IMG/VR virus record: IMGVR_UViG_3300033156_000833
Location: 1 to 34,147 of that record
DNA length: 34,147 bases
Source of the DNA: a virus
Reading direction: 5' to 3' (one strand)
Part shown: positions 1-34,147 of the stretch, piece by piece
Layout: each line of letters begins with the position of its first letter
Numbering within the stretch: the stretch's first letter is position 1
Notes under the pieces: generated by a model
Seen by the model: only the letters and a program-made list of their open reading frames with translations
What the model was told of the DNA's origin: nothing
Databases searched by the model: none
Made by a program: the position numbers and the translations under genes

Positions 1-1
1 A

Positions 2-637
2 TTAGATTTAGCAACCTTTTGGAGAGATAAAGTGTATGCTCCTTATGATGCTTTAGTGGTAGATGTCAAAACTACTGATAGCGGTTATGGAAAGCACGTT
101 TATTTATGCGATGATAAATACTTAACCGTTTATGGACATTTAGATGAAGTTGTAGTAAAGATAGGTGAAAAAGTAAAACAAGGTGATGTAATAGGATTTG
201 AAGGAAATACTGGGGCGGTTCTTAAAGACGGAAAACCACAAACAATCTATGAGGATGGAATTCATTTTGGAACGCATCTTCATTGGGGAGTTTATAAGGT
301 TGCTATTGGGAAAGCTGGCCGTCAAAAATACTTCCCAGCTATTAAAAAGGTCTATACTATATTAAATTATTATAATGGTTATCGGGGAGCAATTGACCCA
401 TTGCCATTAGTAAAAATAGAAAAACAAGAAATTATGACAAGAGAAAAATTATATCAAATTTTTCATGAAATAGTTTTAAGAGAACCAACTCCAGAGGAAG
501 TTAAAATTTTTGAATCATATAGTGAAGATAGATTGCGTGAATTTTTAGGTAAGACAGCTTTAAGAAAAAAGATAATTAAATTTGTTAATTTTGGACGAAT
601 GATAGGTTATATAAAAGAGAGTTTAACTGATAATTAA
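2..637 (+). CDS. M23 family endolysin, main part (5' end is at 34078)
   Basis: Peptidoglycan endopeptidase of the zinc-dependent M23 (lysostaphin/LytM) family, expected to cut cross-link peptides at host lysis. The reading frame is open from base 2 and begins with LDLATFWRDKVYAP, where the Asp matches the zinc ligand of the family's HxxxD motif. VYAPYDALVVDV and the later GTHLHWGVY (the HLH motif) are typical M23 landmarks. The catalytic domain ends near base 410. The remaining ~70 residues (MTREKLYQIFHEIVLREPTP onward) are charged and helical and may bind the cell wall; they faintly resemble DUF4214 repeats, but this is weak. A GTG at 32 is not the true start: the frame continues upstream, and a matching M23 N-terminus lies at the other end of the window. 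It sits in a lysis block with holin-like genes on both sides. Confidence 0.88.
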   Translation, partial: LDLATFWRDKVYAPYDALVVDVKTTDSGYGKHVYLCDDKYLTVYGHLDEVVVKIGEKVKQGDVIGFEGNTGAVLKDGKPQTIYEDGIHFGTHLHWGVYKVAIGKAGRQKYFPAIKKVYTILNYYNGYRGAIDPLPLVKIEKQEIMTREKLYQIFHEIVLREPTPEEVKIFESYSEDRLREFLGKTALRKKIIKFVNFGRMIGYIKESLTDN

Positions 638-644
638 TTAATTT

Positions 645-737
645 AGAGGCAGAGGTTCGGAGAGGATCAAGTAAGATATAAATGCACTCTTATTAAAAGA
701 GGATTAGCATATTTGCCTCGCACCGGCCTCTGTCTCT
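645..737 (+). ncRNA. Candidate structured RNA, nested multi-stem fold
   Basis: The gap between the endolysin and the holin-like gene folds as one nested rod. The outer arm 645-655 pairs with 727-737 over 11 bp with a single G-U. Inside it, 658-660 pairs with 723-725, 662-665 with 716-719, 682-685 with 707-710, and the apical stem 687-691 with 697-701 around a five-base loop. This is far more pairing than expected of AT-rich filler, and the segment is locally GC-rich. There is no U-tract, so it is not a simple terminator. It ends 9 bases before the holin-like start codon, so it could control holin translation or be a processed RNA. I do not recognise a known family. Confidence 0.5.
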
Positions 738-745
738 TCAAAGTT

Positions 746-1006
746 ATGTTAGAAAGTGTATTTTTTGGTGGTTTAATATTTCTTTTAACTCAATTTATAA
801 AGAAATATATTGAACCAAGATTTGGTAAAGAAGGAGTTATTATGTTTGTAATGATTTTATCTTTTGTGATTGCTTCAGTTGAGTTTATTGCGAAAAGTTT
901 ATTGCCGGAAGAATACATTAGAAATTTTTGGGTTATAGTAAGTTCAGCTATTGCTATTTATGAGATTTTCTATAAAAGAATTTATTCAATTGCTAAAGAG
1001 AAATAG
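746..1006 (+). CDS. Holin-like small membrane protein
   Basis: An 86-aa protein with three hydrophobic stretches (about residues 4-16, 32-49 and 58-75) and a basic tail KRIYSIAKEK, the size and layout of a phage holin that forms pores so the endolysin can reach the wall. I use the ATG at 746 rather than a TTG at 713, because the extra 11 residues would be encoded by the paired 3' side of the RNA structure at 645-737. It lies directly after the endolysin and before a strong terminator, closing the late operon. Assignment rests on size, topology and position; no sequence family was recognised. Confidence 0.6.
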   Translation: MLESVFFGGLIFLLTQFIKKYIEPRFGKEGVIMFVMILSFVIASVEFIAKSLLPEEYIRNFWVIVSSAIAIYEIFYKRIYSIAKEK

Positions 1007-1042
1007 GGATTTTTAAAACTGATTTAGGGATGTAAACCCGGG

Positions 1043-1070
1043 AAAATAGGCCATTAAGTTGGCCTATTTT
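1043..1070. terminator. Bidirectional rho-independent terminator
   Basis: An 11-bp perfect inverted repeat (1043-1053 with 1060-1070) closes a six-base loop TTAAGT. The 5' arm starts with AAAA and the 3' arm ends in TTTT followed by CTT, so it can stop transcription from either side. It separates the end of the late/lysis operon from the early promoter at 1093. Its apex GCCATTAAGTTGGC recurs exactly at 2751-2764. Confidence 0.85.
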
Positions 1071-1077
1071 CTTATAT

Positions 1078-1086
1078 TGTGGATAA
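1078..1086 (-). promoter_or_regulatory. Consensus DnaA box
   Basis: TGTGGATAA is the exact reverse complement of the bacterial DnaA box TTATCCACA. It lies between the late terminator and the -35 element of the early promoter, 6 bases upstream of it. Host DnaA could regulate early transcription here or help open a nearby origin. A single 9-mer can occur by chance in this much AT-rich DNA; the position is what makes it notable. Confidence 0.45.
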
Positions 1087-1092
1087 CTGGAC

Positions 1093-1120
1093 TTGACAAA
1101 TTTTGACAAGGGCTTATAAT
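1093..1120 (+). promoter_or_regulatory. Early promoter P1, perfect sigma70 consensus
   Basis: TTGACA (1093-1098) and TATAAT (1115-1120) are both exact consensus hexamers with a 16-bp spacer. The expected start point, about 7 bases after the -10, is near 1127, and the next gene's ATG is at 1129. The mRNA would have almost no leader. Confidence 0.85.
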
Positions 1121-1128
1121 AAAAGTGT

Positions 1129-1299
1129 ATGAAAGAATCTATATACAAACGCAAGCAAAGAGAAGAATTGCAAAAAAGGGCCTTAATATTATATAGGCAA
1201 GGTTTAAGCACAAGAAAAGTTGGAGAATTAATAGGAAGAAGTCATCAATGGGTTGCTCAAACAGTCAAAAAACTTGACAAAAAATTACAAAAAGATTAA
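1129..1299 (+). CDS. Small helix-turn-helix DNA-binding protein
   Basis: A 56-aa basic protein, first gene of the early operon. Residues ~18-48, with core STRKVGELIGRSHQWVAQTV, match a helix-turn-helix of the sigma-r4/resolvase/transposase-IS30 type: helix, GLSTRKVG turn, then recognition helix. It is probably an early transcription regulator, the nearest thing to a repressor or activator in the window. The ATG lies 8 bases after the -10 of P1, so translation probably starts on a nearly leaderless mRNA, and no SD is present. A second promoter begins inside its last codons. Confidence 0.72.
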   Translation: MKESIYKRKQREELQKRALILYRQGLSTRKVGELIGRSHQWVAQTVKKLDKKLQKD

Positions 1300-1302
1300 T
1301 AT
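1274..1302 (+). promoter_or_regulatory. Early promoter P2, leaderless type
   Basis: TTGACA (1274-1279), a 17-bp spacer and TAATAT (1297-1302, 4 of 6 consensus) lie 6 bases before the ATG at 1309. The stretch after the -10, AAAAGTATG, resembles AAAAGTGTATG after P1. Transcription would start at about the A of the ATG. It overlaps the end of the HTH gene. Confidence 0.55.
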
Positions 1303-1308
1303 AAAAGT

Positions 1309-1452
1309 ATGAATAAAATAGAAAAAATATTTTGGCAAACATTTTATAAAGATGTTGAATATGAAAAAGCACCGGATAGAGAGATTGGTGGTTGGATATT
1401 CTTGGCAATTGCAGTCTCTGTTCTGGTGTTTTTAATTATATTACCAAGATGA
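1309..1452 (+). CDS. Small single-pass membrane protein
   Basis: A 47-aa peptide. The N-terminal half is polar and charged (MNKIEKIFWQ start); residues ~27-45 form one strongly hydrophobic segment (GGWIFLAIAVSVLVFLIILP), so it should sit in the inner membrane with its N-terminus in the cytoplasm. It is preceded by promoter P2, and its stop overlaps the next start as ATGA. Early phage membrane peptides often act in superinfection exclusion or host takeover, but the sequence gives no evidence for either. Confidence 0.6.
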   Translation: MNKIEKIFWQTFYKDVEYEKAPDREIGGWIFLAIAVSVLVFLIILPR

Positions 1453-1541
1453 GAAGAAAAATAAGAAAAGAAAATGAAGAACTCCTTCGTTTAATAAAGT
1501 TAAAAAGGTCGAAACGAAGGAGAAAGGCAAATAATAAGTAA
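1449..1541 (+). CDS. 30-aa Arg/Lys-rich peptide
   Basis: A very short gene translationally coupled (ATGA overlap) to the membrane peptide before it. The product has a charged, helix-prone N-half (RKENEELLRLIKL) and a strongly basic C-half with KRSKRRRKANNK. This is the composition of an arginine-rich motif that binds RNA hairpins, as in the N-terminal part of lambda-type N proteins. Its own coding sequence contains a hairpin with AAGGTCG in the loop (1482-1522), related to others across the genome. It may also be a chance ORF, since the hairpin alone would constrain part of this sequence; I give it even odds. Confidence 0.45.
   Translation: MRRKIRKENEELLRLIKLKRSKRRRKANNK
1482..1522 (+). repeat. 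AAGGTCG-loop hairpin, copy 1
   Basis: An 11-bp perfect stem (1482-1492 with 1512-1522) around a 19-base loop that ends in AAGGTCG (1505-1511). It is the longest-looped member of a genome-wide hairpin family. The 3' arm includes AAGGAG, a possible Shine-Dalgarno site, which pairing would hide, but the next start (1558) is 35 bases away. Confidence 0.7.
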
Positions 1542-1557
1542 TTTAAAAACTAAATAT

Positions 1558-2259
1558 ATGACAGAGAAAGAAAAGAATGCCAGCAAGGAAAAGGAAAATG
1601 TAGAAATAATCCCAGTTGAACAGAAAACGCCGATGAGATTTGATCCTGAAAAAGAGATTGAGTTTGCGGCAAGAGCAGCTAAGGCATTGAAAGGAATTAT
1701 AGAAAGAAAGCCGGAGAAGGTAATAATAAATGGTGAACAGTATTTAGAATTTGAAGATTGGCAGACGATAGCAAGGTTTTTCAATACAACTGTTGGAACA
1801 GAAAGAACTGAAAAAATAGTTGATGATGAAGGTAATCTTATTGGATATAATGCAACTGCTGTTGTTTATAATCCGCAAGGAATTAAAATAGGCAGTGCAG
1901 AGGCCAGTTGTTTAAGAGATGAAAAGAATTGGAAGGATAAACCAGAATTTCAACTGAAATCGATGGCCCAAACTCGAGCTTGTGCTAAGGCTCTAAGAAA
2001 TATATTTGGCTGGGTTGTGGTATTAGCTGGATATAAAACTACTCCGGCTGAAGAGTTGAATGATAGAAATTATGAAGCAAAGACTTTTACAAGAAAGACT
2101 GTAAAGAAAAAAGTTAAAGAAAAATCGGTAGAAAAAGATGAAATTTGTGTTGATTGCGGAATGAAAGTCACAAAGGCAGAAAAGGAATATTCAGAGAAGC
2201 ATTATCCGTTTAGTCCTCTCTGTAGAAATTGCCAGAAAAAGTATAAGAAAAAAGTATGA
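1558..2259 (+). CDS. Probable single-strand annealing protein (Erf/Rad52-like) with zinc ribbon
   Basis: A 233-aa protein. The core (residues ~25-160) includes YLEFEDWQTIARFF and LKSMAQTRACAKALRNIFG, then a GYKTTPAEEL segment. I recognise this pattern from uncharacterised phage proteins found beside replication genes, and it resembles the helix-rich core of Erf/Rad52-type recombinases, which anneal complementary single strands during phage recombination and replication. The C-terminus has two CxxC pairs (CVDCG and CRNC), a zinc ribbon that could contact DNA. The charged N-terminus (~25 aa) looks disordered. It leads a pair with the following coiled-coil gene (ATGA overlap). Functional assignment is by pattern memory, not a firm domain match. 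Confidence 0.5.
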   Translation: MTEKEKNASKEKENVEIIPVEQKTPMRFDPEKEIEFAARAAKALKGIIERKPEKVIINGEQYLEFEDWQTIARFFNTTVGTERTEKIVDDEGNLIGYNATAVVYNPQGIKIGSAEASCLRDEKNWKDKPEFQLKSMAQTRACAKALRNIFGWVVVLAGYKTTPAEELNDRNYEAKTFTRKTVKKKVKEKSVEKDEICVDCGMKVTKAEKEYSEKHYPFSPLCRNCQKKYKKKV

Positions 2260-2690
2260 CAATACAAGAAAAGGCCAAAAAAATAGTTGAGATCCGGAAT
2301 AAAATTAATGAATTGAAAGAAAAGATGGATAAGTTAAAAGCAGAAAGAGATAAATTACAAGCTGATATTATTGAACATCTGAAACGACTTGGATTTAATT
2401 CAATTAAAACTCAAGAAGCGATGATATCAAGACAGGTTGCGAGAACATTGACAATAGTTGACGAAAAGGCTTTGGTTGAGGATTTAAAAAAGAAAGGGTT
2501 GAATGATTATATTAGAGAACAAGTTGATAGAAATTTATGGCGAGGACTTGCTACTGAAGCAATTAAACAGGGACAAAAATTTAAAGGAACTGAAATAAAA
2601 GAATCTGAATTTATTAGTGTTAGAAAGGTAAAGCCAAAGATTGATAAAGAAATTATGGTATCAGATTCCGGATCTGCAATAGAAAAATAG
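2256..2690 (+). CDS. Coiled-coil protein next to the recombinase
   Basis: A 144-aa protein whose first ~45 residues are a clear coiled coil (KINELKEKMDKLKAERDKL and on), followed by a compact domain with IKTQEAMISRQVARTLTIVD. Its start overlaps the stop of the annealing protein by four bases, so the two are probably made together. The arrangement, coiled coil plus small domain beside a recombinase, is seen in phage accessory recombination or nuclease-inhibitor proteins, but I recognise no named family. The stop codon's last base is also the first base of the structured RNA at 2690. Confidence 0.55.
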   Translation: MTIQEKAKKIVEIRNKINELKEKMDKLKAERDKLQADIIEHLKRLGFNSIKTQEAMISRQVARTLTIVDEKALVEDLKKKGLNDYIREQVDRNLWRGLATEAIKQGQKFKGTEIKESEFISVRKVKPKIDKEIMVSDSGSAIEK

Positions 2691-2803
2691 CCTCTTCCTT
2701 GTAGGCAAATCAGCACCTTAGTCAGCTCCTCGAAGGTGCGGGAGCTTCAAGCCATTAAGTTGGCAGTAGCTTCCCAAACTGATGGGGGGCTGGCATAAGA
2801 GGC
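2690..2803 (+). ncRNA. Candidate structured RNA with overlapping, mutually exclusive stems
   Basis: A GC-rich island of 114 bases in AT-rich DNA. A 7-bp outer stem (2690-2696 with 2797-2803) closes it. Inside: stem a pairs 2713-2719 with 2733-2739 (7 bp); stem b pairs 2724-2729, which lies in the loop of a, with 2741-2746 (6 bp), giving a pseudoknot or two competing hairpins. A hairpin at 2751-2754/2761-2764 has loop TTAAGT. Stem c pairs 2768-2775 with 2784-2791 (8 bp, two G-U). A further alternative pairs 2740-2746 with 2768-2775 through a one-base bulge around the TTAAGT hairpin. So many exclusive pairings suggest a switch. It lies 24 bases before the next start. It matches no riboswitch or ribozyme I know. 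Confidence 0.6.
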
Positions 2804-2827
2804 TGATAAATGGTAAAATATAAATAT

Positions 2828-3229
2828 ATGGATAATTTAACAAAATTACAATATAAAACTCTTGAAGTTTTAGTAAATTTAAAAGGTAAAGAAATTACTG
2901 GTAGAGAACTTGCTAAACTTATTGGAATGAAAGGAGACAAACCGGGAAAATTAGGGGCAAATATGAGATCTATTATAAATGCCCTCCGAACAAAAGGTTG
3001 GCCAATTTGTGCTAATTCGGAGGGTTATTTTTATGCTCAAACTCCGGAACAATTATCTAAATATATTGTAGATTTTCAGGCAAGAATAGATAAACAACAA
3101 CAAGCTTGTGATGGACTCCAAAATGCTTTTGATAAAATAGAAAATAATAGTTTTAAGCGAGAATATATTGTTTATAAAGTTAATGGAAAAGAAGTAGCAA
3201 AAATACCTAAATATGAAGCTTCAATTTAA
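2828..3229 (+). CDS. Winged-helix DNA-binding protein, replication region
   Basis: A 133-aa protein. Residues ~4-65 form a winged helix: LTKLQYKTLEVLVNLKGKEI, then ELAKLIGMKG, a recognition helix in ANMRSIINALRTKGWPI, and a wing NSEGYFYA. It continues with TPEQLSKYIVDFQARID, a helix common in phage proteins of this kind found just before replication initiators. I chose ATG 2828 because its context (TAAATATATG) matches that of the annealing-protein start at 1558; ATG 2810 would add six residues. Expected role: DNA binding in replication or early regulation. It directly follows the structured RNA, which may control it, and overlaps the initiator gene by 17 bases. Confidence 0.65.
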   Translation: MDNLTKLQYKTLEVLVNLKGKEITGRELAKLIGMKGDKPGKLGANMRSIINALRTKGWPICANSEGYFYAQTPEQLSKYIVDFQARIDKQQQACDGLQNAFDKIENNSFKREYIVYKVNGKEVAKIPKYEASI

Positions 3230-3980
3230 ATTTTTACCAATACCAGAGGAATTAATGAGATCCAAAGCAATAAGTTGGGGAGCTAAATTTTTATTTGGCA
3301 TTATAGCAAAAGCAAATTTAGATGGAGTTAGAATGAGTAATAAACATTTGGCAGAAAGAATGAATTGCACAGTTAGGCAAGTTCAAAGAAGAGTAGCTGA
3401 ATTAAGAGATAATGGTTTTATTATTGTAAAAAGAACTGGCAGATCAAATGTTTATTTTGTTAATTTTGAGCTTGTTCAAATAATCCAAACAGATGACAAA
3501 AATGTCGTATCAGATATGACATCAGATGTCGTATCAGATATGACGCATGATGTCGTATCCACTATAAAGAACAATTCTAAAAGAACTTCTTTAAATAATA
3601 TGTCGCAAAGCGACACTCCTTTTGATTTAAAAGAATATCTTGAAAAAATGAAAAAAGATAAAAGACGAGCTATTCAGATTATTGCTCTCTGGATAGAACA
3701 GAAAGGTTTAAAACCAGAGACTTATAAGCAAATGGAAAGTATTATTAAAAGAAATTTAAGGCCTGCTCAGTTGTTAGTTGGATATAAAGATGAAGATATA
3801 ATTGAGACTATTAAGGTGATAAAAAATACCGACTGGATTAAAAAATTCACCCTTGAAACTGTATTAAAATTTATTGATGAGACTATTTCAATGAGGAAAA
3901 AAGAAAAAAAGATAGTTAAGCTTAAAAGAGTAATAATAGATGGAAAACCAATAGTTAAAATTATTTATGCAAAAAATTAA
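3213..3980 (+). CDS. Probable replication initiator with winged helix
   Basis: A 255-aa protein. The N-terminal domain (residues ~1-85) is a winged helix of the kind seen in phage and plasmid initiators: WGAKFLFGIIAKANLDG, HLAERMNCTVRQVQRRVAEL, DNGFIIVKR wing. A linker with repeated DVVSDMT units (~95-115) is encoded by iteron-like DNA repeats. A helical, basic C-terminal domain (~130-255) may bind host replication proteins, as lambda O and DnaD-like proteins do. An initiator gene that contains its own origin is the lambda O arrangement. No helicase or polymerase gene is present, so it must recruit the host's. The stop overlaps the next start. Confidence 0.65.
   Translation: MKLQFKFLPIPEELMRSKAISWGAKFLFGIIAKANLDGVRMSNKHLAERMNCTVRQVQRRVAELRDNGFIIVKRTGRSNVYFVNFELVQIIQTDDKNVVSDMTSDVVSDMTHDVVSTIKNNSKRTSLNNMSQSDTPFDLKEYLEKMKKDKRRAIQIIALWIEQKGLKPETYKQMESIIKRNLRPAQLLVGYKDEDIIETIKVIKNTDWIKKFTLETVLKFIDETISMRKKEKKIVKLKRVIIDGKPIVKIIYAKN
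3502..3560 (+). repeat. Iteron-like direct repeats, likely replication origin
   Basis: Units start at 3502, 3526 and 3550, exactly 24 bp apart. The first two share 19 identical bases beginning ATGTCGTATCAG; the third keeps the first 11 (ATGTCGTATC and the next C as a partial match). Each full unit holds a near-palindrome, GTCGTATC / GATATGAC, suitable for a dimeric protein. They sit in the linker of the initiator gene and are followed by about 40 bases of very AT-rich DNA (3561-3601), a plausible unwinding site. Confidence 0.65.
3602..3614. other. Perfect palindrome beside the iterons
   Basis: GTCGC AAA GCGAC: two 5-bp arms around AAA, at the far side of the AT-rich stretch after the iterons. 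The arms repeat the GTCG found in each iteron, so it may bind the same protein. It is inside the initiator coding sequence. Confidence 0.45.
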
Positions 3981-4464
3981 AAAAATTACAACAGAAATAG
4001 CTTTATTTATACTTTTTTTGGAAGTAATTATTGTAATGATAATGGTTTTGATAATTCTATTTGGGGCCAGGACAGCTTCCGAGCAGGAAGTTGGGCAAAG
4101 TTATTATTCGCCCGGACATTCTCCGTTTTTGGTGGAGAACAGGGATCAAATATATAATAATAGCCCTAACTGGCCTCAAATAGTTATAGCAACTTGGTAT
4201 AATCGTGAAAATTGTTTAAATTGTAGAAAAGATTTATTAACAGCAAGTGGGATTGAGTTGCCGGAAGATGGAATGTTTGCCGCTTATGATAATGTGTCAT
4301 TAGGAGAATATTTATTAGTAAAATATCAAGATAAGTTTATTATAGTAAAAGTGATAGATAGAATAGGAGATCCAAGTAAAATAGATTTATTACCAATGGC
4401 ATTTTCAAGTTTAGAGGATTTAAGGGTTGGAAAAGTTAAGGTAGAGGTTTATAAATTTAAATAA
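3967..4464 (+). CDS. Membrane-anchored RlpA-like double-psi beta-barrel protein
   Basis: A 165-aa protein with one N-terminal membrane segment (residues ~12-33, TEIALFILFLEVIIVMIMVL) and an external domain. The external part has RlpA landmarks: VIATWYN, LTASG, later FIIVKVIDRIG and a following IDLLPMAFSSL. RlpA-like domains bind or cut peptidoglycan glycan strands. Here the domain probably faces the cell wall. Two cysteines, CLNC, may form a disulfide or bind metal. It is in the early operon, not the lysis block, overlapping the initiator gene's stop, so it may alter the host wall or block a second infection rather than cause lysis. The family's catalytic Asp may be the D of VIDR; whether it is active is unclear. 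Confidence 0.6.
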   Translation: MQKIKKITTEIALFILFLEVIIVMIMVLIILFGARTASEQEVGQSYYSPGHSPFLVENRDQIYNNSPNWPQIVIATWYNRENCLNCRKDLLTASGIELPEDGMFAAYDNVSLGEYLLVKYQDKFIIVKVIDRIGDPSKIDLLPMAFSSLEDLRVGKVKVEVYKFK

Positions 4465-4486
4465 TAATTAACTTAACTTAAAATCT

Positions 4487-4708
4487 ATGCCAAAATCTAA
4501 AAATACAATTAAATTAGGTGATTTAATCAGAGAGTTGCTAATGGTAATAGAAGTTTTAAAGCCATTCCGAGAATTATATAATGAAGAATGGCATAAAAAG
4601 AAACCCAGTAAAATTTTAATAGAAGAATATGTATATATGATAAAAATTTGTGAAGAAGAAATAGAAAAGATTTGTAATCAATTAAATAAATTTGAAATAG
4701 AAGTATGA
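4487..4708 (+). CDS. Small helical protein, start-repeat family
   Basis: A 73-aa protein with no recognised domain, largely helical (IRELLMVIEVLKPFRELYNE). Its first 12 residues, MPKSKNTIKLGD, resemble the repeated N-terminus MKKNQKKTIKEGD of genes at 4950 and 5671, so it is probably a divergent member of the repeated start-segment group. Its stop is ATGA, which also begins a four-codon remnant (MTKN then stop) at 4705, a decayed copy of the same segment. Function unknown. Confidence 0.5.
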   Translation: MPKSKNTIKLGDLIRELLMVIEVLKPFRELYNEEWHKKKPSKILIEEYVYMIKICEEEIEKICNQLNKFEIEV

Positions 4709-4729
4709 CCAAGAACTAAAATAAAGTTT

Positions 4730-4978
4730 ATGAGTAAAAGACTAAGAAAAATTAGGGAAATAATATTAAAAGCAAATTGGAGAAGAGCCAAAAAAAATTA
4801 TAAATGTTGCTTTAAACACAAAAATCAATTAACAATAGTAGAAGGTTGGTCATATCTTTGTAAAAAGTGTTTGCGATATACTTTTGACTATTCTGAAAAT
4901 CAATATATTTTAGATAGAAAAAGCAAAAAAGAATTAAAAAAGTTAATCTATGACCAAAAACCAAAAGAAAACAATTAA
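4730..4978 (+). CDS. Small basic protein with Cys/His zinc-finger-like pattern
   Basis: An 82-aa, very basic protein. Two cysteines and a histidine in NYKCCFKHKNQ, then CKKC about 20 residues on, form a plausible treble-clef or ribbon-type zinc site. No known family was recognised. The C-terminal residues (IYDQKPKENN) are encoded by the repeated start segment of the next gene read in another frame, so the ending may have been created when that segment arrived. Probably an early host-takeover protein, but that is only by location. Confidence 0.5.
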   Translation: MSKRLRKIREIILKANWRRAKKNYKCCFKHKNQLTIVEGWSYLCKKCLRYTFDYSENQYILDRKSKKELKKLIYDQKPKENN

Positions 4979-4992
4979 AGAGGAGAATTGGA
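4948..4992 (+). repeat. Repeated start segment, copy A
   Basis: Begins CTATGACCAAAAACCAAAAG and ends in an AAAGAGGAG stretch. It holds the start codon and first ~13 codons of the gene at 4950 and, in another frame, the end of the gene at 4730. Near-identical copies are at 5335 and 5669. Confidence 0.75.
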
Positions 4993-5114
4993 ACGAAGAA
5001 CAAAGAAAAGTAGAGATTAGAAGGTGGGTTTTAAAAAGCACATTTATAGGAAACCAGGAAGATATTGTTGACTGGATTTATAAGAACTATCCTACTAATG
5101 GATATTATCAGTAA
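4950..5114 (+). CDS. Small protein with repeated N-terminus
   Basis: A 54-aa product starting MTKNQKKTIKEENW and ending in DWIYKNYPTNGYYQ, with aromatic residues clustered at the end. The start region is nearly identical to that of the genes at 5337 and 5671, but the rest is unrelated. The gene overlaps the previous one by 29 bases. No function can be assigned. It is real if the repeated start segment is a working initiation module, which its preservation in frame supports. Confidence 0.5.
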   Translation: MTKNQKKTIKEENWNEEQRKVEIRRWVLKSTFIGNQEDIVDWIYKNYPTNGYYQ

Positions 5115-5157
5115 TTATCTTAATGGTTAAAAGAAAACCTATATTCGATAAAAAAGT

Positions 5158-5316
5158 ATGAAAAACCAAAAGAAAATTAAAGGGATTACCTACGGAAAAC
5201 TAACAAAATTTTATCTTTGGCTTAGAAGAATTTTAAAGAAAGACAATTATTTTATTGGCATTGATTATACCAATAATAGAGATTATACTTGTATTTTTTC
5301 AAAAAGTTGGAGATAA
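5158..5316 (+). CDS. Small protein, start-repeat family
   Basis: A 52-aa product, MKNQKKIKGITYGKLTKFYL at the start, then a basic helix and a YFIGIDYTNNRDYTCIF strand-like stretch. The start is a shortened version of the repeated segment (MKNQKKIK compared with MTKNQKKTIK). A 12-codon ORF at 5123-5161 ends on its ATG (ATGA), which might couple translation. Function unknown. Confidence 0.45.
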   Translation: MKNQKKIKGITYGKLTKFYLWLRRILKKDNYFIGIDYTNNRDYTCIFSKSWR

Positions 5317-5334
5317 ATATTATTTGATTAAAAC

Positions 5335-5373
5335 CTATGACCAAAAACCAAAATAAAACAATTAAAGAGGAGG
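5335..5373 (+). repeat. Repeated start segment, copy B
   Basis: CTATGACCAAAAACCAAAAT and on to AAAGAGGAGG; differs from the copy at 4948 by a single G/T change over its first ~37 bases. It supplies the start of the 5337 gene. Here nothing overlaps it from upstream. Confidence 0.75.
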
Positions 5374-5699
5374 TTAAACAACTCATTGAAGATATAATGC
5401 AGTCTGGTTTTGAGGTATCAATGATTGGTTTTTTTGATAAATCTCCAGAAGAAAATAAAAGATTGCAAGAGAAAGAGTATAATAAATTAGTTGAGTTTTA
5501 TAGTCAGCAAATAATTGATGAATTTTTTTATAAAACCCTTCAATGCTTTATAGAAGAGACGAACCCTAAGAAAGAATCATTAAATAGTGGCAATTTTAGA
5601 TGGGTTGATTATTATAATGAATTCGTGGAAGAACTTAACCAAAAGCAACAACAATGGCTAAAAAAAATCTATGAAGAAAAACCAAAAGAAAACAATTAA
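5337..5699 (+). CDS. Acidic helical protein with repeated N-terminus
   Basis: A 120-aa, mainly helical, acidic protein beginning MTKNQNKTIKEEVKQLIEDI. Four of its charged helices carry regular Glu/Lys spacing. Its last residues, EEKPKENN, are encoded by the next copy of the repeated start segment in another frame, exactly as happens at the end of the 4730 gene. No domain recognised. The overlap with the next gene is 29 bases. Confidence 0.55.
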   Translation: MTKNQNKTIKEEVKQLIEDIMQSGFEVSMIGFFDKSPEENKRLQEKEYNKLVEFYSQQIIDEFFYKTLQCFIEETNPKKESLNSGNFRWVDYYNEFVEELNQKQQQWLKKIYEEKPKENN

Positions 5700-5713
5700 A
5701 GAAGGAGATTGGT
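5669..5713 (+). repeat. Repeated start segment, copy C
   Basis: CTATGAAGAAAAACCAAAAG and on to AAAGAAGGAGATTGG. Same layout as copy A, including overlap with the end of the upstream gene in another frame. Weaker copies start at 4485, 4705, 5157, 5998 and 19570. Confidence 0.75.
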
Positions 5714-5988
5714 TTTTACTACGGTCTGATTTGGTTGTGCGGTTATATTATTGGGATAACCAAATTATAGGAGGAATGTTATGGTATTATAGTTTAGTTC
5801 CTGTTTATCGCACAGGCATATTAGATGGAAAAGGTTATGCTTGGGTTGACGGAGGTATTAAGCAAGTGTCTATTGGAGAAATGCAAAAATATGAAGAATA
5901 TCTTAAAAATCATAGAAAATTGACGAAAAAAGAAATTGAGAGAATATCGCCTTTTCCCGATGAAGCAATTTTATTTAAGAATTTTTAA
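5671..5988 (+). CDS. Small beta-rich protein with repeated N-terminus
   Basis: A 105-aa protein: MKKNQKKTIKEGDWFLLRSD start, then alternating strand-like segments (VVRLYYWDNQIIGGMLWYY, GYAWVDGGIKQVSIG) and a short charged C-terminal helix. The KEGDWFL beginning resembles the first strand of a small SH3-like or OB barrel, but no family can be named. It overlaps the preceding gene by 29 bases and is followed 11 bases later by another repeat-start gene. Confidence 0.5.
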   Translation: MKKNQKKTIKEGDWFLLRSDLVVRLYYWDNQIIGGMLWYYSLVPVYRTGILDGKGYAWVDGGIKQVSIGEMQKYEEYLKNHRKLTKKEIERISPFPDEAILFKNF

Positions 5989-5999
5989 ACATTAAACCT

Positions 6000-6251
6000 A
6001 TGACCAAAAACCAACAACTAAAAGAAAAAATAGCCGAGATAATAATTAAACACTTAGGAGTATGCGATAAAGAAAGCCCAGAAGAGATTTTGAGGTTGTT
6101 TAAGGAAGAGGTGAAAGAAGATGAGAAAGATGAAAAATGTCAACATAAGTGGGTTTTAGTTAAACATACAGTTGAGTGGGGAAATGAATGCGTTTATCTT
6201 TATTGTGAAAGATGTGGGAAATATATTTATAGAAAAGTAGAAAGCTATTAA
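6000..6251 (+). CDS. Small protein with C-terminal zinc-binding motif
   Basis: An 83-aa protein. The N-terminus MTKNQQLKEKIAEIIIKHLG is a diverged repeat start merging into a helix. The C-terminus holds CQHKWVLVKHTVEW then CERCGKYIYRK, a Cys-His plus CxxC set that probably binds zinc; this KCQHKW...YCERCG pattern is common in small phage proteins of unknown role. Last gene before the glycan cassette. Confidence 0.55.
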   Translation: MTKNQQLKEKIAEIIIKHLGVCDKESPEEILRLFKEEVKEDEKDEKCQHKWVLVKHTVEWGNECVYLYCERCGKYIYRKVESY

Positions 6252-6263
6252 GAAGTTAGAAGT

Positions 6264-6914
6264 ATGAAAAATTGCAAAGAAAATTTTAAGTTTATAACTT
6301 CCTGGGATGATTATTGTTTAGAAAATATTAAATTAGCTGAAGTGTTAAAAAAATATAATTTACCGGCAATTTTCTTTATTGAGTTAAGTAAAAAAGAGGC
6401 AAAAGAGCAAATAAAATATTTATCAGATCTTGGGTTTGAAATAGGAAGCCATACAATAAATCATCCGCAAGATTTAAAAAAACTTGCTTTAGAAGGAAAT
6501 TTTGAAAAATTATATTATGAGATAGATGATTCAAAAAAAATATTAGAATTATTAACAGAAAAGACTATTGAATGGTTTTGTTATCCAAGAGGTAGATATA
6601 ATGATGTAATTAAAGATGTTGTTGAAACTTTTGGGTATAAATATGCAAGAACAACAAAGGTTTTAAATATAGAGCATCCGGATGATCTTTATGAAATAGA
6701 GACATCAATTCATGTATATCCAAATCGAAAAGAGTATGGTGGTAAAAAATGGATTGATATTGCTTTTAAGTTATTTGATGAGGCTTATAAAAATAATGGA
6801 TATTTTCATCTTTGGGGTCATGCTTGGGAAATTGAAAAATTTGGTCTTTGGGATGAACTTGAATGGTTTTTAAAATATGTTAAATCAACATTTTTTGCTA
6901 ATGGTATAGAATAG
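6264..6914 (+). CDS. Polysaccharide deacetylase (NodB homology, CE4)
   Basis: A 216-aa enzyme of carbohydrate esterase family 4, expected to remove acetyl groups from N-acetylated sugars. Motif 1 is TSWDDY (catalytic and metal Asp). Motif 2 is SHTINHP, with the two metal-binding His. Motif 3 is CYPRGRYND. HLWGHAWEIE near the C-terminus supplies the late His motif. All key residues are present and there is no signal peptide, so it acts in the cytoplasm on a sugar precursor rather than on assembled cell wall. First gene of a cassette with glycosyltransferases, spaced by only 3 bases from the next. Confidence 0.85.
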   Translation: MKNCKENFKFITSWDDYCLENIKLAEVLKKYNLPAIFFIELSKKEAKEQIKYLSDLGFEIGSHTINHPQDLKKLALEGNFEKLYYEIDDSKKILELLTEKTIEWFCYPRGRYNDVIKDVVETFGYKYARTTKVLNIEHPDDLYEIETSIHVYPNRKEYGGKKWIDIAFKLFDEAYKNNGYFHLWGHAWEIEKFGLWDELEWFLKYVKSTFFANGIE

Positions 6915-6917
6915 TTT

Positions 6918-7772
6918 ATGAAAATATATCTTGCAAATAGTTCAAAACAGAAAATTGGCGGTGGTTGGACATTTTTAAATAACTTATATAATGGATTAAA
7001 AGATAAGGTTGATTTTGTTAATAATTGGCAGGATTGTGATATTTATTTTATATCTGGAGCAACAATGGTTGAAAGAAGTGAAGTTAAAGCAGTGAAAGAA
7101 GCTGGAAAGAAAATAATATTAAGAGTTGATAATATTCCAAGAAATAGCAGAAATAGGAATACTGGGACAAGCAGATTATATGACTTTGCTCAATTAGCTG
7201 ATAAAGTAATTTATCAATCTCGATGGGCAAAAGAATATGTTGGATATTTTATACAAAAAGATGGACCAATAATTTATAATGGAGTAGATACAAAGATTTT
7301 TAATCCGCAAGGAGAGAAACTGCCAAGAACTAAAAATAATGTTTATCTTTATGTGCAGTATAATCGAGATGAGAATAAGAGAATGCCTGAAGCTTTTATG
7401 TATTTTCATTGGTATTGGAAAAAAAATAAAGATTCAGAATTATGGTTAATGGGTAGGTTTTCACCGGAGCTTATTAAATATAATTTTGACTTTTTTATGA
7501 ATGAACCAGTAAGGTATTTAGGAGTTAGAGAATATCCTTATGATGTAGCAAAGGTTATGAGGTCGGTCGATATTCTCTTAATTCCTTATTTTTGTGATGC
7601 GTGTAGTAATACTTTATTAGAAGGAATTGCCTCTGGTTGTAAGATAGATTTTTGTCTATCTGGCCTTACTGGAGGAGCTAAAGAATTAATTGAGCTTTCA
7701 GATATTTCATTAGAGCGAATGTGTAATGAATATCTGAAGGTTTTTAAAGAATTATGCGAAAAAGACAAATAA
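6918..7772 (+). CDS. Glycosyltransferase, GT-B fold (GT4-like)
   Basis: A 284-aa retaining-type glycosyltransferase. It starts with KIGGGWTFLNNLYNGL, the glycine-rich loop of GT-B enzymes, continues with RVDNIPRN and YQSRWAKEYVG, and has NGVDTKIFNP, a hallmark of GT4. CSNTLLEGIASGCKIDF matches the family's donor-binding EX7E region. It is short for GT4, with a small C-terminal lobe. It overlaps the next gene by 19 bases. Donor and acceptor cannot be read from sequence; neighbours suggest a phage or host glycan. Confidence 0.8.
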   Translation: MKIYLANSSKQKIGGGWTFLNNLYNGLKDKVDFVNNWQDCDIYFISGATMVERSEVKAVKEAGKKIILRVDNIPRNSRNRNTGTSRLYDFAQLADKVIYQSRWAKEYVGYFIQKDGPIIYNGVDTKIFNPQGEKLPRTKNNVYLYVQYNRDENKRMPEAFMYFHWYWKKNKDSELWLMGRFSPELIKYNFDFFMNEPVRYLGVREYPYDVAKVMRSVDILLIPYFCDACSNTLLEGIASGCKIDFCLSGLTGGAKELIELSDISLERMCNEYLKVFKELCEKDK

Positions 7773-8104
7773 AAAAATTCTTAAAAAAGCAGTTAAAAGA
7801 ACATGAACTTTTATTAATTAGAAATAAAATTGAATGTGATTTTTTTGAGAAACAGGCTAAAAAAATATGCTCTAACAAAGAAAGAAAAGAGTTTGAAAAT
7901 AAAGAAGCTTGGTTAAGGGCTCATCAAAAAGAAGAGCATATTAAAAAGACTAAAAAGTGGAAAGAAGTAGTTGATAGATGTAGAAAATTAAATGAGAAAA
8001 TCCAAATGGCAGGTGAATTAGAGCAACGAGTTATGAAATTAAAAAGAGATAGAATTTTAATTGAAGGTTATATTGATTATTTAAAAAAGCTATTAAGAAG
8101 TTAA
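7754..8104 (+). CDS. Basic coiled-coil protein
   Basis: A 116-aa protein, almost entirely charged helix (KKFLKKQLKEHELLLIRNK and similar heptads), with two scattered cysteines but no motif I recognise. It overlaps the glycosyltransferase before it, so it is made from the same transcript. It could be a scaffold or accessory subunit of the glycan cassette or simply a passenger. Confidence 0.5.
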   Translation: MRKRQIKKFLKKQLKEHELLLIRNKIECDFFEKQAKKICSNKERKEFENKEAWLRAHQKEEHIKKTKKWKEVVDRCRKLNEKIQMAGELEQRVMKLKRDRILIEGYIDYLKKLLRS

Positions 8105-8129
8105 AAATAAACTAATAGATAATAAAAAT

Positions 8130-8285
8130 ATGAAACTTATTACTTACCTTTTAATTACTCTCGGAATGCTTGGAATAATGATTGTAGATTTTAATCCCCA
8201 TTCTTGGTATTTTCTCATTGGTTGGACTTCATTTTGTCTTGGTATGGCATTTTTAGTATATGAGGTTTATAAAAAAAGATTATGA
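8130..8285 (+). CDS. Small two-pass membrane protein
   Basis: A 51-aa peptide with two hydrophobic segments (residues ~3-19 and ~26-45) joined by a short DFNPHS turn and ending in basic KKRL, so both ends should face the cytoplasm. Its stop overlaps the start of the methyltransferase as ATGA. Small membrane peptides in glycan loci can act as flippase or anchor helpers; here that is speculation. Confidence 0.55.
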   Translation: MKLITYLLITLGMLGIMIVDFNPHSWYFLIGWTSFCLGMAFLVYEVYKKRL

Positions 8286-8905
8286 GTTCTTATTTTAGAC
8301 AACAATTAGAAGACTGGTTAAAAACTATTGATGTTAAAGCAGATAGAGTATTGGATGTTGGTGGTGGAGCTAATCCTGTTAAAGGAAGGACGAAAAGCTG
8401 GGATGTTAAAGAGTATAAGATTTTGGATAATGGATTAGAGGAAATGAAGTGTAAGCCTGATTATATTGCTGATTTAAATAAGGATTGGTTTTGGATAAGC
8501 ACGAAAACGAAAAGTGGATGGGATAGTATTTTAGGAGAAGAAAATATTCAAAATTTTGATGTAGTTTTTTGTTTGGAGGTAATGGACTATGTATGGGATC
8601 CTCATCAGGCATTATTTAATTTAAATTGGTCGTTAAAAACAAATGGTATTCTTTATATCTCATTTCCATTTATTTATCCTCATCATAATCCGGAAGGTCA
8701 TGATTATTTGCGGTATACTCGCTGGGGGGTTGAAAAATTATTAAAAGAAGTTGGATTTAAAATTGAGGAATTAAAATCAAGAGTAATGACATTAAATGGA
8801 TTTGAGAATTGGAAAGAATTTATCAAAAATGAGAAAATGCATCTTTCTAAAAATTATCAAGGACATAATGAAATAGGATATTTGGTAAAAGTAATAAAAA
8901 AATGA
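8282..8905 (+). CDS. SAM-dependent methyltransferase (class I)
   Basis: A 207-aa enzyme. Motif I VLDVGGGANP binds SAM; the acidic residue after strand 2 is in YKILDN; NFDVVFCLEVMDYVWDPHQA is motif post-II/III; NGILYISFPFIYPHH is the late strand. The HHNPEGHDYLRYT segment is typical of Methyltransf_11-like enzymes in sugar and secondary-metabolite clusters. It likely methylates a sugar or lipid-linked intermediate made by the neighbouring enzymes. Overlaps (4 bases) on both sides indicate a translationally coupled chain. Confidence 0.8.
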   Translation: MSSYFRQQLEDWLKTIDVKADRVLDVGGGANPVKGRTKSWDVKEYKILDNGLEEMKCKPDYIADLNKDWFWISTKTKSGWDSILGEENIQNFDVVFCLEVMDYVWDPHQALFNLNWSLKTNGILYISFPFIYPHHNPEGHDYLRYTRWGVEKLLKEVGFKIEELKSRVMTLNGFENWKEFIKNEKMHLSKNYQGHNEIGYLVKVIKK

Positions 8906-9867
8906 AAAAAATAAAAATATTTGGAATTCCTTGGCATGCCTCGCATCAATATGAATTATTTAAACTGCCAAATTGTGAATTTTATTTGCTTATAAACAAC
9001 TGCCGGGAATGGGCTCCAAGAGCAAGACCTTTACCGAAAAATGTAAAATGGGTTCCTTATTATGAGCCAGGAAAGTATGATTTAGCAATTCTCCATGTTG
9101 ATCAGATGAGTATAGACGAAAGATTAAGTAATAAAGGAATTATTTTTAGAGAATTAAATAAACAAATCCAAGATATTCCGAAAATAGTTATAAATCATGG
9201 AAGCCCAGTTTGGCCAGAATGGTATACAAAGGAAGAAATAATTGAGAAAATGGCAAAACTGGTTGGTGATAATATAATGGTTGTTAATTCTTATAAAGCT
9301 GCAGAGGAATGGAAAGGAGTTGGAAAAGAGATTGTGCCAATAATTCATGGGCTTGATCCTAAAGAATGGTGGGATTTAAAAAAGGAGCCGAGAATTATAA
9401 CAGCAGTATCGCCGGCTGGTCTTGATACTTATTATAATCGTAAATTATATAAAGCAACGCAGGAAGAATTAGGAAAAAAAGGAATAGCAATAGTTCATTT
9501 AAGAATTCATATATTTTTTGATAATTGGGATGATTATAGAGATTATCTTGGCAGATCATTGATTTATTTTGATTATTCTTTACATACGCCAATGAATAGA
9601 GCAAGAACAGAAGCAATGTTATCTGGATGTTGTATTGTGACAGCTAAAAATCATGATGTTGAAAGATTTATAGAAAATGGAAAAAATGGCTTTATAATAC
9701 CAAACAATCCTTATTCTGCGGCAAGATTATTAGAAAAATTAATAAATGATTATGATCGTTGTATAAAGGTCGGCCAAAAAGGAAAAGAAACAGCAATCCG
9801 CTTTTTTAATAAAGATCGATATCAAAGAGATTGGCTAAATCTTATTAAAAAGGTGATAAATAAATGA
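8902..9867 (+). CDS. Glycosyltransferase, paralogue of the 17727 gene
   Basis: A 321-aa GT-B-like enzyme. Key segments: GIPWHASHQYELF, VPYYEPGKYDLAILHVDQ, IVINHGSPVWPE, MVVNSYKAAEEW, and TPMNRARTEAMLSGCCIV, the donor-site region with the GT4-type Glu. The same segments recur almost unchanged in the 340-aa protein at 17727, so the two arose by duplication or were acquired together. The 17727 copy is longer in the middle. Probably they transfer different sugars or act on successive positions. It is coupled by ATGA to both neighbours, the methyltransferase and a virion-type protein. Confidence 0.78.
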   Translation: MKKIKIFGIPWHASHQYELFKLPNCEFYLLINNCREWAPRARPLPKNVKWVPYYEPGKYDLAILHVDQMSIDERLSNKGIIFRELNKQIQDIPKIVINHGSPVWPEWYTKEEIIEKMAKLVGDNIMVVNSYKAAEEWKGVGKEIVPIIHGLDPKEWWDLKKEPRIITAVSPAGLDTYYNRKLYKATQEELGKKGIAIVHLRIHIFFDNWDDYRDYLGRSLIYFDYSLHTPMNRARTEAMLSGCCIVTAKNHDVERFIENGKNGFIIPNNPYSAARLLEKLINDYDRCIKVGQKGKETAIRFFNKDRYQRDWLNLIKKVINK

Positions 9868-10433
9868 GTAAGTTATTAAAATTTTTATCTTTGCCTCTTG
9901 GTAGAACTGGAATTTCAGACTCTGAAGGAGATTATATGGATATTGACGGAAAAACACATTCCGGGGTTATTATTGATACTATTCATCATAAAGTTCACGA
10001 AGGAGATTATTATGTGCTTAATGATCTTGATGAAGATGTTGATATTGAAGCACCAAAAAAATGGCTTCTAAAAACACCGACTGATAAAGAAATTCATATT
10101 AAGATAGTTATGGAGGCAAATAATTCTGGAAAAGTTGAATTTTATGAAAACCCAACAGTCACTAATAATGGAACCGAAGTATCTATTTATAATGTTAATA
10201 GAAATTCAGGCAATACTTCTTCTTTGAATTTCTATAGAGATCCAACAGTATCTGGTGGAACATTGATAGAGGTTAGGCTTATTGGAACAGATAATAATAA
10301 GACAAAAATAGGTGGGTATGCAAATGAAGGTGAAGAGTTTATATTAAAAAAAGATGAAGATTATTTGATTGTATTTACTCCGGACAATGATAATACTAAA
10401 GTTCTTTTTAATGCTGGTTTTTATGAGGTCTAA
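9864..10433 (+). CDS. Virion decoration-like protein
   Basis: A 189-aa protein without signal peptide or membrane segment. Segments IIDTIHHKVHEGDYYVLND, KVEFYENPTVTNNGTEV, VNRNSGNTSSLNFYRDPTV and a terminal beta stretch form a pattern I know from phage head/tail-associated beta-sandwich proteins, which usually lie between the capsid and connector genes. Here it instead ends the first glycan cassette, 14 kb from the capsid gene. ATGA overlap with the glycosyltransferase ties their expression. That pairing makes it the best candidate acceptor for virion glycosylation, an inference only. Confidence 0.6.
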   Translation: MSKLLKFLSLPLGRTGISDSEGDYMDIDGKTHSGVIIDTIHHKVHEGDYYVLNDLDEDVDIEAPKKWLLKTPTDKEIHIKIVMEANNSGKVEFYENPTVTNNGTEVSIYNVNRNSGNTSSLNFYRDPTVSGGTLIEVRLIGTDNNKTKIGGYANEGEEFILKKDEDYLIVFTPDNDNTKVLFNAGFYEV

Positions 10434-10441
10434 ATAAAAAA

Positions 10442-10472
10442 ACCACCAGCCGAAAACTGGATATCTGGTGGT
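10442..10472 (+). terminator. Hairpin after the first glycan cassette, possible terminator
   Basis: Perfect 8-bp arms (10442-10449 with 10465-10472) around a 15-base loop, 8 bases after the stop codon. The stretch before it is A-rich, which would give a U-tract for transcription from the other strand; in the + direction only GTGAAAAACTT follows. So termination of + transcripts is uncertain. The 5' arm ACCACCAG occurs again at 19812. Confidence 0.45.
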
Positions 10473-10479
10473 GAAAAAC

Positions 10480-10510
10480 TTGACAGTTTTATCTTTATAT
10501 TGTCTATCAT
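10480..10510 (+). promoter_or_regulatory. Possible promoter for the packaging genes
   Basis: TTGACA (10480-10485) is exact; the best -10 is TATCAT (10505-10510, 5 of 6), but the spacing is 19 bp, long for sigma70. It is the only promoter-like site in the 110-base gap and precedes the gene at 10543 by 33 bases. Confidence 0.4.
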
Positions 10511-10542
10511 AACAAATTAAATATATTTTGTCAAGAGGAAAG

Positions 10543-10887
10543 ATGTATTTTCAAAGGAAGCAGAACAAATATTATAATATTGAACAGGTTTATAATGGAG
10601 TAAGGTATGACAGCAAAAAAGAAGCTCAATATGCTTATGAGTTGGATATGAGAAAAAAAGCCGGCGAAATAAAAGATTGGGAAAGGCAAATAACAATACC
10701 ATTAAAGGTTTATGGAAAAACAATCTGCACTTATAGAATAGACTTTAAGGTTTATCATAATGATGGAACTATAGAATGGGTTGAGGTTAAAGGATTTCCA
10801 ACTTATTCTTGGAGGTTAAAATGGAAACTTTTTGAGGCTATTTGGTCGCATGAACATCCAGAGGATATTTTAACGGTTATTAAATAA
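10543..10887 (+). CDS. DUF1064 nuclease-like protein
   Basis: A 114-aa protein of the DUF1064 family, small phage proteins with a PD-(D/E)XK-like core. The pattern is complete: VRYDSKKEAQYAYELDM, GEIKDWERQITIPL, YRIDFKVYHND and WVEVKGF, where D, E and the E-V-K form the presumed active site. Such proteins are suggested to act in DNA processing or packaging, with no settled substrate. I chose ATG 10543, which has AGAGG five bases upstream (one of few clear SD sites here), over a TTG at 10528. It leads the packaging block. Confidence 0.78.
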   Translation: MYFQRKQNKYYNIEQVYNGVRYDSKKEAQYAYELDMRKKAGEIKDWERQITIPLKVYGKTICTYRIDFKVYHNDGTIEWVEVKGFPTYSWRLKWKLFEAIWSHEHPEDILTVIK

Positions 10888-10905
10888 TAAAGGTCGAATA
10901 TTTAA
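10880..10905 (+). repeat. AAGGTCG-loop hairpin, copy 2
   Basis: 7-bp all-A/T stem (10880-10886 with 10899-10905) with a 12-base loop containing AAGGTCG (10890-10896). It includes the stop codon of the DUF1064 gene. Alone it would be weak, but loop and placement match the other members. Confidence 0.5.
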
Positions 10906-10933
10906 CTAATAAAAATTAACAAGTAAAAAAACT

Positions 10934-11119
10934 ATGAAAAAAGTAAAAACATTAGCATTAATATCAATGATAATTTCTTCACTTGGATTATTTGGCTCAT
11001 TTGTATTAATAGGAAGTGATGGTGGATCAGGACTATTAGGAGTAATTATTTATGGTTTTTATCTGTGGTTTTCTGTTGAAGTAAGAGCATTAAAAGAAAG
11101 TAAAAGAAGAAGAAAATAA
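10934..11119 (+). CDS. Small two-pass membrane protein
   Basis: A 61-aa peptide with two hydrophobic segments (residues ~6-25 and ~33-48) around a glycine-rich loop GSDGGSGLLG and a strongly basic C-terminus KESKRRRK. Its position between a nuclease-like and a ParB-like gene gives no functional clue. It starts 28 bases after the hairpin and 3 bases separate it from the next gene. Confidence 0.55.
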   Translation: MKKVKTLALISMIISSLGLFGSFVLIGSDGGSGLLGVIIYGFYLWFSVEVRALKESKRRRK

Positions 11120-11121
11120 AC

Positions 11122-11703
11122 ATGAAAGTAGTTAAAGTAAATATCGATGATTTAAAGTTTGCTGAATATAATCCAAGGGCGGCAACGGAAAAAGAAATTA
11201 AAGATTTAAAAGAATCTTTAAAAAGATTTGGTTTTGTTGAGCCAATTGTAGTTAATAATGCTCCGAAAAGAAAAAATGTAATAATTGGAGGTCATTTTAG
11301 AGTTAAGGTTGCAAAAGAATTAGGAATTAAAGAAATCCCAGTAGTTTATGTGAATATTCCTGACTTAAAAAGAGAACAAGAACTAAATTTAAGGCTCAAT
11401 AAAAATTTAGGCCATTGGGATTATGATTTATTGGCAAATTTTGATGAAGAGATGTTGTTAGATGTTGGTTGGGAAGAGGATGAGATATTAGAAATGTTTA
11501 GTTTAAATGAAGTAGAAGATTATGAGATTGATTTTGAAAGATATTCTGTTTTAATGATAAATCCTCCGGGGGGTGTGAGATTAAAAGAAAGAATTTTAAT
11601 TCAGTTTGATAGTAAAAATGATTATGATAAAGTTAAAAAATTTTTGAGAAATAAAGAAAATGAAGATTTATTAAAAGAAAAGATTTTAGAAATTATTAAA
11701 TAA
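11122..11703 (+). CDS. ParB-like nuclease-domain protein
   Basis: A 193-aa protein whose first ~95 residues are a ParB/Srx-type domain: VNIDDLKFAEYNPRAAT, LKRFGFVEPIVVNNA, and the conserved box VIIGGHFRVKVAKELG. ParB folds bind CTP or act as phosphate-handling nucleases. In phages such proteins stand next to DNA methyltransferases and terminase genes, as here, with one base to the cytosine methyltransferase. There is no ParA and no centromere-like repeat, so plasmid partition is unlikely. The C-terminal half (IDFERYSVLMINPPGGVRLK) is a separate small domain that also occurs after ParB domains in phage proteins. Confidence 0.75.
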   Translation: MKVVKVNIDDLKFAEYNPRAATEKEIKDLKESLKRFGFVEPIVVNNAPKRKNVIIGGHFRVKVAKELGIKEIPVVYVNIPDLKREQELNLRLNKNLGHWDYDLLANFDEEMLLDVGWEEDEILEMFSLNEVEDYEIDFERYSVLMINPPGGVRLKERILIQFDSKNDYDKVKKFLRNKENEDLLKEKILEIIK

Positions 11704-11704
11704 T

Positions 11705-12589
11705 ATGAGATATTTTTCATTATTTAGTGGAATAGGTGGATTAGAGTATGGATTAAGAAGAAAAAATGGTTGTAAATGTATTGGTATTTCTGAAATAAAA
11801 GAAGCATCTATTAAGATTTATAAAAAAAATTATGGTGATATAAAAAATTTTGGTGATATTAAAAAAATTGATATTAATAGTTTACCAGATTTTGATTTGT
11901 TATTAGGTGGTTTTCCTTGTCAATCATTTAGTTTAATAGGATTAAGAAAAGGATTTAAAGATAAAAGAGGTAAAATGATATTTTATATTTATGATATTTT
12001 AAAAATAAAAAAACCAAAATGGTTTGTTTTAGAAAATGTTAAAGGAATACTTAATCATGATAATGGAAAAACATTTAAAAGTGTAATTAAGTTATTAAGT
12101 TATAGTGGATATTATGTAAGGGTTGTTTTATTAAATAGTTTATTTTATGGATCGGCACAAAGTAGAGAAAGAGTTTTCTTTTTGGGTAGTAAAAAAGATT
12201 TTAAAATTAAATATCCTGAAATTATTGATGATACTAAAAGATTTAAGGATATTAAAGATAATAGTGGAAGTTATAAATTTATTGATTATGAAAAATGGAA
12301 AGATAAGATTGAACAGAAAAAAAGATTTAATTTTGAGTTAATAGGGTTATATGATAGAGTTGGAACATTAACTACTCAATATGGATGTGGAGAAAAATTA
12401 GTATATGAAGAAAGATTTGATAAATTTAGATATTTAACTCCATTAGAATGTGAAAGATTACAAGGATTTCCAGATGGTTGGACAGAAGGAGTTAGTGATA
12501 GGCAAAGATATTGGCAATTAGGAAATGCTGTTAATTGTAAAGTAAGTGAATATTTATTTAATAATTATTTAAATGGATTGTTTTGGTAA
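11705..12589 (+). CDS. C5 cytosine DNA methyltransferase
   Basis: A 294-aa enzyme that methylates cytosine at C5 in a specific site. Ordered motifs: I FSLFSGIGGLEYG; IV GGFPCQSFSLIG with the catalytic Cys; VI LENVKG; VIII SAQSRERVFFLG; then a recognition region (~190-250) with GTLTTQYGCGEKLV; IX LTPLECERLQGFPDGW; X QLGNAVN. All catalytic residues are present. No restriction enzyme is nearby, so it probably protects phage DNA from host nucleases. Its sequence is visibly more AT-rich than its neighbours (third positions almost all A/T), suggesting recent acquisition. The target site cannot be read from sequence. Confidence 0.93.
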   Translation: MRYFSLFSGIGGLEYGLRRKNGCKCIGISEIKEASIKIYKKNYGDIKNFGDIKKIDINSLPDFDLLLGGFPCQSFSLIGLRKGFKDKRGKMIFYIYDILKIKKPKWFVLENVKGILNHDNGKTFKSVIKLLSYSGYYVRVVLLNSLFYGSAQSRERVFFLGSKKDFKIKYPEIIDDTKRFKDIKDNSGSYKFIDYEKWKDKIEQKKRFNFELIGLYDRVGTLTTQYGCGEKLVYEERFDKFRYLTPLECERLQGFPDGWTEGVSDRQRYWQLGNAVNCKVSEYLFNNYLNGLFW

Positions 12590-12592
12590 TTA

Positions 12593-12612
12593 TTATTTTA
12601 AAGGGAAAATAA
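12593..12612 (+). promoter_or_regulatory. Hairpin before the small terminase gene
   Basis: 7-bp arms (12593-12599 with 12606-12612) and loop AAAGGG. The 3' arm ends 7 bases before the ATG at 12620. Loop content (AAGG) and spacing resemble the AAGGTCG hairpins at 21993, 26771 and 31083, though TCG is missing. Confidence 0.4.
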
Positions 12613-12619
12613 GGGATAT

Positions 12620-13111
12620 ATGAGATATTCAAAAGAACAACAAGAATATCATATAAAGATGATTAGAAGGGTTTTGGTGATGAACCCAAATGCTTCAATT
12701 AGAGAAATACGAGAAACATTGCAAAAACAAAGAAAGCCGCTAAAGTTAGATAAAGATTATATTCATAAGTTATTAAAAAAAATAAGAAAAGAGCGGGCTT
12801 ATCGGATAGATTATTATACGCTTAATAAAAAATTGGCTGAATTTGAGGATAAAATATCTGAAAGTGATTTAAGGCTTTGGAGTATTGTGACAAGCCCAGA
12901 AGCAACAAATATGGAAAAAATAGCTGCTTTAAAAGAAATTAGAAATAATAATAAAGAACTTTTTGATAAAATGTTTGATGCTGGTGTTTTTGAAAGGCAA
13001 TTAGGTAAATTAAATGTAATGACAAGGGCCGATATAATTAAGTTAATTTACGAGCAAGAAAAAAATGTGGGACGAAAATCAAATAAAAATAGTAAAAAAA
13101 GCAGTAAATGA
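12620..13111 (+). CDS. terS: Terminase small subunit (probable)
   Basis: A 163-aa, basic, helical protein directly before the large subunit, the usual place for the packaging-recognition subunit. The N-terminal ~60 residues have an HTH-like pattern (MIRRVLVMNPNASIREIRETL); the middle (SDLRLWSIVTSPEATNMEKIAALKEI) resembles the oligomerisation helices of small terminases. The C-terminus is lysine/serine-rich. It overlaps the large subunit by 47 bases in another frame. The family match is by position and shape more than by sequence. Confidence 0.65.
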   Translation: MRYSKEQQEYHIKMIRRVLVMNPNASIREIRETLQKQRKPLKLDKDYIHKLLKKIRKERAYRIDYYTLNKKLAEFEDKISESDLRLWSIVTSPEATNMEKIAALKEIRNNNKELFDKMFDAGVFERQLGKLNVMTRADIIKLIYEQEKNVGRKSNKNSKKSSK

Positions 13112-14429
13112 TTTTGAGTATTTTGTCAATAATATATTTTCATTATCTGTTAAGAATTTTGTAGGAGGAGAGCATGTAAATTGGACAGCGAGATTTTTGC
13201 AAGATAATCATTGGACGATGAGGATATCAGCAAGAGATCATTTTAAGTCAATGAGTTTGTATGCTCATTTTATGTGGCAGGTTTTGAGAAGGTTAGATCC
13301 GTTAGAAGCTCATTATTTTTCTTATCAGGTTAATATGGCCGCTTATCATATTCAGAAGATAAAAGGTTTGATAGCAAAAAATCCGTTTTATAAAGATTTA
13401 GTAGATGATAAACCAACCGCTGAAGGGATTATAAAATATCATTGGAAAGGGGAAGATAATTACTTTACTCTTGAACCGCAGGGAATGTTGGGATTTAAAA
13501 GAGGAATTCATTGTCCGATTGTTTATGTTGATGATCCATTTCAAGATCCGGCAAATAAATTGGTTTTAACTGTTATTAAAAAAATTAATCGCATATTCAA
13601 AACAGAAATACTTGATATGCCGAGAGAAGAATTGCATGTTGTTGGAACGGCCCAAACAAGAGATGACTTTTATTTTGATCATGATTTAAGAAATAAATTT
13701 GCTGTAAAAATATTACCGGCAATAATTTCAGAAAAAGAAAAAAAAGTATTATGGCCAGAATGGAAAGATTATAAAGAATTGTGTAGAATTAGAGATTTAA
13801 AAGGTGAAAAGATTTTTAATCAAGAATATCAATGTTCGCCAGTTTATGCTGAGGAAGGATTTTTTAAGAGAAAACAAATTTTAAAAGTTGTCAACCCAAA
13901 ATTAGAAAATCTTTCAGTTTATAAAAAATATGATATTAAAGATGATGTAGTTGCAGGGTTTGATATAGGAAAAAAGGCTCATCCGTCTCATTTATCAGTT
14001 TTTAGAATTGTAAGAAAAGAAGCTAAAGAAAAATGGATACAGATTCACCAAATATTTATGGATGGTTGGGATTATGTTAAACAGTTAGATTATCTTAAAT
14101 TAGCTATTGAGAATTTTAAAATTGATTATTTAAATTATGATACAACTCGTGGAGAGTTTGAAAGTTTAGGAGAAGAAGGAAGATTGCCTTCTCAAATGAA
14201 GCCAGTTAATTTTAACAATAAAGAAAAATCATCATTGGCTACAGAATTTAGCAAAAAGGTCGAAAAAGGAGAAATTGAACTCCTTGATGATAGAAGAATG
14301 ATTGAACAAATTTTATGTGTGACAAATGATTTACAAGCTCCGGAAACTCCAGAAGGTCATGGCGATAGTTTTTGGTCAATTGCATTGGCAATGAAAAAAG
14401 CACCAGAAGTAAGAATTAGATTTGTATAA
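13065..14429 (+). CDS. terL: Terminase large subunit
   Basis: A 454-aa packaging motor: an ATPase pumps DNA and a nuclease cuts concatemers. The ATPase has a variant Walker A around RISARDHFKSMS, where the usual GxGKS/T is DHFKS, and a Walker B CPIVYVDDPFQDP. The C-terminal RNase H-like nuclease shows AGFDIGKKAHPSH (first Asp), NYDTTRGEF (second) and PEGHGDSFWSIALAM (third). The size is typical for short TerL proteins of small phages. The Walker A with D-H-F in place of G-K lead residues is seen in some TerL groups and should not be taken as inactivation. Confidence 0.92.
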   Translation: MWDENQIKIVKKAVNDFEYFVNNIFSLSVKNFVGGEHVNWTARFLQDNHWTMRISARDHFKSMSLYAHFMWQVLRRLDPLEAHYFSYQVNMAAYHIQKIKGLIAKNPFYKDLVDDKPTAEGIIKYHWKGEDNYFTLEPQGMLGFKRGIHCPIVYVDDPFQDPANKLVLTVIKKINRIFKTEILDMPREELHVVGTAQTRDDFYFDHDLRNKFAVKILPAIISEKEKKVLWPEWKDYKELCRIRDLKGEKIFNQEYQCSPVYAEEGFFKRKQILKVVNPKLENLSVYKKYDIKDDVVAGFDIGKKAHPSHLSVFRIVRKEAKEKWIQIHQIFMDGWDYVKQLDYLKLAIENFKIDYLNYDTTRGEFESLGEEGRLPSQMKPVNFNNKEKSSLATEFSKKVEKGEIELLDDRRMIEQILCVTNDLQAPETPEGHGDSFWSIALAMKKAPEVRIRFV

Positions 14430-14433
14430 AATT

Positions 14434-15294
14434 ATGAAAATATCAATCTTTACTACAATTACAAATCCAGAAAAATATCAATATGCTTATTTAGAGGCTA
14501 TTGAAAATTATTTAGATTTTGCTGATGAGGTGGTTATTGTTGATGGTGGTTCAACAGATGGATCACTTGAAAAAATATTAGAAAAATTTGGCGGAAAGGT
14601 AAAAATTATTAAATTACCTTGGCCGGAAGAATGGGAATGGGCCGAGTTGCCAAAACATCTTAATCTTGGATTAGAGAAATGCACTGGAGATTGGGCAATT
14701 AAAATGGATATTGATTATCTTATTCATGAAAATGAGTTTGACAAAATTAAAAAGAAATTGTCTGATTATTTTGATGCTCATATTCCTGTTGCTTATTTTA
14801 TAAAGTTTAATGTTTTAAATAGATTTAAAGGATATGAAAAAGCAATTTTACCATTGGCAATAAATACAAAAAAAGCAGATGAACTTAATATTAGATATGG
14901 GATAGCAACTGATCAACAAACAGATTGGTGCTATCCTATTTTAGTTAGTGGAGAAAATAAAAAATGGAAAGTTCCAGAAGGCAGGAAGTTGCCAGATGAT
15001 ATGATGGCACCATTAAGTGCGTATATTTATAATTATGATTACTTTTTCAGAACAAAAGAAATGGCGAAATTAGAATTTTTTAGGTTTAGTAAAGCTTATG
15101 CTACTGCTTTTAATTGGTCTTGGGGGAAAACTCCTGAAGAATCATTTAAAATTTTTGTAAATCAAATGAAAGGTCGACTTAATAAACCAATATTAAAAAG
15201 CGTAGATCATCCAAAGTATATAGTTGAGCGAATTAAAAGAATGACACCTGATGAGTTCGGCTATAATAATTGGGATAATTTTAAAGGCTTATGA
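14434..15294 (+). CDS. Glycosyltransferase family 2
   Basis: A 286-aa GT-A enzyme. MKISIFTTITNPEKYQYAYL opens the nucleotide-sugar site, EVVIVDGGSTDGSLEKI is the family 2 signature, and WAIKMDIDYLIH carries the metal-binding DxD (D-I-D). I use ATG 14434; a TTG at 14422 lies within the end of terL. It begins the second glycan cassette, placed between terL and portal, a place where phages normally go straight on to the portal. It overlaps the next gene by 4 bases. Confidence 0.87.
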   Translation: MKISIFTTITNPEKYQYAYLEAIENYLDFADEVVIVDGGSTDGSLEKILEKFGGKVKIIKLPWPEEWEWAELPKHLNLGLEKCTGDWAIKMDIDYLIHENEFDKIKKKLSDYFDAHIPVAYFIKFNVLNRFKGYEKAILPLAINTKKADELNIRYGIATDQQTDWCYPILVSGENKKWKVPEGRKLPDDMMAPLSAYIYNYDYFFRTKEMAKLEFFRFSKAYATAFNWSWGKTPEESFKIFVNQMKGRLNKPILKSVDHPKYIVERIKRMTPDEFGYNNWDNFKGL

Positions 15295-16880
15295 ATATAT
15301 TAATCACACCAGATGTCCATGAGTGGGCAATTGGAAATTTAGTAAAAGCGATTGTAAGAAATAATCCGAGATTTAATTTTTTCAATGTTGCTGTTCATCC
15401 GAGAGGAGTGGCCCAAGGAATGATTGAAATTAAAAATCTAATGAGTAATGGAATTAAGTTTGATTTATGGCATCCTCAATATTGGCATTCAGCAAATCAG
15501 CTTATGGATTTAATGCCTGAATTAAAAGAAATTCCGAAAATTTTAACTCATCATAATCATTATCAGTTAGATGAGAGTGATTGGAAAGAATATGATATGC
15601 TGGCAATCGCAACAACATGGGGCTTTGAAAGGCTTTCTTTGAAGCATCCTCGAGTAGTAAAAATTCCTATGGGAATTGATTTAGATAGATATACTTTTAT
15701 TGAAGATTATCCACCAAAAGAACCAGCGGTTGGATATATTGGAAGAGTAGTGCCGCATAAAAATTTAGATAGAATTTGTAAGATTTCTAAAGAATTGGGA
15801 TATAAAGTTATAGGTTCTGGTTATATTGATAAACCAGATTATTGGGAAACAGTTCCAAAAGATAATTTAGAATTTCATGGAGGATTTGGGAGGCAAGGAA
15901 TGATGCCCATGAATTTTAAAGATGAGATTTATAGAAGAATGACGGTTTTTGTTATGTATTCAACTGGAGAAAAAGAAACTGGGACGATTCCATTATTAGA
16001 AGCTATGGCCAGAGGAGTTCCTGTTTTAGCAACAGCTCAAGGAATGGCAAGGGATCTTATTGAGGATGGGAAAAATGGAATTATATTTAATGAAAGTAAT
16101 TTCAAAGAGAAGTTAAAAATGATAATGGAAGATGAAAAGTTAAGAATGAAGATAAGAGAAAATGCTTGGAATACTATAAAAAATTATTCAGATAAAAAAA
16201 TGGCAAGAAATTTTGCCAGAGCCTATTATCAACTTTTATATCCAAATGATAGACTGATTTCAGTAATAATTCCGACATTTAACAGAAGAAAAAATATCAT
16301 TAAGATTTTGCTTTCTATAGAAAGGCAGGATTATCCAGCAAAAGAAATAATAGTTTGTGATGATGGCTCTGATGATAATACTGAGATTGCAGTAAAAGAA
16401 GCAAAAAAACAATTTAGAACACCTATTTTATATTTGAAAACTGGGGAAAAATTAGAATATGGATTAGCTAAAGCGAGAAATATTGGAGCAATTGAGGCAC
16501 TTGGAGAAATATTAGTATTTTTAGATGATAGATTGGCCTTGGAAGATGGAGCTTTAAGTAATATTGCTAAATATACCTTTCCGAATACTTGGCATTGGGG
16601 AGGGAAGATTAGCAAAGGAAAGCTGTCAACAAAGAAATCATTTGTTGAGAATTTTAGCTGGATTTTAAAAAATGATTTTATAAAAGCTGGAATGTTTTGT
16701 GAGCGGATTAATATGTATGGTGGATTAAGCCAAGAAACAAGAGAAAGATTTGGTAAGCAGGGATTTGATTTTAAATATATTCCGGAAGCAAAAGCAAAAG
16801 AAATTGAATCATCTGGCAGATATAAAAGAAAAAGCGATATTTGGAAAGCTAAATTTTTATTGCATAAAATGTATGAATAA
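15291..16880 (+). CDS. Two-domain glycosyltransferase (GT4 plus GT2 fusion)
   Basis: A 529-aa fusion. Residues ~1-315 are a GT-B glycosyltransferase of GT4 type: IPMGIDLDRYTF, VGYIGRVVPHKNLDRICKIS, and the donor-binding EKETGTIPLLEAMARGVPVL, with the two Glu eight apart. Residues ~325-529 are GT2: ISVIIPTFNRRKNI, EIIVCDDGSDDNTEI and ILVFLDDRLAL. Such a protein could add two sugars in turn. It was read without frameshift through the domain junction around residue 320. It overlaps both neighbours, 4 bases upstream and 8 downstream, so the cassette is one coupled unit. Confidence 0.85.
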   Translation: MNILITPDVHEWAIGNLVKAIVRNNPRFNFFNVAVHPRGVAQGMIEIKNLMSNGIKFDLWHPQYWHSANQLMDLMPELKEIPKILTHHNHYQLDESDWKEYDMLAIATTWGFERLSLKHPRVVKIPMGIDLDRYTFIEDYPPKEPAVGYIGRVVPHKNLDRICKISKELGYKVIGSGYIDKPDYWETVPKDNLEFHGGFGRQGMMPMNFKDEIYRRMTVFVMYSTGEKETGTIPLLEAMARGVPVLATAQGMARDLIEDGKNGIIFNESNFKEKLKMIMEDEKLRMKIRENAWNTIKNYSDKKMARNFARAYYQLLYPNDRLISVIIPTFNRRKNIIKILLSIERQDYPAKEIIVCDDGSDDNTEIAVKEAKKQFRTPILYLKTGEKLEYGLAKARNIGAIEALGEILVFLDDRLALEDGALSNIAKYTFPNTWHWGGKISKGKLSTKKSFVENFSWILKNDFIKAGMFCERINMYGGLSQETRERFGKQGFDFKYIPEAKAKEIESSGRYKRKSDIWKAKFLLHKMYE

Positions 16881-17313
16881 AATAATAGTTTTGGGAGCCG
16901 AGAGCACCGGCACAAGAATTACAACTAAAATATTAGAGGAAAACGGCTTTAATGTTGTGAGGAGAAGCTTGCCTTGGGCCCAAAAATGGCCAGACTTAGA
17001 TAAATTATATAAAAAGCATAGATTTTCTTTTGCGGTTATTACAGTAAGAGCTTGGCCCTATATGATTAAATCTCAAGTTAGACAGAAACATACTCATTCA
17101 GAAATAGAAGCTGAAAAAAGAACAAGGGAAGGCTATAAAAGAATATTTAGATTTTTAGAAAAGTATAATATACCTTTTGTTATTTTCTCCTACGATGCTT
17201 TGATTACCAGTCCGGATTTTATTCAGAATTGGATCTTAAAATATCTTGGAGTGGATAATGAAATAAAATATTTAATTATAGCTAATGAAAATAGCAAATA
17301 TGAGACGAGTTAA
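16873..17313 (+). CDS. P-loop sulfotransferase-like protein
   Basis: A 146-aa protein. MNKIIVLGAESTGTRITTKI is a P-loop-like nucleotide site of the form seen in sulfotransferases (5' PAPS loop) and in small kinase-like phage proteins annotated as sulfotransferase. FAVITVRAWPYMIKS and PFVIFSYDALITSPDF fit the 3'-phosphate region (R, S). I use ATG 16873; reading could open further upstream but only within the previous gene. In this setting it may sulfate or phosphorylate a sugar. The protein is shorter than typical sulfotransferases (~250 aa). Confidence 0.6.
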   Translation: MNKIIVLGAESTGTRITTKILEENGFNVVRRSLPWAQKWPDLDKLYKKHRFSFAVITVRAWPYMIKSQVRQKHTHSEIEAEKRTREGYKRIFRFLEKYNIPFVIFSYDALITSPDFIQNWILKYLGVDNEIKYLIIANENSKYETS

Positions 17314-17758
17314 AATTAAAAATTTTAAAGATATTTATCTTGATCTTGGTTGCGGAGATAAAAAACATAGAAGGCCTATAAAAGGAAAAAATAATGTTGG
17401 TTTAGATATAATTGATTATGGCCAAGAGATTGTTTGGGATGTAAAAGATGGAATTCCTTTGCCTGATAATAGTTGTGAATATATAATAGCGAGTCATTTT
17501 ATGGAACATTTTAATGAAGAAGAATTTTTAAAAATAATGGATGAATGTTGGAGAGTTTTAAAGAAAAATGGCGAGCTGTATATAATTTCGCCAACATTAT
17601 TTAGAGAAGAGAGCTGGATACCTGTTCATAAATTGCATCCAAGAAAAGCAACATTTAAGTTTTTTGAAAATTATAAATATCCTTGGATAATTAAAGAAAT
17701 AATAATTAATCAAAAATTAGACATTCATGTCAAAATGCAACCAAAAAAAGAAATATAA
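17285..17758 (+). CDS. SAM-dependent methyltransferase (Methyltransf_11 type)
   Basis: A 157-aa enzyme. Motif I YLDLGCGDKKHRRP, an Asp after strand 2 in VGLDIIDYG, and CEYIIASHFMEHFNEEEFL followed by WRVLKKNGELYIISPT are complete. The HxxEHF pattern is typical of small methyltransferases in sugar clusters. It overlaps the gene before by 29 bases and the one after by 32, the longest overlaps in the cassette. It is the second methyltransferase of the phage's glycan set and not a close copy of the one at 8282. Confidence 0.8.
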   Translation: MKIANMRRVKIKNFKDIYLDLGCGDKKHRRPIKGKNNVGLDIIDYGQEIVWDVKDGIPLPDNSCEYIIASHFMEHFNEEEFLKIMDECWRVLKKNGELYIISPTLFREESWIPVHKLHPRKATFKFFENYKYPWIIKEIIINQKLDIHVKMQPKKEI

Positions 17759-18749
17759 AATCTTTACTACTCCTTGGCATACAATGCATTTTTATGATCT
17801 TTTTAATGCCTTAAAAGAAGATGCAGAGTTTTATTTGGTTTATAATAGTAGTAAAGAGTGGTATTATCAAACAAGACCCTTGCCGGAGAATGCTCATTTT
17901 GTTCCATATTATGAACCGGGTAAATATGATTTAGCTATTTTGGATATAGATCAGCAATGCGTTGATCCTGATATGGGAAAAAGCATTTTGTTTAAAGAAA
18001 TGAGAGATTTAATACAAGATATTCCAAAAGTTGTTATAAATCATGGTTCACCTGTCTGGCCAGAAAGATTAAAAATAGGAGATGATGAAAGCTTTGAATA
18101 TGCTGAGAAAAAATGTAAAAGAGAAATAAGGGCTTTAGTTGGTGATATTCCAATGGTTGTAAATTCTTATAAAGCAGCTTTTCCTGATGAGTGGGGTTGG
18201 GGGATACCGATTTGGCATGGAATGAATCCTGATGATTGGTGGGATTTACCAAAAGAACCAAGAATATTTACAGCTTTATCTCCTGGAGGCTGTGATACTT
18301 ATTATAATCGAGAATGCATGAATGAAGTTGCAAGAATTTTAAGAGAAAAATATGCTTTAGAATTATGGTGGGCAAGGGTTAATGTTAATACTGAAAAAAG
18401 TTTTGATACTTACAGGGAATTTTTAGGTCGATCCCTGATCTATCTCGATACCTCTTTTAGAACTCCGATGAATAGAGGAAGGACTGAGGCAATGTTGAGT
18501 GGTTGCTGTGTTGTGCAGGTTGAAGGAGCTCATGATTTAGAAAAATTTGCAAAACCAAATGAAAATATGATTATAGTTCCTAATGATCCAGAAAAGATAG
18601 CAAAGAAGCTTTCAAAATTGGTAAATAATTATTATGATAGATGTGTTAGGATAGGCCAAGCTGGAAAGAAAACTGCAATAGAAAAATTTAATTATAAGAG
18701 GTATCGCCAAGATTGGTTAACTTTAATTAAAAAATTAGTATGGAAATAA
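17727..18749 (+). CDS. Glycosyltransferase, paralogue of the 8902 gene
   Basis: A 340-aa enzyme aligned along its length with the 8902 protein: FTTPWHTMHFYDLF, VPYYEPGKYDLAILDIDQQ, VVINHGSPVWPE, MVVNSYKAAFPDEW, LSPGGCDTYYNRE, FRTPMNRGRTEAMLSGCCVV, and the same C-terminal RYRQDWLTLIKKL. An extra ~20 residues after WPE (FEYAEKKCKREIRALVGD) account for the greater length. Long exact blocks such as VPYYEPGKYDLAIL suggest a fairly recent duplication with later divergence, or shared strong function. Sugar donor unknown. Confidence 0.78.
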   Translation: MSKCNQKKKYKIFTTPWHTMHFYDLFNALKEDAEFYLVYNSSKEWYYQTRPLPENAHFVPYYEPGKYDLAILDIDQQCVDPDMGKSILFKEMRDLIQDIPKVVINHGSPVWPERLKIGDDESFEYAEKKCKREIRALVGDIPMVVNSYKAAFPDEWGWGIPIWHGMNPDDWWDLPKEPRIFTALSPGGCDTYYNRECMNEVARILREKYALELWWARVNVNTEKSFDTYREFLGRSLIYLDTSFRTPMNRGRTEAMLSGCCVVQVEGAHDLEKFAKPNENMIIVPNDPEKIAKKLSKLVNNYYDRCVRIGQAGKKTAIEKFNYKRYRQDWLTLIKKLVWK

Positions 18750-19603
18750 GAATACTTACATTTCAAAGAAAACATGGAAGAAGAAAAGGATCGATTGGGT
18801 CGTCAATAATTCGTGGTGATTGGCTCGTTAAACATTGGCCAGAAGCAAAATTATGGACAGAAGGATGTTATAGTGATGTATTGATTTTTCAAAAAGTATA
18901 CTGGGAAGAAATGATGAAAGCATATCCGGGAATAAAAATTTTAGACTTGTGTGATCCTGATTGGCTAACTGGTGAATTAGAATTGGTAAAAATCTCTAAA
19001 CTTGTTGATGCTATTACTTGCTCATCAGAAGGAATTTATAAATTTGTAAAAAAGATAGTGAAAGTTCCTTGCTTTTATATTCCTGATAGAGTTGATTTAG
19101 ATTTTTTTGATAAGCCCAAAAAGCATGTTGGAAAAGCTGAAACAGTTGTGTGGTTTGGATATTATCATAATGCAAAAGAAATTTTACCAATGGTTCTTCC
19201 TTCCTTGGCAAGATTAAGATTAAAATTGTTAGTTGTTTCTAATAATGAATTTAATCCAGTAAATACTTATGGAGTGGAAATAGAAAATAGAAAGTTTAGC
19301 TGGGAGACAATAAAATTTGATTTAACTTATGGGGATATTGTTATAAATCCTCAGCCGATAAATTATAATAAAAGATTTAGATTTAAATCTAATAACAAAA
19401 CTTATATTGCTTGGGCTTGTGGAATGCCAGTGGCTGATAATGTTGAAGATCTTGAGAAATTTTTAGATCCTGAAGAAAGAAACAAAGAAGCTCAAGCAAG
19501 ATTAAAAGAAGTTAGAGAAAAACATAATATTAAAATATCAGTTGAAGAATTTAAAAAGGTCATAGAAATATGCAAGAAAAACAGAAAGAAACAATCAAAG
19601 TAG
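18740..19603 (+). CDS. Glycosyltransferase-like protein, GT-B fold
   Basis: A 287-aa protein. It opens with a basic stretch (QRKHGRRKGSIGSSIIRGDW), then ILDLCDPDWLTGELELV, CSSEGIYKFVKKIVKVPCFYIP and YIPDRVDLDFFDKP, typical of the hinge between the two lobes of GT-B enzymes. VVWFGYYHNAKEILPM and KTYIAWACGMPVADN fit the C-terminal lobe. The EX7E motif is not obvious, so the fold call is firmer than activity. Last enzyme of the second cassette; overlaps the small gene that follows by 34 bases. Confidence 0.65.
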   Translation: MEIRILTFQRKHGRRKGSIGSSIIRGDWLVKHWPEAKLWTEGCYSDVLIFQKVYWEEMMKAYPGIKILDLCDPDWLTGELELVKISKLVDAITCSSEGIYKFVKKIVKVPCFYIPDRVDLDFFDKPKKHVGKAETVVWFGYYHNAKEILPMVLPSLARLRLKLLVVSNNEFNPVNTYGVEIENRKFSWETIKFDLTYGDIVINPQPINYNKRFRFKSNNKTYIAWACGMPVADNVEDLEKFLDPEERNKEAQARLKEVREKHNIKISVEEFKKVIEICKKNRKKQSK

Positions 19604-19752
19604 AACTTACTCGCACAGAATATGAATTTATAAAATTTTGTCGTAGCATAAAATATGCTCAATTTATTTGTGTTGTAATGAAGGGTGAGCCGATCAAAGC
19701 TTTAAATCCAATAGAGTCAAAGAGGTTTGACTTATCCTCAACCTCCTCTTGA
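19570..19752 (+). CDS. Small protein with repeat-like N-terminus
   Basis: A 60-aa product starting MQEKQKETIKVELTRTEYEF. The first 12 residues and their DNA resemble the repeated start segment at 4948 (MTKNQKKTIKEE), 15 kb away, which suggests the segment moved. The body has ribbon-helix-like features (IKVELTRTEYEFIKFC: a strand followed by a helix), but the match is loose. The gene runs into the late promoter at 19749. Function unknown. Confidence 0.45.
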   Translation: MQEKQKETIKVELTRTEYEFIKFCRSIKYAQFICVVMKGEPIKALNPIESKRFDLSSTSS

Positions 19753-19776
19753 CAAATAAAAAATATTTGCTACCAT
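19749..19776 (+). promoter_or_regulatory. Late promoter before the portal gene
   Basis: TTGACA (19749-19754) exact, 16-bp spacer as in P1, and TACCAT (19771-19776, 4 of 6). It is followed by AAAAGTAG, like AAAAGTGT after P1. The transcript would start near 19783 and meet the terminator at 19822 after about 40 bases. Confidence 0.6.
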
Positions 19777-19805
19777 AAAAGTAGAAAATAAAATCTAAAA
19801 ATTAT

Positions 19806-19830
19806 AAACTTACCACCAGACGGGAAGTTT
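19806..19830 (+). promoter_or_regulatory. Possible antiterminator stem
   Basis: AAACTT (19806-19811) can pair with AAGTTT (19825-19830), which is also part of the 5' arm of the terminator at 19822. The two structures exclude each other. The loop holds ACCACCAG (19812-19819), seen also in the hairpin at 10442. Only 6 A/T-rich pairs support it, so stabilisation by a protein or ribosome would be needed. Confidence 0.4.
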
Positions 19831-19859
19831 GCTTTTTGGCAGATTTCCCATCTTTTTTT
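19822..19859 (+). terminator. Rho-independent terminator/attenuator directly before portal
   Basis: 11-bp stem with two G-U pairs (19822-19832 with 19839-19849), six-base loop, then ATC and seven T (19853-19859), so a typical intrinsic terminator. The next base starts the portal ATG. No promoter lies between, so portal and all structural genes need read-through. It may also stop transcripts from the glycan cassette upstream. Confidence 0.78.
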
Positions 19860-21992
19860 ATGAACAAGTTTCAAAAATTTATTCAAAGACTTATTGGCCT
19901 TGATCAAAAACAAGATAGGCCAAATATAATTCCATTTACACCGACCGCAACTTTTGGCATGAGTGAACCTCCTCAGTATGATTTAGGAGCTCAATTACAA
20001 TCATACTCATCTTGGGTTTATGCTTGTATAAGAAAAATATCAAGCGAGATTGCTAATATAAAATTAAGGCTTTATAAAAGAAAAAGTGATGGCAAAATAG
20101 AAGAAGTAAAAAAGCATGATGTTTTAGATTTGCTTGATGGAGTGAATGAGTTCATGACAAGATATGATCTTTTTGAGTTATTGGGTATATATTTAGAACT
20201 TGCTGGTGAAGCTTTTTGGTGGAAATTAAAAAATGATTCTGGAAAAATTGTTTCTATTTATCCTTGGCTTTCGCCGGCTAATATGAATGTTGTTCCATCT
20301 GCTGAAAATTTTGTTGAAGGTTATATATATAGAGTGCCTGGAAGTGGAAAAGAAATTACTTTTGATGCAGATGAGATAATTCATTTTAAATATCCAAATC
20401 CATTAAATCCTTATCGTGGATTATCTCCAGTAAAAGCAGCTGAAATTGCAATTACATCTGATAGAGAAGCGGCTAAATGGAATTGGAATTTCTTTAGAAA
20501 TTCGGCAACTCCTCGTGGAGTTTTAGAGTTGGAAGGAACATTATCGCAAGATCAGTTTGATAGAATAAAAGCACAATGGGAGTCAATGCATCAAGGCGGA
20601 AGAAATGCTCATAAGTTAGCAATATTAGAGGGTGGAGGAAAATTTAAAGAGATTGGATTTAAGCAGACTGATATGGATTTTGTAGCATTAAGAAAATATA
20701 GTCGTGATGAGATATTTGCTATTTTTGGAATTCCTAAAGGAGTTATTTCTGCTGAAGATATAAATCGAGCAGTAGCTGAAGCCCATAAGGCTGTGTTTAT
20801 TGAAGAGACAATAGTGCCAAAATTAAGAAAAATAGTTTCTTATTTAAATGAATTTTTACTTCCTGATTATGGCGATGATACATTGTTTTTTGATTTTGAT
20901 GATCCATCACCAAGAAATATTGAGATTGCTTTGAAGTATTATGAGTCTGGAATTAAAAATGGCTGGCTGGCCCCTAATGAAGTTAGAGAAGAGGAAGGAT
21001 ATAAAGGATTTGAAGGTGGAGATAACTTGTTTTTACCTCTTAATATGGTTTCAATTGGTCAAGTTAAAGAAAAAGGTAAAATGATGTTGAATGTTAAAAG
21101 AATAAGAAGGCCAATGCAGGAAAAAATAAGTGATATGGTATCTGAAGAAATGAAAAAAAAGTTTGATAAAATAACAAAAGAATTTAAGAAAAATCAAGGA
21201 AAAAAGAAAATAGGTAAAAAAAAAATAAATAAATTTAGTGAAGAATTTAAAGAAGCATTTTGGAAAAGGTTCGTTATTAGGCTTAATAGAGAAGAAAGGA
21301 TAATAAAAGAAAATTTAATAAAGCAGTTTAATAGGCAGCAAAGGGAAGTTTTAGAGTCGGTTAAATCTGTTAAACAAATTGATTTTGATTTTGATGTAGA
21401 AAAAGAAAAAGAAATATTTGTTGAAATTTTTAAGCCTATTTTAACAACTTTTATTGCTGAACATGGAGAAGAAACTTTAACAATGCTTGGATTAGAAGGA
21501 TTTGATGTTTCAAGTAATAAGGTTTTGGAATTTTTAAGAAAAGATGGGCTTAAATTCGCAAAAGAAGTTAATAAAGTCACAAGGGAAGAAATTTTATCTG
21601 AAGTTAATGAAGGAGTTAGCGAAGGAGAGGGAATTGTTGAGATAAAAAATAGGATTAAAAAAGTTTTTAAAAGAGCAAAAACAACAAGAGCCTTTGCTAT
21701 TGCCAGAAGTGAATCATCGAGAGCGGCTAACTTTGCTATAGTTGAAGGCTATAGGCAATCTGGGGTTGTAAAAGGAAAGGAATGGTTAACAGCACTTGAT
21801 GAAAGAACTTGTCCTTATTGTAGTAGTTTAAATGGAAAAATAGTTTCTTTAGAAGATAATTATTTTAATCAAGGGGATAGTTTTAAGCCAACTGGAGCTG
21901 AGCGTCCACTTAATATTGATTATAGTAATGTTGGCGAACCGCCTCTACATACAAATTGTAGATGCACTACTATCCCAGTATTAAAAGAATAA
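19860..21992 (+). CDS. Portal protein fused to a MuF-like domain
   Basis: A 710-aa protein. Residues ~30-385 are an HK97-family portal, the ring through which DNA enters and leaves: SSWVYACIRKISSEIANIKL, NPYRGLSPVKAAEIAITSD, YSRDEIFAIFGIPKGVI and VREEEGYKGFEGGDNLFLPL. A basic linker (~390-470) leads to a MuF/SPP1 gp7-like domain (~560-710) with RAFAIARSESSRAANFAIVEGY, ALDERTCPYCSSLNGKI and HTNCRCTTIPV, whose cysteines and His probably bind zinc. MuF domains are injected or assist head assembly, usually as a separate gene. I use ATG 19860; a TTG at 19836 would put codons inside the terminator. Confidence 0.9.
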   Translation: MNKFQKFIQRLIGLDQKQDRPNIIPFTPTATFGMSEPPQYDLGAQLQSYSSWVYACIRKISSEIANIKLRLYKRKSDGKIEEVKKHDVLDLLDGVNEFMTRYDLFELLGIYLELAGEAFWWKLKNDSGKIVSIYPWLSPANMNVVPSAENFVEGYIYRVPGSGKEITFDADEIIHFKYPNPLNPYRGLSPVKAAEIAITSDREAAKWNWNFFRNSATPRGVLELEGTLSQDQFDRIKAQWESMHQGGRNAHKLAILEGGGKFKEIGFKQTDMDFVALRKYSRDEIFAIFGIPKGVISAEDINRAVAEAHKAVFIEETIVPKLRKIVSYLNEFLLPDYGDDTLFFDFDDPSPRNIEIALKYYESGIKNGWLAPNEVREEEGYKGFEGGDNLFLPLNMVSIGQVKEKGKMMLNVKRIRRPMQEKISDMVSEEMKKKFDKITKEFKKNQGKKKIGKKKINKFSEEFKEAFWKRFVIRLNREERIIKENLIKQFNRQQREVLESVKSVKQIDFDFDVEKEKEIFVEIFKPILTTFIAEHGEETLTMLGLEGFDVSSNKVLEFLRKDGLKFAKEVNKVTREEILSEVNEGVSEGEGIVEIKNRIKKVFKRAKTTRAFAIARSESSRAANFAIVEGYRQSGVVKGKEWLTALDERTCPYCSSLNGKIVSLEDNYFNQGDSFKPTGAERPLNIDYSNVGEPPLHTNCRCTTIPVLKE

Positions 21993-22017
21993 AAACTTTC
22001 GTTAGGTCGGAAAGTTT
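21993..22017 (+). repeat. AAGGTCG-type hairpin, copy 3
   Basis: 8-bp stem (21993-22000 with 22010-22017) and loop GTTAGGTCG, where one A of the core is T. It lies between portal and protease; the 3' arm ends 5 bases before the ATG at 22023. Confidence 0.65.
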
Positions 22018-22022
22018 AAAAA

Positions 22023-23405
22023 ATGAAAATATATGCTAAAGGATTTGTCAAAAAAGTAAAAGAAAATGGCACCATTACTGGAGCTGTAGCTTCCACTGGA
22101 TCATTAGATAGAGATGAAGAAATTCTTGATCCAAATGGGTGGGAGTTAGACAATTTTTTGAAAGCTCCAAGACTTTTATGGTCTCATAAGGCAATGGATT
22201 TGCCAATAGGTCGAGTTGATAGAATTTGGATTGACAAATCTACTGGTGAGCTTAAATTTGATGCCACCTTTGCTGAGAAGGAAAATGACTTTGCTAAAAA
22301 AGTCGCTGATCTCATGCGAGGTGGTTTTTTGAATACATTTTCTGTTGGATTTATACCAAAAGAGAGAGAAGGTAATAGGATTACTAAACAAGAACTTTTG
22401 GAAATTTCTGTTGTTAATGTTCCAGCTAATCCAGAAGCTCGTCTTAATTCTCTTTATAAATCACTTGAAAAAGATTTAGAAGAAATGGAAAGCAAAGGAG
22501 TTATTCCATATAAAGAAACTCCTAAAGCTCCAGAAGGAGAAAAGTGGGATGCTCCTCGTGAAATTAGAGAAGCAGATATAGATGATCTTAAAATAATGTG
22601 TGCTTGGTATGATTCAGAAAATCCTGATGTTAAGTCAAGTTATAAATTACCTCATCATAGAGCAAAAGATCATTATGTAGTTTGGAAAGGAGTAGCGGCT
22701 GCTATGGGAGCATTATTAGGAGCCAGAGGTGGAGTTAATATTCCGAATAAAGATAAAAAAGGAGTTTATAATCATTTAGTTAAACATTATAAGCAGTTTG
22801 ATAAAGAACCGCCTGAATTTAGAGAATATTCAGAAGAAGAATTGAAAAGTTTAGAAGATATGGGTTGGGAAATGAAGCCAGAGCCAGAAATAACTGAGAA
22901 TTATATAAGAATTAGAGTAGAGGATCCAGATAAATTTGTAAAAGATTCGTTTAGAACTATTGATATTTCTAAGCCAAAAGGAATTAAAGCAATAATTGGT
23001 AAATATAAAACTGATCCAAATGGCCCAACTCATGTTCAAAGTTATTTGTTTGATAAAGATAAATGGACACTTGCTGAAGCAAGAAGGTGGGTTGATGAGC
23101 ATAAAGATATGGATGAAACTGTTAAAAAACTTATTGAACTTAGTGAAGAGATAGAAAATATTAAAGAAGGTAGAATTCTCTCAGAAAAGAATAGAATTTT
23201 AATAAGAACATCAATTGACACAATGAGAAAAGCTATATCCGCCTTAGAGGAGTTATTAAAAAATACCCAACCTCCTAAGGGCGGAGAACCTGCTAAGAAA
23301 AAAGCAGTAAAGGTCAACAACCGTAAGGCTAAACTTATTAAGGCTTTGCGGATAATTGATAAAGCCGCGGAGTATACACTCCATGAGCTAAAAGAGTATG
23401 AGTGA
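22023..23405 (+). CDS. HK97-type prohead protease with two extra C-terminal domains
   Basis: A 460-aa protein. Residues ~1-155 are the S78 prohead protease that trims scaffold and capsid proteins: PRLLWSHKAMDLPIGRV has the catalytic His, GGFLNTFSVGFIPKE the Ser, and ISVVNVPANPEA the following conserved stretch. Residues ~180-265 form a domain with SYKLPHHRAKDHYVVWKGV and GVYNHLVKHYKQFDKEPPEF, often fused to phage proteases. A third part (~290-370) has IRIRVEDPDKFVKDSFRTID and THVQSYLFDKDKWTLAEA, a separate module also known from phage proteases. The basic tail may be removed. Most proteases of this family are under 250 aa. It overlaps the capsid gene by 8 bases. Confidence 0.88.
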   Translation: MKIYAKGFVKKVKENGTITGAVASTGSLDRDEEILDPNGWELDNFLKAPRLLWSHKAMDLPIGRVDRIWIDKSTGELKFDATFAEKENDFAKKVADLMRGGFLNTFSVGFIPKEREGNRITKQELLEISVVNVPANPEARLNSLYKSLEKDLEEMESKGVIPYKETPKAPEGEKWDAPREIREADIDDLKIMCAWYDSENPDVKSSYKLPHHRAKDHYVVWKGVAAAMGALLGARGGVNIPNKDKKGVYNHLVKHYKQFDKEPPEFREYSEEELKSLEDMGWEMKPEPEITENYIRIRVEDPDKFVKDSFRTIDISKPKGIKAIIGKYKTDPNGPTHVQSYLFDKDKWTLAEARRWVDEHKDMDETVKKLIELSEEIENIKEGRILSEKNRILIRTSIDTMRKAISALEELLKNTQPPKGGEPAKKKAVKVNNRKAKLIKALRIIDKAAEYTLHELKEYE

Positions 23406-24636
23406 AATTAAGAAAAAAGAAGAGGAAATTAAGGAAGATGAGGATGTAAAGGAAGAAGAGGAAGAAAAGGAAGAAGAAAAGGAAGAAGAAGAAAAGGAAG
23501 ATGAGGAAGAAAAGATTGCTGAACTTTCCCAAAGTATTGCTAAGCAGATTTCTGAATCATTAGCAAAAATTAGGGAAAAAGATGTTGAGAAGAAAAAGGA
23601 AATAACTTATGATGCTAAATTAAACGATCCAGAAATCAAATTGTTTGAGACAAAGAAAGGAAAAGAAGTCAAGATGAGAAAGAGCGAGATTGAAGTTCTT
23701 GGCAAATGGTTCCAGGCTTTTCTTAGAAAAGATACAGCCAGTATGCTCAACTTCCACCAGAAGCTTGAGCCATTAGTTGAAGGAACTGATGCTGAGGGTG
23801 GATATCTTGTTCCAACTCTCCTTCACAATGTAATTGTTGACTTAATGGAAGATGAGGCAGTTATTAAACCAAGAGCAACTGTCATTGATATGACTGGAAT
23901 GAAGACCAACCAGTTGAATATTAGTGGTATTGCTTCAAAGCCGATTGTTTACTGGACTGGTGAAAATAGTGATAAGTCAACCTCTTCCATGACTTTTAAC
24001 CAGATTAGTCTTACTCCTTATACTTTAGCTGCTATAGTGCCTATATCAACTCAGTTAAGAGATGATTCTCCATTTAATGTTGTTCAGATTGTTAGTAAGG
24101 CACTTGCTGATGCAGTAGCTAAAGCAGAGGATAAGGCTTTTACAACTGGTAGTGGAAGTGGTCAGCCTACTGGTCTTGATAATTATACATTTACAACTAT
24201 TGATGCTGGTGGTGCTTTGACTTTTGATCACATCAATTCGGCTTTCTTCAAACTGCCTCAAGCTTATCGAAAGAGTGCTTTTTGGATAATGAATGGAAGA
24301 ACAATTGCTGCTATTGCTAATTTGAAGGACAGCGATAATCGACCTCTGCTTCTTGAAGCAGGAATTCTCACAGAGCCTGGAATCCCAGCCTTAAAGGGAA
24401 GACCTGTTTTAGAGCAGAACGATTTAGCTTCCTCAAAGATTTTCTTTGGTGATTTGAAGGCTTATTGGATTGGACAGAAAATGCCATTGAGAATTGATAT
24501 TGCTGATCAGGCAACTATTGCTGGAGTTAATCTTTGGGAAAGAAACCTTATTGCTGTTCGAGTTGAGGAAAGAATTGATGGTGAATTAACGACTACCAGA
24601 GCATTTGTTGAAATTTCTAACACTGGAGTATCATAA
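23398..24636 (+). CDS. HK97-type major capsid protein with fused scaffold
   Basis: A 412-aa shell protein. The first ~90 residues are an extremely acidic/charged coiled coil (KEEEEEKEEEKEEEEKED core), the delta or scaffold domain expected to be cut off by the protease. The body contains GTDAEGGYLVPTLLHNVIVD, MTGMKTNQLNISGIASKP, LTPYTLAAIVPISTQLRDDS, FTTGSGSGQPTGLDNY and the C-terminal VRVEERIDGELTTTRAFV, all typical of HK97 capsids. Codon use here is richer in C/G (AAG, CTT, CTC) than in neighbours, as expected of the most highly made protein. Its first bases overlap the protease. Confidence 0.93.
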   Translation: MSEIKKKEEEIKEDEDVKEEEEEKEEEKEEEEKEDEEEKIAELSQSIAKQISESLAKIREKDVEKKKEITYDAKLNDPEIKLFETKKGKEVKMRKSEIEVLGKWFQAFLRKDTASMLNFHQKLEPLVEGTDAEGGYLVPTLLHNVIVDLMEDEAVIKPRATVIDMTGMKTNQLNISGIASKPIVYWTGENSDKSTSSMTFNQISLTPYTLAAIVPISTQLRDDSPFNVVQIVSKALADAVAKAEDKAFTTGSGSGQPTGLDNYTFTTIDAGGALTFDHINSAFFKLPQAYRKSAFWIMNGRTIAAIANLKDSDNRPLLLEAGILTEPGIPALKGRPVLEQNDLASSKIFFGDLKAYWIGQKMPLRIDIADQATIAGVNLWERNLIAVRVEERIDGELTTTRAFVEISNTGVS

Positions 24637-24652
24637 TAGAAATTCCTTGTAG

Positions 24653-24673
24653 TGAAGGCCTTACTGGCCTTCA
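24653..24673 (+). terminator. Hairpin after the capsid gene
   Basis: 8-bp GC-rich perfect stem (24653-24660 with 24666-24673), loop TTACT. There is no U-tract, so it may block exonucleases and stabilise the capsid mRNA rather than terminate. It abuts the larger hairpin at 24673. Confidence 0.5.
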
Positions 24674-24723
24674 TGCTACGCTCGAGTGTTTTCGACCTTC
24701 ACTCGAGCGGAGCATAAAGGTCG
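24673..24723. repeat. AAGGTCG-loop hairpin, copy 4, in opposite orientation
   Basis: Stem 24673-24688 with 24700-24715: 15 pairs with one A/G mismatch, the strongest in the window. The 11-base loop (24689-24699) reads CGACCTT on + and AAGGTCGAAAA on the other strand, so it is the family motif inverted. Just after it, 24717-24723 is AAGGTCG again; it can pair with the loop to form an alternative 7-bp hairpin that excludes the big stem. No start codon is near (next at 24751). Confidence 0.65.
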
Positions 24724-24750
24724 GTAATTCATAAAAGTAAAAATAAAATT

Positions 24751-24948
24751 ATGCCAAAAGTTAAACTAATTACAAGTTATCTTGATAATCCAGCAGGGAC
24801 TATTTATGAGACTGATTTTGAAAAATGTCAGCAATTAGTTGATCTTGGCCGGGCTGAATGGGTTGAGAAAGGAAGCCCAAAAAAGAAAAAGACAAAGGAA
24901 ATGAAGCCAGCGAGGAGAAAAAGAACTTATAAAACTAAAGCTAAGTAA
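24751..24948 (+). CDS. Small protein between capsid and connector
   Basis: A 65-aa product: KLITSYLDNPAGTIYETDFE then LVDLGRAEWVEK, then a lysine-rich tail. This short pattern (a small beta domain followed by GRAEWV) is common in phages right after the capsid gene, with no settled role; possible head-fibre or head-completion part. Five bases separate it from the next gene. Confidence 0.6.
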   Translation: MPKVKLITSYLDNPAGTIYETDFEKCQQLVDLGRAEWVEKGSPKKKKTKEMKPARRKRTYKTKAK

Positions 24949-24953
24949 AAATT

Positions 24954-25571
24954 ATGGCTTTATTAGATTATGCTTTAACAACTTTGGCCAGAGTCAAAAC
25001 TTTTCTGGGTATTTCTGGCACATCTAATGATGAACTATTGACCAGCCTTATAAATTCTTGCACTGATTTTATTGAGAATTATTGTGATAGGAGATTTAAA
25101 CAAAAAGCTTATACTAATGAGCTTTATAATGGAAATGGAACAAATAAATTGTTATTAAAGAATTATCCGGTTGATGAAAGCTCAACTTTTAAAATAGAGG
25201 AAAGAAGCTCTGATTTAAATGAAGATGATTGGAACGAGATTGATACAGAATATTATTTTGTTCATTATGATTCGGGGATAGTTGAACGAGTCAGAGGAAT
25301 TTTTTATAAATATCCAAAACATTACCGAATAACTTATACTGCTGGCTATGATTATGATAATTCATCTACTTTTCTTGAAGATGCTGGAGCTGGAGATTTA
25401 GAATATGCTTGCTGGAAATTAGTTTCAAAAGTTTATAATCAAAGAAAACAAGCAGGAAATATTCAATCAGAAAGATTAGGAGATTATTCCGTTACATTTA
25501 AGAAAGAAGTTATGGCTGATCCGGAAATAAAAAGTATTCTTGATAAATATAAAAGACCTTATGGGGCTTAG
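24954..25571 (+). CDS. Head-tail connector, HK97 gp6-like
   Basis: A 205-aa adaptor that forms a ring below the portal. LARVKTFLGISGTSNDELLT and LINSCTDFIENYCDRRF are the family's N-terminal helices, then YNGNGTNKLLLKNYPV and YRITYTAGYDYDN, the beta part. ACWKLVSKVYNQRKQAGNI and a C-terminal helix complete it. The match with gp6/gp15-type adaptors is good over the whole length. It overlaps the next gene by 11 bases. Confidence 0.85.
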   Translation: MALLDYALTTLARVKTFLGISGTSNDELLTSLINSCTDFIENYCDRRFKQKAYTNELYNGNGTNKLLLKNYPVDESSTFKIEERSSDLNEDDWNEIDTEYYFVHYDSGIVERVRGIFYKYPKHYRITYTAGYDYDNSSTFLEDAGAGDLEYACWKLVSKVYNQRKQAGNIQSERLGDYSVTFKKEVMADPEIKSILDKYKRPYGA

Positions 25572-25875
25572 ACATTTTTTTAATAAAAGAATAACAATAT
25601 CAAGGTTAAAAACTGTTTCTGGAAATAAAAAGAATTTTGTTTCTACAGGAACTATTGATGCTCATATTCAAAGAATAACTGATGAGTCGTCTTTTGAAAT
25701 TTATGGCGTCTATGGGGCTACCCATAAGGCTTGGTGCGATGTTAGTGAGGATATTAAAACAGGAGATAAAGTTGTAGATTCTGATGGAAATGAATATTCT
25801 GTTGTAGCAGTAAATAAACAAGATTTTGGTATGTCAACTCATTTAGAAGTAATTTTAAAGAAATATAATGCCTGA
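25561..25875 (+). CDS. Head closure (stopper) protein
   Basis: A 104-aa beta-barrel protein of the SPP1 gp16 / phage_H_T_join type, which plugs the head after packaging. RHFFNKRITISRLKT, then IDAHIQRITDESSF, and a late IKTGDKVVDSDGNEYSVVAV are the expected strands. I use ATG 25561, inside the end of the connector gene; an ATA/other start at 25540 is not needed. It overlaps the next gene by 8 bases. Confidence 0.75.
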   Translation: MGLRHFFNKRITISRLKTVSGNKKNFVSTGTIDAHIQRITDESSFEIYGVYGATHKAWCDVSEDIKTGDKVVDSDGNEYSVVAVNKQDFGMSTHLEVILKKYNA

Positions 25876-26341
25876 GATTTCATTAAAAATTCAAGGATTA
25901 GATAAATTTAAAAAATCAATTAAAAAATTTCCTGAAATATCAGCAAAACATTTACAGGAAGCAATTAAATATTCTATTTATGAAATAGAAAGAGAAACAG
26001 TGCCAAAAACTCCTGTTAGTGAAGGAAGGTTGAGATCAAGTTTTAGATCTGTTTTACAACCATTAAGAGGAATTTTTGGGCCAACTGCAAAATATGGAAT
26101 ATTTGTTCATGAAGGAACAAGGCCTCATTGGCCGCCATTTGGTGAAGGAACTCCTTTGAATCGTTGGGCAAGATTGCATGGTATAGAACCATTTTTAGTG
26201 GCCAGAGCAATAAGTAGAAGGGGAACAAAAGCAAAGCCATTTTTGAAAGAAGGAGTAAAAGATGCTCTTCCAAAAATAAACTTTAGATTTAAAAAGGCAT
26301 TAGAAAATATTGTAAAAGAAACAGTAAAAAAGGCTAAATAA
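25868..26341 (+). CDS. HK97 gp10-like head-tail joining protein
   Basis: A 157-aa basic protein of the HK97-gp10 family, which lies at the head-tail joint. Key stretches: SLKIQGLDKFKKSIKKFP, a long helix, ERETVPKTPVSEGRLRSSF (the TPVxxGxLRxS signature) and AKYGIFVHEGTRPHWPP. Three bases separate it from the tail terminator gene. Confidence 0.85.
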   Translation: MPEISLKIQGLDKFKKSIKKFPEISAKHLQEAIKYSIYEIERETVPKTPVSEGRLRSSFRSVLQPLRGIFGPTAKYGIFVHEGTRPHWPPFGEGTPLNRWARLHGIEPFLVARAISRRGTKAKPFLKEGVKDALPKINFRFKKALENIVKETVKKAK

Positions 26342-26343
26342 TT

Positions 26344-26781
26344 ATGGCTGATACAACCTATACAATATTGAAAAATAAAATAAAGGAGAAACTTCAAGGA
26401 ATATCTAAAATTCAGGAAGTTTATGATGAACCGAGATTAGAATTTTCTGGTTATCCTGCTGCAATAATTACTCCCTCTGAAGATGAATCTGATTATGAAA
26501 CAACAACTGAAAATTTAAGGGTTTATGTTTTTAATATTGATCTTTTTTATGAGATACCAAGTTCTGGAATATCAGAGGCTTTAGATGCTTTATATGATTT
26601 AGCTGATGATGTTATGGATGCCTTTGATCAGGACCAAACATTATCAGGAATATCTTTACCAAGTAGGTATACAATGGTCGGAATTGAACCAAGCTCTGGG
26701 GCATGGAGCGAGGTTCCAGATAAAAAATTATTAACTAAAACAGTTAAATTAAGAATAAAAATTAGTGTAGACATCAGCTAA
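26344..26781 (+). CDS. Tail terminator protein
   Basis: A 145-aa alpha/beta protein in the tail-terminator slot between gp10-like and tail tube genes. KIQEVYDEPRLEFSGYPAAI followed by YVFNIDLFYEI, a helical ALDALYDLADDVMDAFDQD and a final strand LLTKTVKLRIKISVDIS fit the lambda gpU / SPP1 gp17 fold. It should cap the tail tube and fix tail length. Its stop codon lies inside the hairpin at 26771. Confidence 0.72.
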   Translation: MADTTYTILKNKIKEKLQGISKIQEVYDEPRLEFSGYPAAIITPSEDESDYETTTENLRVYVFNIDLFYEIPSSGISEALDALYDLADDVMDAFDQDQTLSGISLPSRYTMVGIEPSSGAWSEVPDKKLLTKTVKLRIKISVDIS

Positions 26782-26793
26782 GGTCGCTGATGT
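26771..26793 (+). repeat. AAGGTCG-loop hairpin, copy 5
   Basis: Perfect 8-bp stem (26771-26778 with 26786-26793) and loop TAAGGTC, followed by G. It contains the stop codon of the tail terminator gene and ends 6 bases before the tail tube ATG at 26800. Confidence 0.72.
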
Positions 26794-26799
26794 AAAAAA

Positions 26800-27777
26800 A
26801 TGAGCAAATTTATCGGTCGACTAACAGAAATAGGATTTGCCAAAGAATCAACGCGGGGAACATTTCCCGGGAGTGTTGATTATTGGCTTCCTAAACTCGG
26901 CTTTACCTTTGATAATAAAGTTAATTTAACAAAAAGTGGCGAAAGTTTAGGCAGTATTGCTGGAGAAACTACTGGATATATAACTGAAGCTTGGGCCGAA
27001 GGAGAAATAGAAGCTGAAATAAGAGATAAATCATTTGGATTGATCCTTTTAGCTGCTTTAGGTGAAGTATCATCTGCGGTGGAAGAAACAACTGCTTACA
27101 AGCATACCTTTACGCTTCAGAATGATAATCAGCATGATTCTTTATCGATTGTTTATAAAGATCCTGATAATACATTGGTATTTAGGAGAGGAATGCTCAA
27201 TAGCTTGACAATAAGAGTTGCTTTAGGTGAAATTGTGACATTTATTGCAGGGTTTCAATCTCATCAGTCGGAAAATTGGACAACTATTAGTCCTTCTTAT
27301 GTTTCAGAAAATAAGTTTACTTCGAAGCATTTGAGTTTTAAAGTTGCTGATAGTTTGTCTGGACTTGATGCGGCCAGTAAAGTTGCTTTGAAAGAATTGG
27401 AATTAACTATTGAAAAGAATCTTATTAGAGATAATAAGCTTGGATCTGTAGATCCAGCAGATATTTTAAATACTGTTTTCAGAATTACTGGTAGAATAGT
27501 GTTGAACTATGAAGATAAAACATTTAGAGATTATGCTCTTGATGGAAAGGTTAAAGCAGTAAGAATTGAATTAAAAAACACTGATAGAACTATAGGAGCT
27601 TCCTCTAATCCAACATTTAGAATAGATTTCAAGAAAGTTATTTTTGAGGAATGGGAAGTTGATAAAAGCTTAGATGATATTGTTAGCCAAAGCTTGAATT
27701 TTACTGCTTATTATGATACTGCAACTTCAAAAATCTTTGATGATTGTTATCTGATTAACGAGGTATCAAGTTATTAA
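26800..27777 (+). CDS. Major tail tube protein
   Basis: A 325-aa protein expected to form the stacked rings of the tail. IGFAKESTRGTFPGSVDYWL is the usual opening of phage tail tube proteins, followed by beta-rich segments such as GEIEAEIRDKSFGLILLAAL, YKHTFTLQNDNQHDSLSIVY and VALGEIVTFIAGFQ, and a late ELTIEKNLI. The length is typical. It sits 6 bases after a hairpin and is followed by 59 bases, with another AAGGTCG, before the tail chaperone. Confidence 0.82.
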   Translation: MSKFIGRLTEIGFAKESTRGTFPGSVDYWLPKLGFTFDNKVNLTKSGESLGSIAGETTGYITEAWAEGEIEAEIRDKSFGLILLAALGEVSSAVEETTAYKHTFTLQNDNQHDSLSIVYKDPDNTLVFRRGMLNSLTIRVALGEIVTFIAGFQSHQSENWTTISPSYVSENKFTSKHLSFKVADSLSGLDAASKVALKELELTIEKNLIRDNKLGSVDPADILNTVFRITGRIVLNYEDKTFRDYALDGKVKAVRIELKNTDRTIGASSNPTFRIDFKKVIFEEWEVDKSLDDIVSQSLNFTAYYDTATSKIFDDCYLINEVSSY

Positions 27778-27790
27778 TGTTTATAATAAA

Positions 27791-27825
27791 AAGGTCGATT
27801 TAGCTTAGTAGTTTAATTAACTAAG
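27791..27825 (+). repeat. AAGGTCG motif with nearby hairpin, copy 7 (loose)
   Basis: AAGGTCG at 27791-27797 has no clear flanking arms of its own, unlike other members. A separate 6-bp stem follows (27804-27809 with 27820-27825), ending 11 bases before the ATG at 27837. It is in the tail tube to chaperone gap. Included because of motif and place; structure is doubtful. Confidence 0.35.
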
Positions 27826-27836
27826 AGTAAAATTCT

Positions 27837-28166
27837 ATGCCAGAATTAAAAGATTTTAGAAAAGTTGAAGTTATTGAGCTTCCATCATTTCCTGGGAGCA
27901 AGGTGGAGATATATGATCAACTTATTTTTGGGAATATAGTTCAACTTGATGAATTAGGCGAAGATGCGACTGATATGGAAAGAATAATAAAGGCCGCATC
28001 TTTGTTAATTAAAAGTTGGAATTTAACAGATAAAGATGGAAATGTTTTGCCAATAACAGTTGAGAATATTAGAAAGTTGCCGATTAAAGATGCTAATATT
28101 TTAATGAAAAAAGTGACAGAAGCCATTGAGGGAAGGCCTAAAAAAGGGGGCTCGCAAAAAGAATAG
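27837..28166 (+). CDS. Tail assembly chaperone, short form (gpG-like)
   Basis: A 109-aa protein in the slot before the tape measure gene. Its body, VIELPSFPGSKVEIYDQLIF then ELGEDATDMERIIKAASLLI, and a C-terminal KKGGSQKE fit small chaperones that bind tape measure during tail assembly. Near its end a run of A6G5 (28140-28150) allows a -1 shift into an open frame. The stop at 28164 ends the short form. Confidence 0.75.
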   Translation: MPELKDFRKVEVIELPSFPGSKVEIYDQLIFGNIVQLDELGEDATDMERIIKAASLLIKSWNLTDKDGNVLPITVENIRKLPIKDANILMKKVTEAIEGRPKKGGSQKE

Positions 28167-28312
28167 CTTTTGAACTTTGCAGAGAATTTGGTTGGACATT
28201 ACAGGAATTATATTCCCAACCATGGGATTTTATTAAATATTGTATAAAAAGAATAAATAATGAACGGAAGCACTATTCAAAAATTAAAAGTAATTTTAAC
28301 GGCCCAAGATAA
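28142..28312 (+). CDS. Tail assembly chaperone extension made by -1 frameshift (gpGT-like)
   Basis: After the A6G5 run the -1 frame is open from 28142 to the stop at 28310 and encodes a fluent ~50-residue segment: KRIAFELCREFGWTLQELYS, then QPWDFIKYCIKRINNE, the pattern of chaperone T-domains. There is no start codon for it, so it should exist only as a fusion to the 109-aa protein. The shift site is not a textbook XXXYYYZ in this frame; single slippage of Lys-tRNA on AAA (28143) or slippage on G5, or transcriptional slippage on A6, are options. It overlaps the tape measure start by 53 bases, as usual. Confidence 0.7.
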   Translation, partial: KRGLAKRIAFELCREFGWTLQELYSQPWDFIKYCIKRINNERKHYSKIKSNFNGPR

Positions 28313-29786
28313 AACCGGGAAAGTTTTTAAAGAAACTGGTAGAAATTTAAGTAATTTAGCTTCGCAGGCAAAGATGGCAAGTGCGGCAATTGGTGGATTG
28401 GCTGTTGGTATTGGTGTCAAAGCAATAAGATCAGCGGCGGCATTTGAGAGTAAAATGACTAATGTTGCTACTATTATTGACACCAATACAGAGAATATAA
28501 AAGAAATGGGAAAAAGGATATTAGATTTGTCAAGAGATGTTCCGGTAGCAGCAGATGAGTTAGCAGAAGCTTTATATGATGTAAGATCGGCTGGAATAAG
28601 TGCTGCAAAACAATTTGATGTTTTAAAAACAGCTGCTAAATTAGCTACAGCTGGGTTAGCTACAACTAAAGAAGCAACCGATCTTTTAACTTCTGCAATA
28701 AATGTTTATGCTGATGAAACTCATGATGCTAATAAAATAGCAAATATTCTTTTTAAAACTGTAAAGTATGGAAAAACAACAATTGCTGGTCTTGCTCAAG
28801 GATTTGGTAAAGTTGCTGCTATAGCTAAAGAGGTTGGTATTTCTTTAGAGGATTTATCGGCGGCAACTGCTATTTTAACAACAGGTGGCATTACTGCCAG
28901 CGAGGCCCAAACTGCATTAAAAGCTGCTATATCGAATATTTTAAAACCAACAAAGGCGGCAACAGAAACTGCTGAGAAATTAGGAATTCAATTTGATTTA
29001 GCGGCATTACAGGCAAAAGGATTGTCTGGAATGCTTGTAGAAATAACTGAAAAAGCTGGTGGAAATAAACAAGCAATTGCAGATTTATTTGGATCAGTAG
29101 AGGCGGCTAATGCAATGTTTGCTTTAGCATCAGAAGATGGGGCTAAAAAACTTAATGATATTTTGAAAGATATGAATAGTAATGTTGATGCTTTGCAGGA
29201 AGGTTTTGATAAGGCTACAGAAAGCACTGAAAATCAATATAGAATGTTAAAAAATAATCTTAATGTTGTAATGATTGAATTAGGAACAAAAATTTTGCCA
29301 ATTGTTATTGATGGAATGAAAGCTTTATTAGATTTATTAAGTGGATTTGAAAGACAATATAATAAAATAGCAGAAGCACAAGAAAGACAAACAGAGGCAG
29401 CATTAAAATTAATAAAAAGAGCAAGAGAAAGAGAAGCTGAAGGAGATATTGAGGCTGCAGAAAGATTAAGAGAAACAGCAAGATCAATTATGGGACAACC
29501 AATAATGCCAAAGAAAAAAGGATCTATATTTTCTATACTATCAGGCATTTCGTCTCTTTTTAAAATAAGAATGCAAGAAGGTGGAGTAGTTCCTGGACCA
29601 AAAGGAAAACCTGTTCCTATTTTAGCTCATGCTGGAGAAACAATTATTCCAGCTGATAAAAAAGTTGGTAATATATTTAATTTTAACTTTGCCGGAGCTT
29701 TTATTGGAAATAAAGAAGCTTTAATTGAGGAAATTAAAAGAGCAATTAATAGAGAATCCGAATTAAGAGCTCTGGCTGGAACATGA
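28260..29786 (+). CDS. Tape measure protein (TP901 type)
   Basis: A 508-aa protein that sets tail length. NLASQAKMASAAIGGLAVGI and the long domain with AAFESKMTNVATIIDTNTEN, DLSRDVPVAADELAEALYDV, GISLEDLSAATAILTTGGIT and FGSVEAANAMFAL are the TP901 core. The C-terminal quarter holds a coiled coil (ERQTEAALKLIKRAREREAE) and a glycine-rich EGGVVPGPKGKPVPILAHAGE, common at tape measure ends. At ~0.15 nm per residue it predicts a tail of roughly 75 nm, short for a siphovirus. The stop overlaps the next start by 4 bases. Confidence 0.88.
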   Translation: MNGSTIQKLKVILTAQDKTGKVFKETGRNLSNLASQAKMASAAIGGLAVGIGVKAIRSAAAFESKMTNVATIIDTNTENIKEMGKRILDLSRDVPVAADELAEALYDVRSAGISAAKQFDVLKTAAKLATAGLATTKEATDLLTSAINVYADETHDANKIANILFKTVKYGKTTIAGLAQGFGKVAAIAKEVGISLEDLSAATAILTTGGITASEAQTALKAAISNILKPTKAATETAEKLGIQFDLAALQAKGLSGMLVEITEKAGGNKQAIADLFGSVEAANAMFALASEDGAKKLNDILKDMNSNVDALQEGFDKATESTENQYRMLKNNLNVVMIELGTKILPIVIDGMKALLDLLSGFERQYNKIAEAQERQTEAALKLIKRAREREAEGDIEAAERLRETARSIMGQPIMPKKKGSIFSILSGISSLFKIRMQEGGVVPGPKGKPVPILAHAGETIIPADKKVGNIFNFNFAGAFIGNKEALIEEIKRAINRESELRALAGT

Positions 29787-31075
29787 GCCAATCAATTAAA
29801 TTTGACAATGTAGAGTTAATGAATGCCAGCTATACTCCTAAGGCTGTTAGGCATGATAGCAGTCCGATTAGGGAAATGGAAATTCTTGAATTAGCAAGAG
29901 AAGATGGTGGCGTTTTGGTTTCAGAAAGATTTAGGCCAAAAGTTATTGAAATTGAAGGAACTTTAAAGGCCAGTTCAAGAAGTGCTTTAGATAGTTTAAT
30001 TGATGATTTTAAGGAATTATTATCAAGAAGAAATAAAAATTTAGATATTAGTTATGGCGGATCAACAAGGAGATATATTGCTTTTGCAGAAGAAATTAGG
30101 ATAAATAGAGATTATTATCATAATTTATTTGTTCCTTATTATGTTAGATTTATTGTTCCTTCTGGGGTTGGGAAAGATATAAATGAAACTGCTGCTTTAG
30201 ATGGAGTTGATGCTGATCCTACTTATACTGGCAGTGTCAGTTTTGAGGGTTCAGCACCTCCAAAACCAAAAATAACTTTAACAATTGGAAGTGGTTGGGA
30301 TTATGCAAAAGGAATTCAATTTGAAAATACTACCAGAAGTGAAAAATGTATTATAAATAAAGGAACTTATTTTTCAGATGGTGATGTTTTAATAATTGAT
30401 TGCGATGAAAAAAAAGTCACATTAAATGATGAAGAAATAGAATTTTATGGAGTTATTCCATCATTTCAGATAGGAAGCAATGATATTGAAATTAAGGCTG
30501 GAAATATTGTTGATCAACAGTTTGTTCCTGATGAAGCGAAAACATTGGTAGATGATAAGATTTATGGAGACAATTATGTTGCTCAGAGTTTTATGGTTTC
30601 TCATACTGATAAAACTTATCAGGGTTATTATCTTAGAATTAAAAAAATTGGAGACCCATCTACATACGGAAATCCTTCTTTATATGTAGAAGTTAGAACA
30701 GATTTAAATGGAAAACCATATCAAGTAGTAAGTGGATCTGCTACATCTATTTCTGTTAATGATGTTGGAACTTCGTTTGATTGGATATTAGTAAATACAG
30801 CCGCAACATTTAAATTAAATGCTAATACTAAATACTGGTTGGTAGTTTTTATGTCTGCTGGGAATGGAGATATAAATAATTGTTATGTATGGCGAGGGAA
30901 TTCAGGAATAGCAGCTAATTATGGTAGAGGGCATGTTGTAAAAACTACTGATTATGGAGGAAATTATACTGATTATACTGATCAAGATAAAGGATTTAAA
31001 CTTTTATTCGGAGGTAAGCCAGATACTTCGCCTCAATTAACTTTAGATATAGATTATTATAAAAGATGGCTATAA
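29783..31075 (+). CDS. Distal tail (Dit-like) protein with extra C-terminal domain
   Basis: A 430-aa protein. Residues ~1-130 resemble the Dit N-terminal ring domain (IEIEGTLKASSRSALDSLID, then LDISYGGSTRRYIAFAEEIR and YYVRFIVPSG). Residues ~150-240 are the usual second beta part (IQFENTTRSEKCIINKGTYF). An additional C-terminal ~190 residues, with YVAQSFMVSHTDKTYQGYYL and TKYWLVVFMSAGNGD, look like a jelly-roll module found on tail proteins that bind surfaces or sugars. It follows tape measure, the standard place for Dit. No start doubt. Confidence 0.7.
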   Translation: MSQSIKFDNVELMNASYTPKAVRHDSSPIREMEILELAREDGGVLVSERFRPKVIEIEGTLKASSRSALDSLIDDFKELLSRRNKNLDISYGGSTRRYIAFAEEIRINRDYYHNLFVPYYVRFIVPSGVGKDINETAALDGVDADPTYTGSVSFEGSAPPKPKITLTIGSGWDYAKGIQFENTTRSEKCIINKGTYFSDGDVLIIDCDEKKVTLNDEEIEFYGVIPSFQIGSNDIEIKAGNIVDQQFVPDEAKTLVDDKIYGDNYVAQSFMVSHTDKTYQGYYLRIKKIGDPSTYGNPSLYVEVRTDLNGKPYQVVSGSATSISVNDVGTSFDWILVNTAATFKLNANTKYWLVVFMSAGNGDINNCYVWRGNSGIAANYGRGHVVKTTDYGGNYTDYTDQDKGFKLLFGGKPDTSPQLTLDIDYYKRWL

Positions 31076-31082
31076 TTAAAAA

Positions 31083-31104
31083 TCTCTATTAAGGTCGATA
31101 GAGA
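31083..31104 (+). repeat. AAGGTCG-loop hairpin, copy 6
   Basis: Perfect 7-bp stem (31083-31089 with 31098-31104), loop TAAGGTCG. The 3' arm ends 6 bases before the ATG at 31111. It is the cleanest example together with the copy at 26771; their arms share no sequence. Confidence 0.7.
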
Positions 31105-31110
31105 AATAAA

Positions 31111-31590
31111 ATGGTTAGAGAAAAAGGAAATTGGCTAACAAGATGGAAAATTGAAAAATATTTAAACGAAGAAGATTATAAAAATAATAAACCATATCAA
31201 ATTGATGAATTTGAGGGTAATTTACTTTTAGATGAAGGAATAAATGAGATTTGGCAGTTAGTGACAGGATTGGGTGGAACTGCTTATAGTAATGCTAATG
31301 CCCAGCTTGGAGTTGGTAATAGTTCAGTTGCTACTGCTTCTACGCAAACAGATTTACAGGGGGCCAGCACAGCATGGGTTGGCATGGATTCAGGATATCC
31401 ATCTGTTTCTGGAAATGTTGTCACATTTAAGGCTACTTTTGATGGTAATACTGGTAATTTTGCGTGGGAAGAATTTTCAGTTAGAAATGGGGCAACTGCT
31501 AATAAAAATTTAAATAGAAGGGTTATATCAAAAGGAACTAAATCAGCTGGAGAGGTTTGGACTTTGACATTAGAAATAGAGTTAAATTAG
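31111..31590 (+). CDS. Small tail-associated structural protein
   Basis: A 159-aa protein. The stretch ELDEGINEIWQLVTGLGGTA-like (LLLDEGINEIWQLVTGLGGT), SNANAQLGVGNSSVATASTQ, FAWEEFSVRNGATANKNLNR and VWTLTLEIELN matches a family seen in phages next to tail fibre or hub genes; its exact role is not established. It may be a baseplate or head-fibre part. It starts 6 bases after a hairpin. Confidence 0.62.
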   Translation: MVREKGNWLTRWKIEKYLNEEDYKNNKPYQIDEFEGNLLLDEGINEIWQLVTGLGGTAYSNANAQLGVGNSSVATASTQTDLQGASTAWVGMDSGYPSVSGNVVTFKATFDGNTGNFAWEEFSVRNGATANKNLNRRVISKGTKSAGEVWTLTLEIELN

Positions 31591-31623
31591 ATTATAAAAT
31601 TTAATATAGGTGGTTGAAGAATC

Positions 31624-33639
31624 ATGAGATATTGGCTAAAAATTCTAAAAAAAGCATATAATTGGGCTAATGAATATTTTGTAATCCAGGCTCGTTTTGG
31701 TTGTTCTTTAGTTGAGAATTTTGATTCATATAATGATGGAGATTTGAATGGACAGGGTGGTTGGTCGGGTGATACCCTCTACGATGTTCAAGGAACAGTT
31801 GTTCAAGCAGGAACAAAGGCGGTTAAATGTGCTGGTGGGGCAGGTTCTGGTAGTATTGGTAAAAGTTTTTCTCCTGAAGCGAGTGGCAATCAGATATTTT
31901 ATATGCGTAGCACCAACCCTACTCCACGACAAGCTGTTGTTTTTTATGAAGATGATAATCAGCTGATACATGTTTTATTTTATAATGGAAACATTGTTTT
32001 TGATGGGGGTTCAGGAAAAACAACTATTAAAAGCTCAGTATCAATCAATACTTGGTATAAAATAGAAGTTGAATGGCGAGAGAGTGATGGGTATTTTAGA
32101 GGAAGGGTAAATGATGGAAATTGGACAGATTGGGTATCACCATTAAATACATATACATCAGTTAATAAAATTAGACTTGTAACCTATTCAGGAACAACTT
32201 ATGATATCTTTGTAGATAGTTTCTCTGACCCGAATGCTCCAGTAGAAACTCCAATTACTCTTCCAAAAGAACTCGCAACAGCAATTGAGGAAATTTCAAT
32301 AGATAAAGATATAATTATTAAAGAAAGTGGAATTGGAACTGATAAAGCATTAAGGGATTTAGAAATAAGAATTACTGAATATGGAGTTGGTAAAGATGAT
32401 GCTTGGAAGGGACAGACGGTTGTAATAACTGAAAGTGGAATTGGTAGAGATGAAGTGACAGTTACAAAAAAGATATATGAGAAGAATATCCATATAAATG
32501 TTTACTCTCCTCAAGGTGAATTTTTAAAGGCTTGGAAAGATGCAACATTTGTTGGATTTACAAAAGAAATAAATGGAGGATTAGGCGAGTGTGTTATAAA
32601 ATTAGCAAGAAAATTTGATGATTATGGCGAGTATTTTGATGTTAAACTTAATAATGAAGTTCAGATTAAAATAACGGATAAGGATACGGCAGAAACATCA
32701 GAAAAAGAAAAACTTATTTATTCTGGATATATTTCTAAATATGAGCCTTGGGTTGAAGGTGGAAAAGAGGGGGTGACAGTGACATTATTAGGATATTATA
32801 CAAAATTTGCTCAAGATATTTATAAAAATGGAACAACGACAACAATTACTGAAACAGCAGAAGATGTTGGGCAAATGTTTAGAAATTTAATGGATAGATA
32901 TCGGGCCGAAACATCAAATCCAAAATTAAATTATTCAAATGAATCTATAGAAGAAACAGGAACGACTGCTACTTATACTTTTGAGATGATGACTTATAGA
33001 GAAGCTATAGATATTATAAAATCTTTAGCTCCGGCTAATTGGTGGTGGTATGTTGATCAAGAAAATATAGTTCATTTTAAACCTAAACCAAGTTCGGCAA
33101 CTCATACATTTATTTTTGGTCGTCATTTTAGAAGCGTAAGAATAGAAAAAGGAATGGAAAAGATTAAAAATGCCTTGTTGTTTTGGAACAGTAAAACTGG
33201 TGCAGGTCAGGTTTATAGGCTATATGATGATGATGGTTCAATATCTGATTATGGAAGGAGAGTATTAAAATATATTGATCCGGGAAGAATTGGAGATACA
33301 GTTGATGCAGATAAAATTGCTCAAGGATTTATATCTGAACATAAAGATCCTGATGTTAAAGTTGTTGTTGAAATTATGGATAATAATTATGATCCGTTTA
33401 GAGGTTATGATATAGAATCTATTGAACCTGGCCATACTTGTTCATTTGCTGGCTTTTCAGAATCTTTAAGTGAAACATTTGAAGAAAATATGCTTATTAC
33501 AAAGGTCGAATATTATTTAGATAAAGTAAGATTAACAATTGAGCCAATGAAGGCTGGAATTGTTGATCGAGTAGAAAAAATAGCAAGAGAAATTGGTGAT
33601 ATTAGCACTAAAGATGCTCCAACTTCTTATAATGAATAA
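31624..33639 (+). CDS. Tail hub/receptor protein with LamG-like domain and ITESGIG repeats
   Basis: A 671-aa protein. Residues ~30-210 form a LamG/concanavalin-like sandwich (ENFDSYNDGDLNGQGGWSGD, IDVNTWYKIEVEW-type strand INTWYKIEVEWRESDGYF, then YDIFVDSFSD), probably binding sugars. Next, residues ~230-285 contain three short repeats, KESGIGTD, TEYGVGKD and TESGIGRD. The rest (~290-670) is a phage tail hub of Tal type: GEFLKAWKDATFVGFTKEIN, IYSGYISKYEPWVEGGKEGV, GHTCSFAGFSESL and others. AGGTGG 10 bases before the ATG is an SD site. No protease motif is visible in the hub part. Confidence 0.72.
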   Translation: MRYWLKILKKAYNWANEYFVIQARFGCSLVENFDSYNDGDLNGQGGWSGDTLYDVQGTVVQAGTKAVKCAGGAGSGSIGKSFSPEASGNQIFYMRSTNPTPRQAVVFYEDDNQLIHVLFYNGNIVFDGGSGKTTIKSSVSINTWYKIEVEWRESDGYFRGRVNDGNWTDWVSPLNTYTSVNKIRLVTYSGTTYDIFVDSFSDPNAPVETPITLPKELATAIEEISIDKDIIIKESGIGTDKALRDLEIRITEYGVGKDDAWKGQTVVITESGIGRDEVTVTKKIYEKNIHINVYSPQGEFLKAWKDATFVGFTKEINGGLGECVIKLARKFDDYGEYFDVKLNNEVQIKITDKDTAETSEKEKLIYSGYISKYEPWVEGGKEGVTVTLLGYYTKFAQDIYKNGTTTTITETAEDVGQMFRNLMDRYRAETSNPKLNYSNESIEETGTTATYTFEMMTYREAIDIIKSLAPANWWWYVDQENIVHFKPKPSSATHTFIFGRHFRSVRIEKGMEKIKNALLFWNSKTGAGQVYRLYDDDGSISDYGRRVLKYIDPGRIGDTVDADKIAQGFISEHKDPDVKVVVEIMDNNYDPFRGYDIESIEPGHTCSFAGFSESLSETFEENMLITKVEYYLDKVRLTIEPMKAGIVDRVEKIAREIGDISTKDAPTSYNE

Positions 33640-33643
33640 ATAA

Positions 33644-33898
33644 ATGCTTATGGAAAATAATGGTTATAAATTAAAAATAGAACAAAGAATTTCTACTCTT
33701 GAGGAAAAGTATAGGGCAATTGCTGACGACATTGCCGAGATTAAATCATCTCTTAATAATCATATTACGGATATTTCTAAGCAACTGATTGAAATTAGAG
33801 AAGAAATCAATAAACGCCCGTCTTGGTTTGTAAGTGGATTAGTTTCTTTATTGGTATTACTAATTGGAATTTTATTAGGTATTTTATTGCCAAAATAA
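33644..33898 (+). CDS. XhlA-like holin-associated protein
   Basis: An 84-aa protein: long charged coiled coil (LEEKYRAIADDIAEIKSSLN and on to EIREEINKRP) then one C-terminal membrane segment (FVSGLVSLLVLLIGILLGIL). That layout is the hemolysin XhlA family, which pairs with holin and endolysin. Two in-frame ATG at 33644 and 33650 could start it; both leave the domain intact. First of the lysis genes; next gene starts directly after its stop. Confidence 0.72.
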   Translation: MLMENNGYKLKIEQRISTLEEKYRAIADDIAEIKSSLNNHITDISKQLIEIREEINKRPSWFVSGLVSLLVLLIGILLGILLPK

Positions 33899-34015
33899 AT
33901 GAGAAAAATTTCATTTAAAATTTTAATTATTTGGTTTTTTATATGGGTTTTGTGTCTTTTTTTGTGGGGCTTAATAATTTTTGGAATAAAAATGCTTATT
34001 AAAATGATTATATAA
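33899..34015 (+). CDS. 38-aa membrane peptide
   Basis: A short, almost fully hydrophobic peptide, MRKISFKILIIWFFIWVLCL with a second apolar stretch GLIIFGIKM. It follows the XhlA-like gene directly with no gap and precedes the endolysin, so a holin or antiholin helper is reasonable. Its size makes the call uncertain. Confidence 0.5.
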   Translation: MRKISFKILIIWFFIWVLCLFLWGLIIFGIKMLIKMII

Positions 34016-34077
34016 ACAGAAAATAAAAAAAGTGCGATTTATTTATAACATTTATTTAAAATTAAGATATAACTCTT

Positions 34078-34147
34078 ATGACGAAGGTATTTACTTTCCC
34101 CCTCAAAAATCCAAGAATAACCCAAAAGTTCGGAGAAAACCCGTTAA
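34078..34147 (+). CDS. M23 endolysin, 5' end (continues at base 2)
   Basis: ATG 34078 opens MTKVFTFPLKNPRITQKFGE then NPL and runs off the window. RITQKFGENP is the usual start of the M23 fold. The rest of such a domain, from LDLATFWRDKVYAP, is at base 2. Joined directly the frames do not match: one base (or 1 mod 3) is missing, and the HxG segment with the zinc His is absent, which suggests ~40-60 lost bases. The 62 bases before it (34016-34077) are AT-rich and hold nothing I can identify. Confidence 0.85.
   Translation, partial: MTKVFTFPLKNPRITQKFGENPL

Follow-up and report, generated by a model that had tools for sequence, protein, structure and literature searches.

A short sense-strand motif at gene junctions of a siphophage and its relatives, and the hairpins that enclose it in one lineage

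Why does a phage genome carry the same short sequence, AAGGTCG, at one gene junction after another, and why is it enclosed at several of them in hairpins whose arms bear no resemblance to each other? The question is raised by a viral record of 34,147 nt (IMGVR_UViG_3300033156_000833; its whole length is called the window here), the genome of a siphophage with its late genes on one strand. The late genes identified are those for portal, protease, capsid, adaptors, tail terminator, major tail protein (MTP), tape measure and Dit, and the further gene content comprises a replication block, ParB/methyltransferase genes and many glycosyltransferase-like genes. Rfam 15 gave no match above the gathering score in the window. 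A preliminary description had taken the hairpins as a sign of selection on structure plus loop, with protein binding, ribosome contact or kissing as possible roles.

Motif copies and hairpins in the window

The + strand of the window holds ten copies of AAGGTCG against 0.66 in dinucleotide shuffles (maximum 4 of 300), which bears out the excess that the preliminary description had proposed to look for by permutation; the - strand holds one. The most over-represented non-coding 6-mer is AGGTCG, with seven copies against 0.096 expected, all of them on the coding strand:

1505..1511, + strand: AAGGTCG in a hairpin loop, 46 nt before the ATG of gene 1558
10890..10896, + strand: AAGGTCG between a stop codon (2 nt upstream) and the ATG of gene 10934 (37 nt downstream), the head of the ParB/methyltransferase genes
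22003..22009, + strand: the variant TAGGTCG, 13 nt before an ATG
24717..24723, + strand: AAGGTCG, 27 nt before the ATG of gene 24751
26780..26786, + strand: AAGGTCG overlapping the tail-terminator stop codon, 13 nt before an ATG
27791..27797, + strand: AAGGTCG without a clear hairpin, 13 nt after the MTP stop codon and 39 nt before an ATG
31091..31097, + strand: AAGGTCG in a hairpin loop, 13 nt before the ATG of gene 31111

The intergenic copy at 27791-27797 does not figure in the preliminary description. The motif stands at the heads of gene groups, namely those of replication, ParB/methyltransferase, protease-capsid, adaptors and tail. Window coordinates were read directly, and all perfect hairpins were listed and each folded against shuffles; the structures relevant here are:

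1482..1522, + strand: hairpin with an 11-bp stem and a 19-nt loop, the last letters of which, next to the 3' arm, are AAAGGTCG
10880..10905, + strand: weak A/T hairpin around a motif copy, with seven A-U pairs
21993..22017, + strand: hairpin of 8 bp with loop GTTAGGTCG, after the portal stop codon and 5 nt before the protease ATG
24653..24673, + strand: hairpin TGAAGGCC-TTACT-GGCCTTCA, which cannot form together with the outer stem of 24661..24727
24661..24727, + strand: large 67-nt hairpin after the major capsid gene, with an inner 10-bp stem and loop TTTTCGACCTT
26771..26793, + strand: hairpin of 8 bp with loop TAAGGTC(G), 6 nt before the MTP ATG
31083..31104, + strand: hairpin of 7-8 bp with loop TAAGGTCG, 6 nt before the ATG of gene 31111

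The hairpins before the protease, MTP and 31111 genes are convincing. Their stems are perfect (-6.8, -11.4 and -7.9 kcal/mol, respectively), and they end 5, 6 and 6 nt before the start codon, just as the preliminary description had said. In all three exactly 13 nt separate the terminal TCG from the ATG while the arms are unrelated, and the one before the MTP gene is built from the last tail-terminator codons (GAC ATC AGC TAA) plus spacer. The hairpin at 1482-1522 is likewise sound (-14.0 kcal/mol, z -3.3, 0/200 shuffles as good), but its loop, which had been given as AAGGTCG, is 19 nt long, with AAGGTCG only at its end. Two other sites do not hold: the supposed motif-loop hairpin at 10880-10905 (-1.5 kcal/mol) is matched by 156 of 200 shuffles and is probably not a stable structure, and the allegedly similar site at 12593-12612 is an all-A/T stem without the motif, with an ordinary AAGGG near a start codon. 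The motif hairpins are followed by A-rich or coding sequence, not by the U tract of an intrinsic terminator, and the terminator scan listed no motif hairpin within positions 1-20000.

As to the pairing of the arms, which had also been put forward for testing, five of the seven non-coding AGGTCG sites are loop sequence of hairpins that have unrelated arms and a stem of 7 bp or more, as against 4.9-6.7% of non-coding positions (P 5e-6 to 2e-5), a strong statistic based on seven sites. None of the seven coding copies lies in such a loop. Chance, in the form of AT-rich hairpins coinciding with a common 7-mer, accounts for 10880 and 12593; as an explanation of the whole it is the least credible one we considered, being refuted for the motif by the shuffles, the non-coding 6-mer excess and the 7-mer excess upstream of the MTP gene described below, and contradicted by the arm pairing (P about 1e-5 on the seven sites).

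The region after the capsid gene is a case of its own. Positions 24640-24760 fold with -43.6 kcal/mol (z -5.7). The inverted hairpin described earlier at 24673-24715 does pair, but it is the inner part of the larger hairpin 24661-24727, whose outer 11-pair stem uses the motif copy 24717-24723 and whose loop holds CGACCTT (24693-24699), the complement of the motif and its only occurrence in the genome. In a 90% relative (L003) an A-to-G change in the 24653 hairpin and a C-to-T change in the 24661 hairpin each yield a G-U pair, and both hairpins are kept; these two G-U-preserving changes constitute the covariation evidence. Strong hairpins of unrelated sequence lie 3' of the capsid gene in many relatives, and hence they are a general feature that is not tied to the motif.

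It is here that kissing, the third of the roles envisaged at the outset, has its one suggestive site: the CGACCUU loop would pair with the AAGGUCG loops or, as a pseudoknot, with its own downstream copy. In favor of such pairing, the strongest of the hairpins found carries the sole CGACCTT of the genome in its loop; L003 retains it and has, in addition, a palindrome, AAGGTCGACCTT, after the tail gene. Against it, folding predicts GGCCTT as the partner of the copy at 24717, and CGACCTT is absent from the fetched sequence of the more distant motif-bearing relatives, the partner being found elsewhere only in the close kin L001 and L003. We consider this role very improbable.

Conservation among relatives

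Scans with the MTP alignment yielded about 60 non-redundant loci at 33-90% identity, with sequences at least 95% identical in MTP removed as the sole correction for phylogenetic non-independence. The contigs of these relatives are fragments and their gene calls mechanical; single-protein scans gave few useful relatives with portal and Dit and none with terminase. In the 130 nt upstream of the MTP gene of 59 loci, a set that leaves out the window and its close kin L003, the most significant 7-mers are AAGGTCG and AAAGGTC, which are found at 16 of the 59 against 0.5 expected (nominal P 4e-19, inflated by relatedness). In five of the 16 (L034, L038, L040, L044, L091) the motif apparently lies inside a small ORF. 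The gap between tail-terminator and MTP genes, the junction of the window copy 26780..26786, is where the motif is conserved across the family, as AAGGTCG (L024, L095, L098, L028, L103-L106, L111, L113, L118) or as one-letter variants (L096, L097, L107), and it is often the sole copy in the contig of the relative.

The resulting profile is a sharp, asymmetric AAAGGTCG of 8 nt, with nothing else conserved from -50 to +80. Further sense copies stand before the capsid gene in L102, at three more places in the L118 phage and once in L148. Across the motif-bearing phages there are 23 sense copies in 27.0 kb of non-coding DNA versus 12 in 236.2 kb of coding DNA, a density about 17 times higher in the former; L077 has seven copies, mostly in coding DNA. 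The usual layout is a stop codon, 0-15 nt, the motif, 30-42 nt and the ATG, with an overall spacing of motif to ATG of 13-104 nt. A -10 or -35 box at constant spacing from the motif was looked for and not found.

The hairpins have a narrower distribution. A 98% identical contig (L001) keeps all late-region sites, with the hairpins 21993-22017 and 31083-31104 unchanged, the latter despite a divergent start of the gene. L003 keeps motif and hairpin before the MTP gene, one change opening the closing pair to leave 7 bp versus 8 bp in the window. At 64-72% identity, L004, L019 and L020 have MTP-junction hairpins with other arms and other loops and no motif; a copy at 3148 in L019, considered as the orthologous junction copy, is probably coding. 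The hairpin at this junction is strong in the window, L003, L004, L019 and L020, yet with a mean z of only -1.2 over 29 loci it was rejected as a general feature of the junction. A scan of all viral contigs with WAAGGTCG-N7-AAWAAAATG gave, the known relative aside, 20 hits without comparable arms. The preliminary description had pointed to loop and pairing at homologous junctions as the deciding evidence, and there the two come apart: most relatives with the motif at the tail-terminator/MTP junction lack a stable hairpin, and L004, L019 and L020 have the hairpin without the motif.

Since the motif is mostly kept without a hairpin, it is the sequence that is conserved, and the hairpins were added in the lineage of the window, being significant in its genome and not in the family. 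Of the proposed selection, that on the loop sequence is strongly supported, far beyond the window, and that on structure and loop jointly is supported in the window and L003 only. The original observation was largely right and is partly confirmed, with a broader phenomenon behind it.

MTP relatives are present in a Magasanikbacteria MAG; of the genomes sampled, 9 of 381 in the same class have them, and 5 of 380 in the same phylum. By this presence of the gene family in genomes of the phylum, the MTP family is associated with CPR bacteria (Patescibacteria), a statement that refers to the family and not to the host of the window phage. In 287 CPR genomes AAAGGTCG mostly does not exceed its reversed control, and the notion of a general host signal was dropped.

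Readings at the level of RNA, ribosome and recombination

One possible reading, with cleavage or protein binding nearly as likely as a promoter core, takes AAAGGUCG as an RNA-level site for an endoribonuclease with sequence specificity or an RNA-binding protein, shown in a loop where possible, that would cut, protect or repress the downstream cistron in the manner of T4 RegB, RegA, gp43 or an autogenous tail-protein operator. The motif occurs on the sense strand only and just after stop codons, outside translated sequence, and the latter placement, which differs from that of T4 late promoters, fits an RNA site too. The copies in the window are unpaired far above shuffled flanks (0.89, 0.92, 0.85 and others), the G-U-preserving changes in the 24661 hairpin point the same way, and where a single intergenic copy stands before the MTP gene it suggests autogenous control. 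The protein-binding role named in the preliminary description is possible. Against this reading, most relatives carry the motif without a hairpin, which makes it less likely that a hairpin-presented protein site was the ancestral function. Outside the window unpairedness is 0.60 vs 0.51, with coding controls at 0.53 vs 0.44, so that the excess is not specific, and selection for unpairedness there was dropped as a candidate. Also unfavorable are the five loci with the motif apparently inside a small ORF and the absence of an RNA-binding domain among the small window proteins scanned.

Known RNA sites offer partial parallels. The T4 gp43 operator, the coat operators of RNA phages and the CsrA/RsmA sites are, like those of the window, hairpins with fixed loops and free stems near a start codon, whereas most relatives of the window phage keep AAAGGTCG without a hairpin, and the loop letters here, AAGGTCG, include neither the GGA found in the loop of CsrA/RsmA sites nor UAAC. 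The lambdoid nut/boxB elements share variable stems and a conserved loop in RNA between genes; boxB comes with a boxA and is present in one or two copies per genome, and neither a boxA-like partner nor an N-like protein was seen in the window.

Contact with the ribosome, as suggested by the preliminary description, is disfavored. By this reading AAAGG/AGGU would pair with the 3' end of 16S rRNA, presented in a loop in place of Shine-Dalgarno sites, and it gains something from the scarcity of SD-like sequences upstream of window genes and from the CPR 16S end, ..CACCUCCUUU, which is able to pair with AAAGG. However, a Shine-Dalgarno sequence matches the anti-SD about 5-10 nt from the start codon, and the motif lies 13-104 nt away; its invariant UCG mismatches the normal anti-SD and adds no pairing, and most genes of the motif-bearing phages start without it. 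Complements of the motif (CGACCTTT) are not conserved in the 16S, 23S and RNase P RNA sequences read in CPR genomes. The ribosomal role is hence improbable.

A function as a gene-boundary sequence for recombination of modules, apart from expression, would account for the marking of module boundaries, chiefly in the neck and tail. It is nevertheless very unlikely, for the motif is always in one orientation, is found at only one junction in many phages, and is kept between phages with flanking genes at 35-50% identity, which have not been freshly exchanged.

A candidate promoter core enclosed in hairpins

A short, asymmetric sense-strand box that separates genes which would otherwise abut, and that stands where gene groups begin and ahead of structural genes with high expression, suggests that a new expression unit starts there. 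AAAGGTCG is probably a switch that starts or times the production of structural proteins. Our leading reading, put forward tentatively, is that it is a single-box cis signal, likeliest a promoter core, and that the hairpins silence read-through mRNA. Within the gene string of the phage family, which runs in one direction, it would begin a new expression unit, most plausibly as a core like that of T4 late promoters (a single 8-mer without a second box), with transcription starting a few bases downstream. The layout of stop codon, motif and ATG resembles a short promoter-leader cassette and was counted in favor of a promoter. Moreover, in two consensus-type promoters of the window (1093-1129 and 1274-1309) the -10 box is followed by the start codon at 8 and 6 nt, so very short leaders would not be odd here.

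In the lineage of the window, unrelated but complementary arms would have been built around several copies of AAAGGTCG. Read-through mRNA would then form a hairpin that ends within the ribosome footprint, 5-6 nt upstream of the AUG, and would be translated poorly, while transcripts starting at or just after the loop would lack the 5' arm and be free for translation. The products of the protease, MTP and 31111 genes may thereby be delayed or limited until the signal is used. The motif without hairpins in most relatives is as expected if the hairpin is an optional add-on; it is a single lineage that supports the hairpin as a lock.

A precedent for such an arrangement is gene e of T4, where a hairpin and an internal promoter precede the start codon and the read-through RNA is inhibited, the late transcripts lacking the 5' strand of the hairpin (PMC3014915). 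In both cases a hairpin with phage-specific arms lies immediately before a start codon, its region contains a short fixed element, and late structural or lysis genes follow. The T4 late promoter is a single 8-bp box, and such promoters often overlap coding sequence. Here, too, a single conserved box is found without a second one at a fixed distance. The T4 late box is TATAAATA, as opposed to AAAGGTCG, and several junctions are involved in the one genome here; given its different letters, our motif is not a member of the T4 late promoters and only a possible analogue.

The SAS of cluster K mycobacteriophages, with its extended form ESAS, is a short asymmetric repeat in one orientation upstream of selected genes, about half of its copies being accompanied by inverted repeats (PMC3203893). 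In being short, asymmetric, of single orientation and upstream of selected phage genes it is like the motif. It differs from the 8-nt AAAGGTCG with its spacing of 13-104 nt, in that the SAS is 13 bp long and close to the start codon. Further, the ESAS arms share a 17-bp consensus between sites and lie upstream of the SAS, whereas the arms in the window are unrelated between sites and enclose the motif.

Against the putative promoter stand the lack of a second box and the lack of a recognized sigma factor among the window proteins scanned (PHROGs/Pfam), including one of the gp55 type that T4 has, a type of small protein that diverges fast. A phage-encoded factor common to the window and the motif-bearing phage G652 was also sought; only structural genes are detectably shared, so a dedicated phage factor is not evident. 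Somewhat more tentative still is the fuller proposal that AAAGGTCG is an undescribed expression signal read by a common factor, with the hairpin-wrapped copies forming a promoter-in-loop timing code for structural genes. The signal in that proposal is common to a large phage family related to phages of CPR bacteria.

The literature searched yielded no published description of regulatory signals for CPR phages, the hosts of which are mostly uncultured. The motif has been retained in phages with tail proteins that are only 35-50% identical, and it offers a handle, obtained from sequence alone and directly testable, on how CPR-related phages start or time expression. The hairpins show how arms that evolve freely can surround a fixed signal. 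If the proposal is true, the trick known from the single gene e of T4 would be extended to several junctions of one genome.

Hairpins and motif context

Intergenic hairpins are present upstream of the portal and protease genes in relatives, as in sequence L012:
L012 3803-3837, hairpin before the portal gene
L012 6001-6035, hairpin before the protease gene
Their outer arms are common to both (AACGAG/CTCGTT) and their inner parts variable: with conserved arms and a free loop, they are opposite in design to the motif hairpins of the window. The more distant phages L034, L038, L040, L044 and L091 encode an additional small gene between the tail terminator and the major tail protein, within which the gene-junction motif AAAGGTCG appears to lie, its reading frame differing from one phage to another.

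Two mutually exclusive hairpins lie 3' of the capsid gene of the window (24640-24760), and the choice between them sets the pairing of the motif copy at 24717. Both are also present in the close relative L003, and the pair could constitute a switch.

A palindromic repeat in a CPR genome

The CPR genome G491 contains 16 copies of the palindrome CGACCTTTNNAAAGGTCG, most of them having GC at the centre, embedded in longer inverted repeats, e.g.:
L140 844-861, palindrome
L141 1501-1518, palindrome
L142 1501-1518, palindrome
This repeat element, which includes the same 8-mer as the phage motif, is probably unrelated to it.

Transferase- and deacetylase-like genes and left-end promoters

For a phage of 34 kb, the window is unusually rich in genes resembling those for glycosyltransferases, deacetylases and methyltransferases (6264-9867 and 14422-19603); two of these genes (8902-9867 and 17727-18749) are paralogues.

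Two consensus-type promoters each precede a tiny gene, that of the first coding for an HTH protein:
1093-1129, TTGACA-16-TATAAT, -10 box ending 8 nt before the ATG
1274-1309, TTGACA-17-TAATAT, -10 box ending 6 nt before the ATG
These short distances suggest that the mRNAs from both are leaderless.

Follow-up and report, generated by a model that had tools for sequence, protein, structure and literature searches.

A structured intercistronic RNA ahead of the replication genes of an uncultivated phage and its possible role in translational control

Results

Location of E1 within the early operon

The window analysed here is a stretch of 34,147 nucleotides comprising positions 1–34,147 of the phage record IMGVR_UViG_3300033156_000833. 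On its + strand a gene for a Gp157/Gam-like protein (Pfam DUF7307, Sipho_Gp157) extends from 2256 to 2690 and ends with a TAG codon (2688–2690) that abuts a structured RNA element, termed E1 (2690–2803). Directly after E1 follows a gene of 139 codons (2810–3229, + strand; PHROG 2113), and E1 occupies the entire gap between the stop codon of the former and the latter gene. The structural model of the 139-aa protein (mean pLDDT 68.9, low confidence) has a long helix in addition to other helices and a pair of short strands. Translation of the 139-aa gene is served by the Shine–Dalgarno (SD) sequence AAGAGG at 2797–2802, 7 nt before the ATG at 2810. The initial annotation had placed E1 24 bases before the next gene; this distance was counted from a second in-frame ATG at 2828 and has to be corrected. 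The start of the replication initiation gene (3213–3980, + strand) overlaps the stop of the 139-aa gene, the two reading frames sharing 17 nt (3213 versus 3229). From this arrangement translational coupling of the two genes is likely, and lower translation of the first would therefore probably lower that of the second.

A predicted early-operon promoter with the sigma-70 consensus TTGACA-16-TATAAT, matching at 12 of 12 positions, is located at 1093–1120 on the + strand, and no promoter was seen immediately ahead of E1. Because this is the single promoter of the operon, E1 lies within an mRNA. Between positions 900 and 3300 no terminator-like site was detected; the fold of E1 is followed by ATAAATGG, so it lacks the hairpin with a trailing U-run that marks an attenuator or intrinsic terminator. 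We also considered readthrough from the TAG at 2688–2690 to the TAA at 2796–2798 and rejected it, as 35 stop-free codons are unremarkable in GC-rich DNA and no homologue supports it. Iteron-like repeats with a 24-bp period (2.4 copies, 91% matches) are found inside the replication gene (3502–3559, + strand) and represent a candidate origin, and tandem iterons such as those of an iteron origin were not found within E1.

E1 is a stable RNA structure of the + strand

The GC content of E1 is 0.54 compared with 0.31 for the whole window, which ranks it first among all 34,034 segments of 114 nt. It lies in the most stable of the 1,792 tiles folded from both strands (−54.1 kcal/mol, tile at 2699). 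For 2690–2803 a minimum free energy (MFE) of −51.9 kcal/mol was calculated (z −4.5), and none of 200 dinucleotide shuffles folded equally well. When the segment 2688–2809 was folded as sense RNA, the MFE was −59.7 (z −5.2), whereas the antisense RNA was weaker (−41.7, z −2.6) and the DNA fold reached a z of −2.0. The signal is therefore RNA structure on the + strand, the strand shared by all neighbouring genes, and the structured element is real. This bears out the initial description of a compact, GC-rich RNA preceding the replication genes in an AT-rich genome.

E1 is present in a single copy. Its assignment to no known RNA family was likewise upheld: the Rfam 15 covariance models, including those of riboswitches, ribozymes and small RNAs, gave no match in the window at the gathering threshold, and near E1 they gave just one 13-bit snoRNA match that is expected by chance (E 9.5).

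A long rod is predicted to replace the stems first described

The main predicted fold is a long interrupted rod (2709–2807, + strand). It is built from two base helices (2709–2714/2802–2807 and 2717–2720/2796–2799), a 12-bp core helix (2721–2732/2783–2794) with a probability of 0.98 in the ensemble calculated over 2640–2860, a short helix (2735–2737/2778–2780), an inner helix (2740–2746/2768–2774) and a tip helix (2751–2754/2761–2764), whose apical hairpin comprises the 14 nt GCCATTAAGTTGGC (2751–2764). The rod has 36 pairs; together with a small hairpin at its 5′ side (2690–2694/2701–2706) there are 41 pairs, five of them G-U.

The initial annotation had instead described three stems, a (2713–2719/2733–2739, seven Watson–Crick pairs), b (2724–2729/2741–2746) and c (2768–2775/2784–2791, including a G-U pair), closed by a 7-bp outer stem. 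All of them can pair at these positions, yet in the ensemble each has a probability of 0.00. The outer stem (2690–2696/2797–2803) is formed by Watson–Crick pairs only and can be lengthened to 2689/2804, so its complementarity stands, but the rod is favoured over it; its 5′ arm may also pair locally in the small 5′ hairpin. The nested combination of outer stem, stem a, hairpin and stem c reached −36.2 and outer stem plus rod −48.9, compared with the MFE of −51.9. Forcing stem a cost approximately 14 kcal/mol and forcing stem b approximately 8. The further claim that the 3′ arm of b can pair with c instead was confirmed (2740–2746/2768–2774, the inner helix of the rod), and the pairings are mutually exclusive. 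In nascent RNAs ending at 2740, 2776 or 2785 stem a is predicted, and by 2792 it is displaced by the rod. A transient role for stem a during synthesis is thus possible according to the model.

An a/b pseudoknot had also been proposed. Since pseudoknots are excluded from the folding energies, it was assessed by geometry. The two stems do interleave, and the loop that would have to cross the 7-bp stem a consists of only 1 nt (2740); a full pseudoknot is therefore sterically poor, and at best a shortened stem a could coexist with b. Loops spanning both helices, as in H-type pseudoknots, are not found for a and b. In addition, an interleaved pair of stems of the same quality arises in 8.3% of composition-matched shuffles. 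The pseudoknot, which is also energetically minor, is therefore not supported.

Both rival folds involve the SD sequence. In the outer stem AAGAGG itself serves as the 3′ arm, complementary to the GCCTCTT arm right after the upstream stop codon (2690–2696), and all of its bases are paired there; in the ensemble the rod pairs four of its six bases. E1 therefore holds an SD sequence in a stable helix of the kind found at T4 genes e and soc. Blocking positions 2676–2703, the stretch covered by a terminating ribosome, left the SD sequence paired in the calculation. Simple opening of E1 coupled to termination is therefore not favoured by the model.

Searches for homologues of E1

No homologue of E1 was obtained by blastn with either 2400–3400 or E1 itself against phages and plasmids, by searching the flanking proteins in IMG/VR and in phages, or by a terminase search and an alignment of replication proteins. 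One 25-nt match in Arthrobacter phages was judged to be due to chance, as were all exact 20-mers of E1 in GTDB genomes and 16-mers in IMG/VR, which lie in GC-richer DNA and were dismissed by comparison over 114 nt. A covariance model built from E1, weak because it contains one sequence, found among 42 loci and 37 whole relatives only E1 itself and its own complement.

A search with the portal protein yielded one near-identical phage fragment (L039/L100), which ends short of E1. This closest fragment is 98.7% identical over 13.9 kb and does not include the element. Its alignment with the window breaks at 17562–17684, and the sequences of the two strains have diverged at 17684–17725 and at about 15631–15698, which suggests that glycosyltransferase and methyltransferase genes have recombined. 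Read from the translations, the regions 6264–9867 and 14422–19603 contain glycosyltransferase-, methyltransferase- and deacetylase-like genes, an unusually large set for a 34-kb phage.

Folded leaders precede related genes in other phages

A distant relative of the replication protein (37% identical) is encoded in phage L088, and the leader just before its gene (L088:5737–5852) is strongly folded (z −6.9). It contains helices of 15, 15, 9 and 8 bp, several of them interleaved, a number attained by none of 2,000 shuffles, and is preceded by a promoter matching at 10 of 12 positions. The leader was rejected as a homologue of E1: position and interleaved stems are similar, but the sequence is unrelated and 40% of shuffles do as well. 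Judged by sequence, it is at most analogous. The same phage has a long intergenic hairpin at L101:14508–14620, in which CCCCACTCTTTATTAT pairs with ATAATAAAGAGTGGGG.

Relatives of the 139-aa protein (PHROG 2113) are carried by three human-faecal phages, and their genes are preceded by conserved leaders (L089:2856–2932, L090:2189–2280 and L103:1359–1434). In these leaders the 5′ arm of a terminator hairpin can pair with its terminator partner or, alternatively, with an arm further on, which can itself also pair with the SD sequence; the arrangement resembles a switch that joins termination with SD control. They are absent from Rfam; as candidate relatives of E1 they were discarded, showing no match to it. 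Given the folded leaders of L088 and of the three faecal phages, genes of the PHROG 2113 and replication type seem often to be under leader control, exerted by unrelated RNAs.

Hairpins with a conserved AGGTC(G) loop

The word AAGGTCG occurs 11 times in the window, compared with 0.8 copies expected, and 10 of these lie on the + strand. Five of the seven AAGGTCG or TAGGTCG copies that are intergenic or at gene boundaries (1505–1511, 10890–10896, 22003–22009, 26780–26786 and 31091–31097) are located on the 3′ side of the loop of a hairpin; further copies are at 24717–24723 and 27791–27797. The five hairpins (1491–1522, the 10883–10908 region, 21993–22017, 26771–26793 and 31083–31104) differ in their stems, each of which is perfect and 7–11 bp long. 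By comparison, random positions carry a stem of such quality in 5% of cases and intergenic positions in 13%. Three of the hairpins share a fixed spacing, with GGTCG ending exactly 13 nt ahead of the ATG (22023, 26800 and 31111). Stems that vary and remain complementary around one loop would be expected of an RNA hairpin that is recognised through this loop.

A second structured intergenic RNA (24637–24750; z −7.3, no Rfam family) follows the major capsid gene. It contains a hairpin (24653–24660/24666–24673) and a candidate H-type pseudoknot with stems S1 (24679–24688/24700–24709) and S2 (24693–24699/24717–24723), the latter pairing CGACCTT with AAGGTCG. This element and the beginning of E1 have the sequence AATAG...TTCCTTGTAG in common (p ~0.012 for the local alignment), and the tip of an intergenic 12-bp hairpin at 1042–1071 is identical to the 14-nt tip of E1, a shared word reached in ~2.5% of simulated E1 sequences; both links were found post hoc and are taken as leads that fall short of proving a common family. 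Wherever the second strain covers these sites, it carries them without any change, the divergence being too low for a test of pairing.

One might combine E1, the element at 24637–24750 and the AGGTC(G) hairpins into a single phage-wide RNA regulon. Hairpins that show AAGGU in the loop near start codons would then be the target of a phage factor or of an adapted ribosome, and the two larger elements would hide the loop motif by an anti-motif (GCACCTT and CGACCTT, swapped together with AAGGTGC and AAGGTCG, respectively). We regard such a regulon as rather unlikely.

Discussion

The position of E1 and the burial of the SD sequence suggest that it controls the replication genes at the level of translation. 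Our preferred reading, to which we assign a probability of roughly one half, is that E1 acts in cis as an intercistronic RNA of the early operon and keeps translation of the 139-aa and replication genes low by default. It has computed support from the stable + strand rod, from the SD sequence lying within both rival helices and from the overlap of the next two genes. The strongly folded leader of L088, the rival-arm leaders of the three faecal phages and the T4 precedents for SD burial also speak for it. The buried SD sequence would slow binding of the 30S subunit, and the replication gene would be held low through its coupling to the 139-aa gene. The outer stem would be lost under a ribosome that terminates at the upstream stop codon (footprint to about 2703), but the rod would persist. 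Translation would rise once the rod is opened by a bound protein, by RNase III cleavage or through the nascent conformation with stem a, and dose and timing of the replication proteins would in this way be set at the RNA level. Against a translational gate, the rod is so stable that, instead of switching, it could act as a fixed barrier or as a site of processing. If the ATG at 2828, which no SD sequence precedes, were the true start, the SD argument would be weaker.

The strongest rival is that the rod serves as an RNase III-type processing site or mRNA-stability hairpin separating the recombination from the replication genes. An interrupted duplex of 36 pairs between cistrons is in keeping with it, and rods of unrelated sequence in other intergenic regions, at 24637–24750 and in L088/L101, are expected if it is shape that is read. 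Processing alone leaves unexplained why the SD sequence is present in both rival helices, and we consider it a possible but clearly less probable explanation; cleavage could also double as the trigger of the gate. A switch that senses a small molecule or protein, alternating between the rod and the state with outer stem and stems a and c, would make use of the strong, mutually exclusive pairings and of the order of folding, in which the stem a hairpin is favoured in RNA ending at 2740, 2776 or 2785 and the rod from 2792 on. The rod is, however, about 13–15 kcal/mol better than the nested alternative and hides most of the SD sequence too, and interleaved stems arise in 8% of shuffles. We thus think a sensing switch unlikely. 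Of the riboswitch-like control proposed initially, the general sense of translational control in cis survives, with the SD sequence buried in both folds, and the specific sense is lost.

The remaining readings fared worse. A trans-acting or processed small RNA would agree with the compact, GC-rich nature of E1 and with the 8-bp terminal stem that closes it, but neither a promoter-like site at its 5′ end nor a terminator at its 3′ end was seen, and E1 overlaps a ribosome-binding site as well as a stop codon; this role is very unlikely. About as unlikely is a DNA element, whether a GC-rich mobile fragment that was inserted and carries 8-bp inverted repeats at its ends, or an origin or packaging signal. 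The GC contrast is sharp and the ends read AGCCTCTT and AAGAGGCT, whereas folding is far better for sense RNA than for antisense RNA or DNA, E1 is a single copy, a target duplication is not obvious, and the iteron-like repeats are located elsewhere. Least probable of all is a functionless GC-rich spacer that folds by chance; the lack of homologues would fit, but no shuffle of the same dinucleotide content matched the fold, and the element is a GC outlier bounded by two genes.

If cis-acting translational control by E1 is true, an uncultivated phage uses RNA to set the control of its recombination genes apart from that of its replication genes inside a single operon, by a leader RNA absent from any family library. 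The presence of several structured RNAs and of hairpins with a conserved loop in one 34-kb phage suggests that catalogues understate how often such phages control translation through RNA structure.

Comparison with known systems

In the lambda N leader and in T7 early mRNA, RNase III sites are situated in leader or intercistronic rods beside ribosome-binding sites. The placement of E1 resembles these rods, and there is no sequence relation. In T4, mRNA helices sequester the SD sequences of genes e, soc, 49 and I-TevI (PMC3014915). E1 shares with them a phage mRNA helix that contains the SD sequence; the T4 cases differ in being short hairpins whose reading changes between early and late transcripts (PMC3014915), whereas E1 forms a 99-nt rod between cistrons. 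Structured operators are also present at the T4 replication genes 32 and 43, and the translational operator of gene 32 in T4, T2 and RB69 is a pseudoknot (PMC3014915). Like E1, it is a structured RNA that precedes a replication gene; unlike it, E1 has no supported pseudoknot, and neither a gp32-like repressor nor an A+U-rich cooperative site was identified. The type of control proposed for E1 thus looks like one already known, and E1 does not look like a new RNA class.

The AGGTC(G) hairpins can be compared with the Start-Associated Sequences of cluster K mycobacteriophages, near-identical 13-bp sequences located 3–7 bp from start codons, for which pairing of the RNA by extended inverted repeats is doubted by the authors (PMC3203893). 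Both sets have many copies on the same strand, several of them at a fixed distance from the start codon, and an SD-like core. In contrast to the mycobacteriophage sequences, the stems of the AGGTC(G) hairpins vary yet stay complementary while the loop is conserved. With the novelty of E1 being modest, this hairpin family is the better lead.
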